Assembly: GCA_019096065.1 (NCBI GenBank)
Contig: JAGUCH010000003.1
Coordinates: 5,394,001 to 5,458,000, forward strand
Direction: 5' to 3'
Source of the DNA: Paracyclopina nana
Taxonomy: Eukaryota > Arthropoda > Copepoda > Cyclopoida > Cyclopettidae
Length of the DNA stretch: 64,000 bases
Under the pieces are notes generated by a model. It worked only from the letters and a program-made list of their open reading frames with translations. It was not told where the DNA came from and ran no database searches. Within the stretch, counting starts at the first letter, position 1, and each line of letters opens with the position of its first letter. Shown piece by piece: positions 1 to 64,000 of this stretch. A program made the translations under genes and the position numbers.

Positions 1-664
1 CAACGTGCGGCGCCAAAGTAGTCGACCAGGCCACGAGGAATTATTTCAACACACAAAAAAGATACAAAAAGAAAACCGACCAGGTTAATCAAGATTACGA
101 AAATGAAAATTGGTGGGGCTCGAGGGACAATTTTGCAAGGTCTCCCAATCGCCAAAATGTGAACAGAAGCCTCAACTGGAGAACTATCAAGAACTGATGA
201 GTCGGAGTAAAATTTGCATTCGCAAATCGCCTTTCTACAAGCGCAGTCAGCCGTAAAATTGTCATTACCAAAGAAGAAATTCTCGCTTGATGTAGCTTTC
301 ATTGCAACTGTCGCCCCGAAAATTGAGGGACTCTGAAAAAATGAAAAAATAAGAGAACTTGAAGGAATTCTGCATTTGTGCAATGGACACCTACCGTTTG
401 AATGGCGTCCTCAGGAGAGATTTTTCCAAATTCAAGTGCTTGGCTGTCGCGACTTAACCAACGGCTAGAGTTATGGTAAATTCCAGATTCGGTCGCATCA
501 GGGTATAGCAGGGTCGTTTCAGCGACATCTTGGACGAAGTCAGCCTTTAATACTTGAATGTAGCCAAATCCATAGACACCTAGACATTGTCGAGTTAGAG
601 CCAGAGCAGTGAAAGCTAACACCAAAATCATAGCTTTCATTATTCTCGCTTCATTATTACGCAC
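1..664 (-). CDS. Secreted protein of unknown function, 5' part of gene
   Basis: Two exons can be read on the minus strand: 664-395 and 332 to the window edge. The first exon starts at an ATG, with a second ATG eight codons later. A hydrophobic stretch (MKAMILVLAFTALALT) ending near a cysteine looks like a signal peptide. The intron is GTAGGTG...TTTTTCAG, about 62 bp, and keeps the frame (ACG followed by AGT). The second exon is open to the edge and has a cysteine cluster (C-x-C-x5-C-x-C) about 30 codons in. It then has a hydrophobic stretch that may be a membrane segment or intron sequence read through. I do not recognise the family. The gene ends 95 bp left of the DNA transposon. Confidence 0.5.
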
Positions 665-758
665 TTGAATTGTTGAATTAATTCAAGAAAATGACAAGAT
701 GGAAGACGTTACAACTTGCACCGAATGACGGTCGACGGAACACGGAACGGAAGAGAGA

Positions 759-770
759 CCCCACCAGAAT
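759..770. repeat. Left terminal inverted repeat (CCCCACCAGAAT)
   Basis: Exact inverted match to 9318-9329. The match continues only patchily inward: both ends carry GTTACT within 25 bp. Confidence 0.75.
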
Positions 771-1144
771 TTTGAAAACGTGAATGTTACTTATTGTGAC
801 GTGTCACTGCCGTGGGGAAATGAAGCGTGTACGTTTGTTTTACGTAACGTATACAGACGTGATTGTAGCGTAATTAGATGGCGTATACGTTTGTTTTTTA
901 AGTCAGTCTCACGTTACGTATACTTAATGTGATTGATGCGTGAGAAACATCCCTTGTACGTTACAAATCAAGTAAGATATATTTAACGTATACATTAACC
1001 ATTTTTCATCTTTCCAATCTTTTTTTTTTGAGCAGTGCACATTACTTGTACGTTTCGTCAAAACCCTTCGCTCGCTATCTTGCAAAATGTGTAATATTAA
1101 TTTTTTTTTTTGTAAGTGTATTTGCAACATATTTTACATTTTAT

Positions 1145-3295
1145 TTACAAGAATAGAGACGAAAAAGAGACATTAATGAGAACGTCGTCAAAAAGCACTC
1201 CTTTGCCGTACACTTTCTTTTTGACAATTGTGTAGGTCTCGTCTGGAATTTCTCTGATGAATGTTCTCACACCTATCTTCTCAAAATTCAAGTGAGGAGC
1301 ATCGTCGTGGAAGTACTCTTCTGTTTCTAACTTGACGCAACTGTAACCGTCATTTGAGACGTCACAAACACGGTAGAAGTTGTAGGTGCCATCTATCAAC
1401 GCAAAAATAATGTTGTCTTGTGATCTTGTTTTCTTAGGCTCTGCAGAAACACGAACATTTCTGTCACAATAGTGATCCACAAATTTCGAAATGAAAAGTC
1501 GTTGCATAGCAGTCTTTGGGAAGCTACAAGTATTATTTGTAAGTGACTTGATCACACGTTGAAATTCAGCTTCAAATCTTTCGGCACTGATGTCGTCCAG
1601 TTTTTTGGTTTTACGCACTTCAAATAAATGATAGTAAATGTGTACATTGTAGCTACAGTTTTTAACACCAAATTGCTCTTCGAACTGGCCATAAAAGTCA
1701 ATGTGAAGCTGCTCTAGATATTCAACCTTGAACTTCTCGTACATTCGCTGTGGCAGTAACGCTGCAATAGTTAAGTAGGCATAAGTTAGCCACATTTTTC
1801 GAAGGGGCCTGTTTTCCGATCCTTGGAGAGCGTTCGCAAAGATTATAAACCCACATGTGAGAAGGCTGAGAAACTCCTCTGATTTGTAATGCGTAAAGCA
1901 AGTCTCCAAGCAACGAGGACGTCTGCTAAATTCGGTAGGAATTGACATGACTTTCCATTTGCTGTCAAATTTTCTGACAATCTCAAGAGCAGTTCGTGAA
2001 TATTGCACCTTGCCTTTTCTTGGCTGCAGAATTTTCTCAAGTATCTTTTTCGTCATACCTAGTGCAATCAGGTGCATGGGCTCGATATCGCAAGTTTCAA
2101 TGAAGTCAAAGCCTGGATCTTCCAGAAGCACTGTGATAGACTTCAAGCCAAAAGTCCACTTGTCGTCATCGTACACGCTTTTTCCACGAATCCTCATTTT
2201 GTCGTAGATCTTGAGAGTGTCGCTGTGCGTTCGACGCTTGTAACCTACTGTATTCTTGTCGTACACTACATTTTTAGGCAATTTTTCTTCTTTCTCAACT
2301 TTGACAACTGCAGTTTCATTTTCAGCGTCATTTTCGTCTTGTTGTACAGCAGACTTTTTCTTTCTTTTCAGAATACGACCTGGTGCCAAACATCTGTCAC
2401 ATGCAAAGTATCCACTGTGGCTCTTCAAGCACTTTACCTTTGCACGCATTGGTGCATCAGCAATGAACCACCTCAAGAAGAATCCTAATGGATGACATTT
2501 CTTGATTGTGTCTCTGAGCATTTCTAGCACGCATTGTTCCTTGGTTGATCTGTGAATGAATATACCAAGTACATGAGCAAGCTTGCATCCCTCAAAGCGA
2601 ACGCACAATATCGTCATCTGGTCAATGCCACTGACTGATAACGGAACTCCATCTAGGCATAAGTCATAGTTCACAGCATATGGGGCCTTTGTGTCTGTCT
2701 TCCCATGGAGCAGTTCATGGTATTTGTAGACATCCTCTAAGTCACAATAAGTCCAACTGGACAATTGCTCAAATTGCGAACGAGGGTATTTACGTTGGGG
2801 ATACTTGTCTGATTCAACAAAGATTCGCTCATTTTCTTCATCCTCTTTTTCTTCTCGTTTCTTCAGCTCGAATTTCATGTGCACTGGCGGTGCAAGTTTC
2901 AATATGCGTTTACGAATGGTTTTGTAGTGTTGAAATTTTCTTTCAGGCATTACACTACGGATAAAGTCCCACATGCCTTGACTCTGGCCTTCTTTCATGT
3001 AATAGCGTGCACATTGTGTCAAGAAACGCTTTTCAAATAATCGATTTCGTTGCTGTAAGGACTCGTGCTTCATTTCCTCTTCGAATTGTTCACAAAGTTC
3101 TTCATACGTTACGGTTTTCCCGCTAGCTTTGCAAAATAGGTCATCAATTTGCTTGTACATTTTCACTTCTTCTTCGTCACTATCAGCACTTGAGTAGACT
3201 TCCTCTAACTCTGACTCACTGTCCACGGTTTGATATTCTCTTTGAAACGCCTCAATCAAGTCTTCCGATTCCTCGTTGTCGTTAGATGTGTCATG
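1145..3295 (-). CDS. Tnp2/KDZ-like transposase, catalytic exon
   Basis: An open frame of about 717 codons starts at a splice acceptor (TTACAG at 3301-3296), not at an ATG. The layout matches the Tnp2-like transposases found in animals. There is a DGVPLSVSG motif (near nt 2640), an F-x-A-D segment, a C-x2-C zinc motif (CDRC), an RTHSD segment, an EPMH motif, an EFSRRPR motif and an NVHIYYHL motif near the C terminus. In the family these belong to an RNase H-like nuclease core with an inserted zinc region. The N terminus is very acidic. The exon most likely joins the upstream ORF at 3576-4767: a GAG|GTGATT donor at 3630 is in phase with this acceptor. Loss of the upstream reading frame (in-frame TAG) may mean the transposase is inactive, or made from an internal start. 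Confidence 0.68.
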   Translation of the reverse strand, partial: HDTSNDNEESEDLIEAFQREYQTVDSESELEEVYSSADSDEEEVKMYKQIDDLFCKASGKTVTYEELCEQFEEEMKHESLQQRNRLFEKRFLTQCARYYMKEGQSQGMWDFIRSVMPERKFQHYKTIRKRILKLAPPVHMKFELKKREEKEDEENERIFVESDKYPQRKYPRSQFEQLSSWTYCDLEDVYKYHELLHGKTDTKAPYAVNYDLCLDGVPLSVSGIDQMTILCVRFEGCKLAHVLGIFIHRSTKEQCVLEMLRDTIKKCHPLGFFLRWFIADAPMRAKVKCLKSHSGYFACDRCLAPGRILKRKKKSAVQQDENDAENETAVVKVEKEEKLPKNVVYDKNTVGYKRRTHSDTLKIYDKMRIRGKSVYDDDKWTFGLKSITVLLEDPGFDFIETCDIEPMHLIALGMTKKILEKILQPRKGKVQYSRTALEIVRKFDSKWKVMSIPTEFSRRPRCLETCFTHYKSEEFLSLLTCGFIIFANALQGSENRPLRKMWLTYAYLTIAALLPQRMYEKFKVEYLEQLHIDFYGQFEEQFGVKNCSYNVHIYYHLFEVRKTKKLDDISAERFEAEFQRVIKSLTNNTCSFPKTAMQRLFISKFVDHYCDRNVRVSAEPKKTRSQDNIIFALIDGTYNFYRVCDVSNDGYSCVKLETEEYFHDDAPHLNFEKIGVRTFIREIPDETYTIVKKKVYGKGVLFDDVLINVSFSSLFL

Positions 3296-3575
3296 CTGTA
3301 ATTAAAAAGAAGGCCATGTCAAAACTGAACATTGCAGATAGTACGAATGAGCAAAATTGCATTGAAATTAGTTTTACGTAAAGTTTGAACAGCACTAAAA
3401 TGGTCGTTGAATCAAAGTATCGTTTGTTTTATGACATTTTTTTAAGGAATCAACGTTAATGAAATTTATAGTTTCTTTATTAGCCTCAATTAGTATACGT
3501 TTCAGTAAATACTGGAGTTTATACTGTGGAACATAAGTCACCAAAATTTAGACACGCATAATACAAAAGTTAGAT

Positions 3576-4767
3576 CTACTCCAAAGAAATAGCACTAATT
3601 GAGGACTCCAAATCATTCAAAGTAATCACCTCGCAAAGAACTTTCACTTCTTCTCCATCGGAACAAGATACAACTGAGTCAGAGTCAGTGAAGTCAGTCT
3701 CAGAAACGTAGCGTACATTGTAATTTTCCATATCACGTTCAAGCAAATTGGATGGCTTGGCCATGTTACGAGCTGTCTTGTCGCTAGCCTTTTCTTTTAA
3801 GCCTTCCTCAAATTCCTTTCGCAAAAATTCAATGTCAACTAGTTCTTGGCTTACCCGTTGACAATCAGCGGCCAATGCATCATCCATTTGAATTGTGACA
3901 TTCCTGTCCAAATGAAATGTGCCACGATCTTGCTCAGTGAAATTATTGGAGTCATTGACTAAGCTGTTGTTTTCAGCAATTTCGAGCAAAGCTTCTCTTT
4001 TTGCAAGCTTAGCGGGAACGTAATGATTTTGAAAGAACTCCTTGTCGCTGTTGTAGATTTGACGTGGAGAGCAGTTGAACGCACGCTGAGGGTCTTGGTC
4101 CTCTGTGAGGCTTCTCTCTTCCGTTATCATGTCGGCATACTTCCTCTTTAAGTACTGCTTTCCTTTGGTAATCAAAAGACGGTACTTTGTCAACTTTTCG
4201 TCAGATGTTGATGGCGCCGGAAATGTTTGAGATGCTTCCTCTTCTCTTTCATTGTTATCTGACGCATGATCCTCATCCTGGAACAATTGCTGGCTTGCAT
4301 ACAAGTCTTTTTCATGTTCCTGTGGTCCCATGAACGCATCGAGTTCCTCCTGGTTCGTGCATGTAGCTGCATGGTCTTCCTCTGTGCAGTTTGGACCGAT
4401 AGAGTCAAAGTGCTTTTGCACAGCCTCAAAAAGAGCATCGTTGACTTCACTTTCAGATGAACTTGAGCTTGAGCGTAAAATACGCTAAGCCACAGCCTTA
4501 AGCGTGTCACGTGTTTTGCCAAGGAGGCCAACATCTTGGCTTGTTATAAACGTATCACCACTGTAAAAAAAGGATCTTAGAAATATTTATTATGTGACCG
4601 TGAAATTGCACTTACTGTCGATCTATCGCATCTTGAACAATGCGGCAAGCTGAATGGTCGCCTCTTTGCCGAAATTCTTCGATATCTTTACCCAGCTTAA
4701 TCAAGTCATTTCTACGCTTGGAGCGTTCGCTAATAATTCGCAGCTTCTTCGTCTTCGATCGTGGCAT
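3576..4767 (-). CDS. Probable N-terminal part of the transposase, with in-frame stop
   Basis: Exon 1 runs 4767-4616 from an ATG (MPRSKTKKLRI, strongly basic). A GTAAGT donor and TTTTTTTACAG acceptor join it in frame to 4560 onward. A single TAG at 4487-4485 interrupts an otherwise open frame that continues to 3576 through a serine-rich, then acidic region. Either the stop is a nonsense mutation or one base was misread. The acidic C-terminal part resembles the start of the catalytic exon, which supports a joined gene 4767-1145. I do not recognise a domain in this half. Confidence 0.5.
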
Positions 4768-5258
4768 TTTTCTGAAAGAAATGTTAAATTTAAATTCCGC
4801 TAAATTGAACGGCGTTAAAGATGACTTGCAAGAAATAAAACAATTTTTGGTAATATTTTTTCCGTTAAATCGCAGTCGCTTCCGGAAAAAATTTGTAGTA
4901 AGACGTGCGCAATTTTAATTTCAAAAATTCTTACCTCTCTCTTGCTTTTTTACACTTTTAGGTCGATTGAAAGATTATTTCAAATCAAAAGGACGCCATT
5001 TTTGGCCACGCGGATGAGAATTCAAAATAACTGCGGCCACTCGCACATTCTCAACGGATAAGGCGTAAGCGGGAGAAGGAGCACTCGGCGCAACTTGGCT
5101 GGAGCGCTTGCCCACATTCAGCTGTCGTTTGCTGGACTTGCTTGCTCAGTCGTTTATCAGCTGCCTGCCTGTGTGGACGTATCTCCAGGTGAAATTGTAA
5201 CGTACACGCCACACTTACTGCTACGTTACCTTGACGTAGAAGTAACGTAAACGCCACT

Positions 5259-8200
5259 ATGGCTGAACACGTCGGTAGAATCATTAGTGAGACGTACATG
5301 TCGTCACTGATGACGGTCAAGACTAGTCATGCATCCTATGACCGGATTATCATCTGCGATATTGACGGGCCAAAGAAGTTCATCATGGTCACATTGGACT
5401 ATAAGGACATGAAGGGACGCACGCTTCGTGAAATTTTCAACTACGACGCCGAGATGACTCTGAGCAAAGCCAACAGGATCGCATTTCGAGATGTCTACGT
5501 TCAGTTCGATTCGCCACCAAGAAAATGGGCGATTTTCGCTCGCGTTGAGACAGGTATGGCGCTGATCCTTCTTTAATAATTATTTGGAATTTACATTTCT
5601 TGTACGTTTATTTCAGGCGTTGAAGAGTATGCGCGTCAAAAGGCAATTAAGGATTTGAATGACGACATCAAGAATGTCCGTCCAGCCGAGCTGCAACATT
5701 ACTACATCAACACGATGGCAACGAGCTTTTTGGAGAAGCTGGCAAAAAGCTACAACTATCCCAAGAAGGACCCAAGGAACAATAAGTTCCACATCGTCAA
5801 GTACGGTGAACGTTCCATGAGGAACACTGATACGCCATTCCCGGTCACTGACGAAACATCTGATCCATCTCCAGCAAAGGTCGCTCCGGCTGAGAAGAAA
5901 AAAGTAATACATTTTGAGAAAGTTCACATAAGTTTTCATTAACGTGACATTTTTGTTTTAGGAAAAAACCAAGAAGACTACAGGATGGCCAAGCAAGGAA
6001 TCTGCTTCTCAGAAGCCTTCATGCTCACAAGATGTTCCTGCAACTGGTGAGGTCTCGCCAAGGAAGAGGAAGAGTAGTGGTGAGCCTCGTCCTACTAAGA
6101 AGACGGCAACAGGCCTTACTGTCTCTCGGCCTTTGAGCTTTTTTGAAAGCCTTTCCGATGATGACTTTGTTGTACCAAGCTCCCAAACTTCCACGGGAAG
6201 CACATCTAAGCAGAAAGCCACGGCCACTAAGAAAACCCCATCGAAGAAGACGCCAAAAGGGAAAACTACCAATAAGTCGCCGAAAAGCTCAAAGAAGGCT
6301 CAAACTGCTAGCTTGGTCACTATCGTCCCCAATCCAATGGCCCCTCCAGTTGCCTTTCAAGATGAGCCACAACAAATGGAGATCCAAGAAGGACAAGGTT
6401 CTGTGTACCAACAAGTGGACGACAATGTCACGTACGTTGTAAATGATCCTCAATCCAATGAACAACTGGAATTGGCGACAAATGATTCAGTGCAGAACCT
6501 TCTGTCCACGATGGGTAGCGAACTCGTCCAGTATTTGGACAACATGAAGAGGGAATTGACTGATTCTCAACGGTTCATTGTCATGAACGTCCTAGAAAAC
6601 CAATTGCCGAAGATAATCGATAAGGTCATTGACGAGAAACTAAATGCTATTCTTACTAGCGTTGATAGTCGTCTGGAGAGCTTGGCGAAGCAATCTGCCG
6701 CCACTGATAAGCAAGTGAAATCTCTCTTGGATAAGTCATCGGTAAGTTTCAAGTGACATGTACTTAGCTTGTTATAATAATGTCATCTTATTTAAGGCTA
6801 CCAATCAATGGAAGAAGGATTTGTCCAAAGCTGTGTCAAGCGCAGTAGCAAAACAGGGTCAAATGACATTGCGAATGAAGGGCTCTTCTGCTGAGAAACG
6901 AGCTGCAGGTGCAGCAATTATCAGCACAATTGTGCCGTTCAATTATGTTGGTACTGCATTTGACATTTTTTGGGCAGCGGACATCACACGCAAGCATTTC
7001 TTGAACTACATTTCGTCCACCTTGGACTCAATCGAACTGGAGAATGCAATGAACACAATTGCCCAAACTGTCATTGATGCACTTCTGACTCCCATCGCTT
7101 CTGCCCACTTTGCAGTAGGGGACAGCAAAATGTAAGTAATTCTTTTCATTTATTTTCACGTCAATGACATACCAACTATATTGCTGTAGTGGACGAGCCA
7201 AAATGATGTGGCACAAACGATGCCTCCCAAAGGTGTTTATGAAGTGGCTGAAAGGTCCAGTTGTCAATTATGTTAAAAAGCAATTTGCTTCACGTGGCAT
7301 GGATTGGGTCGAAAATTTCCTCAGGTGTCGTGGCGGTCTACAAAATCGGTTTTCCAATGACCGTCAAACTATGGAGAAAGTAGCTGTGGAAAACAGTGAA
7401 ACATCAGAAAAAGCAGCACTTCACCTATGGCATTACGACAGGGCTTTCAGCGAATCTAATCAAGTAAGCTTAACAATTTACAAACATGTTGTTCACATCA
7501 CTTGAAAGTTTGGTTCACAATTTCTTAATATTTCAGCATGCTACGCCCAACTACATGAAGAAGCCTAGTTTCGACGAGTACAAGAAAGCCATTCTTGACA
7601 AGGGACCGGTTAAGAAAATGTTTGAAGACGAACAACGTGGTTTGAAGCCAAAGGCAGGAAAACATTTCCCTGACGTTGAATTCATCTTTGACGAGATCAT
7701 TGAGGGCCATGGAAGCATTCAGACTGAATTCCATATGTATCAGGCCATTGCTACACTCGCCACAGCCACTGGTGTCGATCCGAAGTCGGTCAACTTCCAA
7801 AAGTCGAAGTTTGCTCCTAACGTAAGTGTAATGTACACCTTACAACAAGCTCTCAGAGCGCTACGACAATCATTTCTTGATTTTTTCTTGGCTCTAATTA
7901 ATTTATGCTGTTTCTTATTTCAGATGCACGAAATCTATTTGGAGTTGCTGGGAAGTGGGGCTCTTAAAGTTGACGAAGCTCTACGCAAGTTCAAGCTAAG
8001 TACCAGTGACTTGGGCGGTGTTGTGGAATGCTCAACCACTTCTGACTCGGCAAAGGAGGGATCTGCTGCTGACGTAGAAAGCTTCCGCAAAGAAGGATCA
8101 AGCGACATCGAAGTACCAAAAACTAAGAAGAAAAAGAAGCGTGTCATCAAATCCAGCCGAGGATACCGACAGGCTGAAAGAGAAGGAAGGACTGGTGGTG

Positions 8201-8684
8201 GACTAGCTGACGATAGCACCACGACAAATGAGGACATGGATAAGGATAAGAGCCAAAGCACTGAGCAAGAAGAGGAAGCTCAGCCTGAGCAAATCAGCGA
8301 TGACAGTGAAGAAGAGGAGAGCAGCGAGGATGAAGAGGAGTCTGCGGGAGAAGAGGCCAATAAGTCCAAGAAGCAGTCCACAAACGTTGCAAGTGACGTG
8401 GAAGATGTTTCTGACGTCAGCAGCTCTGAAGCTGATGAAGACGACGACGATGCTGCTTCTGGGGTTGAGTCCGTAATTGACTCTGACACTGAGGCTATGC
8501 CTCCACCTCCACCAGTGAGTCCAGATTTATTTCATTTGCAAAATCAAATATCAAACACATTCAAGTTTATTTCATGCTTTTATTGACATTACGCAAATGA
8601 TTTTATTTCCACTAATTGATTTATTGTGACACACAAATGAATTTACTATGCACCTTTCATCCTTTACAGCCTGAATTCCAATGA
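5259..8684 (+). CDS. Second transposon gene, unknown family, 8 exons, about 953 aa
   Basis: Exons by GT-AG reading: 5259-5553, 5617-5903, 5962-6741, 6797-7131, 7190-7463, 7537-7821, 7924-8514, 8670-8684; all junctions keep frame. The first about 100 residues form a compact domain starting MAEHVGRIISE. Residues of about 200-290 are Lys/Ser/Thr-rich and look like a nuclear, DNA-binding linker. The middle region is alpha-helical with many charged residues. The last about 190 residues hold a basic KKKKKR stretch and long Glu/Asp/Ser runs. The gene lies head to head with the transposase gene, 491 bp apart, inside the same TIRs. That suggests an accessory or regulatory role comparable in position to the second protein of CACTA elements. 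This is inference from context; I recognise no family. Confidence 0.62.
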
Positions 8685-9317
8685 GCGACCAAAACCTTTT
8701 GATAAGTCTTGCTTCCACTACAAGTACGTCTTGCTTCCACGACGGATCACCACCCTGGACCAGTCTTACCTTAAAAGAAAATTACGAATAACAGTAAATT
8801 CACAAGTCAAGTTCATTTCCCGAGTATGTTTCCTGAAGATCCGATCGAAGGAAGAAGCACTTCATTTCCTAATTGCAATATGAATAATACAAGATATGTT
8901 TAATGTTTGTCTATGCGATTGCCAAAAAGGCTGATTGGGCTTCAAGGCCAAAAGACCACTAAGGTCGTTGAATAAACGTAAAAGAAACGTTGACCCAGAA
9001 TAAATGTCGATCTAAGAAAAAAATTTCTGAAATATGAGCTTACTTCATTGAAACGTGCATGTTAAGTACCGGGATATCACCTTCAAAATTATCACAGCTG
9101 TGTAAGTTACGTGAACATAAGTTTCACATTAACTATCATTTCAGTCCATGATTTCCTCTACGTTACAATACGTTAAGTACACGTCAACTATTCAAGTCTC
9201 AGTCACATAAAGTACACGACAACAAATCTTAGCGTGCTTGCAACTGCAAAGAAAGGTACACGCCACTACCACGTCAATATATCTGAAAATGTATACCTAA
9301 CGTGACAGTAACTTTCG
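8685..9317. other. Transposon 3' flank with subterminal repeats
   Basis: No gene is seen. The last 260 bp contain many GTTACGT, ACGTTAC, TACACG and GTATAC words in both orientations, mirroring the left end at about 780-1000. Confidence 0.5.
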
Positions 9318-9329
9318 ATTCTGGTGGGG
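9318..9329. repeat. Right terminal inverted repeat (ATTCTGGTGGGG)
   Basis: Inverted copy of 759-770. One extra G follows, so the exact terminal base is uncertain by one. Confidence 0.75.
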
Positions 9330-9499
9330 GAGCGTCGGAACTCGGAAGTCAATGAACACAGATTACTGAGAGTCTGAGACAAGTGGACTACTGAGTATTA
9401 AGCTAGTACCTACTGTAATCACTACTCAGTATAGTACTCAGTACGGATCTGCTGGTAAAAGGCACTTTTTGGAAAAGACACCTTCATAAATTGGCACTG

Positions 9500-9564
9500 C
9501 GAAAAAAAGCACTTCAATTAAAGGCTGCTTCAATAAAAGGCTGCTTCAATAAAAGGCACTTATT
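9500..9564 (+). repeat. Short tandem repeat, unit about 20 bp
   Basis: The string AAAGGCTGCTTCAAT(T/A)A is repeated about three times, ending in AAAAGGCACTT. No gene is seen in it. Confidence 0.5.
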
Positions 9565-9701
9565 AATTAAAGGCAACATTTTTTTAAATTCTAATCAGAT
9601 AATTTTTATGATTTTGTCAAAAAAGGGCTACGCGCATGTGTCCAGTTTTACAAAAAATTGCAAATTATTAATTTTATATTACTATTAGCTGAGACGGTTG
9701 A

Positions 9702-9932
9702 GCAGTACATAAGCTCCGACCATATAATTTCCATGATTTTTGATTGTTGTTAGATCTAGAGGAGGATAATGAACATTATGCATCTACAAGTGGATAATGA
9801 TCATTATGCCTCACTTGATCCTTGCGCCATCTATTTCATTTGAATATCAAAGAAAAAAGAAGAAAGGGGTAGTAAGAATCGAACTCAGGGCACCCGGACA
9901 GCGTGCCGATGCTCTATCTCTGAGCCATTAAT
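9702..9932 (-). repeat. SINE-like repeat copy 1 with tRNA-like head
   Basis: On the minus strand, 9930-9869 reads GGCTCAGAGATAGAGC, then about 30 bp later GAGTTCGATTC. These resemble the A and B boxes of a tRNA gene. The body (about 9702-9868) is shared with a second copy at 10196-10416. No complete tRNA cloverleaf is evident, so this is called a tRNA-derived repeat rather than a tRNA gene. Confidence 0.5.
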
Positions 9933-10040
9933 TTGATTGTGAAAATTATGTGAAGGAGCTGGAACTGCAGCGAGCGCTGCAAAAACCTGGCCGTACCGGT
10001 GCGGCTGCAAGAAACATTAGTAGCAAGGCGGCTTGGGCAG

Positions 10041-10195
10041 GCTAGACCGCTGGGTCAACTTTGATGAGCTCATTCTCATGCTCACTTGTCAAGTGAAGCG
10101 GACCGCAATTTAAGGCATATCTTGCAAAAAATAGAGCCAAAATAGCTTTCCTAAATCCAATTTTAGCCAATGCTTGAAATGTTGGGGGCAGCTAA
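10041..10195 (+). repeat. Dispersed repeat beginning GCTAGACCGCTGGGTCAACTT, copy 1
   Basis: A second copy lies at about 10939-11083 and a short copy at about 10793-10850 (GCTGGGTCAACTTTGATGAGCT). The long copies also share TTTAAGGCAT, TTGCAAAAA and the end GCTTGAAATGTTGGGGG. Confidence 0.5.
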
Positions 10196-10416
10196 TAGTA
10201 CATAAGCTCTGACCATGTAATATCCATGATTTTGTTCGAAATAGAGGAGGATAATGAACATTATCTATCAACAAGTGGATAATGATCATTACACCTTACT
10301 TGAGCCTTGCACCATCAATTTCATTTGCATATCATAGTAAAAAAGGGAAGAATTAGCAAGAATCAAACTCAGGGCACCTGATTAGTGCGCCAATGCTCTA
10401 CCTCTGAGCCAATGAA
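10196..10416 (-). repeat. SINE-like repeat copy 2 with tRNA-like head
   Basis: Diverged copy of 9702-9932. It shares the AGTACATAAGCTC(T/C)GACCAT start (plus strand), the GAGGAGGATAATGAACATTAT block and the tRNA-like head (GGCTCAGAGGTAGAGC on the minus strand). The B-box-like GAGTTTGATTC is mutated relative to copy 1. Confidence 0.5.
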
Positions 10417-10938
10417 TTGTTAGATACATATTTGCTTAAGTGATGGGTCAAATTGGGAAAAGCTTGCCTCAAGCTTTGATTAATGCCAAATCATATCTAG
10501 ATGGCGCTGCACTCGTACACAGAGGGCACTTCAGATCAAAATGACGTCATAATTTGGGCGCGACTAAAAGCGGGTGCGCGATTTCATCAACGCGGGCCGG
10601 CGTTTCAACCTCGCACATTGTGTGTGTTAACGGATGACAGATTCCGCATTAGGCCGTTTGATTCCGAAAAAAGCCCACAAACAGAGTTATTTCAGAATGC
10701 AACTAGCGCCATCTGAACCGACTTTGTAGCATTAATCTAAGCTCTAGACAAGCTTTTCGCGATAGCGCCTATCGAGCACTGCAAATACATGGCTGGGTCA
10801 ACTTTGATGAGCTCATGCTTACTTCTGCAACAAAGCGGCTTGCCGGGTCAAAAACAAATAACAACTGGCAAGCGCTCGTACTGGCCGGCACGGCGTGGTG
10901 GCAGGATGCAAGGGCAACAAGTGCATGCACATGTTGCA

Positions 10939-11083
10939 GGCTAGACCGCTGGGTCAACTTTGATGAGCTTTTGCTCCTACCTGCAATGAAGCGAGTCGCA
11001 ATATTTAAGGCATTTTTTGCAAAAATCAAGTCAAAAAACACTTTCCTTAATTCAATTTTAGCCAAGCTTGAAATGTTGGGGGT
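10939..11083 (+). repeat. Dispersed repeat, copy 2
   Basis: Diverged direct copy of 10041-10195 with the same start and end words. Sequence between the copies (10417-10790) holds no gene that I can support. Confidence 0.5.
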
Positions 11084-11269
11084 ACACTAAAAAATAATTT
11101 GTGTTATCCTCCAGCCTAGAGGTGTATAATCCTATATTCTTGGAACATATTAGAATGTTCCATAGCCAATGAGGTAACAAGGTTATATTGTTTTTACTAA
11201 GGAAAGCAAATTGTTATGAACAGTGCTATACTATATAGCACTGGTTACAAAGGCAGGCATAGAACAATA

Positions 11270-11815
11270 GAACAATGGCCCATAGCAAATTGTCCCATAG
11301 CAAATTGTCTCATAGCATATTGTCACATAGCAAATTGTCCCATAGCACATTGGCTCATAGCACATTGGCTCATAGCACATTGGCTCATAGCATATTGTCA
11401 CATAGGATTTTGTCTTATAGCATATTGTCTCATAACATATTGTCTCATAGCATATTGTCACATGGCAAATTGGCTCATAGCATATTGTCACATAGGATTT
11501 TGTCTCATAGCATATTGTTCCATAGCAAATTGGCTCATAGTAATTGCTGTTATGGAACAATCTGCTTGACGACTTAATGCTATGCGACAATATTCTATGT
11601 GACAATATGCTATGTGACAATAAGCTATGTGATAATATGCTATGTGACAATAAGCTATGTGATAATATGCTATGGGCCATTGTGCTATGAGACAATTTGC
11701 TGTGAGACCAAATGATATGGGACAAAATGCTATGAGACCACTTGCTATGGGACAATATGCTATGTGACAATTTGCCATGAGACATTTTGCCATGTGACAT
11801 TGAGCATAGGCCAAT
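11270..11815. repeat. Palindrome built of 15-bp tandem repeats
   Basis: The left arm (about 11270-11545) is a tandem array of 15-bp units of the type CATAGCAAATTGTCC/T/A. The right arm (about 11578-11815) is the same array in inverted orientation (GACAATATGCTATGT). A spacer of about 35 bp separates them. The arms vary from unit to unit but would fold into a hairpin of roughly 230-270 bp. Because the unit is a multiple of three without stops, it opens long false reading frames on both strands. Similar GGTTATATT words sit on both sides (about 11180 and 11821), so it may be a mobile palindromic element. Confidence 0.75.
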
Positions 11816-12103
11816 CCATAAGGTTATATTACTGGGTCCTTAAAGAACGTTAGTTTATAGGACTTATAATGGGACATTATGATATGTGACAATTAAGGCA
11901 CCTGCAATGATCAAAACTTTGGGCTTTTTCGTGGAGCTCGACACATGCGCGTAGCCCAAAAAAGTATCCATTGCCAGACCGGCCAAAGCGCAAACCGCTT
12001 TACCGCTAACCCAATTTTTGATGACTCAATCCGTACGTCCCACAAAGTGTGTTCCCGCATTGACTCATTAGTCAAAACTACAGTTCCTCAGTAGTAAGCC
12101 CTT

Positions 12104-13857
12104 TTATTTCTGCGTTTGCTCTAATGATCGCAAAGTGACTTCCGCTTCATGAAGTGCACACTGAGCGCGGTAATGGATGATGGCGTCTGAGGTGCCTTCG
12201 CGAGCATCTTCCAAGCACTGAATGGCTTCGTTCAACGATCCCGTCTCGGTCCTGAGGAGCTGCTTGAAATCCTCCAAAGGAAATCGCTCGCTCTCGTAGA
12301 GCAGCCTACCGAGCTGAAGATGACAAGTGGATGTTTCAAACAAGGACAGGCCTGAAAAGAAACATTTTTAGTGCTCTGAAAGGAGTCTGATTTTTGCATG
12401 TTACCCCTTCGCCTGGAGAGACCAGGATCGACTAGTTCAATGGCTTTGTGCAGGTCGTCGAGCAAATCCTTGCGTCTCATGTAGACCTCCACTGGTACCT
12501 GTTCCTCCTCCTCCTCGCCAAACATGCGATGTGACAGCTGGATGTATGCCGAGTTCATGCTGATGCGGATCAAGTTGACTATGTAGTGGCAGGGATGCAG
12601 CAATCTTGCGGATTTCTCCAGCATGTCCTCCAAAGCCTCGACGGACTGCGCCACCCTCGGGTCTGCCAGCTTTTGGCGGAAATATTGCACCAGCTTGTCA
12701 ACAGCCTCTCGCTTCGTGTTGTGGCCGCACGTGTCGCATTTCCAGACAGCCTCGCCATTCTCGTCCAGAGGGTTGGTGGCCATGATGGTACCCTCGCCGC
12801 AACGCAAGCATCGTGTGGCGCTCGTATAAGCTCCTGCTTCAGTAGGGTCGATGCATCTCCAGCATTTGCACTCAAAGTACCATCCTTGACGCAGCTTTGC
12901 CCTTCGCATTTGAGTCGTTTCCAAGGGGTTCACGTACTGCTTGGTGATCTCCTCTCCCTTTGGAATTGCTGTGGTGGCCTTGCACTCCACCGAGTAGTCG
13001 GGCTTGATCACGGTCTTGGAGTTGCTGATGCAGCTGTGCGAAAGCAACGAGGTCAAGGCATAGAGGCCGTGTCCAGTTACAGTTGCTCCCCCTGTGTGCA
13101 TGCTGTTCACCTTGACCGAGTTGACATCTAGCACCCCCAAAACGTGGAAGATCTCCTCAGCAGAGTACTTATCTGCAAGCCTGCACTTGTCTCTGAGGAA
13201 CGAGACGACATTCTCTTCATATGCTGACCACGATTCGGACTTTTTGGCATGCTCAGCGTTGTGATCCATCATCCGTGCAACGATTGCATACCTCTCTGGA
13301 TCTGAATCGCGAAGGTGCAAAACGCGCAAGATGGTGATAGACCAATACACTTTGTGAGGAATGGAGTAGTCCTCGATGTTGATCTTGTGAGAGAGGCTGG
13401 CGAAAATTGAGCACTCTTTGCAATGCTCCTCGCCAAAAGCGCACATCTCTTCGCAAACGGGTAAATTGCAATTAGGGCATAGGTAACCTCCAGGGGCCGA
13501 GAGCTTCATGCAATCCAAGCAGCATGGCAAGGTTGTATGATTTGGTCCCACTGCAATGGGCTCCTCAGCAAAGATAACTTCACCGGCCTCTATATCACGG
13601 GCAGCAACCATGTACCGTCCAACCTCAGACCGGTACTTCACTTGGAATGGAAAAGGCTTATCTTGCTCATCGGGAAAGTGTAGCTTTTTGTGGGATAAGC
13701 AGCAGTAGTGGGGTGCATCCGCACTCTTGTCTTCGTCCAGATCAGGATTTGAAGGTGCTGAGCAAATGTAGCAGCCGCTAATTTCATCCGAGTCCTCAAT
13801 TTCTTGGATTCTCCCATAAGAGTGGCTCGAGTCTTCCTCTTTAATTTTCACCCTCAT
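12104..13857 (-). CDS. SET and MYND domain protein (SmydA-like), 566 aa
   Basis: Two exons, 13857-12405 and 12351-12104, with a 53-bp GTAACA...TTTCAG intron that keeps frame (GGC). A Cys-rich block near residues 110-150 (C-x2-C...C-x2-C...C-x3-C...H-x2-C) is a MYND-type zinc finger. It is nested inside a split SET domain whose first part is GRYMVAARDIEAGE and second part contains LLSHSCISN and EEITKQYV. A post-SET CKCWRC motif and a further C-x2-C pair (CLRC...CDTC) follow. SMYD proteins bind S-adenosylmethionine and methylate lysines. The SHSC-x-SN motif differs from the usual NHSC-x-PN, as in arthropod SmydA proteins, so catalytic activity is uncertain. The N-terminal acidic extension carries an extra C-x2-C. 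A minus-strand AATAAA lies just past the stop. Confidence 0.85.
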
Positions 13858-14137
13858 GACTTTTTTTGGCGTGTATTATTGCTTGTGGAGCATCAACAAC
13901 AGACATGCACTGCTTCGGCTCAGTTTGCTCAAAGAGTGCTTTCTCTTGACTCATCTGATCGCCTTGGCTAAAAATAGGTTTTCGCTCGCTGAAAAGCTGC
14001 TTTCTGGCTAAAAACACTTGCTAACCAGGTCAAACTGTTTTCAGGTGACTCGAGCCCAATTTTTCGTTCGGGCTTTTTGCTCGTACCCACATCTGATGCG
14101 TTATTGGATTAACTCGCTCAGTCCGGCTAAACTCGCG

Positions 14138-15718
14138 ATGGAAGTCGACACTCTTTCACTTGTCATCATTGTGGTTTCCGTGGGATTAACCACGCTTGTT
14201 TGTTCCGTAGTGGGGAAGTTTTGCGCAGAAAAGCTTTTGTCCCTCAGCAAAGAAAGAACTTCACAAAGGAGGACTTCTAGCAAAAGCTGCCATCGTCGGA
14301 GGAGCAGCAGAGAAATTCCGGAACGCAGGTGCTCAAGGTGCGATTGCCACCAAATACGTCCTCGAGCTTTGCCTGTCAATAGCAAGCCCAGAAATGAAGT
14401 TGTTGTGCGAATCAATGACGATGACGAGATGATTGAGCTCAACACTTTTGGCCCTGAAGCTTCCTCAAGGGTTGGCTTTCATAATCCTTCATTTGGAGCC
14501 GTGGAAAGCGCGCCCAATGAGACTTTCATGCGCCTTGGCATTGCACCTCCAGGCAGAGAGGGGATTGGTAGCGAAATTCAGCAGCCTTTCATCTCTGGCG
14601 AATTCAGCCCCAATCAAACGTGTGGCATCAAGGGGAGCAACATAAGATTCAGTAAGATGAATCATTTATTCCTTATTTTATGAGCATTGATTGCAGTCTT
14701 CAAAAATATTACAGACTTACCTGCCTTTCACCGAGATCGTCAAGTCAGCTTTAGGCAGCGTAACTATAATGACTATGAAGGCTCCTACCTAGCTCCAAAG
14801 ACCTACGATGAAATAACAAGCCATGCCGTTGAACTGGTTAGTCACCATGAGAGAGGCTCAGGTGATGGCCAGGGTATCGAAGAAAGCAAAAAGTCCCCTT
14901 CTCTAACCACTCCCTATGATCGACCTGAATTATTGGTTATTCCCCATAAAACTACTACTGCAAAGCAGCGTACGCGGCCGGGATCAACCGGTCCAATCGA
15001 GAAGCAGAACTTGAAAGTGGTCAACTTTCAAAATGATGAGGATGAGGACGACAAAGCTCTCTACAGTAGGCTTGGCATTACGACTAATCTGGATGGAGAT
15101 CGGCTCTCTCCTGACACTAAAATGTTGGAACAGGAATTTTCGTCTGGTTCCATCCATATTGTCAGTGGCTCCGAAAGAGCTGAAGAGACGCCTCTTGCTG
15201 ACGAGGACATTGCGAATATGTTGCCATTCATTTCCAACAACGATATCCACGAAGCTACTAAATACGAGCCCACCTCTGACGACGAAGACAGCAAAATAAG
15301 CTCTCACAATAATGATAATGATCATGAGTTGGGCACAGTGGATGCGTTGTCCGATGAAGTTTTTGCAGGAACTCTGGATTTGCTTCCCAATATCCCATTA
15401 AACTTTGGAGCACCACGGAGGCTGACATTTCCTCAAAAATCGAGGCATTGTCCAACTTGTTCATGCATCAGTTGCGATATGGACCACAGAATAAATGATC
15501 CATTTCTGCTAGAAAAAATGGGTGTCATTATGAAGAGGAACGAAAAAAAGAGAAAGTCGGCCGAAGCATTTGAAAGAGCCTTGCAGGCAAAGCACTCGTC
15601 ATCGTCTGGATTTATCAAGCCCTCTCGTAAAGCTATGCAGGATTTACTCTCATTGCCCATGGCACAGGACTTTCCGAGTCCAGGAATTTCGAAAACTGGC
15701 AATCTCATTAACCTGTAA
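14138..15718 (+). CDS. Single-pass membrane protein, unknown, about 511 aa
   Basis: Start chosen at the ATG at 14138 (MEVDTLSLVII), because the upstream in-frame ATG at 14018 would add unconvincing sequence. Residues of about 6-30 are a membrane segment (LVIIVVSVGLTTLVCSVVG), followed by a Lys/Arg/Ser-rich stretch, which suggests a cytoplasmic C terminus. Exons are 14138-14651 and 14697-15718, with a 45-bp GTAAGA...TTGCAG intron. The cytoplasmic part is acidic and low in complexity, with one Cys cluster (CPTCSCISC) near residue 420. The gene starts 281 bp from the divergent SET gene, so they may share a promoter. A polyadenylation signal AATAAA is at about 15820. I recognise no family. Confidence 0.6.
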
Positions 15719-16538
15719 TGGTTTTTTATGTGATCAACTCGTTTTTATTTGAAGTTTTAGAGCTACAAGCATTTTTGCCTTTGTGCAACTTTTATTGTTT
15801 TTACCGTTTGATTGTCAAAATAAAGCTGAAATGAAATTAATGTAGAACTCTCTCCTTTCTTGGTTCTAAAGCATCAATAAATCATTAGTCAGCGTATTTT
15901 TTCAAGATGAGCAAAGCTATCATCGTCTCGTATAATTATTGTGCTCAATCAAAATCGAAAGAAATCAAAATTTTGCGAATTCCCAAGAGAATTAAGGTTA
16001 TCACTTTTTTGCAATTCATCCTTGAATGGAATCATCTTATCAATCAATAATGACAAGTCGGGATTAACATATTGTGAGTTGGATCCTAAGATATGACAGA
16101 GTTTTGCTTCACAGAAGAAGAAAAAATTGACTGTGAAACTATGCATCAGCAATTAGCATTTTTTCTTGCTGACTCAGGTCCCATAGCGGAAGCTGGTGTT
16201 GGGTGTTGACCGGTGCGCGAATCAAATCAATTAATATGAAGGCATCATCATATTGTGAGTTGGATCCCAAGATATGACAGAGTTTTGATTCATAGAAGAG
16301 GTAAAATTGATTAGCATTTGCGTTTCTTGCGTACTCAACTCCTTTTAAAAGCGGAAGCTGATGTTGGGTGTTGACCGGCGCGCGGTAGGCGGAAAAATAT
16401 GATGCGATCATTCAACTTTTGACCGTGTTTTGCGCAGCATTGAGCCAATCGGAAAAAAGTACATTGACTCGGGGCGCTGGTTTTACTTCCGTTGATAGTT
16501 ATGCGCTTCAAACGTAAATTGTTTATTCTAATTAGGTG
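15719..16538. other. Intergenic stretch with a tandem duplication
   Basis: No gene is seen. It holds the 3' end of the membrane-protein gene and the imperfect direct duplication described at 16071-16383. Confidence 0.5.
16071..16383 (+). repeat. Direct duplication, two units of about 140-180 bp
   Basis: Both units start ATTGTGAGTTGGATCC(T/C)AAG with ATATGACAGAGTTTTG next. Both end GCGGAAGCTG(G/A)TGTTGGGTGTTGACCGG. Unit 1 is about 16071-16221 and unit 2 about 16251-16383. Their middles differ by indels. Confidence 0.7.
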
Positions 16539-17534
16539 TCAAAACTCCTGGAATAAGCTATCGTCTGGTTTTAACGTAGCTTTTTGGTTGCTGCCTAAAT
16601 CGTGTCTAGCACCTTCGAGGGGAGGAACATATGGAGGAGCGATCTGTTTTTTAAGAACAGCTTCCCAGTTGATGGGCCGGAATAGCCGGTGCTTCTTCAA
16701 ATTTTCTGCCCCATCGATTCCGAATCCTAGCCTTTCTTCTGGCTTGGTTTTTAGGAGGCTGCTGATGAGGTCCTTCGTCACCGGGTCTACCAGCATGGGA
16801 TACTTGACGTCATTGGCAATAATATTATGGTAAATACTGATCGGACTGTCAGAGCAAAAAGGAGTGTAGCCCACGAGCATTTCAAATATTACAATGCCGA
16901 AAGACCACCAATCAACCGCTCTCCCATGGCCTTTGTTCTTTAAGAAAAAATAGACTCATTAAGAGACAAAATAATCACCAAAGTATGTCACCAAAATAAT
17001 TTCTGGAGCCAAATATTCCGGAGTTCCGCAAATGGACCAAGTTTTATCTTGGACAGTCTTTTTGGCAAAGTTAAAGTCGCAAAGTTTGATGTGACCTTCA
17101 CAGTCAATGAGAATATTTTCAGGCTTCAGGTCGCGATAAATAATCGATAGCGAATGGAGATGAGCGACGCCCAAAATTATTTCTGAAGCATAAAACAGCG
17201 TTTCTTCTTTTGTTATGTGCCCCCGTTGAAAGAGTAGCGAGTAGAGATCACCGCCACTCATGTAGGGGAAAAGCATGTTTAAATTCGAATCATGCCACAG
17301 AAGCTTGATGATGAATGGATGATGAATGGCTGACAAAAGTTTTATCTCATTTTCCTCTCCATGTATAAGATGGTGTTTCACACCCTCTTTTAGAGGGCAC
17401 TCTTTCAGAGCAAAAAGTTGGTCTTTATGTTCAGGCAGGGAAGTCTTCAGCTTACATAGATACACTGATGTGAAAGAGCCATTTCCGATGAGTTTTCTTT
17501 TTTCACAATCGTCTCTAGTTATGTCTAGTGACAT
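16539..17534 (-). CDS. AGC-type serine/threonine kinase (PKA-like), 313 aa
   Basis: Exons 17534-16992 and 16937-16539, intron GTGACA...TTAAAG. This is a complete small kinase: glycine loop IGNGSFTSV (third glycine replaced by Thr), catalytic Lys in FALKE, YRDLKPEN catalytic loop, WSICGTPEYLAPE activation segment and VDWWSFG. It has the AGC-type C-terminal extension found in PKA catalytic subunits. The metal-binding motif reads DFN instead of DFG, with Asp kept. It is shorter than PKA (about 350 aa) at the N terminus and ends in FQEF, close to the FxxF end of AGC kinases. The changes in the glycine loop and DFG suggest a fast-evolving paralogue. Activity is uncertain. Confidence 0.85.
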
Positions 17535-17694
17535 GCCGTTGAGGTTGACCTTCAGGTACTTGAGTACTAGCTCAATCTAGCTCGATCAATAAGCTCAACT
17601 TTCCTCACATTCTTTGCTATTAGTTGCCATGAGTACGATGAAAGAAAATTCAATCAAGAATCGATACATTTAATAATTTTGGACTTAATAGCTT

Positions 17695-18726
17695 TTATTG
17701 AGAGAGATATCGGTTCTCTTCTACCTCAACTTTCTCTTTAAACACATGGTAGTTTCTTTGCACCTTATCATCATTAGCTAATTTTTCCTCAACTTCTTGA
17801 GCCTTTGCCAAACAGTCATCGATCTCCTTCTGACTCACAGTCGGCTCAAGGTCAAACTCCTTTTCTTCTTTCATAATTTTAGCCAGAACTTCAGCCTTTT
17901 TTCGCATGAACTTGGGCTGCTCCTCTTCGAGTTGGTCCTTTAAGCTTTGTAACTTAAAGTTGCGCGTCTCATCACACAATAAATTGACCAGCTTCTCGGT
18001 ATGCTTTCTGCGTACGATATTTTCATACACGAAAGGTCTTGGCTTGTAGACCAAATCAAGCTTTTCCAACAGCCACTCAAACAGCCTGTAGTCAACATTC
18101 CTTAGTTCTCTGAGTTGAGCTCTGCGTTGGTCCACACATCGTTTAAGAAGAATTTTCATGCTCTTGTTTTTATATTTGCGCTGAGCTAGCAAAGCCAGAT
18201 GTTTTTGGTACTTTCGAATGGTGACAGTCAATCGTGCTATGTTGGCAACGTTGGACGTATAGTCATGTTGGTGTTCGGCCACCAGAAGACGAGTGTCTTC
18301 TTGAATCACTTTCACGCGTTCTTTGTGGGTAGCCATTTCCAGGCTCAATACCCTCTTGACTTCAGGGCTAGCCTCCTCGAAGGCTTTAAGCCCGGCGAAT
18401 TCGAGCTTTGGTCGACTGAGGTCTGGCTCGCGTAGAATACCCATATCTCCAGATCCATCAGGGCCTGGATTTCCTCTGAATAGATACTCTGGCTGCTTCC
18501 ATGGAATTGGAAGGGGAAATTGCTTCTCAGACACGCCTTCAATGGCCACTGTTCCATCAGGTTTTGCTAAAATGATGGGAGCTTTTGAAAGGTACTTTTT
18601 CTTCAGTCTGCCCATCTTGAAAACTCCATCCGAATTAGAAGAGATAATACGATAGTTAGCGAGTGAATATTTCACCAACGGCGTTGGTTTGAGCGCAAGA
18701 TTGATCGAGTTCAAGAGAGCGCTCAT
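17695..18726 (-). CDS. mRpS15: Mitochondrial small-subunit ribosomal protein uS15m (MRPS15)
   Basis: Single-exon ORF of 343 aa. Residues of about 155-235 match the S15 fold (ARLTVTIRKYQKHLALL, then CVDQRRAQLRELR), which binds 16S-like rRNA in the mitoribosomal small subunit. The N terminus lacks acidic residues and fits a mitochondrial targeting peptide. A long charged C-terminal extension (Lys/Glu-rich, coiled-coil-like) is typical of metazoan uS15m and not of bacterial S15 (about 89 aa). The start at 18726 is the first ATG. A minus-strand AATAAA overlaps the stop region. Confidence 0.85.
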   Translation of the reverse strand: MSALLNSINLALKPTPLVKYSLANYRIISSNSDGVFKMGRLKKKYLSKAPIILAKPDGTVAIEGVSEKQFPLPIPWKQPEYLFRGNPGPDGSGDMGILREPDLSRPKLEFAGLKAFEEASPEVKRVLSLEMATHKERVKVIQEDTRLLVAEHQHDYTSNVANIARLTVTIRKYQKHLALLAQRKYKNKSMKILLKRCVDQRRAQLRELRNVDYRLFEWLLEKLDLVYKPRPFVYENIVRRKHTEKLVNLLCDETRNFKLQSLKDQLEEEQPKFMRKKAEVLAKIMKEEKEFDLEPTVSQKEIDDCLAKAQEVEEKLANDDKVQRNYHVFKEKVEVEENRYLSQ

Positions 18727-19101
18727 TTTTGCAAGAGCTCACGAAGAACAGAAAATGCTATTTCTCTCGCTTTTACTAGCATTAGCTGCAAAGCAGAGAC
18801 TTATATAGAAACTGCTGCAAAGTGTGTTTACTAATATTTCTAAGGTAGTTCGAGCGTTGTTTTTTGGGCTCTCAATAGAATTAAGACTTGAAAATTAGGC
18901 ATGGGAATGTCACGAATAATTCCAGGAAATGTCGAATTTAAAAAAATGGTTTTAAATTCGTCGTTTGATTAGCCTAATTTCTACAGAAATCAAAGAAGAA
19001 GTAAAGCTTGATAACTCTTTTAACCAAGATTTGTCCCTCAAATCGATCAGTGAAAAATTAACAAGAGTCTAGTGACTAGAGAAGAAAAAATTTCTAGCGA
19101 T

Positions 19102-20586
19102 ATGGCAGAAGCTTCAAAAGTTGAACATTTATTGGCCCTCAAGGGTAAGGAAGACTCAATATATTGCAATTCTTCAAAGCCTAACTTTTGGCATTCCAGT
19201 CATGCGGCTGACCAGGCCAACTTTCGGATTAGAACTCAGCTCTGAATTGGTGCCCTCAAATATGTCAAGCTTGGGATCTCTGGAACAGAGCTTGACATCC
19301 GCATTAGGGTCACCTATGGGCCTGGGTCAGGCTTTAGTACTGCCTCAGAGCTTTGGGTAAGTTAATATACGCTTGATCATCCCAAACTTAAAGTTTATTT
19401 AGGAGTATTTATTTGGGCGAAACTTTCATGAGTTATGTCAGCTTACACAACGATTCCACTGACAACTGCGACAATGTGGTTTTAAAGTGCGATTTGCAGA
19501 CGGCCACTCAAAGACTTTCGCTGCTTCAACCGATGCAAAATGGACAGCAAGTTTTACCTGGAAGCTCCATTGATCATGTTTTAAGCCACGAAGTTAAGGA
19601 GCTTGGCACTCATATTTTAGTATGTGAGGTGTCATATTCAGCTCCAGGAAAATCAAGGCTGAACTTTCGAAAGTATTTCAAATTCAATGTCATGAAGCCC
19701 CTAGATGTGAAGACTAAATTTTACAACGCAGAGGTTCCTTCTTAAGAGTAATCTATGATTAACTTTCAGTAATACGAGCTACTTTTAGTCCGAGGATGTG
19801 TTTCTTGAGGCACAAGTTCAAAATGTGACTGCTGGCCCGTTGTGCCTAGAAAAGGTTGGACTGGACCCATCGCCCATGTTTCGCGTAACTTATCTCAATC
19901 AAGTTATGGATAAAAGCGGAAACGTCATTGAAGACAGACATGTATTTGGGAAGTACAACTTTCTGCAGCCACAAGACTCCAGGCAATACCTTTTTTGTCT
20001 CAGTCCCAGAAGTGATGTTAAAGCCAACTACAAGCAGCTAAAAGGAGCAACAAATATTGGGAAGCTAGATATCATTTGGAGGTCTAATATGGGTGACCGA
20101 GGACGGTTGCAGACTAGTCAACTACAACGAATGACACCTAATCATGGTGATGTCCGGTTTATTGTTGATAGTGTACCGAGTATAGTCAGAGTGAATGAGG
20201 CATTTAAAATCACTGCGTGTATTATAAACAACTCGTGAGTATCACCTTGACAGCTTCACAAAAGTAGCTTTTTTTACATAACGTACTTTAATTTGAGGGA
20301 TCGAACGTTGGACTTGGAGCTAGCGTTGGAAAATGTGAACAAGCCAAAGATCTTGTGGACTGGATCGACATCAAGGAAATTGGGTCTAATTGAACCGGCA
20401 GGGACCATGGAGGTGACTTTGGAGTGCGTTTCTCAGGACACTGCCCTACAAATCATTTCAGGCGTGCGTCTCACAGACACATCACTAAAGCGCACCTACA
20501 ACTTTGACGATTTCTGTCATGTTTATGTGAAGCCTAACATTGATGGTAAAGGCAATGACATAAAAGTCATCGGCCAAGCAGCCTAA
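19102..20586 (+). CDS. TRAPPC13: Trafficking protein particle complex subunit 13
   Basis: Five exons: 19102-19144, 19200-19356, 19403-19733, 19789-20234, 20298-20586, giving about 421 aa, close to the usual length of about 417. Signature segments include VMRLTRPT near the start, FGSIYLGETF, TKFYNAE/SEDVFLEAQVQN across the exon 3-4 junction, and FRVTYLNQV. The protein is made of beta-sandwich domains and belongs to TRAPPIII, a tethering complex acting at the Golgi and in autophagy. Most introns are 45-65 bp. The donor of exon 3 is GTTCCT, which is unusual, but frame and family alignment support it. Confidence 0.88.
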
Positions 20587-20670
20587 CTTACGTATGACCT
20601 CTGACGTGGCTATAACTTTGTGTAGTTTTATTTAGAGACACGGAAATTCAAAGGTTACCCAAACGCACAA

Positions 20671-22324
20671 TTAAACTCTAATCCAGTACATTCCTGATCT
20701 AATTTCGTTGTAGTCGGGAAGGTTTTCAATGGGGCCGACGGCAGCCACAACGGGGCACTTGTCATAGATGTAGCTGTAGCAAACGTCACGGACCATGTTG
20801 GCGTCGACGGCCTAAAGCAAAATTAAGTTAAAAAATGCTCCAATTATGTATTTGTTGTGTGAATACCTCTATCCTTGCTTCAAGTTCATGCTGGGGAATC
20901 CTGCGTCCATAGCAGAGCATTTGCCTGCCAATATCCTCGCAGATTGCGGTAGTGCCATCCAACTGCAATAGCATGTTGGTCTTCAATGCGTTCTTGGCTC
21001 TCTCGACCTCAAAGTCAGTAATGCTGGTAGCCATCCTCATCCATTCGTGCTGGATGTTGTAAATCATATCCTCCTGCTGCATCTTTCCACACACGAAGTA
21101 GATACCCCAGAGTCCAGTGTCTTTGTAGCATGTGTTGAAGGCCTGGAAGGATGTGCAGAGATTGGCCTTGGCAGCATAGTGAGCCAATTGAGACGAGTGG
21201 TTTGCACCACCGCCCATCGACCGATCCCATGATCCAATGACAGTGTTGGCAACCATGAGGGGGATGTTGTCAGGGTTTGTCCAACCGCAGCCCTCAACAG
21301 CGATGGCCACGTGAGCAAAGGGCATGCTGTCATCACGGACACGAATGTCAGAGCCTAGTAAATTGGTTAGATTGCGTTCAAAAACAAATACTCATATTGT
21401 TTGCCTACCAGTGTAACGGCAATGAAGGTCTAGAGGGATCTCTGCATCGTATTTGTCGGTGATCTTGCCAAAGTGTTGATTTGCCAATTTGCAAAGTTCC
21501 TCGTGATTCACTCCGCCAGCTCCGGCAAGCACCATGCGGGGTCCTTTGTAGTGAGTTTTGATGTAGTGCACAAGATCATCTCTGGTGATGCTCTGAATGT
21601 TCTTGGTGGGCCCCAAAATTGTGCGGCCCAAAGGAGTGCCCTGGTAAGCGACAGCATGGAGGTGATCGAAAATCACTTCTTGGAGGTTCATTTCGACTTC
21701 CTGCATCTCACGGAGGATCACACCTCGTTCCCTCTCGATTTCCTAGAAAATATATATTGAGGCAAATGTTTTCACGAAACATCATCATGAGCTCAGCTAA
21801 CCTGTTCTCCAAACTTTGAGTTTTGCAAGATGTCGGACAAAATCTCAACAGCATTGCCAACATCAGAGCTCAAGCACTTGGCATAAAACACGGTCTGCTC
21901 TCTTGAGGTGTAGGCATTCAGGTGAGCTCCCATATTCTCAACTTCGAGCTCCAGCTGCGTTTGCGACCTCTTGGCGGTCCCCTTGAAGGCCATGTGCTCA
22001 AGGAAGTGAGCGACGCCATTGTTGGCAGCGGTCTCGTACCTAGATCCGGTGTCAACCCAGAGTCCGACAGTGGCGGTGGGAGCTCCGGAGTCCTCGGTGG
22101 CCACTCGCATGCCATTATCAAGCACGGACAACTCAGTTGGGGGAACATTTAGCAAATATTCACCCAGAGGTCCGGCCTTTCCGGCCAAGCATCTTTTAGC
22201 AACCTGACAGTGTCAAATAGAGTTAAACGCACCAAAAAGGTAAACAAGGCGGTCTCACCTTCAGAGATGACCTTTGGGTAAGGTTGCGAAGGGACCTCGC
22301 AGCTCCGAAGATGGACAGTGCCAT
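20671..22324 (-). CDS. PMPCB: Mitochondrial processing peptidase beta subunit
   Basis: Five exons: 22324-22259, 22203-21802, 21742-21409, 21354-20867, 20811-20671, giving about 476 aa. The first exon encodes a basic, hydroxylated presequence ([17 protein letters not shown]). The zinc-binding HxxEH motif is present as HFLEH, with the downstream Glu of the inverted zincin fold. This separates it from the inactive alpha and core subunits. [12 protein letters not shown] and the C-terminal [12 protein letters not shown] are family signatures. The enzyme removes targeting peptides in the matrix. It is convergent with TRAPPC13 (85 bp between stops). Confidence 0.92.
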
Positions 22325-22774
22325 GGCCAAATTTTACTCCTGCTCGGACTTTCTGAAAACACAAATGGCAGCTGAGCAAGAAACACAAGAGAGACCGAGA
22401 AACTAAAATTAAGACATAAATATCTTTTTCTTAACTTGAAACCGCCAAAAAAAACGGGTACATAACAAAAATAATAATTTAAAGTACAGGTTTAAACTCA
22501 AGTTTGAATACTTTGCCTCTTACTCGTCAGTTTGAGTTGACGTACCAATTTAAAAGTGATTTGAAGCATGTTTGAACTAAATTCGATCAACTACTGAAGA
22601 AACATGGAGGAAATTCAAACTGTGGCGGAAAAAGTTCGAATGACCACACGGAAAAAAATTAATAACTCATTCAGATGTAAACACGTTTTACATTGGTGTA
22701 TTTCGAAAAATTTGAGTTAAAACAGAGTTAAGTATAAAGCACAACATTAGTACATAAAATGTGAATATTAGAAA

Positions 22775-23851
22775 TTATGCAGAGAGACGTTCTCGGACCA
22801 TAGCATCCATTTTTACTTGATCCTGGGCGAACTTCCTGATTCCCTCGGACAACTTGTCATTTGCCATCTGGTCCTCGTTCATCATCCAACGAAAATTGGC
22901 TTCGTCCATGATCAACTTTTCAATCTCCATGACCTTGGCAGCCTCTTGATCCAAACGCTTCTCCACAGCTTCAGTGGAATCCTCTAATTCGGCTAGCAAT
23001 TTAGGGCTGATGGTCAGGAGATCGCATCCAGCCAAAGCCAGCACCTCTCCAACATTCCTGAAAGAGGCTCCCATGACAACAGTTTTGTAGTCAAACTTTT
23101 TGTAGTAGTTGTAAATGGAGGCCACACTGACGACTCCAGGGTCTTCAGTTGGAGCAAATTCCTTTTGGGCCCCATTTGCAACATGCCAATCCTATAATCT
23201 CAGAATATAATTTTCTTTTCATTTGTAATAGTGCCTGGCAAATTACCAAGATCCTTCCCACGAAGGGGGAAATGAGGGTGACGCCAGCCTCAGCACAAGC
23301 AACAGCTTGAGCAATAGAAAAGAGCAAAGTCAAGTTGCAATGAATTCCATATTGAAATTCAAGGTCTTTTGCGGCCTGAAACATAAAACCGCTGTTATTT
23401 CACATCATATTAGTAGGGTAAAAGTGCATACCTGAATTCCTTCCCAAGTTGAACTCAGCTTGATAAGCACTCGGTCCTTGGAAATTCCTTCCTCCTCGTA
23501 CATATTGATTAAGGTTTTGGCCTTTTCGATTTGGGCTTCTTTGTTAAAGCTGAGTCTTGCATCGACCTCAGTGGACACTCTGCCTGGGACAACCTTCAAA
23601 ATCTCCACACCAAAGAGGACAAACATCTTGTCCACAGCCTTGGTGACCTTTTCCTCCAAGGGCCCGTCCCAAGCATTTCCAAATGCAACAGCCCTATCAA
23701 CAATGCCCTTGTACTCATCCATTGAAGATGCAGCCAAAATTAGCGAAGGATTGGTGGTAGCATCTTGCGGCTTGAATTTTTCCATAGCACCAAAATCCCC
23801 AGTATCAGCCACAACCATGGTGACCTTCTTCAATTGTTCCAAAGCAGACAT
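22775..23851 (-). CDS. TALDO1: Transaldolase
   Basis: Three exons: 23851-23432, 23375-23247, 23191-22775, giving about 321 aa. The N-terminal part has [10 protein letters not shown], and [12 protein letters not shown] holds the Schiff-base lysine (KLSSTW). The middle exon has [20 protein letters not shown] and ISPFVGR. The enzyme transfers a dihydroxyacetone unit in the non-oxidative pentose phosphate pathway in the cytosol. The start [10 protein letters not shown] was chosen by family similarity. An in-frame ATG nine codons upstream is possible. Confidence 0.92.
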
Positions 23852-23889
23852 TTTGACAAGTAATATCCTATTTGACAAGAATACAGCAT

Positions 23890-24251
23890 TTTTAGAAAAT
23901 ATCCCTTCAATTTACTCAGAGTCAGTAGAATTTCAGATTGAAACACCTATCTTTTCCTATCTTTCAAAGTTTGCAATTATTACTTTTGCGCATTTACCTA
24001 ATGAAGACTTGGAAATTATGAGACACCAAGGTCTGGGTAGGAGAGGCGGCGAAAAGTGACTGGATATTTGCCTCCCACCTACACTGAGCACAAAATAGCA
24101 CGACGGTATACGCACCGGCGCTTTAAAAATCTTCTTAGAGCGCCAGCAAGGATTTTTGCTAGTGCTGCGAGATGAAACGTACCTGACAAAGTTACTACGC
24201 TATAATGTGTATCAGTACTCGCTTCCCTTTGAAACTCGCAAGCTTGGCCTG
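23890..24251. other. Intergenic, no gene seen
   Basis: Upstream flank of the transaldolase gene. It probably contains its promoter, but no clear TATA box is visible. Confidence 0.4.
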
Positions 24252-24259
24252 GTCTGGCC

Positions 24260-25257
24260 CAGAGACTTATAGACAAAAGTATCATAACATTGATACGCCA
24301 TCAAGTGACATCACTGAAGCAATACTTGGGATTTGTTTACACAACCGTGCTACTTTTTATGAGGCTTAAATACAAAACCAAGAATCAAAATAATCTGCAG
24401 ACTTCTCATTTAGCGTGCCAAAAAACTTGCTCTATTATTTTTCAAAATTTTCTAAATGTAAGAGAACTTGTAGCCGACAAGAAACTACAAAAATAGCTAA
24501 TGAAAACAAAAATTGTCCTAAGATCGGTCTTTTTTTAATCCTTTTCCTGATAGACGATGCAAACGATCCAAAATTCCGGCGCACTTGTTTGTTTATTCAA
24601 GAAAGAGTTATCACTTTCGAGCAGCAAAATCGGGCATTCTTTTTCAAAATAAGCATTCATCTCAGTATTTTTTTAGCAAAACAAACCAGTGAATATTTTA
24701 TCTGGTAGCACTGAATTTTGAATCGACTACTCCCTAATCCCAAAAGTTTCAACTTTCCGTCCGCTAGGCGTGCTACTTGCATTTGTTATTGTTATGTCAC
24801 TATTGTCAATATTTTAAGAGAAGTGCTGATGAAATGTAAACATTGCAGGTAGTGGTCACGCACTAAATCGTTCTACTGTCTAGCGCTATCTATAGCGCAA
24901 TTAATACCCAAAAATGCCAAAAAGACTTTAACCTTTGTTTTCAATTTCTGGTAACTATGAATCAGCCGTGAATTTTTATTAAGCTTTTTACTAATATTGA
25001 AATTTTCAATAAGAACTTCAAAAATACTTGTAATAGAAACAATATATTTTGATCTAATTAGAATTGAGAATAAAAGCACCATTTGGGCTCAAATGAATAC
25101 TTTTGGAGATATGACGAATCAAAAGTCTGCCCTAGCCCAGATGTAGTCAGCCAGCGCCGAGGGTTTATTATTGTCTCTTTTGGAGCGTGACCACTACGTA
25201 CATAACGCACCCTATGACGTCATCACTAATGCACTTCTCTTGAAATATAAGTCTCTG
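24260..25257. mobile_element. Non-autonomous hAT-like element (MITE), 998 bp
   Basis: CAGAGACTTATA at 24260-24271 is inverted at the other end (TATAAGTCTCTG, 25246-25257). The element is flanked by the direct repeat GTCTGGCC at 24252-24259 and 25258-25265. An 8-bp target duplication with TIRs beginning CAG fits the hAT superfamily. The interior is AT-rich and has no convincing ORF. Confidence 0.8.
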
Positions 25258-25265
25258 GTCTGGCC

Positions 25266-25956
25266 TTGTTGTGAAAATGCACTAGCAATCAATTGACAGC
25301 TAAGTTCTTATCAATTTCAAAAAACCTCAAAAAAGGAACGATGCTGAATTGATAGGGATTGAAGTTAGAGATGTATTTTTTGGAAGTAAGTTTTACCAAT
25401 TCCATAGCGAGGATGGACGTTTGCCCTTGAGTATGTGACCGGCACTCCCTGAAAAACTTTACAGCCAAGAATTCACCGAATCTTTAATGTAGTATCATAA
25501 TAAAAACGCTGAGCGTTTAACATTTTATTGCTTCCCAATTTCAAAATATGCGTCAATTATTACAGACTATGCGATTTCCTCACAAAATATCCGGCATTGG
25601 ACAATGGAACAAGGTCATCATGAGTTTTGCCTTTGGTAGTGTTCCAACTACCAAATACACACAACTACGCATTTGGAAAATAAATCACAGAAAATTGTAT
25701 TAATTTATTTCGAGCTGGGGCACGTAAAGTCGGGTCTAGAGAAACTGCATAGTAAGAGATCGGCGGACACAAAAGTACTGAGAGTTCCCGTGTTCTCGAA
25801 ATTCGCTAAAGGGAATCGTGAAGCGAGCCATGCATTTTTGAGGCATTTTATGAAGGGAAAAATTAACAATTTGCCCTTTTAACAGCATTAAATATCGCTT
25901 ACTATATTTTTAAAACCTATGAGTAGTTGTTCATTTTACATGTTGTAAACCATAAC
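25266..25956. other. Intergenic, no gene seen
   Basis: AT-rich sequence between the MITE and the giant LTR element. Its last four bases, TAAC, are one copy of the LTR element's target duplication. Confidence 0.4.
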
Positions 25957-26881
25957 TGATGGGCAATAAGTACATCATGTCTCTGGTGCACGTTATGACC
26001 AGAATAGGACTTGATTGGACCCCTCCAGTGGAACCTGTGGAAACCGTGGAACCCGTGGAGCCACCAGAAGTCCGGAAGGTTGCCCATTCACCGCTACATC
26101 ACTACCTCAAAATCACAAAACCTCCCCTCTTAAAAACACCTTTTCATCTCCTCCAACTCTCTGATTGTTGCTGCTGCTGCTGCTACTACCTATGCGTTGA
26201 GCCTTACCTATGGCAATTCACCTGACCTTGAGTGAAGAAGTTGCTAGCCATTGTGTGGAGGAGTTGCTAGCCGCTATATAGAGAGGACCTGCAGCTGCAT
26301 GATAACGGAGAGAAGCAGATGGAAGCTGATGGAACTTGCTGGAATGCATCGAGTGGAGAAGAAGGAGAAGACTCGGGGAGTTCGATGGGGGACTTCAGAG
26401 AAGCAAGACATGGACCAAGTGCACATGGCCCATTGAGTGAGCTCTGCATTGCTATTGTCCCACTAGAGTTCTCCAAAGTGTGCTGAGGCATGAAGAAGAT
26501 GGCCACAAGAATATTTACTGCAGTACTTATTTCTTTGTATTTGCTGCCATTAATTTGTGTGGTGTTAAAAGCTGAGTGAATAAGACAACCCTGTTGGACT
26601 TTGTTTGACCATAACTTGTATAGAGGTTTCCTGGGCAGTTATGCATCCTAGTCTGAGGCTGTTGAGGCCGTTGAGGACGTGGGTAGGAAGCCCAATCACT
26701 GGTCTACAGCACTGAAGCTTGCCATGTGATGTATCTCGCCAGAGTTGGAGCACTGAGGCTGCGGCTTTGGGTCCAAGGCGGGTAGACATCCGGCCAGCAC
26801 CCAGAGGCTGCGAACGGTACCACGACCATGAAGCCGATGCTAACCATCCTAGGCTTCAGAGGGTGTGACCGTCGCACACCA
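25957..26881 (+). repeat. 5' LTR of the giant element (925 bp)
   Basis: Direct copy of 47379-48303 with differences at 26803 (A/G) and 26822 (A/G). It contains a CTG run (about 26167-26182) and a TATATAGAG box at 26275-26283 that may be the promoter. Confidence 0.92.
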
Positions 26882-26884
26882 TTT

Positions 26885-26908
26885 TGGAGGCCCCGGAGGG
26901 ATTGAAGG
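26885..26908 (+). other. Primer binding site, tRNA-Thr-like
   Basis: TGGAGGCCCCGGAGGGATTG starts 3 bp after the LTR. Its complement ends in CCA, and 5' of that reads TTCAATCC, as expected for a tRNA T-arm. As far as I recall, the acceptor GGGGCCT-CCA fits tRNA-Thr(UGU) of animals. Host tRNAs are needed to confirm this. Confidence 0.6.
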
Positions 26909-28133
26909 CCACTTTCTCTCCTAAAGGTTTGATGACCAAAAGCAATGAAGTCCCGGAAAATGTCTTGGTGTGGATCAGGATTCCTGCTCTGCGGCGCAGG
27001 TTGGGCCGCACGCTGATTGCGATCAGGGTGTGTCTAATACAGTACAAAATCCCGAAGGCTGACGAGCCGATGGGGGTCACTCCGATGGCATTTGGGCCTA
27101 TGTGGTGCGTAGGCTTTAGATTCCCTTAGACCCAAAGTGCGCATCGATGCCGTTGGCGGGTTGGAACTGGCGCACGGGGAGTGCAAGAAGGTACAGGCCG
27201 TGACGTACCACCAGCCCGCTGATGATGTCTTCCATGGACCATTGTTATGATGATGGGCCTACACAAAGTAACAATGACACTGTCTTTCCCGGAGGTGAAT
27301 GCATGCGTGCAGGCTCCGCATGGCATAGCTTGGAGTATGGGTGCCATGGCAGCCGGAAAGCCAGCCAAGGTGCAGGTTGCGACCTGAGCCTCTGTTGCCT
27401 ATCCATTATGGGGCGAGTGAGCGCAAGAGTGGTGCGCCACTAGTGGGTCTCGTCCGTGGGTTTGGCCACACAGATGGAAGATGATGATGTAATCCATGAC
27501 CCCGCTGTGGGTCAACAAACCCCAAATAGGCCACGCATGGAGCCAGCGTGGGAGCCACAAAGGAATATGCGTGTTTGGGGGCCCAAAAAACTGGCTAACC
27601 TTGGACAAGATGCCGAGGGCACAGGGAAGGTTGGCCGGCCCGCAACTCGAGGAGGAGTGGGCAAAATTATTTTTCATTCACTGAGTCGACACTGGTTGGC
27701 GAAGTGGCATACCTTTTTTGCGTAAAAAGTTGATGCACCTTTGTTTCAGAGACCTCAGAAGAACTTAGAAAAAACCTTCCACCTGTAGCACCAGTAGTGC
27801 TAAACCCCAAACCTTTCCCAATAATAATATAATAAGTGAGTGTATCTGTGTGTGTGTGTGTGTGTGTTTTGTCTTGGCCGCTCATAGCCTTGACAAAAAA
27901 TAAATAAACGAGCTTAGCAATTGCAACCTTTTTCTCTGTGTCACTTGACGCGGCGTAGTAATTAGGACAAGCTTCCCTGTGCTTTGAACAGCGTATAGCT
28001 TTTAATTCGGTACTGCCGAATTTAGTACACACAGTAGTGTACTAAGACCAGAATATTGCGTGTGACTCCGTTGCACCCCTAAAAGATAAGAAATACTTCG
28101 TGTGACTCCGTCACGCTTTTTACAAGATAAGAA
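26909..28133 (+). other. Leader region of the giant element
   Basis: 1.2 kb between primer site and gag. It has a (GT)n run at about 27849-27868. Short reading frames are present on both strands, but none is convincing. It probably holds packaging and splice signals. Confidence 0.5.
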
Positions 28134-30701
28134 ATGGCTAATCAGGATTCTAGGATCGCTGGACCTACTCTGGTTGAGGAAGTTACAAAAGTAAAGGATC
28201 GACTGTTAAACCACCTTGGGATTAATGAGACCACTTTTCAAGGGTACCTATCCCAATGCGCTCCAAATGGGAATAGCAGAGTTGAGTTGCAAAACTTTAT
28301 GCCACACGTTGCTTACCCTGAAGCATTAGAGTTTGTCACAGTAACTCAAGCACAAATATCAGCTGTATGGGAGAGGACCCAAATAGTACTTGTCCCTAGG
28401 GAGCCAATTAGACCTTTGGATGACCATATTAAGGCAATCATCGGGACTATGCCCCATAAGGACCCGGTAGGCCAAGTTGTAAATGTGGTTAAGTATATTG
28501 ATGCGCTAGACCCCGTTTCATTGACAAGCACTACATGTGCCTTGTTATGTATTTGTTTTGGTCTGGATGAGTTCCTAACTCGTATTGAGGAAAAGAAAAA
28601 TACGCAGCGGATCCAAGAGGTTGATGGTAGCTTCCTGACTAATTTAACGCCAGGGATGCACGAAATGGTTGCGACACTGATATCAAGGAATTGGCAGAAG
28701 ATATGGACATTTGGAGATGGATTCTCTATTGTAGCGAGGCTTTACGGGTTACAAAGCGATTATTTCCTAAGGGAACCGCTTAACCTGAGGCCACAGGCAA
28801 AAGGTCCGGGCCAGAACGTACGTTTTCCTGATAACGAGACGAGTAATGCCGCACCAGACATGTCTTCGATAGCAAGCCCGCCTGGGACTAACCACCACGA
28901 GCTCACTGAAGGAATTGACCAGGATGGCCAAAATAAGTCTGTTTTGACCTCGACTAAGATGAATCCTCGTGATTTGCATAACTTGACTAATTCAATCACG
29001 CTTCCTCCAATGGAAGTTGTACATAGAATGGTACAAAAGATGTTGTCGGGAGGCCACTTGAATATTCAAGAGTTGAATACAGTAAAAGCTTATTATACGA
29101 AAATGCATGATGCGAGTACGGCAAACAAAATTATTGCCTCCGCGCAAATTACAGCTAAGCATATGGTTGGGGCAAAAGTAGAGTCTATTTTCAGTAAGAA
29201 TTTAGAAAGAACTTTAAGCATAGTAGATGCTGCGACGAAGGAACGAATGGTGCCAGAAACTGACGTCATCTATGATGAGTCTGCTCCAATTTCAGAGAGG
29301 CTGAAGTTAATTAACATTGATGAGATTAAGGATGTGGAATCAGCCAGACGAGTAATCCTTCAGATGGTTGACCCAAACTTATCTTCAGGAAAGAAAATGA
29401 TTGAGATGCAGAAGCTCTTTAGTGTACTTAGCACGAGAGACGAGTTTACTTCTCTCCAAAAGCAAATATTGGCAGAAGGCTACTTAAAGACTCCTGAGAT
29501 AAGTGTGGCCGCTGGAGTATCAGCTGACACTTCTAGAAGCATTTATGATCCGACCACCATGCGAGGTTACATTGCTGTACCTACGAATGGTCATGTTAAG
29601 TATGCAAGCTCACAGTCAATGAAGGAGATTAGGCACAAATACACTAAAAAGTTTGACCTACATAGTTCCTCATTAACTGCTGAGAATATAATGAATTTTC
29701 TGGACTATATGGCAAATGAGGCTGGTAGACAGCATTGGTCTCATGCAGCCTTGTTAACAGCCATGTGTGAGGCTTCATCCCAGAATACCAGTGAGTACTT
29801 TAAGGGGATGGCTGGAGAAGGAAAAGATGGTATGGAATTGCTATGGCAAGATATCTTCAACTACACTCAGTTTGTGCGTAAAGAGGACCCATACTTCCTT
29901 ATACAGGAGATGATCCGGAAGCCTACTGAGTGCTTCACTGCCACACTTAAGTCAATCCTTCGACTACGAATGAAGATACATAGCACAACCATTGGAGATG
30001 GCGGAGATGCTCATGCAGTCTCTGAAGCCATCTCTGATGGTTTTGCACTTCTAAGACGTCATTGGCCTCAGAATTACCAGTCGTTAGTAAACAAATACAA
30101 TGACTACCTTCTGAGAGCAAATATACCTGCTAGGAGTATGCACGCCTACAACATCATGATGAACCTAATTGGCAGTGACCTAGGTACATATGTGCCAAGG
30201 GACCTTGATAGGGCTCATAAAGAGGAGAGGCTACCAATGGTACCCAACATGCGTGCCAAACCTAGGATAGCAATGGTAGAAGCTACTGAAGAAGAGGTGT
30301 TAGATAGTGCTAGCACTATGTCGGCAGCCTCTGGCCATAGTCAACGAAGTGCTAAAATAATAAATGAGCTACAAAGCGAGTTGGCTCGAGCAAATTTTGA
30401 ATTAAGTAGACAAGCTGTTGAAGTAGCTATGATGAAAGCTGAATCGCCATCCGAGAAAATAAACAGGCTGGGAAAAACTTTTAACATAGATACATCTAAG
30501 TTGCCTGAAGGAAACCCACTTCAGACCGGTGGGTGCTTGTTCTGTAACCAATTGCATTACGCTACGCAGTGTTCGAATTACCCGAACACAAATTTGACCT
30601 CAATTAGAAATGATGGCACATTGTGTCCATTGTGTAAAGGATTGCACCTTGAGTTTAGGGGAGAAACGTGTTGGAAGACGCGACCTGCTCGTAAACAATA
30701 A
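28134..30701 (+). CDS. gag: Gag of the giant element, 855 aa
   Basis: Intact ORF with a Lys/Asp/Glu-rich, mostly helical body, as expected of matrix and capsid regions. Near the C terminus are two zinc knuckles. The first is C-x2-C-x3-H-x4-C (CLFCNQLHYATQC) and the second is C-x2-C-x3-H-x7-C (CPLCKGLHLEFRGETC). The second departs from the standard spacing. A helical Gln/Glu-rich stretch precedes them. The stop TAA overlaps the ATG of the next ORF (TAATG). At 855 aa it is longer than typical Ty3/gypsy Gag proteins (300-600 aa). The family was assigned from motifs and position. Confidence 0.8.
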   Translation: MANQDSRIAGPTLVEEVTKVKDRLLNHLGINETTFQGYLSQCAPNGNSRVELQNFMPHVAYPEALEFVTVTQAQISAVWERTQIVLVPREPIRPLDDHIKAIIGTMPHKDPVGQVVNVVKYIDALDPVSLTSTTCALLCICFGLDEFLTRIEEKKNTQRIQEVDGSFLTNLTPGMHEMVATLISRNWQKIWTFGDGFSIVARLYGLQSDYFLREPLNLRPQAKGPGQNVRFPDNETSNAAPDMSSIASPPGTNHHELTEGIDQDGQNKSVLTSTKMNPRDLHNLTNSITLPPMEVVHRMVQKMLSGGHLNIQELNTVKAYYTKMHDASTANKIIASAQITAKHMVGAKVESIFSKNLERTLSIVDAATKERMVPETDVIYDESAPISERLKLINIDEIKDVESARRVILQMVDPNLSSGKKMIEMQKLFSVLSTRDEFTSLQKQILAEGYLKTPEISVAAGVSADTSRSIYDPTTMRGYIAVPTNGHVKYASSQSMKEIRHKYTKKFDLHSSSLTAENIMNFLDYMANEAGRQHWSHAALLTAMCEASSQNTSEYFKGMAGEGKDGMELLWQDIFNYTQFVRKEDPYFLIQEMIRKPTECFTATLKSILRLRMKIHSTTIGDGGDAHAVSEAISDGFALLRRHWPQNYQSLVNKYNDYLLRANIPARSMHAYNIMMNLIGSDLGTYVPRDLDRAHKEERLPMVPNMRAKPRIAMVEATEEEVLDSASTMSAASGHSQRSAKIINELQSELARANFELSRQAVEVAMMKAESPSEKINRLGKTFNIDTSKLPEGNPLQTGGCLFCNQLHYATQCSNYPNTNLTSIRNDGTLCPLCKGLHLEFRGETCWKTRPARKQ

Positions 30702-33700
30702 TGGGACCAAGTACAAAAAATCCCAATAAGAATGATAAAGATAGTTACATCTTGCCTTCGTTTATGAGAGGAGAATGTAACAAAGAAGTAGGACGAGCTT
30801 ACTTTGATTATTTAAAGGAGCAATCTGTAAAAAATGCTGAAATTATGACTCGTGGAAGTGGGGACGAAAAGGCTCTGGTCCTTGCAATAAGGGGTAGACA
30901 AAGTCGGTTTGTTCCTCATCATACTATGACTGTGAGTGAGATTAGCATAATGCTGATCGCGATAACAATATGTCAATATTGCTTATTTGGATGGAATTAT
31001 TGGCCAATTACAGTAATCTGTAGTAGTGCAATAATAGCTTTATGGTACTACTTTGTAAAAGGTAGCACGAATAATGAGCAAAAAACTTGTAGTAATGATG
31101 GTATCGTTACACATCTGGCCTCAGTAAATGCTAATGAAGCAGAGCCAGTAACACACTTTGAACCTTTACCGAATCCAGAACTTGAAGATGACATGCTGAG
31201 TATTTACTCATTAAAGCTACATAATGTTTGTGAAAGGTATTTTATACCAGTGGAGATAACTGGAAAAATACGTTTACATGCTTTATTTGACAGTGGAGCA
31301 ATGGTGCAGATAATATCACGCACCCTTGTAAAACTGATCGAAGACAAAATTGGTTACACTCTGCCTCGGGTTGAGACTAATTATGTAATTAAGAACTTTA
31401 ATGGGGAAGAATTCCCAGGGAATGAAGCTGTCTCTATTCAAGTTGCATTTGGAAATCGTGTTTTAATCAGACAGGCTGTTTTCCTTGTATCTGATTGCGA
31501 TACACTATTGATGATAGGAAATTCGTTATTAGTGGATAATAATGTCCGGATGACTAGTAAAGATGGAAAGCACTTTATGGATTTTCCTGGAAAATCTAAA
31601 CATAAGAAAATTCCACTCTTACTATCAAAAGAGGCTTTCTACCCAGTGGCAATAAATGAAGGGATCACTCTGCTCCCTGGAGAAGAAGTGACCACCATGG
31701 CTAGTTTACCTCATGATTTACCTGTTATTAGTAATGACATTCAAATAGATTCAGACTCTGATGAGGATGATGAACTTGGTCATACTCATCACCAGAAAAA
31801 TGTTTATTCCGGATTGGTGGATAAGTACTTAAACTTTATGCCTAGTAACGAGTACCGCGGAGTGACCTCTGAGGGGGCACTTACTGCAGTCACTCGTAAA
31901 GGTACTTTCCCAGTAAATATTGGGAATAGTACTGAGGATCCCATCTACTTAAATGCACATGCAGTGATTGGGCGAGCTAGAATTGTCAAGAAACAGAAAT
32001 TTAAGAGTACGGTTGCAGCCCATGTGGCTAACATTAGTTTAAAGGCCCTGGAGCATGAAATGGAGTCATGTTACTGCAATTATTTAGATTCGCACATAAT
32101 TGTGCAGTTTACTGATATAAATGGTCTTTCCTTTACTGATATGCATGTTTTCAATGCCTATGAGCCACTAAGGGGAAGTCATAAGCCTTTGATTAGTAGA
32201 AAAGGAAATTACGTTTTTATCTCATCTAACCAAAGTGATGGTTACGAGGAGATAACTGATGTAATAATTAGCAAGTTTATGAAACGAGAAAAATGGGATG
32301 AATTACCGTGGGCTGTTATTGTTCCAGGACATAAACTTTTGTCTGGCGAACAAAAGCGCATTGTAATAAAGATGAATATGATGGTAGATAAACTTAAAGT
32401 AGTATGGCTAAAATATAAGTATATTTGCCCACCATGTATGACCATTGCTTTGTGTCCTATTGAATCCTACCTCACTGGGATGGATAGGGTCATAATAACT
32501 ATGATGATACATGAGTATGAGAATTACCCACTTGCTTATCAAAGAAATGAACTAGATAAGTATTTTGAACTAAATGTTCTTGGAGCTCATGGTATCATGT
32601 TTAAGTTGTCCAACAATGTTGAGTTAATATTCCATGTCCCTAGCGAACATGCAGAGAATGTTGGCTACCTAACCACGCTTATGTACATAATAATCGGTCA
32701 ATTACGGTACCAAAATGTGGCTGACGATGTGTGGATTAGAACACTTATGGATGGTGACGTGCATGTAGGTGACCCACTTTGTATGGCAACCACTGCTGCA
32801 TTGCTAGTGTTATCTGGGTTACAAATGTATCCAGATGACCTTACCAAGGAGGATATAAAGACAAAATTTGGTAAATTTATACCATTTGTACTTGAACCAC
32901 CGGGTTGCTCATGCAAACCTTGCTTGGCAAAGGACATGGGCATCAAAGTACCACTTAAAAGTTTCACTACTATTTATGAAGGTCCTATTGTTGATACCAG
33001 TGTCAGACAAACAGTTCTGAAAAGTCCTTCTGAACTGGACCTTGTATCAGCTAGCCTGGAGCTTTCTAAGGATGAGAGAAATAACCAAAAACTATATGAT
33101 GAGGTTTATAATCTCCTTTTGAAATTTCCAAGTGAATTTGACCCCCTCCGTGTTTTGAATGGGGTGGCAGGTTATACCTTTCCATTAAAACCGGAAACGA
33201 TCTTGAACATGGACTTGGAACATATTCCGGATGAAGTTAGGGAGGACTTTAGGGACCTCTTATTGGAATATAAGACTATCTTCTCAGAAGATCCTAGATC
33301 TTATAGGCTATGGAATGTCGAACCGATGAAGTTCCAGCTAAAGGATGATAAGCCTTTGGTGCCAAAAGTATTCAACATGTCGGAGTATGAAACTACCCAG
33401 GTTGACCGTAAAATAGCTTTAATGCTGTCATCTGGATTAATTGAGATTGTGGATAAGTCACTTAATAGGTACTCGGCTTGCCCGTGTTTCTTGACTTCAA
33501 GGCCAAATGACGAAAAGCTGCCTATGAAGCAACGCAAGCCTCGGCTATTAGTTGACTTAACGTCTTTTAATAAAAATCTGATATTTACGACTTCGGAGCA
33601 CATAGTGCCTCCTATCCCTACCTTACTAGGGATGTTATCTAATTCATGCTTGATGTCATCTTTCGATGTAACATCCGGATATGATAACTTACCTGTGGAC

Positions 33701-34435
33701 TCTGATAGTGCTGATATGTGCTGCTTTGCGGTAACGTCCCCTCGCAGCATATACAGGTCGGTCTTTTTGAAGAGTAAGGCGTGCCTCCAGGGGATCGCAA
33801 TTGCTCCGAGAATGTTCGCAGAGCTCCTCCAACAGGCCCTTAACCCTGAGATATTGCCCTTTACATGTGTATATGTTGACGACTTGGTCGTGGCCTGTAA
33901 GAACCCTGGCAAGCCTAGGCCTGCTACGTTAGATGATTACACACGACATTTAGGTGATTTAAGGAAGTTATTTCAAAGCCTCAAGGACTTAAATGCCCTA
34001 CTACAAATTAAAAAGACTCAATTAGGTGTTAAAGAAGCTACAGTCTTAGGGCACCTAATATCTATTGATGAAAATGGGATTATGACTATGCGAATGCCCG
34101 ATAAATTCAGGTCTGCATTTGATGATTTTCCTATGCCTACTACTAAGAAACAGCTGCAAAAGTTTATTGGAATGACAAACTGGTTAAGCCAGTACTGCCC
34201 CAATATGGCTACATACACAGCACCACTGCTAGATGTGTTACAAACAGCACAAGGAAAAACAGGAAAGTTCACCTTCACTGCTTTCCAAGAAAAATGTTTC
34301 TATAAAGTAATAGATGAGATTAAAACAGGTATGTCACTGGCATTGCCACGTTTTAAAGAAGGTTATTTAGTGGTTGATTCTGGGGTAATAAGTACCTCGG
34401 CATTATTAATGGAGGTAAATGAGGATGTGATTTAA
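30701..34435 (+). CDS. pol: Protease-reverse transcriptase ORF, 1244 aa
   Basis: Residues of about 80-118 form two hydrophobic segments (ISIMLIAITICQYCLFG and PITVICSSAIIALWYYF), unusual for a Pol. The aspartic protease motif LFDSGA is near residue 197. A long region (about 300-850) of no recognised domain follows. It carries Cys pairs (CSCKPC) at about residue 740. The RT core has SFDVTSGYD (first Asp, near 987), YVDD (near 1058) and the LGHLIS thumb motif. The ORF ends 16 residues after a VVDSG motif that matches the first strand of RNase H. The start overlaps the gag stop. Downstream, the integrase ORF begins 11 nt later in another frame. Confidence 0.82.
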   Translation: MGPSTKNPNKNDKDSYILPSFMRGECNKEVGRAYFDYLKEQSVKNAEIMTRGSGDEKALVLAIRGRQSRFVPHHTMTVSEISIMLIAITICQYCLFGWNYWPITVICSSAIIALWYYFVKGSTNNEQKTCSNDGIVTHLASVNANEAEPVTHFEPLPNPELEDDMLSIYSLKLHNVCERYFIPVEITGKIRLHALFDSGAMVQIISRTLVKLIEDKIGYTLPRVETNYVIKNFNGEEFPGNEAVSIQVAFGNRVLIRQAVFLVSDCDTLLMIGNSLLVDNNVRMTSKDGKHFMDFPGKSKHKKIPLLLSKEAFYPVAINEGITLLPGEEVTTMASLPHDLPVISNDIQIDSDSDEDDELGHTHHQKNVYSGLVDKYLNFMPSNEYRGVTSEGALTAVTRKGTFPVNIGNSTEDPIYLNAHAVIGRARIVKKQKFKSTVAAHVANISLKALEHEMESCYCNYLDSHIIVQFTDINGLSFTDMHVFNAYEPLRGSHKPLISRKGNYVFISSNQSDGYEEITDVIISKFMKREKWDELPWAVIVPGHKLLSGEQKRIVIKMNMMVDKLKVVWLKYKYICPPCMTIALCPIESYLTGMDRVIITMMIHEYENYPLAYQRNELDKYFELNVLGAHGIMFKLSNNVELIFHVPSEHAENVGYLTTLMYIIIGQLRYQNVADDVWIRTLMDGDVHVGDPLCMATTAALLVLSGLQMYPDDLTKEDIKTKFGKFIPFVLEPPGCSCKPCLAKDMGIKVPLKSFTTIYEGPIVDTSVRQTVLKSPSELDLVSASLELSKDERNNQKLYDEVYNLLLKFPSEFDPLRVLNGVAGYTFPLKPETILNMDLEHIPDEVREDFRDLLLEYKTIFSEDPRSYRLWNVEPMKFQLKDDKPLVPKVFNMSEYETTQVDRKIALMLSSGLIEIVDKSLNRYSACPCFLTSRPNDEKLPMKQRKPRLLVDLTSFNKNLIFTTSEHIVPPIPTLLGMLSNSCLMSSFDVTSGYDNLPVDSDSADMCCFAVTSPRSIYRSVFLKSKACLQGIAIAPRMFAELLQQALNPEILPFTCVYVDDLVVACKNPGKPRPATLDDYTRHLGDLRKLFQSLKDLNALLQIKKTQLGVKEATVLGHLISIDENGIMTMRMPDKFRSAFDDFPMPTTKKQLQKFIGMTNWLSQYCPNMATYTAPLLDVLQTAQGKTGKFTFTAFQEKCFYKVIDEIKTGMSLALPRFKEGYLVVDSGVISTSALLMEVNEDVI

Positions 34436-34445
34436 GGAAGTAGAC

Positions 34446-37400
34446 ATGATTGGCACGAAACCTCCATTTATACATGACGACACGTCAACCTTACTTCACG
34501 CGAAACATGATGATGAGGAATTCCTTGAGGAGGAGATACTTTCAAAAATATCTCACTCATTTCATGGTGAAGCTGATTTTGATTCGCCAGTAAATCATAT
34601 AGAAAATAACTTAAGAGTAGACACAGTCACTGTTAAACGGCGAATATCGCCACACTTACCAGGAATTACACGCAACCTACTCATTAAGTTGCAACAAAAT
34701 TGTGAAGAGACACAAAAAATAATAAATCTAATTATGCTTTCGCCTCCGGAGAAAGTACCACTAGATGTTGCAGTAAAATATCGTGTCCTTGACGGTGCCT
34801 TGTTGGTCATTCGCAAGAATGTAAAGTTACCTTTTAGTGTTGCGACCAATACGAAAGTATATATGAGTATGCCCAACTGTGTTTACCTAATTGCATGTAT
34901 TCATTTGTTACATAACCATTTGGGGAGTAAGAAGACCAATACTCTTTTTACCCAATCTATGTATTCAACTTACTCAGCCAGAATCAGTCGTATTATTATT
35001 GGTGCGTGCATGCATTGTGCTTTATACCGCCAAGCTAATACTAGATTTGTTGGGAAAGGGCGCTTCCGCATCCCGACCCAACCGTGGGAATTAGTTATGA
35101 TTGATTTGGCAAAATTTGATGAAACTTTAGTTAAAGGGTCATCTGCAAAAGACCTGTTAGTATTTGTCGATGTTTATTCTAAGATGATAATTGCTAAGCC
35201 ACTATTGGATGCTAAATATAAGCAGGTAGCGAATGCTATGGAAGAAGTAATCTCCTTGTTTGGGGTGCCAAAGACATTACTTGCAGATAATGGTGCCCAG
35301 TTAACGACTAATAAGGCCCTTCAACGCCTTGTTGATCGTTATAAAATTAAGGAGTTATGTCATTATCGAACTTTGTCGCCATATAAGCATTCGAACGCTT
35401 ACGCTGAAAATGCTATTAGAATAATAAGGAGTGCATTAGTCTTAAACTCTAACTCATACAATATGAAGTTATGCGATGTGTTTAAGACTTCTATTTACGC
35501 GATAAATAATCGCCCTCTCACTTATTTGGCATATACTGATAATAAAGGGGTGAAGATCACCCCCACACCTTTTTCGTTATTCTTTGATAAAATGCCGTCC
35601 TACCATTTAGGACGGGATGTATTTGAAATACTTAGTGAAAGCGAGGACAAAATTCATAAAGCTGAATGGCGTCAACGCATGCGTGAATATGATCTCGAAG
35701 AACAGTTCCACTTAGAAAAAATGAAGGCGACAGAAAGGCCTTCCTTTAAACCAGAGATTGGATCATTAGTTTTAGTTATAAAGCGCCCCATAAATAAACA
35801 ACGGTATAAATTTATGGATGATTTATTTGAAGTTATTGACATTGGACAGCATTCGACTGTGACTGTAAAGCCATACCTTTATGATGGGCTTACTCGCGAA
35901 GTAAGCTTAGATCATGTTAAGTTATATAGATTTCACGAATTGTATAGATTCCTTCCGGAGAAATTGTCCGACCTTCTAAAACGACCCTACACTCCGGAAG
36001 AAATATTGCGTAAGAAAGCCAGAAATGAGGTTATTGAATTTCTTGAAGGGGCAGCCCCTGAAAGTCATGAATATAGTTTGCGGAATCACACTAAGGCCTC
36101 CAGTATAGTGGCCTCACAAAGTTCATTGATATCACAGTCATCAGCAACGGACACTGAGCCAAGTGCAATTCACCAAACCTATACGCGCTCTGGCTCTATT
36201 CTCATGCAAAAGGCTGCGAGCTTGTTTAAACCCTCGGATATTTTACGAATACAGGAGGAAAACAAGCAACTCGTACAAAAGCAATGGGAGCAATATGATC
36301 GTAAGAAGTTAGAGGATAAATACCTAGCTAACAATGCTGAAAATAATATTGTCCGCAAAGAAACAAGTGAATTTTTGTCTGACACTGACACTGATGATTT
36401 TATTGAACGAGCAATTGCACTAAGTGCAAATACAGGACCTGATGAAGCATTTTATGAGGACCTGCTGGCCTTAAGCCAACGCGGCCCTCCTACTTTTGCT
36501 GAAATGGCCCAACAAGAACGATTATATCCAAATTTGCCAAGTGTTAAACCTGATCATATTAGTACTCCTGATCACTCGAACGTGAGTGAAGGGACACTTG
36601 CAGGAGTCAGCCCTGTAAAGTGGGCCTTTCGTGGCCAATATCGTGATCAACATGAGCCAGCTATACCTGAAAGTCCGGAGAAGTACCACACTCCAGACCA
36701 AAGTATATCCGTAACCCCTAATAAGGACAATGAGAACATAGAGGAGGTAGTAGAAAAAGCAGCCACTCTCATTGCGCCTTCTAAGTTCGACACTGACCTA
36801 GAATCATTATCTGCTGGCCTAGAAAGTATGCAATTAGAACTTCCTAATGAACCATTTGGTGGAAATACACAAGAGGATGAAAATGAAAGTAGTGATAGTG
36901 ATGACACTACCGCACTTTATTTTACAGCAAAACGTCATTTGCGGCGTACACCGCTGACAAAGAGCATAAAGAAAAACGTGCAGCGTGCAATTGATATTGT
37001 ACGACGCCAGTTAGAACTATCCCCACGCAAACGGCCTCCTTCTCCACCAATCGATAATCCTATGGAAGGGCCCAGTGCCCCGAAACCGGAGATCTATGGA
37101 GCTGAAGGAGGGGAACCTCAAGTTCGGTATACTGTAATGAAAAGTCCAGTAAGGCAACCTGATTCGCAACCAAGTACTAGTGAGTTACCTAACGCTGGAG
37201 TACCACAAATTGTGCCAAACACGGACGTGCTTGAGCACTCTTCGGCAGAAAATACACCTTTGGGTGTCCCGACTACGCCTGAAAAGGCACAGCTTTCTCA
37301 TTCGGCTACTTCTGAGGTTACACACCCCGTTGTCAGGCAAATGAACCCAGTAGTTCCACAACCGGGTACTCAGGAGCTACCTGAGGCCGCTGCACGAGCT

Positions 37401-38177
37401 CCGTATGAACCAGAAAAGCTGTCTTCATTACGTTTTCTTCCTCATAACCTAAGGAGAAGGAAAAATGTTAACTATAGGACCATGGCAGGATTTCGAGACT
37501 ATGATAAAGACAAAAACGTACCTGCAGTCACCCCTGCGGTTACACAGCCGGTTACTCCGAAAGCATTGACTCATCCGGATGTAGTATTGACAGTTGATCA
37601 GGGTACAAGTTCTCCACAGGCTGTTCAACAGCCTCCAGACACAAACCCTGTGGCATCCTCTGATAAGCCGGGTGGCTCGGCAACCACACCGGTTGTTGAA
37701 CCAAATGAACCAGAAGCTCCGGCCACTGCCCAACCAGCAGTTGAGCCCGGGATCAGTGAGCCCACTCCAATACGGATCCTTCCCCGACGACAACTGCGGG
37801 CGAGAAAAGAAACTGTAGATTACAGAGAGTTGGCTGGTATACGGAAGTATAACAGAGACAAAAGTAAAGTTGGTAAGGAGCAAAAATACTTTCCTAATAT
37901 TCCACGGATAGCTCCTTTGGATCGAGAAGACAAGGAATTTGCCCGTGTTAGGTTTACTAATACAAAAGCCAAGCCAGACCAGAAAGAGACAGAGTTACTA
38001 GAAGAGGTAATTCCTACTTGGAAACTGAATAAAAACATGGCTGCAGTCCCTGATTATATTCAGTTTCTCAAAGCGACTGGCATGGACCACCAAGATGATA
38101 GCAACATAAATGAAATGAAACGGTTGCGTCTCACCTATGATGACCTATACAAGCTAGCTTTTAGAAAGTTTAAGTAG
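34446..38177 (+). CDS. Integrase ORF with long disordered tail, 1243 aa
   Basis: The ATG at 34446 lies 11 nt after the RT stop, in the +1 frame. The N-terminal 140 residues are acidic and match no RNase H. A zinc-binding HHCC domain (HLLHNHLG...CMHC, about 150-200) is followed by the DDE core: MIDLAKFD, ADNGAQ near 280 and the Glu of NAYAEN near 320. A GSLVLVIKRP segment resembles the GPF/Y module. Residues from about 530 on are Pro/Ser/Glu-rich and probably disordered. Two related basic motifs occur in the tail: FLPHNLRRRKNVNYRTMAG (near 1000) and ILPRRQLRARKETVDYRELAG (near 1110). I know no counterpart of this tail. Confidence 0.82.
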   Translation: MIGTKPPFIHDDTSTLLHAKHDDEEFLEEEILSKISHSFHGEADFDSPVNHIENNLRVDTVTVKRRISPHLPGITRNLLIKLQQNCEETQKIINLIMLSPPEKVPLDVAVKYRVLDGALLVIRKNVKLPFSVATNTKVYMSMPNCVYLIACIHLLHNHLGSKKTNTLFTQSMYSTYSARISRIIIGACMHCALYRQANTRFVGKGRFRIPTQPWELVMIDLAKFDETLVKGSSAKDLLVFVDVYSKMIIAKPLLDAKYKQVANAMEEVISLFGVPKTLLADNGAQLTTNKALQRLVDRYKIKELCHYRTLSPYKHSNAYAENAIRIIRSALVLNSNSYNMKLCDVFKTSIYAINNRPLTYLAYTDNKGVKITPTPFSLFFDKMPSYHLGRDVFEILSESEDKIHKAEWRQRMREYDLEEQFHLEKMKATERPSFKPEIGSLVLVIKRPINKQRYKFMDDLFEVIDIGQHSTVTVKPYLYDGLTREVSLDHVKLYRFHELYRFLPEKLSDLLKRPYTPEEILRKKARNEVIEFLEGAAPESHEYSLRNHTKASSIVASQSSLISQSSATDTEPSAIHQTYTRSGSILMQKAASLFKPSDILRIQEENKQLVQKQWEQYDRKKLEDKYLANNAENNIVRKETSEFLSDTDTDDFIERAIALSANTGPDEAFYEDLLALSQRGPPTFAEMAQQERLYPNLPSVKPDHISTPDHSNVSEGTLAGVSPVKWAFRGQYRDQHEPAIPESPEKYHTPDQSISVTPNKDNENIEEVVEKAATLIAPSKFDTDLESLSAGLESMQLELPNEPFGGNTQEDENESSDSDDTTALYFTAKRHLRRTPLTKSIKKNVQRAIDIVRRQLELSPRKRPPSPPIDNPMEGPSAPKPEIYGAEGGEPQVRYTVMKSPVRQPDSQPSTSELPNAGVPQIVPNTDVLEHSSAENTPLGVPTTPEKAQLSHSATSEVTHPVVRQMNPVVPQPGTQELPEAAARAPYEPEKLSSLRFLPHNLRRRKNVNYRTMAGFRDYDKDKNVPAVTPAVTQPVTPKALTHPDVVLTVDQGTSSPQAVQQPPDTNPVASSDKPGGSATTPVVEPNEPEAPATAQPAVEPGISEPTPIRILPRRQLRARKETVDYRELAGIRKYNRDKSKVGKEQKYFPNIPRIAPLDREDKEFARVRFTNTKAKPDQKETELLEEVIPTWKLNKNMAAVPDYIQFLKATGMDHQDDSNINEMKRLRLTYDDLYKLAFRKFK

Positions 38178-40387
38178 ACATTCTTAAGTATAGACGAGGT
38201 GGAAGTAAATGTAGTGCCCATACTATATGGGACCACTATCTTTACTTTGTCAGTCCAATATGGGCGCGCCGTTTTACCAATCAAGCGCACCCAAATTATG
38301 TTAATGCAAAATGACTCTTGCGAACTTGCAGTTTTCGCTTGTCGAAAAAGATGAAATGGATACTAACGGGCAATGTACTTTTGCATGCCCGTCAGTAATG
38401 TACAATATTCATAAAGGTAAGGATAAGATGCGGAACAATGCATCGACAGCAAGAAAAACCCTTTACACTATACTTGGTCCATAATGATACCATGACTTGT
38501 AAAGGTATCGGTTTCCCTCCTAATGGTTTGAAAACCAAAAACCAAGAAATAACGAGACATGCACGATCTGCAGTTCGTTAGCAATGTTAAGATAGGTATA
38601 AAAATGATATATGCCATGAACGCTTTGGACTCGAACTTCCTCGAAGGCTTGTTCAATCCAACAACAACACAAACCTCACTTGCTTTAAAATAACTGAAGC
38701 TTGTTTAGGTAATTCTTACAATATTAATAGGACAAATTAACTCGTCCTGTTTCCTGACAAATACCAATACGAATTGAACCTTGCTTAATACTTAAGCGTG
38801 CCTGCCCCTTACTACTATAGAAGGGGGTTAGGCTTACAATATTCCGTATCCAATAAAGTTGAATGCTTTTTACGAAAGCTAAGACGGATACAAATCCTAC
38901 TCGTTCCGTTTTGTGAACATAGGAATATTTCGTTTTTTAATAAAGCTAAGACGCCATTTTACGAAAGTAAAGACCATGGATACAAACTCTACGCATTATG
39001 ATAATATACATAGAGGATAAGGAAATTGTATAACTTCAATCTTTGGGCTTCGTGCAAGTACTGCACTTAGCCCTACCAAGCCACAAATGACAAATGGGCC
39101 TACTGGCCTAGATAAAGGTTGGCTGTGGTATAAATAATAAAATGTTCTGAACGCGCCATGCAAGAGGGAAATTGCAGATGGGCGTGATACCAGAGGGGCA
39201 AAGGCCCCATCTGTATACAGTATTTTTTATGGACAAGTACACTGTGCAAGTGGGGCACAATAAACCTCACAATACGTGAGGGGACTTGTGTTGAACACAG
39301 TATTGGAAAAACCTTGGAACGATATTGAAACTGTTCAGTCATGAAGACGTTAGCAGTTTTCAATTAGTGCTCACCATGGAAAATAAAAATCGTGTGAGCG
39401 AATACAATTATTGTGGGGGCGAATGCCATCCATGATGCCTTGTGGCAGCTCCAGACCCTGAGTAGGATGGAACATGAAAATCAAAAACTGTACAAAAAAT
39501 GGGATTCATTTCCCTAAAAAGGGATTTTGAAATACTAAATACAGGTTTTGTGCCCGGGTGAATAAAAAGCCCAAACTATGGTCTTCTTGCCTCAACAAAA
39601 CGTGGGCGGCCCACTTCTCTATTAGAATGGGCCGTTCCCTTGTGGCAAATAATGAAACACAAAAAAGCCTATATGCTGGTGAAATCATCAGCTTTGGATA
39701 CAACTGGGGTATCTTGGAGGGGAACAAGTGTTTCCCCATAAAATACCACTCGTTTGCCATAGCAATCTATGCGTGCCAAACGAACTTATTTTGATTAAAA
39801 CACCTCTTGGGTTCACTAATACCAAATCCAAAAAAGTGCAAGTTACGCCTTTTTCCTAGCAGTAATGAGGCGTGAACTACATTACAATAAGCCAGTAATA
39901 AAATCCTATTGGTCAGCTGGTGGCACCGCCACCTCTGCATCTTGCAATAGATTCATTACTTCCAAATAAAAAGAAAGTTCGATATACGCCATTTTTCCTT
40001 GTTAAAAAAGGCGTGAGCTACGTTATTTAATGCATTGTTGGTGCCCCTTGGCACCAAAGTTCAAATAAAAATTGAATAAAATTAGCCTAGCTGCTAAATC
40101 TTTTATAGTTAAAGATTCGAAAACATACTTACCTGAATTTTGTGTGACTGCTCACTGCAGTTCCCACAAAATGCAGAAAATTGTGGAGGGGGGAGTATAT
40201 ATACGTAGCCGCAGGAAATGCAGCCTGCGCCCCAAAAATTTCACAAAATTTGAGCTCACTCGCGCTCTGAGAAAGTAGTGTAAACAAAATTTCTAGATAA
40301 AACTGGAAATGGCAAACTGCCACAAAAACTATAAATCTGAACACTAGCACATAAATGGTGCAAAATTTGCTTCATGGATTATTATTA

Positions 40388-40461
40388 GTGCTAACCGAAA
40401 TTAGCTGAAAAGATTGGTGCTGATAACCACAATCTTTTAAATTAATTTCGGTTATTAGCAC
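40388..40461 (+). other. Long stem-loop in the giant element
   Basis: The left arm GTGCTAACCGAAATTAGCTG with AAAAGATTG pairs with the right arm CAATCTTTTAAATTAATTTC with GGTTATTAGCACC. This gives about 28 pairs with a small bulge and a 13-nt loop. The shape suits a microRNA-like precursor or a viral RNA structure. This is sequence complementarity only; no folding energy was computed. Confidence 0.65.
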
Positions 40462-40469
40462 CCGAACTT

Positions 40470-41665
40470 GATGCACGCATCAAGACCGAGCTGGAATGCA
40501 GAGCTATAATAGCTATGCAATTCAGTGATAACAGATAAAAAATAATCTATGAGTCTGTTCAAAATGGCTAGACAAAAAACATTTGAGCAAGATAGACTGA
40601 AATGTGAGTTGCACTGCGCAAGACGCTGAGCCAGCGCTTGTCGAAACAGATACCCGACTCCAAGGGGGGCAAAAAGTTGTTATGGGACAAAAAGATCCAG
40701 AGACGCACCCACACTAGAAAAATCTAGTTTGAACGGCTTCGCTTGGAGATGTAGGATGGTGGCGCCACCATGCGCCTAACCACGAACTAAAAACGTTTTG
40801 CCTGAGGCTAAAACGAACAATGGAGATTGGAACCGCCGGTGCACCTACACAATTCACCTGTGAAGGTTTTTGAACCTACCCAAACTCAAAATGGCCACAC
40901 TCGGCTCGAGTGGTGACTTAAATTCCGGGATTTATGATGCGGATACAATGAATAAAATAAAATGTTGCACAAAAGTCAAGAGAATCAAAATGACTAATGT
41001 TATAATGATACCGCTAATGATCGCCAGATGGACCAACAGATGAAAAGGTTCAAAGTGCACCAAGATTAAGCATATTGTTAAATAAAATAAGTGCTGGAAT
41101 GTGGCTATCTTGCAGTCGCCACATGACTCCCCTCTTTTTGGTGGAGAATTTGAGTTACGCTAAACACAGCACTAGCAAAGTAAGCTATGTCAGCACAAAT
41201 TGTAAACTGACATGTGAGAAAATGAAAAATATGCGTCTTTAAGCCTAATATGGAAAAGAATTATTGTGCCATTGCCTAGTGCTTGAGCTTGCTTTTGCTA
41301 TGCGCAATGACATACAGCCGGCTTTCCAGTCCTGCAGGGATGATACGAATCCCAAGCCACCTTCAAGGCCTAGCTGGAATGCGGGACAATTTCCCGTGCA
41401 TCAAGGCTGAGCCGGAATGTCAAAGGAAAAAATGCTGCTAAATCGGCATTGATAGCCCATTAGCACCAATGCTCGGCCAGTAGAAGCTCGGATATGGTGA
41501 TGCACCAAGCCCTAACTGGAATGCAGGGCTATAGTTAACGCTGTTCTTGAACATTGATGCATCGTTTGCAGTGAAAACATCAAGGCCGAGCTGGAATGCC
41601 TAGTCCTATGAATGGCCATTTGTGGGCATTGCCTATGTGCCTCAAGGCCTAGCTGGAATGCTAGC
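40470..41665 (+). repeat. Dispersed CAAGGCCNAGCTGGAATGC motif
   Basis: Copies near 40473, 41365, 41403, 41506, 41582 and 41644 share CAAG(G/A)CC(G/T)AGCTGGAATGC with a few changes. Spacing is irregular (about 40-900 bp), so it is not a simple tandem array. Confidence 0.6.
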
Positions 41666-41793
41666 ATATTTACAGGCCCGAATCTGTGGATTTGGGCCGC
41701 TACTGATTAATTATGCGTCTAGGGCACCGTACTTGACGCCTGGAACTGGGTATTCGTGGTCCTCTTGGCCATGTAATTAACTGGAATGAATTG

Positions 41794-42592
41794 CTAAACT
41801 CTGTTGGATGATGCTGAGCTATCTACTGAGGTAATCGCGAAATGAATTGCGGCAAACACAGTAGACACAAAAAGTACTATGTACGTGGACTTTATTGTCC
41901 CGTTTGGGAGGCCTCCAGGCGAGGGGGGCAGGCTGGCCTTGGGCCACGTTGGGGCCAGCCCTGGCCGGTGCGGTGGCCTACCGGGAACACGACGATTTCT
42001 GCAAAAGATAAGATGAATATAGTGAAGCTGTGATGGCTTAAGTGAATAAGTTAGACTTACTAGACGACTCCCTCGAGGGGGTCCTCCTCCGCCACAAAAA
42101 GGTGGAGGACCCACGCCGAGACCCTGGGCAGGTCCTGGGGCTCGTCCCAGAGCCGGCTGACGAGCCGATACAGGCCCCTGGGCCTGGCCCGGTGGACCCA
42201 GGCGAGGGCGGGCAGGGCCACCAAATAGTAGGTGGCCGCCCCTGCCACGTTCAGGGCCACGCCCTAGAGGATCTCTTCGGCCTGTAATACGAGAAAAAGT
42301 CGAGCTTTGACTGAATAGATAACGAATAAATGCACTTACGAAGCCCTGAACGGGGCAGGGAGGGCACTCCTCGTGGCCCATGGGGGCTGCGGGCGGGGCC
42401 GCAGGTGGCTGGGGCCACCCCGCCGCGGACTCGGCCGCGGGGGGCGCCCCTACGGGAGCCTCAGTGGCGGGGGCCACTGTTGTGGTTGAAGGATTCTACA
42501 TCCGCAATGAAAAGATACGGTTTTACGAAAGGATTCAACGGATTCGATTCGAAATAAAAACTTACGAACAAACCGTGGAGGAAGCCCGCCAT
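41794..42592 (-). pseudogene. Antisense spliced gene, unknown, frame broken
   Basis: On the minus strand an ATG at 42592 opens MAGFLHGLF. A good GTAAGT donor (42565) and TAG acceptor join it to 42495-42340, a Pro/Ala-rich segment with GHEECPPCP. A second GTAAGT donor and TTACAG acceptor join 42281 onward. That exon encodes a hydrophobic, Trp/Leu-rich segment (ATYYLVALPALAWVH) but has an in-frame TAG at 42266-42264. A third exon may start at about 42000. GC content is far higher than in the neighbouring DNA. The in-frame stop, and a plausible but opposed reading frame at 42485-42643 on the plus strand, make the gene uncertain. No family recognised. Confidence 0.4.
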
Positions 42593-42869
42593 GTTTTGAA
42601 CTTTTTAGTAAACGAGGCGCGCTACCAGAAAAATCCGGTCTGAAATCGGCCGAATTTTGCGTAAAAAAGCCTCTTTTTATTATGCGCCTCTACGTAAAGT
42701 CTGGGAGCGCTGTCAGATGAAGGTAACGGCTTCGCTAATACCTGCTACCCCACTTGAATTCGAATTCTTTATTATATATATATATAATACAAGTACTATA
42801 GTATATACTCGAGTATATTGGAAGCTTTGAGATCAAAATAAAAACAAGACGAGTGCAAATGCAAAAAGC

Positions 42870-42980
42870 CGGCTTTAAAAGGTCTGCGAGGCCTCGAAAA
42901 GTCTGTGAGGCCTCTAAAAGTCTGCGAGGCCTCGAAAAGTTTGCGAGATCTCGAAAAAGTGGAAAAGTCCGCGAAAACTG
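42870..42980 (+). repeat. Tandem repeat, about 20-bp unit
   Basis: Four imperfect copies of AAAGTCTGCGAGGCCTCGA(A/T). The core AGGCCTCGAAAAG is partly palindromic. A TATATATATATA run lies upstream at about 42774-42786. Confidence 0.7.
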
Positions 42981-43108
42981 CGGGAAGTGCGAGTTATAAA
43001 GTAAGAATTTGCACGCGATGAGGAGGACAAAGGGCAAAAAGTTACAGAAAACAAGCTTAAATGCGAAAAGAGAGTGATCTTCGTCTTGCGATAAGTTCGT
43101 GGCGATCC

Positions 43109-44143
43109 TTAGTTGGTATCGTTGGCATCGCTGTTGACGTCTTGGGAAGCCCTAGACCCAGCTGAGTCCTGGTCCTCGTCTTCGACTTGGAGCGGCTCAG
43201 CTTCGTTGGCTTCTTTGTCAGGGATAGATTCCGCTGCCGAGTTCAGGCGACGATTTTCTCGGGCTCGAGCCCGGCGAGATCGCCTCTTCATGGTCTGCCG
43301 CCCATAACCTTCGGCGACAGGTACCTGGAAAAGTGCATGAAAAGAATATTGAGTAACTCATTTGATGCTTATGAATTGATAGGGTCTTACCCAGCCTTTG
43401 GGATTGGGGACCTCGTACAGATGAGCCAAGCCCGACATTACACTGGGGTTCCGGCGCAATGTCCCGTATGGGTCCATGGCAGCCATTGCCATTTGCAGAG
43501 ACTGAATGTCTGGATCCCTCACGATTGGGACGGGCGGTAAAGCTCGAAGGTCCGGGGCACAGCAGTGGAAAACTGCTGTGGGCTCGGTATTGGCCTTGGT
43601 TGGCTGCATCTCCACGGCCTCTCTATTTTCGGCCTCCTCACGAATTGCACGGAACATTGCACGGCCCAGTATCTACGGCACCAGCGAGATACCCAAACGC
43701 ACCCATAAGTCAACATACCGAGCAGGATCTGAAGATAATTATTGACAGATGAGAATTACAGTACCATGGGCAAATGTGGTAGAACTTACCAAAGCCATGC
43801 CGATTGAGGCGCCAAGACCGATCCAACCCATGATCCCATACCGATGGTAGTTGAATATCTCGTCGACCCAGTCCCTCTGGGGGGCGACGGGGCGATAGTT
43901 GTTTGGAACCACCGGCATCAAATCATGGGGATTAAAAACCTCCACTTCGAATGGGTCAACAGGGTCTGGCTCACTGCCAGGCCTTCCCCCCACATCAAGA
44001 ATGTCACCCTCAGGGAGATCGGTTGAAGGGCCTATCGGGCGCATAATCTCAGGATCCACATCGGGTGAATTGGATGTAGCCTCGGTGGGGGCCTTTGTTG
44101 AGCTGCCCTCAGGGGTTAGCGAAATCCAGGCCAACAATACCAT
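43109..44143 (-). pseudogene. Antisense spliced membrane-protein gene, one frame break
   Basis: Exons 44143-43790, 43728-43391, 43324-43109, joined by GTAAGT/CTTCAG and GTAAGA/TTCCAG introns. Exon 1 starts with a likely signal peptide (MVLLAWISL) and has a Pro/Glu-rich ectodomain. A membrane segment spans exons 1-2 (GWIGLGASIGMAL, then ILLGMLTYGCVWV), followed by basic residues. Exon 2 is 338 nt, so the frame that fits exon 3 is reached only after a one-base shift near the GGG run at about 43666. Exon 3 is Arg-rich, then acidic (EDEDQDSAGSRASQD), as in cytoplasmic tails. A type I membrane protein made antisense to the retroelement is unusual. Family unknown. Confidence 0.5.
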
Positions 44144-44334
44144 GTTGAGAAAAAAGCTAAGTCTGGGATATTGCTAGAAAAGTGACCGACTTGGACGAAG
44201 TCCGATGGGAGAATGATTGGCAAACAGGTGAAAGCTGAGAGTTGCAACCGCCTGTTGCACCCTCGCTAAGTTGTACGACCTAGGAAGTGAAATGTCCGTG
44301 CGACTAGATGATGAGCGTGCGCGCATGCGCCCAA

Positions 44335-44342
44335 CTTATAAG
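44335..44342. promoter_or_regulatory. Palindromic CTTATAAG, likely TATA box between divergent genes
   Basis: CTTATAAGGAAGTTGC resembles the CTTATAAAGGAAAGTTAGC upstream of the envelope-like ORF. As a palindrome it could also serve the minus-strand gene starting at 44143. Confidence 0.4.
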
Positions 44343-44457
44343 GAAGTTGCATAAGTCCTGTTACCTTTCATCTAGACAAAAAATGACCTTGGTTTTTTAA
44401 AAGGACAACCCACGCATTTAAATGCCCGAGAGTGTGGGGCATACTTGTGAGGATTCC

Positions 44458-44465
44458 TATAAAAA
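44458..44465 (+). promoter_or_regulatory. TATA box (TATAAAAA) of the 217-aa ORF
   Basis: TATAAAAAGGGCAGTC lies 42 bp upstream of the ATG at 44500. It falls inside the longer reading frame that begins at 44422, which argues for the later start. Confidence 0.5.
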
Positions 44466-44499
44466 GGGCAGTCTACGTTTTTGTAGCAACAGTCTGGAA

Positions 44500-45153
44500 A
44501 TGAGCGACAGCCTGAACAGCCTAGACAACCTGAGAATGTCTTTGATCACTGAGTCCCTTGAAGGAGAATCTGCAATGGCCTCTATGATGGAGACTGATAA
44601 GACTGGAGAATTCAACGAACAAGAAGTTAGGGAGCTCCTCAAGGACGATGAGCCAGTCCTAGACCGAGACATGCCCCCTGTCAACAATGAGAACCAACCT
44701 CAGAATCAAACGATAAGACACCAGGACCAAGAGGAACCCCTCGAGGTCCCATTGGAAAGGGTATCCTCTAGTTTGGGGTACCCATTGCCATTTGAGGATC
44801 TGATTAGGCCTCCCCACATGGAAGGGCTACAGGCCTATATGAGGGAGGCGAGCCGGACGAGAGCAACTATACAGCGGCACTATGATGCAAGCCTGTTGAA
44901 GATAGCTACGAAGGAGGTCATGACTGTTGGAAAGGAGGTGCCTTTTGACCTAACGATTCGAATAAATGGGGAACCTTATGAACGGACCGAGCCTCGTAGG
45001 CCATTGAAGGTGAAAAACTTTGACTGCATTGAGTTGATTATTGAGCCAGTTAATAAGGGTGGGGAGATCCCCGATTTCCTTGTTATATTTCCGATGCTAG
45101 ACAATCTACCAGTCTACAATTTGCCTGACAAGATGGAATATGATGAAAAATGA
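44500..45153 (+). CDS. Unknown accessory protein of the giant element, 217 aa
   Basis: Start chosen at 44500 because a TATA box precedes it; an in-frame ATG at 44422 would add 26 residues over the box. The protein opens MSDSLNSLDNLRMSL, has an acidic N-terminal half and a more structured C-terminal half with LTIRINGEPYER and DCIELIIEP. There is no signal peptide or membrane segment. It sits between the antisense membrane gene and the envelope-like ORF. It could be a regulator or matrix-like protein of the element. Family unknown. Confidence 0.5.
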   Translation: MSDSLNSLDNLRMSLITESLEGESAMASMMETDKTGEFNEQEVRELLKDDEPVLDRDMPPVNNENQPQNQTIRHQDQEEPLEVPLERVSSSLGYPLPFEDLIRPPHMEGLQAYMREASRTRATIQRHYDASLLKIATKEVMTVGKEVPFDLTIRINGEPYERTEPRRPLKVKNFDCIELIIEPVNKGGEIPDFLVIFPMLDNLPVYNLPDKMEYDEK

Positions 45154-45324
45154 AATTACCCTTCGAAGGATTGAATTGTACATATTGATAAAATACTCGG
45201 TTGTGGGCCAATACTCTTAATTTTTTACCATACATGTCAACATGCTATGATAATAAAAAACCAACGGCAAAAAGCGATGAGTGTCTAGACATAGCAAGGT
45301 GGCGTGCCCACACTTGTCTGGGCT

Positions 45325-45330
45325 TATAAA
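45325..45330 (+). promoter_or_regulatory. TATA box of the envelope-like ORF
   Basis: CTTATAAAGGAAAGTTAGC lies 63 bp upstream of the ATG at 45388, a distance that fits a separate internal promoter. The sequence resembles the one at 44335. Confidence 0.45.
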
Positions 45331-45387
45331 GGAAAGTTAGCGGTCTTGGGGCCCATATAGTTTCTGATCAGTATTTGTGCTGGTAAG

Positions 45388-47274
45388 ATGTTCTTTGAAT
45401 TGGTCTTCATGCTCACCCTTCTTGGACCCGGCACTTGGGGCCTATCCAACTACCCGAGTACTCGGTTTGTTCTGGATGAGGCACTTTGCCACTCTGGACA
45501 TGCCCTAGTTCCAGTCAGGGTGGTCCATCATCCTAGAATGGTGAAAAAGGCTATGGTGTTAGATACGAAGGATTACAGTGGCCTTTTACAATCAACAATT
45601 GGCGTTCTGAATAATATGGACACTATGGTAAAGGAAGCTAAGGATAATGAGAAGTTGGTCCATATTGGGAACATGGTGGCAGTTGGCGAAGAGAGCACGC
45701 CAAACACCATCGACAAATCTTGTTCCAAACATCAAGGGTTCGTACCACTTGCCCTTAAAACTCATGAAGACATGGACGTTTTCCTAGAACTATTACGTTA
45801 CACTGCAAAGGAAAGCCCTCTTGCTCCTAAGGTAACTTTATGTGTGAAATTTCGGATTGTCAATGAGGTACCTATGTCCTTGGATGGAAAAACCACATTT
45901 CCCCAAGTTGGGTATGAGAAAAAACCGGACGACCAGATTATTGCAGGTTACCCGTGTATCACGGGGTATTTCACTGTGGGACCAGGACAGAAGACCATGA
46001 CTTCAGTTAAAGCCCATGCACCACACAGTGATGGGAAGGCAACAATGTGTGTCCAAAATGACTTTGTCATCACCCATAAGGACTTTGTCAAATCTGAATT
46101 GTCTGGAAGGAAAAGTTTCCTCGAAAAGGCCTACAATGCCGTCATGGCCTTAGCAGAATCAGGTAAATCGACCAAATTCACTGATGCTATGCTAGCGAAT
46201 ACCACTCCATTAAGAGTTCCACCGAAAGTCTCTCTGGCCTTTCGATTATTGAAAAGTTTTAGCAAGGTATTTTTGAAGTCTGGATTACTACCAAATGACC
46301 TGCAGCAAGTATTGTCATACGCTGACACTGTTGTGCAATTTGCCAGAAAGTTTGGACAAGCTGGCACACGTTTCAGTATACCCACTTTGGCGCATAATAG
46401 TGACAGGAATGCTGCCACTATTACGAATGTGTATGAGCCTTTGGCGAACACTGAGGGTAGTGGAGATTTTGTTACCCAGGGTATAGTTGGGTATAAAGAA
46501 ATGGACCCTACCCCTGAGGTCACATATCATATTGTGTCACGAAGCAAAAATGGACTTTTGTTGCGTGATAGATATTTGACTCGCCGAAATGATTTAGTGT
46601 TTGTGTCTCGGGAAATACCCACCTATAGTGATTGCTTTGTCCATGACCATAATTTAACCGTGTGTGAAAATAAGGACTTTGACTTGACAGAAGGAGTCCA
46701 ACACTGTGCTAAAGTACTGTTAGGGCTGTCTCTGGGTGAACCATTTGACGCCTGTGATTTAGAACCACTTAAGACTAACACGCTCACCGATGTGGGATGT
46801 GCGAATTATAAAGGGTTCTTAAACTTGGTCTCAAGTGCAATGATTAATAGGACCTGTTTAAATGACTTCAAGAACTCGATGGTATTGGAACCGGGATCTT
46901 ACCAGATCCTTAGCAACTGTAAGGTTTCCCTTGGAACTCAAAGTACTGGATACGAGGACTCTCCTTGGGAAAGTGATATGGTAAAGTTCTTTACAAAATT
47001 TCCTGAAGATAAAATTGGAGGTTTATTCAATAATTGGGAAATAATCCTGACGGTGAGCCTATTGTCTGCGGCACTGGGATTCACGTGTATGGGCATATTG
47101 ATTTGGAAAAGGCGGCGAGTATGCAGCCGATGCTATGATGATGGAGGCTATGTGAGACCTAATATGTCTCGCTCACGGCTCCGTTACAATAGAGGAGATC
47201 GCAAGAAAGATGCTGACCAAAATCAGCGCCTTACTGTGCGAATGAGTGGCCTGGGAGGCGCGACGTTAGTATAA
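45388..47274 (+). CDS. env: Envelope-like glycoprotein of the giant element, 628 aa
   Basis: Signal peptide at the N terminus (FFELVFMLTLLGPGTW), many Cys and N-glycosylation sites (for example NRT near residue 490) in the ectodomain, and one C-terminal membrane segment (ILTVSLLSAALGFTCMGILIW, about 553-573). The segment is followed by Arg/Lys and Cys and a basic tail of about 50 residues. No furin-like cluster or fusion peptide could be recognised. The plan is that of a type I viral glycoprotein. Its position just before the 3' LTR fits env, but the family is unknown to me. I could not match it to the gypsy, chuvirus or baculovirus F glycoproteins by eye. Confidence 0.6.
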   Translation: MFFELVFMLTLLGPGTWGLSNYPSTRFVLDEALCHSGHALVPVRVVHHPRMVKKAMVLDTKDYSGLLQSTIGVLNNMDTMVKEAKDNEKLVHIGNMVAVGEESTPNTIDKSCSKHQGFVPLALKTHEDMDVFLELLRYTAKESPLAPKVTLCVKFRIVNEVPMSLDGKTTFPQVGYEKKPDDQIIAGYPCITGYFTVGPGQKTMTSVKAHAPHSDGKATMCVQNDFVITHKDFVKSELSGRKSFLEKAYNAVMALAESGKSTKFTDAMLANTTPLRVPPKVSLAFRLLKSFSKVFLKSGLLPNDLQQVLSYADTVVQFARKFGQAGTRFSIPTLAHNSDRNAATITNVYEPLANTEGSGDFVTQGIVGYKEMDPTPEVTYHIVSRSKNGLLLRDRYLTRRNDLVFVSREIPTYSDCFVHDHNLTVCENKDFDLTEGVQHCAKVLLGLSLGEPFDACDLEPLKTNTLTDVGCANYKGFLNLVSSAMINRTCLNDFKNSMVLEPGSYQILSNCKVSLGTQSTGYEDSPWESDMVKFFTKFPEDKIGGLFNNWEIILTVSLLSAALGFTCMGILIWKRRRVCSRCYDDGGYVRPNMSRSRLRYNRGDRKKDADQNQRLTVRMSGLGGATLV

Positions 47275-47360
47275 TAACTGTATCACCCTTAATGTGATGT
47301 AAGCGATCAATGACACCTTTTTTATATTTCTAGAGCTTAAGAAATATTTCAAAAGCTGAA

Positions 47361-47378
47361 AAAGTTAGGGCCGGGGAA
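47361..47378 (+). other. Polypurine tract of the giant element
   Basis: AAAGTTAGGGCCGGGGAA directly precedes the TGATGGGC start of the 3' LTR. It is not perfectly purine (TT and CC interrupt), but its GGGGAA end is typical for plus-strand priming. Confidence 0.5.
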
Positions 47379-48303
47379 TGATGGGCAATAAGTACATCAT
47401 GTCTCTGGTGCACGTTATGACCAGAATAGGACTTGATTGGACCCCTCCAGTGGAACCTGTGGAAACCGTGGAACCCGTGGAGCCACCAGAAGTCCGGAAG
47501 GTTGCCCATTCACCGCTACATCACTACCTCAAAATCACAAAACCTCCCCTCTTAAAAACACCTTTTCATCTCCTCCAACTCTCTGATTGTTGCTGCTGCT
47601 GCTGCTACTACCTATGCGTTGAGCCTTACCTATGGCAATTCACCTGACCTTGAGTGAAGAAGTTGCTAGCCATTGTGTGGAGGAGTTGCTAGCCGCTATA
47701 TAGAGAGGACCTGCAGCTGCATGATAACGGAGAGAAGCAGATGGAAGCTGATGGAACTTGCTGGAATGCATCGAGTGGAGAAGAAGGAGAAGACTCGGGG
47801 AGTTCGATGGGGGACTTCAGAGAAGCAAGACATGGACCAAGTGCACATGGCCCATTGAGTGAGCTCTGCATTGCTATTGTCCCACTAGAGTTCTCCAAAG
47901 TGTGCTGAGGCATGAAGAAGATGGCCACAAGAATATTTACTGCAGTACTTATTTCTTTGTATTTGCTGCCATTAATTTGTGTGGTGTTAAAAGCTGAGTG
48001 AATAAGACAACCCTGTTGGACTTTGTTTGACCATAACTTGTATAGAGGTTTCCTGGGCAGTTATGCATCCTAGTCTGAGGCTGTTGAGGCCGTTGAGGAC
48101 GTGGGTAGGAAGCCCAATCACTGGTCTACAGCACTGAAGCTTGCCATGTGATGTATCTCGCCAGAGTTGGAGCACTGAGGCTGCGGCTTTGGGTCCAAGG
48201 CGGGTAGACATCCGGCCAGCACCCGGAGGCTGCGAACGGTACCGCGACCATGAAGCCGATGCTAACCATCCTAGGCTTCAGAGGGTGTGACCGTCGCACA
48301 CCA
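47379..48303 (+). repeat. 3' LTR of the giant element (925 bp)
   Basis: Copy of 25957-26881 at constant offset 21422, differing at 48225 and 48244. It is followed by the TAAC target duplication. Confidence 0.92.
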
Positions 48304-48307
48304 TAAC

Positions 48308-48699
48308 TACACAAGGAATAGGCTTTAAATTGAAGCTAAAGATTGGGTTTACTTGAGCCATTTTCAGTTGACAATAAAATTACGAAGGGTTGAGTGAGTT
48401 TTTGCTCAAAATTCCGCCAATCTTTCCCTTTGCGGTCAACTGAAAAGCGCGCGATGAGTGTTCGCCGCTCTCTTATTATGAAGTTTCTCTAGTCGGGTCA
48501 TTAAATAGCTGAGCGAGGATTTTAAAACGGAAAAACACGACTGCCATTTTATAAGCACGAACGAAGTGAGTACGTTAAAAAAATGAGGGCCAATTTCAAG
48601 GTGTGATAAGAAAAAGGGATAAAATTCAAAAAATTCGACTTCTCATCTGCCTTTGAAGAGATTTCATTTTGATGAAGGTTTTTCATTTTTGAAAAAAAA
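48308..48699. other. Intergenic between giant element and foldback element
   Basis: No gene is seen. The sequence has short A/T runs and no repeat in common with the flanking elements. Confidence 0.4.
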
Positions 48700-49089
48700 G
48701 GGCCTGGCAAATGTGACGCCAGGATTTGACACAAATGAGGCATTGCTTTTTTTGACTATAAGCCTACCCGATTTTTTTTGCTCAGCTCTTCAGGGGCCCC
48801 ATGGGGTCGCCAAAACACCAAGGATTTTTTCTCTGCATGGCCGGGAAGTGCCTTAAATTCGAGGATTTTCATCCCCCTTGCCATCCGCCATTTCGCGAAT
48901 TTTTTTTAACCCGGAGTTTTAATTTTTCCGTCAAATTGCCGCGCGTTAACTACATTGTGCTCCCACTGTACTGTGTGACGTCGCTCAGCACTTAGCTGAA
49001 AAAAACAAAAACAGCTGCAATGTGCGCGAAACAGAATTCGAGCTCTGTGGTCTTCAGCTCATATTCAAAGAGAAAAAAAAGAGCCTAGA

Positions 49090-49450
49090 ATTCCTGTGAA
49101 AAACAGGCTCAAAACAGGCTCAAAACATTCATTGTCAAAAAGCCTCAGATTGGGCTGTTTGAGCAGCCTCACATATCATGGCCATAGTATGGATTCGGCC
49201 GCTGAAGCAGCCACAATATTCATAGTGAAAAGCCTTGAATTCGGCCATCGCAGCCTCAATATTCATCACCAAAAAGCCTTGGATTTGGCCGTAGCAGCCT
49301 CAATATTCATCGCCAAAAAGCCTCGGATTCGGCCGTTGAACCAGCCTCAATATTCATTGTCAAAAAGCCTTGAATTCGGCCGTCGCAGACAGCCTCAATA
49401 TTCATCGTCAAAAAGCCTTGGATTCGGCCGATGCAGCCTTGCAGTCTTGC
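49090..49450 (+). repeat. Satellite block A, unit about 45-50 bp
   Basis: Units read CCTCAATATTCATCGCCAAA followed by AAGCC(T/C)(C/T)GGATTCGGCCGT, with variable insertions. About seven units are present. Block B at 50217-50960 is the same family in inverted orientation. Confidence 0.7.
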
Positions 49451-50216
49451 TTGCTGTGGAAATGCTAAGGTGAGCATCTTGCTTACCGTGTAGTAGTTGC
49501 ATTGTTTTAGTTCCGACAAAGTACCTATGAGGCTGAAGATTCTGAAGGAACAGTTAATTCTGCAGAAGAGTGAAAAAGCTAGGTCCTCTCTTAAACTAGA
49601 TAGACTTACTAAATAAAAGTTGCATAATTAGAGTCTTTAAGCATCTTAGATCATGCTAATAAATATATTGTGTAAATCACAGCTTCACATAAATGAACAC
49701 TTTCCATTTTGAAACTACAGCAGACATCTTTATGGGATTTCCTCCATCCACCTCCAAAAATGAGCTGAGGTGCTGGAGCCGTTCTTGATCTGCACAAGCC
49801 TCAAGTTGCCAACAGCATGAACTGTATTATAAATATACTGTCAAAATCAATCCTTAGAATGACACTTGTAATAGGCTACTCACTTTGAGCCTGATAATTG
49901 AAGCTGTCCAGGGGCTCCTCATCAACCTCCATAGCTTCTTCTGGTTCCTCTTCTTCAGATACATCTGCTATGGATGGCTCATCATCTAGGACCAAGTGGG
50001 ATGACTCTGAAGGGACATTGACAAGGTCAAGCTCATCTGGTTGAGTAGTGTCTCAAGCATTCAGCATCTCCTTGGACATCAGGGAAAACCTGCAAAGCAG
50101 CTTTCAGCAAAATTGCAATCAATTCTCTCAATGAGTCCAGTCAGTGTATTAACAAGAGTCAATTTTCCTAGGACTATAAGCTGAAATTGACTTTCAGAGC
50201 CCCCAATTCCCCACAT

Positions 50217-50960
50217 TTCCAGGCAAAATCTGAAGCTTTTTGACTGTGAATGTTGAGGCTACTTGATGGTCGAATCTGAGGCTTTTTGATAGCCGAATCC
50301 GAGGCTTTTTGACTGTGAATGTTGAGGCTGCTTTGACGGCCAAATCCGAGGCTGATTTGACGGCCGAATCCGAGGCTTTTTGACTGTGAATTTTGAGGCT
50401 GCTTTGACGGCCGAATCCGAGCATGCTTTGACGGCCGAATCCGAGGCTTCTTGATGGCCAAATCGGAGGCTTATTGACTGTGAATTTTGATGCTACTTGA
50501 TGGCCGAATCCGAGGCCTTTTGATAGCCGAATCCGAGGCTTTTTGACTGTGAATGTTGAGGCTGCTTTGACGGCCAAATCCGAGGCTGATTTGACGGCCG
50601 AATCCGAGGCTTTTTGACTGTGAATTTTGAGGCTGCTTTGACGGCCGAATCCGAGCATGCTTTGACGGCCGAATCCGAGGCTTCTTGATGGCCAAATCGG
50701 AGGCTTATTGACTGTGAATTTTGATGCTACTTGATGGCCGAATCCGAGGCCTTTTGATAGCCGAATCCGAGGCTTTTTGACTGTGAATGTTGAGGCTGCT
50801 TTGACGGCCGAATCCGAGGCTGCTTTGACAGCCGAATCCGAGGCTTTTTGATGGCCGAATCCGAGGCTTCTTGACTGCGAGTGTTGAGGCTGCTTTGACG
50901 GCCGAATTTGAGGCTTTTTGACGGAAGAATCCTTGGCTTTTTCACTAAGAATGTTGAGGC
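50217..50960 (-). repeat. Satellite block B with 234-bp higher-order repeat
   Basis: The basic unit is GAGGCTTTTTGACTGTGAAT with GTTGAGGCTGCTTTGACGGC and CGAATCCG. The word GATAGCCGAATCCG recurs at 50288, 50522 and 50756, a period of 234 bp. The sequence between is nearly identical, so units were copied as a higher-order block. Confidence 0.75.
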
Positions 50961-51369
50961 TTGTTTTATCTGCCTTTTTTGATTCTTCTTTTTTCTGTTG
51001 GGCAGAAAATCAGCTGTTTTTCACGAACTGTGAATGACGATGACGTCACTACGGGGAGCGCAACGCAATTAACGCGCGGCAATTTAACGGAAAAATTAAA
51101 ACTCCGGGTTAAAAAAAATTCGCGAAATGGCGGATGGCAAGGCAGATAAAAATCCTCGAATTTAAGGCACTTCCCGGCCATGCAGAGAAAAAATCGTTGG
51201 TGATTTGGCGACCCCATGGGGCCCCTGAAGAGCTGAGCAAAAAAATTCGGGTAGGCCTATAGTCAAAAAAAGCAATGCCTCATTTGTGTCAAATCCTGGC
51301 GTCACATTTGCCAGGCCCAAATTTTATTCGTTTTTGCAACGCCCCTTCTAGCTCAACTTTTTCCCTGTC

Positions 51370-51925
51370 AATTGGGCTTTGCTCACGGTGTAGTTATATT
51401 TTTCCGAATAATGTAAAAAAGATGGCATTAGAAGTAACCTCCGATTCTTTTTCAAAGTTGCTTAAACTAGTTCGTCGCATAATCGTTATCATTTGGCTTT
51501 TTGACTTTAAAAAACGAAATATTTGGCGTTTTTATCAAGAAAGGAAAGATTTTCTGCCTTTTCCAGAAAGCTCCACCATGTATCAAGCTAGATTTACTTG
51601 GGCAAATTGTCCAACAAAGCACGCAATTATAACTGTATTTGCCCTTAAAATGACTACAAAACAAGATTAAAACTTGCTTTTCAAAAATTAGAAGACTGAA
51701 ATATTAGTGAAGTAGTTGAAATATATCAAATCTGGATGCTTTTAAAATTGATCGGAGGTTCAATATTTTTAGATCGGGGCTAGTAGCGGGGCGGGTGGAA
51801 ACAGAAATAGATCGAAATTCAATTTTCAGCCCGCTTAGCTTCCACTGCTATTAGCTGGGGTATCATTAGCTCCTCCTAGCGGCAAAAATCATTACTACCA
51901 GAGCCTCCGTGAGCAAAGCCCAATT
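51370..51925. mobile_element. Possible small inverted-repeat element
   Basis: AATTGGGCTTTGCTCACGG at 51370-51388 is exactly inverted at 51907-51925. The 556-bp span has no ORF that I trust, and no target duplication was recognised. Confidence 0.4.
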
Positions 51926-52165
51926 TGGCTGACCAGTCTTTAGAAAAAGCACGGAGTTTAGGTAAGATTACCAACAGTAGATTTTGATGAGCAGAACGTT
52001 CTCAAAACTCAGTTACCATGCAAAACCAGCCTAAAGGTGGCCGGCCGGCCTATGCATATGGTAGCACGACAGTGGCACATTTTGTTCCACTATTCATTAT
52101 ATTATCTTATTGCTACTTTTTATTTGGTAATTTTACCGTACAACTACGCGAAAACTGCTCAGAAT

Positions 52166-52362
52166 TGTAGGGGTTCGAACACTCTGAGACCTACGCGCTA
52201 CACCTTACTAACTTATAGCTTACAAGACTCCATCTTAGTTGGAAGGATATGTCGTCGAGCTGTTTGCTCGCGCATAGTCGTTTATTTACTGCTGTACAAT
52301 TGTAGTGCTACCGCACGAGAGGAGGCGAGAGCGCAGGTACGCAGGCTCGGGATCCTGCTACA
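52166..52362 (-). repeat. 3' LTR of the errantivirus-like element
   Basis: Identical in all compared bases to 62126-62322. Confidence 0.92.
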
Positions 52363-52363
52363 A

Positions 52364-52371
52364 TTTCCCCC
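52364..52371 (-). other. Polypurine tract of the errantivirus-like element
   Basis: On the minus strand GGGGGAAA directly precedes the 3' LTR by one base. Confidence 0.6.
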
Positions 52372-54864
52372 TATTGAAGCGTGGCCGTGTCCTCACGGCG
52401 CAATGCTGGCACCCTATGTCGGGGGGATCCCGTGGCTGGAGGTACCGGGGAGATAGGTGGACCGGTGGTCGCTCCTCCTTCCATCGGTGACTTCAGGGGC
52501 GTCGAGGTCGCGGAGGCCACAGTATTGGGTGCTGGGGCCGAGGGAAGCACAGCCATAATGTAATTGTGCATGGTCTCGTTCTGCCTTGCCAACGCGTCGA
52601 CTTGGGCCTGCAGGTTCCGGTAGAGGCCGTCTTGTTCTTTAAATAGAGCCTCCTTCATGCGTTGGCGGAATCCAGACCGGCGGGGCCCATCGGTTTCTCC
52701 TGGTTCTGCGACCCCATACTTAGGGGGCGCCTCGTCATCATCCTCTTCATCTCCGTCGCTGAGGGCGGCCAGGGGGTACGCCTCGGTTCCTTCCCGGGTT
52801 CGAGGTCGGCGCCGGCCGCGTGTCGGGGGTTGATCTTCGTCATCGTCGTCCCCGCCAGGGAACAGGATCTGATCGTGCCCAAGGTTGGTAAGCATCCGCC
52901 ACGGCATTTCGACCATAAGGAAGGCCGTGTGCCACAAAGCCAAGAACATCCACCAACCCAGTCCGCGTCGTCGGTACAGGATGATCATCCGGATGACGGC
53001 TCCGAGGATCAACTTGATCAGACCGATAGTGATGAGAGTCCCTGTGAAGTAGGAATAATACTTCCCTACTGAGCTGAAGAAAGGGATGATTGCGCTGCCG
53101 ACATGGTCCACCATTTGATCTATGTCTTCCTGCGTCCACAGCGTAGTCGACCTGCTGCCCGTGATGAGCGAGTTGTGAAGCACGTTACTGGTGATAGTGT
53201 TCACCACGGCCTCCCGACTGCTAAACAAGTGGAGGTAGAGGATGTGGTTGGCCCGTTGTTCTGCCGAGAACACTCCACCCCCTAGTCCTCGGCTGATGTC
53301 GTAATGTCCGCTCCGGGGCGCGTCCGACATGGGGTTGAGTTGCGTAGGGGCGATACAGGCGTGGATCTGGGGGTGGCACACATCCACTGATTATGGATCT
53401 TCCATTTAATCGGGGTGATGGAATCGCATGGGACCACGCTGGGCCGGTCGGTCAGCACGAAGGAAAGAGGGTCCGCGAATCGTGTCTCGTTGTTCACCAG
53501 CACGGGAATCTCCTGTGTGCAGTTCGCAATAGACCTGGTGACGGCTTGAACCGGGTAGCAGGAGGTAACATAGGCTACAGCCCCGGCACGGGTGACTAGA
53601 TGACCTGGCCCGTGGCTATCAAGGGTGGCGTACGATGAGGAGCCGGAGGCCATACTCTGAAGCTTGGAGTGCAGGATCGATCGTTCGTTCTTGCAGATAA
53701 GTTCCTGGAGGAACTTGAACCTGTCCTGGATATGCAGCGCATGCTGCGAGTGCACGAATGCCAGCTGGGTCTGTATATTCGCACCGTCCATGTCCTCCGG
53801 GTGAAGATACTTGGCCTGGAGGGGTCCATCCCGGGTCCCACAATCAAGACGGCGAAGTCACGGAGCTGAGTGGTGAACAGTCGCCGCTGGCACATGGACT
53901 GCACGCCCTTGAGGACGAACCCCGCGAACCGCGACTCTTCTTCGTGGGCGAGGAGGAGCAGGTCCCCTAGGTGACCAGCGTTGCCGCTGAAGCTGGACGA
54001 GTTGCGGTGAGGGTATAGAATGGCCGGCCCTTCGTATACCACGCTCAGTTCATCTTCGCAGTGGGGGGTCCTGCGCTTAGGCCACACGATGGTGCCCTCG
54101 GCGTCGTCCTGCACGATCAAGTCCTGGAAGTTGGCTGTAAGGTGGTTGGAGAAGACCACCCGCCCATTGGCCGTGTTTAGCTTCCCGTAGATCGGCTCCA
54201 CCAACGCATGGATCGTGGTAGTTTCATATGATTTATAAAACGTCACGCCACCACTGATGAAAGTGGTTGTCGTGCACTTGTGATCCTTGTCGAGCCCACC
54301 CTTGGAGAAGTACGACAGGGACACGGGGATTTTGAGCGTGACTTGGACCTTCTTATTCTCCACCAGCAGGAAGCGTTTCTCGGCGGCGTCTCGGCAGGCT
54401 TGCGGCGTTACCAGGTAGGGCCTATTTACGTCCGTCATTTGACTCCCATAACTGATGCTATCGTATCCGCAGCGGGTAACTTCCCGCGATATGTGTACTC
54501 GACACCGGTATGCCTTGACGGAGAGGGTCGAGGCCGTCTGCAGTACCTGAATCGTGACATTGACCGGCGACTGATAAGAGCTGCGAATATCTTCACAGAG
54601 TTCAGGCTGGCTCAGGTCGATAGCTTCGTGCATGGCGTCCGGATGCGCGCAGTCATAGGTGGTGAACGAGGTCACCTTGGCGTCTGGGGTGTACAAATCG
54701 GCTGGTCGTGGTGACTGCCCTGGGAAGGCTGCTGCTTGGGCCACTTCGTTGAGGAGGATCCAGTAGCTATACCCGAAGAAGACGAGGAGCATCAGCGTGG
54801 GGCTGCACAAGCAATGACCTGGATGCATGGTGGACGTAGTACGTAGTGGTGAGCTAGTGTACAC
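52371..54864 (-). pseudogene. env: Envelope glycoprotein gene, broken in frame
   Basis: Three overlapping frames (54864-53596, 53791-53282, 53387-52371) continue one protein. The first has a signal peptide (LMLLVFFGYSYWILL) and a Cys-rich ectodomain. The second starts where the first loses similarity to a coding pattern, near 53820. The third carries a membrane segment (ITIGLIKLILGAVIRMIILY, near 53010) then a GLGWWMFLALW hydrophobic stretch and an acidic, Arg-rich tail. Two frame changes, near 53820 and 53380, are needed to join them. The membrane-plus-second-hydrophobic layout recalls arthropod mononegavirus-type glycoproteins captured by retroelements, but I cannot name the family. Confidence 0.65.
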
Positions 54865-55147
54865 TTTATAAACACTTTATGAATTCCTTTTGCTAGGAGG
54901 TAGTTGGTTATTAACTCAGACTGCAAGAGAGAAGGTAAACGGTTATTATACGCTTGTTTGTCTTGTTAGTGTTTGCGCCCGAATGTCATGGTTTATATAG
55001 CATGAGCATGTGTTAATAATGCAGTTATGATACATATGTGATATGAAATATGGCATGAATGTGGCATAAATGGTGTGCACCCCCCCAAACTTTGTCATGA
55101 GGGAGCAATATTGGTGCGTATTATAGTCTTTTTACACTTGGGTTGTA
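54865..55147. other. Spacer between env and pol
   Basis: No gene is seen. The region is AT-rich and probably contains the splice acceptor or promoter for env. Confidence 0.4.
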
Positions 55148-57317
55148 TCAGTCCTGAAACACGTCGTCGCACGTTTCTGCGGTAGCTGCTGACGGCGCCG
55201 ACGATGATGTTGAGTGAGAGGCCTCTTTGATCGGTGACGGAATGGACGGTCGAAGAGGTAGTGGCCGCGGTTCTAGCGGCGGGAGCAGGTATCTAGTAGC
55301 TTGGTGCACAGTTGGCGGCTTGTCCTGCAAATGCTGCAGTGGCAACGTATCTTCGTCGGTCGTGCTTCTCCTGTCACCGCTGCGTGTTTTGGATCTAGAC
55401 CGTTTGGTGACCGCCTCTGGTCCACCTAAGAATCGCTCGGTGTCAGCCTGCAACATTTCCGCATTTGATCGTCGTTTCCTTTTCACCACTGTGCTAGTGC
55501 GATTGGGCTCGTCGTTGCCTGTAGTAGGGCTTGGCAGTTGCGGAGTATTGTGTGGATACTCATTATCTGGTGTGGATGAGCGTTCATCCGGATCGGATTG
55601 GTACCGAGTGCAGTCATACTCAGGTATCGTGGGGTCATCGTTGAAGGCCGGGAGGGGGTCATCTCGGGCTTCTGGGAACCCGTATTCTCTGTCCGTCGGG
55701 GCCACCGCATACTCATAAGGTACAGCGAGGTCATTAGCGGGCTCTGCCGCGACTTTGAGTGGCGGGTCCGCGAGGAATTCGGCAGATTCGTCACCTAACA
55801 TAGACAGATCCAAATCCTCGGCCGGTGGTGCAGTAGACACGTTGCCTTGATCTTGATCAGGTGGGATGTACAACTTGAGGCGGTCTACCGAGACGACCTG
55901 GTTTCGCGCTCGAGTCCAAGACGGGTCTGGTGCTATTTCGTAAGTGAGCTCGTTCACCCGTTTTTCAATTGTCCACGGTCCCGTCCAGAAGGTTTGTAGC
56001 TTCTTGGAGATGCGTGGAATGACCTTCGGAGTGAACAGCCACACTTTCTGTCCCACTACAAACGCACGCTTGTCCATGTGGTAAGCCCGTCGTTGTCGCT
56101 CTATCGAGTTGGAGATGTTCTTCCTTGCCCATTCGTGTGCTAGTTGTATTCGCTCCTTCAGTTGCTTGGCGAACCGGCCTGCTTGCGTGGCCTTCGCTAC
56201 AGCCGGCTGCGGGTCCCCAAAGATCAAGTCCAGGTTGGTTGACGGTTGGCGACCAAAAACCATTTCATACGGTGCCATGCCCGTTGAGCGGTTCTTGGTG
56301 GTACGGAGGACGAAGAGGGCGAAGGGAACGACCTCGGCCCAGTCCGCGTATCGACCTTTGACCATCTTCCTGATGAGCTCGTTGAGATCCCGATGCGCCC
56401 GTTCGACCGGGTTGCTGCGCGGGTTGTATGAAGGAGTAGTGGTGGCTTGTATTCCCAGGGCCGCGCATACTTCCCGCATGAGATGGGCCGTGAAATGAGT
56501 CCCTTGATCGGTGTGTAGTCTCTCTGGAAGGCCGAATCTAGGGATGATTTCGGTCGCCAAAAACCGCACGGCTGTTTCGCATCATTGGAACCGCACGGGA
56601 AAGCTTCGATCCATTTGGTGAAGACGCACTTAGCGGTGAACAAGTAGCGGTGACGGTTCGGCGAAGGCTGGAACGGCCCTACGTAGTCGAGGCTCAAGAT
56701 CTGGAACGGGTAGCCCGCATAATGCGATTTGAGGGTGTGCAGCTGGTTTTCTGGCCCGGCTTGGACCGTTGGCAAAGGAGGCAGGACTTGACGACTTCAT
56801 CGGCCAGACGCGTCATGCCTGGGAAGTAAAAGTGCTGAGCGGCCCTGTGGACCACGGAATCGCGCCCTTGGTGTCCCATGGTGTCGTGTACGTGGCGGAG
56901 GCTGGCTTCCTGCCACTGGCGGGGCACCACCAGCCTCGAGGTTTGCCTCTTCCGATCCAGCAAGCGAAGAGCACCCTGCCGATCCATGGTCATGGAGCTT
57001 AGTTGCTCCAGCAGCACGCGGCCTCGAGGTGATGCGGCGTTGAGGTTCTCCTGCGAGGGCGACTGTTTCAGTCGGACCAGCTGTCTCAAGAGGACCAGGT
57101 CGTCGTCCTCCTCCTGGGCCGCAGCCCACGCTTCCGGCTTCGTGGGAATCAGCTTGAGATTAGCCACCCGGAAAAAGTCATCATCCGAGACGTCGGAGCT
57201 GATATGGTCACCCCGCTGTGCCAGGTGGGGCGCTCGGCTGAGGGAATCGGCATTGCCGTGCTTCACTCCCGCCCGGTGCACCACTTCAAGTCGTAGTTGG
57301 AGATGGTGTCGAGCCAT
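55148..57317 (-). pseudogene. Integrase region of the errantivirus-like element, frames shifted
   Basis: The frame 57317-56694 carries the HHCC zinc domain (HVHDTMGHQG...CLLC) near its end. The next (56775-56224) has SLDYVGPF with the first catalytic Asp. The frame 56569-55148 has the second Asp (HTDQGTHF) and the Glu (PVERAHRD). It continues through a GPW-x-IEKRV chromatin-targeting-like segment into a long Pro/Ser/Thr-rich tail. Two frame shifts (near 56720 and 56570) separate them. Confidence 0.75.
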
Positions 57318-57508
57318 CGGCCCAGCATTCCCGTGGGCGCTTCCATGGAGCGGATCCAGAGGAGGGCCCGATGGTCAGTGCGCAAGATGAACCGGCGGTG
57401 TTGCAGGTAATACTTGAATTGCTTGATGAAAATTATTACGGCCACCAGCTCGCCCTGATTAGCGGAATAGTTGCTTTGAGCAGCGTTCAACTTTTTGGCG
57501 CCGTACAA
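57263..57508 (-). pseudogene. RNase H region of the errantivirus-like element
   Basis: The frame has GAKKLNAAQSNYSANQGELVAV and LRTDHRALLW, matching the middle of Ty3/gypsy RNase H. The N-terminal part lies in another frame to about 57660. A run of seven C (57546-57552) lies exactly where the frame changes. Confidence 0.75.
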
Positions 57509-57641
57509 GATGACTCTTTCCTTGCGATCTTGGACTTGGGAAAGAACCCCCCCAACAGCCCTGTTTTCTTGAAGAAATCGGTGTCCAGGATGAAAGGGTT
57601 AGGCGAAGAGAAGTCCGGATAGGCCAGTACCGGCGCAGAGG

Positions 57642-58880
57642 TCAGCCTTCTCTTGCGTTCGTCGAAGCGGCCCGAAACTCCGGGCTGGGTTGAAAAACAT
57701 GGTTGTCGCTGGTGCCGTCGTCCTTGGAGAGCTTGTCCGACAGGGGCGCCGCGACATGTTGGTACTTCTCAATGAAGGATCGGTAATAATTGGCCTTGCC
57801 AAGGAAGATACGCAGCTGCTTCCTGGTGTTAGGCAGAGGCCATTCACGGATGAGGTCAATGTAGGCTGGCATGACCTCGAGACCCTGAGGAGTGACAACA
57901 TGCCCCAAGTATGTCACTCTGGATTGGAACAGGTGACATTTTGACGGCTTCAACAGAAGTCCTGCTTTCTCGTGGGCCTGCAGCACCAGGCGCAAGTTGC
58001 GGAGGTGGGACTCGAAGTCGGTTGAATGAACTAAGCAATCGTCGAGGTATGGAAGGGCCACGTCCCATGATATGCCCTCCAGTACCATTCTGTTAAGGCG
58101 GCTGTACGTCTTGGGCGCATTGGTGAGGCCGAAGGGCATCTTGAGGAAGGCGTATGAGCCGTCTCCTGTGGAAAAGGTGGTCTTCTCCACGTCCTCTGCC
58201 CGTATGGGAACCACGTTAAAGGCACCCAGCGCATCCAACGTTGAGAATACCGTGGAGCGGGCCAATCGGCTGAGGTTGTCCCTGACGTCTCCGATGGGGT
58301 GTGAGTCGACTACAGTAGCCTTGTTGAGTTCCCTATAATCCACGCACCATCGCAGCGTGCCGTCCTTCTTGCGAACGGGAACGAGAGGCGCGGACCACGG
58401 TGAAGTGATGGGCGTGATGACTTCTTCCTCCAACCACTTCTGGATCTGCTCCTTCAGGGACGCCTCGAGGTTCGGGTTGATGGGTCGCCGACGGATGTTG
58501 ATGGGCTTCGTCCCAGGCTTAAGGTCTATGGCGTGCTCGACCAGTGTGGTCTGCCCCGTGCGGCCGTCGAATGAAAAGGCTCCGACATGGGCCGCGAGCA
58601 GGGTGGCGGCTTGAGCCAGCCGCTTGGGGTTATCCTTGAGCATGTCGTTCTCGTTCAGCTTGAAGGTGTCAATGATAAGGTCGGCCTGCTCGTAACGGCG
58701 CTTGGCCTCGGATTCCGACTGCTTCCGGCTGGTACTGCGGGTGGTGACCGGCGTGCGCACCGCGTGCACCGAGGGAGCAGCCTCCGTTCCGCTGGGGTCG
58801 TCGCTTTCTTCGTAGACACGGAGAGTGCCGTAGGTCACTCCACCTTTAAGGCGGAGCGGGTGATCCAGGGGGTTCAGCAC
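57642..58880 (-). CDS. Reverse transcriptase of the errantivirus-like element
   Basis: 412-codon frame with RT core motifs: DYRELNK, FSTLDALGAF, FGLTNAP, YLDD (catalytic pair), and YLGHVVTP in the thumb. The YLDD form differs from the YVDD of the giant element. The protease frame overlaps the start by 7 bp. After 57642 the reading shifts into RNase H. Confidence 0.88.
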   Translation of the reverse strand: MLNPLDHPLRLKGGVTYGTLRVYEESDDPSGTEAAPSVHAVRTPVTTRSTSRKQSESEAKRRYEQADLIIDTFKLNENDMLKDNPKRLAQAATLLAAHVGAFSFDGRTGQTTLVEHAIDLKPGTKPINIRRRPINPNLEASLKEQIQKWLEEEVITPITSPWSAPLVPVRKKDGTLRWCVDYRELNKATVVDSHPIGDVRDNLSRLARSTVFSTLDALGAFNVVPIRAEDVEKTTFSTGDGSYAFLKMPFGLTNAPKTYSRLNRMVLEGISWDVALPYLDDCLVHSTDFESHLRNLRLVLQAHEKAGLLLKPSKCHLFQSRVTYLGHVVTPQGLEVMPAYIDLIREWPLPNTRKQLRIFLGKANYYRSFIEKYQHVAAPLSDKLSKDDGTSDNHVFQPSPEFRAASTNAREG

Positions 58881-59650
58881 CCCAACTGCCAGGCTGCGGC
58901 CCGCGGCTGGACTAATGCAATGTTCCAGGGCGCCAGCTGCGTCTGCGCAGCAAACTGGGGCTCTGCCTCGAGGGCGGCGGCCCGCGTGGACCCGTGAGGC
59001 CAGTGAGGGGCTACGGCGGCCACCAGGGTGACAGTGCGGGCTGGAATGTTGACGGGCCGCAGGATCCGGACTTCATACTCTTCCTGATCCTCGGCAGGTT
59101 GGAGGGCGCCCACCAGCGGGATCTGCTTCCCGTGCACGCGCAGGGTCCCTTGGGAGTGGAGCTGGTCGATGCGGTGGTGGCTCAAGAAGGGCCCTGACAA
59201 GTTGAAATCCATGGAGAGGTTCCGCACCACTGCGGGTCGGATAGAGAAGGAGTGAGGGTGGTTGCCCAGCTGCACTCGCAGTGGCTGCCGTAACTCCCCT
59301 AGGACCTGGAGACGTTGCTGTGCGTGGGCGGTGCCCACCGCGGGCATGTCGAGCATGGGTCGGAGACCGTGGGGAAGAACTCCAAGTCGGCGGGCAAAAT
59401 TCTCGGAGATGCACGTGCGCCAGCTGTTGCCGCTGTCGACCAGGGCCCGGGCCTTGATCTTGCCGATGCGAATCGGGACTTGAGCCATGAATCGTTGATG
59501 GCTGGCGATGTGGTCGAGAGCTGCTAATATGGAGGAAGGTGAGGGGACCCGGCTGGAGCTCTCTACAACCGGGTCGAAGTCGTTCCGGTGCCGCATCATC
59601 CGAGACCTCGGATTCGGGTTCCTCCTTGGGCGTGGCCTCGTAGATTTCAT
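58874..59650 (-). CDS. Protease region of the errantivirus-like element
   Basis: Frame with LVDSGNSWR, the aspartic protease active site (DSG), preceded by an Arg/Pro-rich linker. It overlaps the gag frame and joins RT by a shift near 58890. Confidence 0.7.
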   Translation of the reverse strand: MKSTRPRPRRNPNPRSRMMRHRNDFDPVVESSSRVPSPSSILAALDHIASHQRFMAQVPIRIGKIKARALVDSGNSWRTCISENFARRLGVLPHGLRPMLDMPAVGTAHAQQRLQVLGELRQPLRVQLGNHPHSFSIRPAVVRNLSMDFNLSGPFLSHHRIDQLHSQGTLRVHGKQIPLVGALQPAEDQEEYEVRILRPVNIPARTVTLVAAVAPHWPHGSTRAAALEAEPQFAAQTQLAPWNIALVQPRAAAWQLGC

Positions 59651-60932
59651 TGACTCGAGCCTTTTTGTTGGTCTTGCCCGACGAGCCTTGCCGATCGGAG
59701 GTCCTTTTCTGGTCGGAGGCGCGCCTTCGTCCTCGACCTCGGGAACTCTGCCCTCGACCCGCCTGGTCCTTGTTGAGGGAAGCTGCGTGAGCCCACTTGT
59801 CGATCTTGGGGTCGTAGCGGCCAGTACGTTTGTCGGAGTCGAGGGTCCTGCATTCGCTCTTGCGGTGGCCCTTACGCTCGCAGTAGAAGCATACGATCGT
59901 GGAGTCGTCGCCGGTTCCGGGAATCATGGCGGCAACGCGGCCTTTACCTTGCCCCAACGACAACCAACATTCAGCTTGACTGGCGGCTTCCAAGGCATCG
60001 GCCATGGTGGTGAATTTGTGCCCGGCGATGCCCATGACCACATCCTTGCGATGAAGCTTGGTCACAAACATACGGATCAAGTCGGGGTAGGTCTCGACCT
60101 CCTTGGCCAGCTCAGGCTTGGCGCGGACGAAGATGCTACGCAGTCTAGCGTGCCATTGGGGAATCCCTTCATCAGAGCGCTGATGGGCCGTTTCGAGGGC
60201 TATACGGGCCACCTGGGACGACGTGGCGGTGACGAAGAACCTCTCGTAGGCGTCGAGCAGGTGCTTGAGGGTGAAGTTTTCGTCCGTCAGGAACAGATCT
60301 ACCTCATTGATAGTGCGAAGTGCCGCACCCACCATGGCATGCTTGACCTCCAGTTTCTTGGTGGCCTCGGTGTCCTTGGACCCCAAGAAGGTGGCTTCCA
60401 CATGGAGGCGGAAGGTGAGCCACTTGTCAGCTTCCGTGTCCTCGAACTTTTCGAGTTTGCGCTTGCGCCCAGAACGAGCAGCGGCGTTTTCAGCCTCGAG
60501 ACGGCGGGTGTTGATCTCCAGGAGCCGTAGCTCGGCCTCTTGTTTGCGGGCCTGTGCATCCGCCTGCCGCTGGGCCTCTATGGACTTCAGAAATTGCAGC
60601 AGCATCGACTGCGACAGCCCCTCAGTGTCGGGGTTGGCGCCAGCCGGGTTGGTCTCAGCTGGTTGGTTGGGCGGATCCGTTCTAGCCCCGGACCCGGGGC
60701 GAGGCCTGGTCCCGGTAGCGGCCTCAACGGCCGATCCTTGGTTCCGCGGAAACCCAAGAGGGTCTAGGCCAGAGCGGCTCCCGGCGGCGGCCCCATGGGC
60801 CCCGAGGGTGCTTAAATCGGCTTCGAAGCGTTGTTGGAGCCCGGTGGGGTGTGGCCCCAACTCGTGGCTGTCTGGGGACGCCCCGAGCTCCTCGTTTGCG
60901 GAGGTGTGAGGAGGAGATCGTTCGACAGGCAT
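59073..60932 (-). CDS. gag: Gag of the errantivirus-like element, 619 aa
   Basis: ATG at 60932. The N terminus is Gly/Pro-rich and disordered. A long Glu/Arg/Ala-rich coiled-coil segment follows (about 105-155). A capsid-like helical region then follows (about 170-335). The CCHC zinc knuckle CFYCERKGHRKSEC (C-x2-C-x4-H-x4-C) lies near residue 347. Basic stretches surround it. The protease ORF begins in another frame near 59650, so only the part upstream of that is likely true Gag. Confidence 0.8.
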   Translation of the reverse strand: MPVERSPPHTSANEELGASPDSHELGPHPTGLQQRFEADLSTLGAHGAAAGSRSGLDPLGFPRNQGSAVEAATGTRPRPGSGARTDPPNQPAETNPAGANPDTEGLSQSMLLQFLKSIEAQRQADAQARKQEAELRLLEINTRRLEAENAAARSGRKRKLEKFEDTEADKWLTFRLHVEATFLGSKDTEATKKLEVKHAMVGAALRTINEVDLFLTDENFTLKHLLDAYERFFVTATSSQVARIALETAHQRSDEGIPQWHARLRSIFVRAKPELAKEVETYPDLIRMFVTKLHRKDVVMGIAGHKFTTMADALEAASQAECWLSLGQGKGRVAAMIPGTGDDSTIVCFYCERKGHRKSECRTLDSDKRTGRYDPKIDKWAHAASLNKDQAGRGQSSRGRGRRRASDQKRTSDRQGSSGKTNKKARVNEIYEATPKEEPESEVSDDAAPERLRPGCRELQPGPLTFLHISSSRPHRQPSTIHGSSPDSHRQDQGPGPGRQRQQLAHVHLREFCPPTWSSSPRSPTHARHARGGHRPRTATSPGPRGVTAATASAAGQPPSLLLYPTRSGAEPLHGFQLVRALLEPPPHRPAPLPRDPARAREADPAGGRPPTCRGSGRV

Positions 60933-62104
60933 GATGAATGAGCGGCGGCTGCAGAGCGAAAGGGGTTGGCTTAAGGCCTTGGTGAAAGTAAGTGAATGAA
61001 TATTTACCGAGAGTGGCGTAAAAAGCGCGAGAGCAGGGGTGTAACAACTTGGAGTGAATCCAAAGAACTGTGTCTTTTCCCCCTGGTACTCGATCTTTTA
61101 TAGCCTCTCTCATCCCCTGTGCAGCGGCCGCTCACCCGCAGCATCCGCTGCATTTTTCCGACCCTCGGGTGATCGTTTTAGCATGGCAATTGAAATTGTT
61201 TGTGCGATCCGGTCCTCGATAGGAGATTTTGACGATCGTAAAACAAGAAGGTTGTTTGGAGCGACTGCTGTGCATGCGAGAATAATGGCTTTTAGTGCGT
61301 TGACAGACAATCTTGATAATTGCCTTGCACATGTGAAGCACAGCATGCAGCCCTCATAAAGGGGCCAGTTTTACGGCTTGTTTATTGGCACTCTCTTGCC
61401 TCACTGCAAGATGGCCGATGCGTAAATTGCAGCAGCGGCAATTATGCGTTGAAATGCATTGGAATGGAGCGGCTCTGGCTCTGCCTCAGGGGGGTTGCTG
61501 GCCCGCCCTGTGTGGCTTCTGGGCGACCGCGGCCTCGAGGCCGTCGATCGTGACGTGCGGGGGTGTGGCCGACCCGGCAGTTCGCTGCGCAGGTATTCGA
61601 ATCGAATTGGGAGCATGAGAATGAGCAGAGAATTGATCGTGCTGATCGAATTTGATTTATTAGCATTTGCGATGCATGTATAGTGACTAGCTCTCATTTA
61701 GTGGCTCGTTACACTTTTCTGTTGAGTGATGCGATGCCCACTGTGTTATGCGCTTCCGGTGGTCCGGGGTAGATGGCCTCTTCCCAAGGGCACCCGGCCT
61801 CGACGCGGAAACGGTCCTGGTGTTTGGACCCAGGGGGCACAGCATCCGCACTCGGTGTCTCGGGGGACGACGCGGGTGGCGGGATCTGCTGCCCAAGCTG
61901 CTCCCTCTCGTGAGCTTCTGGTAGCCTCAGCCACCGTAGCCTCAGCGAGGGTGAGGTTGGTGTTCGTGGCATACTTTCAGCCGGAACGCACTAATATTGC
62001 TTCCTCTCCCCGGTCTTATTTTTGATCGTTGTCGGAAACAACGACTTCCCAGGGGTGGAGGCGGGAGCGAAGGTGTCGCGTGTTTTGCGGTACTCGAAGA
62101 GTTG
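60933..62104 (-). other. Leader region of the errantivirus-like element
   Basis: 1.2 kb between primer site and gag with no convincing ORF. Frames on the opposite strand are short. Confidence 0.4.
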
Positions 62105-62121
62105 TCCTCAGCACCGCGCCA
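62105..62121 (-). other. Primer binding site, possibly tRNA-Ser
   Basis: On the minus strand TGGCGCGGTGCTGAGGA starts 4 bp after the 5' LTR. The TGGCGC start resembles tRNA-Ser primer sites of insect errantiviruses as I recall them. The exact tRNA is not determined. Confidence 0.5.
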
Positions 62122-62125
62122 ATTT

Positions 62126-62322
62126 TGTAGGGGTTCGAACACTCTGAGACCTACGCGCTACACCTTACTAACTTATAGCTTACAAGACTCCATCTTAGTT
62201 GGAAGGATATGTCGTCGAGCTGTTTGCTCGCGCATAGTCGTTTATTTACTGCTGTACAATTGTAGTGCTACCGCACGAGAGGAGGCGAGAGCGCAGGTAC
62301 GCAGGCTCGGGATCCTGCTACA
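62126..62322 (-). repeat. 5' LTR of the errantivirus-like element
   Basis: Identical to 52166-52362; followed (in plus direction) by the GAAT target duplication at 62323-62326. Confidence 0.92.
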
Positions 62323-62326
62323 GAAT

Positions 62327-63197
62327 CATCATTATTTCCGTGAGCTGGACAAATGCGTGTGGCCGGCATTGTAAGCCTACAAAACAAGGAGTTTATTTGC
62401 GAACTTGTTGAAAAGCTCATATTTTTAGCGGCTTGTACTTTTGCACCAAGACGCCGCTCTTACTTCATCTAGCGTCTTTGGTTGGGTCGGAGCAGTGATC
62501 AAAAATCTATAAGCCATTGGAGGGTCAAATTTTTTCGCTAGATGGCGCTTTTAGGGCAAGTATAATTGGAAAACTGTCGCGCGCGAAACTTGTCACGTGA
62601 TCACGGGCGGCAATTTCATTGGCTGATCAGCGGAGCCAGGTTAGAGAAAATTGGTTTCAGTAATGAAAAGCTTGGAAATTTGTGTGAGTTGCATATGGTT
62701 TTATGGCTTGAAAGGGTGCCATTTTATCCATAGATTATGTCATATTAATAAAGTTTTCAGAATTAGTGCACCAAAAGCCAAAAAATAGCCCATTAGTGAT
62801 CTCCTATGTAGTGCAGCCATGTCAAATGTACTGGGCAAAGTTGCCGGGCTAGATGGCGCATGGAATCTAGCGACTTTACGCCTTTGGCTTATTGCTCTAG
62901 TTGGGTAAGTAGTAAGTACTGAGTTGTGCATAATAAGTTGGGGGAAAGGTGAGAAATCACAATTGAATGTGTCAATCTTTCAATTTTAAGCAATAAATTA
63001 TTAAATTAATGTCTTGTTTACAATCAGATTCAAATAGCCAACATTATCAGGTTTATTCAGCAATTAGCACAGAAAATGTTGATTATGAAGTAGGAAATTG
63101 TTTTCGAAAACCCTGACAAAAATTATTAATAATATGGGAATTTTTGTAATTTGTACCAACATAACAATAATAGAGTTGCAGACAACTATGGCAGGGC
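62327..63197. other. Intergenic, no gene seen
   Basis: AT-rich. It contains the region downstream of the hydroxymethylbilane synthase stop; no repeat shared with the window was recognised. Confidence 0.4.
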
Positions 63198-64000
63198 TTA
63201 TTTTGCATCATCTTGATCCCGAATTTGCTGTGTTTCAGCTTTAGCTCCTTTTAGAATGGCCAACCCACCTTTTTTTGACAAATCTTTCGCAAGAGCAATG
63301 CCAGCCTCATGAGCAATAGCGTACTGTGACTTATGTTCATTAAGAGGTATAGTGATTGCAGCTAATTCGTTAACGTCTTCTATTTGCCTTGATCCGTCGA
63401 GATGAACAGAGATTTCGCTCTTCACACAAACCTTGCCATCAAGGCTCCACACTCCTCCAGTGATTCTCAACTCAAATTCATTAGGTAAGTAAGCATGAGC
63501 AGCCAAAGGTGCAGAACAGCCTCCATCCTAAAAATTTTCTTTTAAATACATATAAAAATAGCCGGTAAAGTCCGACACAGACTAATAGTTAGGTCTAGTT
63601 AGTCTACTATTGCATCGCATTTTCTTGCATTATCAACTTTATGAAAAATGTAACATAGCTACAGTTGAGCATTAAGTCAGAAGAAAGTACCTAAAAAAAG
63701 CTAATTTACTGATTTGAGCAGTTTTTGAGCTTATGAACTGTGGCACGATTTGGGCAGATAAATTTGTCAAAATGGCAAAAAGTCATAGCATATGTAACTT
63801 ACCATGACACGCATGAACGCTCTCTCAGCCATGACAGCTTGGACAGTAGGCTTGTGGTTCAATGTTCTAAGCATAGCCAAGATATTTTCATCTTCTTTTC
63901 GAGATTCTACTGCCAAGGCCCCTTGACCAACTGCATGCAGGCTTTCAGCATTATCCAGCACCTGCAAAAAACCATTTATTTAAAGAAGCTTTAAAAGTGT
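63198..64000 (-). CDS. HMBS: Hydroxymethylbilane synthase, 3' part
   Basis: Two exons inside the window (63961-63803 and 63527-63198); the rest of the gene lies beyond the right edge. The first ends AERAFMRVM, and the next begins DGGCSAPLAAHAYL. GGCS contains the cysteine that holds the dipyrromethane cofactor. HAVGQGALAVESR is a family signature. The enzyme (porphobilinogen deaminase) joins four porphobilinogens in haem synthesis in the cytosol. Junctions keep frame (ATG|GTAAGT, TTTTAG|GAT). The intron of 275 bp is longer than in the other host genes. Confidence 0.9.

What the first reader, a model, noticed from the sequence alone, without database searches (positions are those of the whole stretch)
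25957..48303. Giant LTR retroelement of 22.3 kb, recently inserted
Two 925-bp LTRs with a TAAC target duplication enclose 20.5 kb of internal DNA, about twice the usual length of Ty3/gypsy or BEL/Pao elements. Only two LTR differences were found. The main gag, RT, integrase and envelope-like ORFs are open. Giant animal LTR elements are known (for example Burro in planarians, to my knowledge), but this gene layout is not one I recognise.
Basis: partly seen in the sequence, partly recalled or inferred. Interest (0 to 1): 0.9.

Follow-up and report, generated by a model that had tools for sequence, protein, structure and literature searches.

The report
Giant two-way-coding LTR retroelement family
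A roughly 23-kilobase retrovirus-like mobile element, present in dozens of copies in an unnamed eukaryotic genome, carries two conserved intron-containing genes written backwards relative to its other genes, which may explain how an element copied through RNA can keep introns.

Summary
In detail: 925-bp LTRs (2 differences), TAAC duplication, 22,347 bp. It is a family, not a nest: 12 of 13 LTR pairs examined have matching, mutually different 4-bp target duplications and 0-2 LTR differences; the thirteenth shares an LTR between tandem elements. Nine simple copies measure 22,955-23,564 bp. The window copy is defective: about 530 bp are missing from pol (most of RNase H, frame broken), ORF4 is truncated, and one antisense gene is out of frame. 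So 'main ORFs are open' is only partly right. The pol-to-env block is no separate insertion. It holds two ANTISENSE genes with five predicted introns, GT..AG in 20 of 20 aligned copies, poly(A) signals, and mostly low pN/pS (0.11-0.35). ORF4 and the env-like ORF have no detected relatives outside this genome. The antisense genes recur in two further families (pol about 51-53% identical). 77 of 79 gene-B places lie 5.5-14 kb downstream of, and antisense to, a pol of this clade. RT is Ty3-like. Reading: an env-bearing, ambisense giant Ty3-like element whose antisense orientation lets introns survive reverse transcription. No RNA or protein data; host unnamed.

The parts
25953..25956 (.). target-site duplication TAAC, left
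25957..26881 (+). 5' LTR, TG...CA, 925 bp
26885..26903 (+). primer-binding site, complementary to the 3' end of tRNA-Thr(AGT) plus CCA at 18 of 19 positions
   Evidence: tRNA genes in L065/L066; 16-mer with up to one mismatch at 83 places
28131..30701 (+). gag-like ORF, 856 aa, cysteine/histidine knuckles near the C-terminus (by eye); its stop overlaps the pol start codon (TAATG, 30699-30703)
   Evidence: no Pfam match
30695..34435 (+). pol, first part: two hydrophobic segments, aspartic protease (weak models), RT (YVDD by eye), start of RNase H; frame ends here in this copy
34427..34440 (.). site of a net 530-bp loss relative to copy L062 (12 bases here, 542 there), removing most of RNase H and breaking the pol frame
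34431..38177 (+). pol, second part: integrase (core model just under its cut-off; HHCC and DDE by eye), long C-terminal tail
38178..41870 (.). spacer between the ends of pol and antisense gene B; no conserved frame found
   Evidence: 40300-41950, 20 copies; 38178-40100, one other copy
41891..41896 (-). AATAAA, likely poly(A) signal of antisense gene B; present in the same region in 20 of 20 copies
41999..42060 (-). antisense gene B intron 3 (donor overlaps the stop codon)
   Evidence: GT..AG in 20 of 20
42061..42263 (-). antisense gene B exon 3 (67 codons, weakly hydrophobic segment)
   Evidence: pN/pS 0.19-0.25 in overlapping windows; 79 places
42264..42339 (-). antisense gene B intron 2, acceptor CTCTAG
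   Evidence: acceptor TTTTCTAG in family F3
42340..42495 (-). antisense gene B exon 2 (52 codons, Pro/Ala-rich; little constraint seen)
   Evidence: pN/pS 0.63 in the one window mostly inside it
42496..42565 (-). antisense gene B intron 1
   Evidence: GT..AG in 20 of 20
42566..42592 (-). antisense gene B exon 1 (start codon)
42768..42773 (-). AATAAA, likely poly(A) signal of antisense gene A (AATAAA present in 43000-42650 in 20 of 20 copies)
43109..43324 (-). antisense gene A exon 3 with stop
   Evidence: pN/pS 0.21
43325..43390 (-). antisense gene A intron 2
   Evidence: GT..AG in 20 of 20
43391..43728 (-). antisense gene A exon 2; frame broken in the window copy by a small length change
   Evidence: break; pN/pS 0.11-0.35
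43729..43789 (-). antisense gene A intron 1, lies inside the membrane helix
   Evidence: GT..AG in 20 of 20; helix computed in F1, same place by eye in F2 and F3
43790..44143 (-). antisense gene A exon 1 (start codon; Pro-rich region, first half of the membrane helix)
   Evidence: (pN/pS 0.18-0.51)
44144..44421 (.). divergent intergenic region; palindromic CTTATAAG usable on either strand
   Evidence: TTATAA in 18 of 20 copies
44422..45153 (+). ORF4, 243 aa here; 455-458 aa in 13 of 20 aligned copies (many cut by the locus end); no membrane segment in the window part; no known relatives
45143..45144 (.). site where about 650 bp present in other copies are missing, truncating ORF4
   Evidence: L052-L060 against the window
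45361..47274 (+). ORF5, env-like type I membrane protein (hydrophobic N-terminus, one C-terminal helix); TATA-like box 64 bp before its ATG
47367..47378 (+). polypurine-like tract before the 3' LTR (ends CCGGGGAA in all 12 resolved LTR pairs)
47379..48303 (+). 3' LTR, 925 bp
48304..48307 (.). target-site duplication TAAC, right

Best explanation
The finding is one defective, recently inserted copy of a giant, retrovirus-like Ty3-type LTR element (about 23 kb in its simple copies) with an ambisense genome. On the sense strand it encodes gag, one very large pol (PR-RT-RNase H-INT in other copies), ORF4 and an env-like membrane protein. Between pol and ORF4 it carries two genes on the opposite strand, A (a membrane protein of about 300 aa) and B (about 128 aa), each split by introns and each followed by its own poly(A) signal. 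Shown: LTRs, target duplications, tRNA-Thr primer site, copy number, conserved splice sites, purifying selection on most of the exons, and recurrence of the antisense genes in three families. Inferred: replication by ordinary LTR retrotransposition primed by tRNA-Thr; transcription of the antisense genes from internal promoters (gene A from the divergent region shared with ORF4); because their splice signals lie on the opposite strand, the genomic sense RNA keeps them, so the introns survive reverse transcription; the membrane proteins act in particle assembly, spread or evasion of the host. The window copy, lacking most of RNase H, either was mobilised in trans or was damaged at or after its last insertion.
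For: LTRs, TSD, PBS and length. 12 of 13 pairs with matching, different TSDs. RT closest to Ty3 among solved structures, E 3.4e-17. Pol frames of 2,646-2,669 aa in 12 of 38 matches. Env-like ORF covered 1-637 at 91% identity or more in 36 of 71 matches, 34 of them without stops. Five antisense introns GT..AG in 20 of 20 aligned copies, AATAAA in 20 of 20 for each gene. Low pN/pS in most minus-strand exon windows. The three-exon gene A model comes out in 9 of 20 copies by script. F2, 24,729 bp with identical 709-bp LTRs and TSD GCTT, has ORF4, env and both antisense genes. F3 has pol (51%), genes A and B antisense and an env relative (hhalign 94.3%, E 9.7e-8). 77 of 79 gene-B places pair antisense with a pol at 5.5-14 kb, 0 on the same strand.
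Against: No transcript, protein or particle data. The env label rests on anatomy: no Pfam, PDB or database relative, and the single-sequence fold was useless (pLDDT 32). In 11 of 20 copies, the window's included, the script did not return the standard gene A model; at least the window copy and L033 look broken, the others were not resolved. Gene B exon 2 shows little constraint (pN/pS 0.63), with a stop in L038 and a changed frame in L035. Gene A of F1 and F2 align weakly outside the helix. No ORF4 relative was recognised in the F3 pieces read. A related pol group of five places shows no gene B. TATA-like boxes are short motifs: the ORF4 one is missing in 2 of 20 copies and none was found before the F2 antisense genes.
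Confidence: 0.82

Rival explanations
1. The pol-to-env block is a separate element nested inside an ordinary LTR element, which inflates the size.
For: The block has mixed orientation and its own poly(A) signals, and the antisense part diverges more among copies than the LTRs (79-89% against 97%).
Against: It is in the same place in dozens of copies, and the pairs examined have different target sites; its antisense genes recur in F2 and F3. No other direct repeat of 60 bp or more was found in 25000-49500.
Confidence: 0.04
2. The antisense frames are not genes: they are noncoding antisense RNA or chance frames in a spacer.
For: No RNA evidence. Gene A is broken in the window copy and not confirmed in 10 other copies; gene B exon 2 shows little constraint. 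Plant elements and micropia have antisense transcripts, some noncoding (PMC7264820, passages).
Against: pN/pS 0.11-0.35 over most gene A exon windows and 0.19-0.25 around gene B exon 3, GT..AG at five introns in 20 of 20 copies, gene B exon 3 at 60-72% identity in F2 and 43-44% in F3, without stops apart from two F2 places, intron in the same helix in three families.
Confidence: 0.07
3. The antisense genes, ORF4 and env are remnants of a DNA virus whose genome fused with a Ty3 element, and the fused unit now behaves as a virus with a DNA-virus-like set of separate promoters.
For: Separate, divergently oriented genes with TATA-like boxes and poly(A) signals; no relatives among known proteins searched.
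Against: No similarity to any DNA virus protein was found either; the antisense proteins were compared only with Pfam.
Confidence: 0.1
4. The antisense genes are host genes captured with their introns and now used by the element.
For: Intron-exon structure and poly(A) signals as in host genes; introns could be carried along only in antisense (inference).
Against: In this genome gene B exon 3 was found almost only beside pols of this clade: 77 of 79 places, the other two unpaired; no Pfam family. Genomes of related species were not available.
Confidence: 0.25

Closest known systems
Burro giant gypsy-like elements of planarians (PMC6431247, passages read)
   Same: Giant Ty3-like LTR elements in an invertebrate, env-like sequence, thousands of copies.
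   Different: Per that review, Burro has one huge ORF1 (4,873 aa; 5,140 aa in a related planarian) with env in frame between gag and pol. Here gag, pol, ORF4 and env are separate and two split genes run antisense.
Retand, Grande and RIRE2 plant elements with antisense ORFs (PMC7264820 and PMC11963269, passages read)
   Same: Conserved antisense ORFs between pol and the 3' LTR, long pol-3'LTR region; Grande gene23 is transcribed from its own promoter.
   Different: Plant elements; Retand antisense ORFs mostly carry the TRP28 domain. The word 'intron' does not occur in the main text of either paper. Here there are five predicted introns, a membrane protein, ORF4 and env.
Deltaretrovirus antisense genes such as HTLV-1 hbz (PMC10186651, passages read)
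   Same: A spliced antisense gene in a reverse-transcribing element.
   Different: hbz is expressed from the 3' LTR and encodes a bZIP protein. Here the antisense genes are internal, two in number, with their own poly(A) signals.
Bdelloid rotifer LTR elements with extra ORFs (PMC5408684, passages read)
   Same: Invertebrate LTR elements with an added ORF3 of env or enzyme type.
   Different: In the passages read the one use of 'antisense' concerns small RNA; no antisense gene is mentioned there.

Membership tests
LTR retroelement | Paired LTRs TG..CA with short target duplications and multiple insertions | tested here: met
LTR retroelement | tRNA primer-binding site and polypurine tract | tested here: met
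   PBS fits tRNA-Thr(AGT) at 18 of 19 positions; purine tract by eye
Ty3-type (Metaviridae) | RT most similar to Ty3 | tested here: met
   Best of 12 solved sequences is Ty3, E 3.4e-17; Ty3-type protease model weak, E 0.0047
Ty3-type (Metaviridae) | Order protease-RT-RNase H-integrase in one pol | tested here: met
   RT-RNase H-integrase in one frame in L062; pol frame of 2,646-2,669 aa in 12 of 38 matches; protease upstream (weak); not met in the window copy
Ty3-type (Metaviridae) | Placement in a tree with named lineages | not tested
   No named reference sequences on hand; five database relatives at 23-26% identity are unnamed
Envelope-bearing retrovirus or errantivirus | Env related to a known fusion protein | tested here: not met
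   No match in Pfam, PDB profile search (best E 0.023, unrelated) or protein database
Envelope-bearing retrovirus or errantivirus | Type I membrane protein near the 3' LTR | tested here: met
   Hydrophobic N-terminus and C-terminal helix; position 45361-47274
Burro | Single gag-env-pol giant ORF | tested here: not met
   Separate ORFs; Burro layout from PMC6431247 passages
Retand | Antisense TRP28 (PF04195) ORF between pol and 3' LTR | tested here: not met
   Antisense ORFs and exons of F1 and F2 scanned against Pfam without such a match
Ambisense LTR element (proposed) | Antisense genes transcribed and spliced | not testable with these tools
   No RNA data; splice sites conserved in 20 of 20 copies

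The most novel reading that the evidence does not exclude
A previously undescribed deep clade of giant, env-bearing Ty3-like retroelements with a truly ambisense genome: at least three families share two intron-containing genes on the minus strand, with an intron position conserved inside a membrane helix. The orientation is what allows an element that replicates through RNA to carry split, independently regulated genes, much as a DNA virus does.
Probability: 0.65. Interest if true: 0.87.

Novelty: new variant of a known kind. Interest (0 to 1): 0.8.

Why it matters
Elements that replicate through RNA are expected to lose introns and to stay near 10 kb. This clade appears to keep at least five introns by placing the genes antisense, and packs about 23-25 kb. 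It gives a natural test of how large retroelement genomes can become, how accessory membrane genes are acquired, and whether such an element can run an ambisense programme. The genome holds dozens of closely similar copies, so transcription and insertion polymorphism should be directly measurable.

Tried and rejected
Rejected: a nested separate insertion (same block in dozens of copies, antisense genes in two other families); 'RNase H is absent from the family' (my first reading; L062 has it); 'conserved in-frame UAG read through in gene B' (F3 uses a TAG as a plain splice acceptor, so it is most simply the acceptor in F1 and F2 too); ORF2 and ORF3 as separate genes (one frame in other copies). 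An early alignment with mixed strands was discarded and redone.

Led nowhere: fold of the env-like protein from one sequence; homologue searches of env and ORF4; viral-contig scans; spliced-leader family search for the host's phylum (uninformative because no control rang either); Pfam at E up to 5 (two matches with E 0.25 and 1, both far under the cut-off). Literature: nine searches of the held library; no listing showed a paper describing this layout, and only listings plus the named passages were seen. Subscription journals, Repbase and preprints are not covered. Not done: a tree with named Ty3 lineages, the LTRs of F3, a check whether the related pol group without gene B has other antisense genes, host identification.

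Full report
Observation. The two LTRs are at 25957-26881 and 47379-48303, 925 bp, two mismatches, TG...CA, with TAAC on both outer sides. The element is 22,347 bp. The window lies in contig C3 of an unnamed 91.95-Mb genome in 10 contigs.

It is a mobile family (F1). The LTR search scored 40 of 127 candidates and gave 30 loci. Of these, 26 form 13 LTR pairs; L015, L016, L019 and L028 had no partner among the loci. 12 of the 13 pairs have matching 4-bp target duplications, all different, with LTR mismatches of 0 (9 pairs), 1 (1 pair) or 2 (2 pairs). In the thirteenth (L003/L004) one LTR is flanked by internal sequence on both sides, as in a tandem pair sharing an LTR. Lengths of the 12 resolved copies are 22,347 (window), 22,955-23,564 (nine) and 29,013 and 29,993 (two, presumably with later inserts; not examined). 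The primer site just after the 5' LTR fits tRNA-Thr(AGT) at 18 of 19 positions, counting the added CCA. A 16-base piece of it with up to one mismatch occurs at 83 places; eight of these have the form seen in the tRNA genes, and three of the eight were confirmed as tRNA-Thr.

The window copy is defective. In other copies pol can be a single frame: 12 of 38 scored matches (414 candidates) lie in frames of 2,646-2,669 aa. Between the blocks that match L062, ending at 34427 and resuming at 34440, the window has 12 bases and L062 has 542: a net loss of 530, including most of RNase H, and a frame change. Nine of nine other env loci (L052-L060) have about 650 bp more after 45143. ORF4 is 455-458 aa in 13 of 20 aligned copies, many of them cut by the locus end, 243 aa here, and also shorter or broken in some others. 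Antisense gene A is out of frame in exon 2 here. Gag and the env-like ORF are open. Env-like ORFs matched at 71 places; 36 cover residues 1-637 at 91% identity or more, and 34 of those have no stop.

Sense-strand genes. Pol: aspartic protease (weak models), RT (RVT_1, E 3.5e-13), integrase core (E 1.8e-7, just under the curated cut-off). Among solved structures the RT is nearest to Ty3, E 3.4e-17. In a 5.8-billion-protein collection five relatives of the RT were found, at 23-26% identity. The gag stop and pol start overlap as TAATG, which suggests termination-reinitiation (inference). Gag, ORF4 and the window's env matched no Pfam family at E 5 or better, and the F2 env only one insignificant model. 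Env and ORF4 had no homologue in that collection, gag none in the PDB, and the env profile had no convincing PDB match (one at E 0.023, an RNA polymerase subunit, over 60 positions). The env label is therefore anatomical: N-terminal hydrophobic segment, one C-terminal helix.

Antisense genes. Between pol and ORF4 there is a spacer in which no conserved frame was found (for 40300-41950 in 20 copies; for the rest, one other copy, 77-94% identical in pieces), and then two minus-strand genes. The alignment holds 20 copies (L031-L050, the best of 41 matches, the window's included). Five predicted introns (two in gene A, three in gene B) are GT..AG in 20 of 20, with lengths from 61 to 84 bases, and AATAAA lies downstream of each gene in 20 of 20. 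A six-frame pN/pS scan gives 0.18-0.51 in gene A exon 1 windows, 0.11-0.35 in exon 2, 0.21 in exon 3, and 0.19-0.25 around gene B exon 3; the one window mostly inside gene B exon 2 gives 0.63; ORF4 on the other strand gives 0.04-0.23. Only windows with ratio under 0.45 or very few stops were printed; some other frames in the same stretches also fell below 0.45, mostly with more stop codons. By script the same three-exon gene A model came out in 9 of 20 copies (L032, L035, L038-L040, L042, L043, L045, L046); the others gave other paths and were not resolved one by one. In gene B exon 2 one copy (L038) has a stop and one (L035) a changed frame. Gene A has one clear membrane helix; gene B's hydrophobic segment did not reach my threshold in F1.

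Other families. F2: C4:9027721-9052449, 24,729 bp, LTRs of 709 bp identical, TSD GCTT, the same primer type. It has the env-like ORF (42% identity), ORF4 (41-42%) and both antisense genes; gene A of F1 and F2 aligns weakly outside the helix. F3: seven pol places and seven gene-B places that pair one to one. One copy was read in pieces: pol with RNase H, 51% identical to F1; gene B and a gene A-like gene antisense, with an intron inside the hydrophobic helix as in F1 and F2 (by eye; for the splice sites); and an env relative, partial, hhalign probability 94.3%, E 9.7e-8, which plain BLAST did not see. No ORF4 relative was recognised in the F3 pieces read, and F3's LTRs were not looked for. Over the genome, 77 of 79 gene-B places lie 5.5-14 kb downstream of a pol place on the opposite strand and none on the same strand. 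That count used 79 of the 80 rows (one split row left out) and 89 of the 104 rows (15 fragment rows left out, one of them 8 kb from its nearest listed place); one search scored 104 of 304 candidates. Twelve pol places had no gene-B partner: five of a group at 51% identity, two at 25%, and five others.

Mechanism. Shown: LTR structure, TSDs, primer site, copies, splice-site conservation, selection on most exons, orientation. Inferred: LTR-driven genomic RNA, tRNA-Thr priming, integration. The divergent region 44144-44421 holds a palindromic CTTATAAG 87 bp before ORF4 and 199 bp before gene A; TTATAA is found before ORF4 in 18 of 20 copies, in two of them much closer. A TATA-like box stands 63-64 bp before env in 8 of 10 copies read; in the other two my start-codon pattern did not match. 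In F2 a TTATAA lies upstream of the env ORF, but the patterns used found none within 260 bp before its antisense genes. The antisense placement would explain how introns persist in an element copied through RNA: the sense genomic RNA does not present the splice signals to the spliceosome. This is an inference from orientation.

Comparison with what is known. Burro, Ogre, plant antisense ORFs, deltaretrovirus antisense genes and rotifer elements were compared through passages of PMC6431247, PMC7264820, PMC11963269, PMC10186651 and PMC5408684. None of those passages shows two intron-containing antisense genes beside an env-like gene in a giant LTR element. That is a statement about those passages and about the listings of the nine searches named under Tried and rejected, not about all print. 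The statements that such elements usually stay near 10 kb rest on PMC6431247 (passages) and general knowledge.

Verdict. Real, recent and unusual. It is a new variant of Ty3-like LTR elements, with the ambisense, split accessory genes as the novel part. The window copy itself is a damaged member.

Noticed in passing
window 53599-61097 (- strand): A second retroelement: gag-like ORF with a zinc knuckle, RT, integrase, and an ORF with a Monjiviricetes fusion glycoprotein match (PF24664, E 7.5e-30), i.e. an envelope gene apparently related to those of chuvirus-like viruses.
   Followed up: no
window 11279-11799: Two neighbouring arrays of a 15-base repeat whose units look like reverse complements of each other, forming a long inverted repeat.
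   Followed up: no
window 50222-50946: Complex tandem repeat array with periods from about 23 to 234.
   Followed up: no
window 37679-37777 (- strand): ARAGORN calls a tRNA-Ser inside the pol tail; probably chance, not checked in other copies.
   Followed up: no
window 30929-31057: Two hydrophobic segments at the start of pol, before the protease (residues 79-121): an unusual membrane-anchored pol N-terminus if real.
   Followed up: no
window 42055-42062 (- strand); L061 and L070 equivalents: In F1, F2 and F3 the stop codon of gene B overlaps a splice donor (TAGTAAGT), placing an intron exactly at the stop.
   Followed up: partly
window 43100-44143: The gene A region has higher synonymous divergence among copies (pS about 0.26-0.37) than ORF4 (about 0.12-0.26), hinting at recombination between element lineages or fast change.
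   Followed up: no
G000 C6:1150346, C2:1043727, C8:5340622, C7:5635759, C3:820882: A related pol group (51% identity to F3) with no detected gene B, and two more places at 25% with pol frames of 2,465 aa.
   Followed up: partly
L003/L004 (G000 C4:881410-907618): Two F1 elements apparently in tandem sharing one LTR, a sign of LTR-LTR recombination.
   Followed up: partly
G000 C1:2620487-2649499 and C2:16519080-16549072: Two F1 copies of 29-30 kb, about 6-7 kb longer than the others, presumably with later inserts.
   Followed up: no
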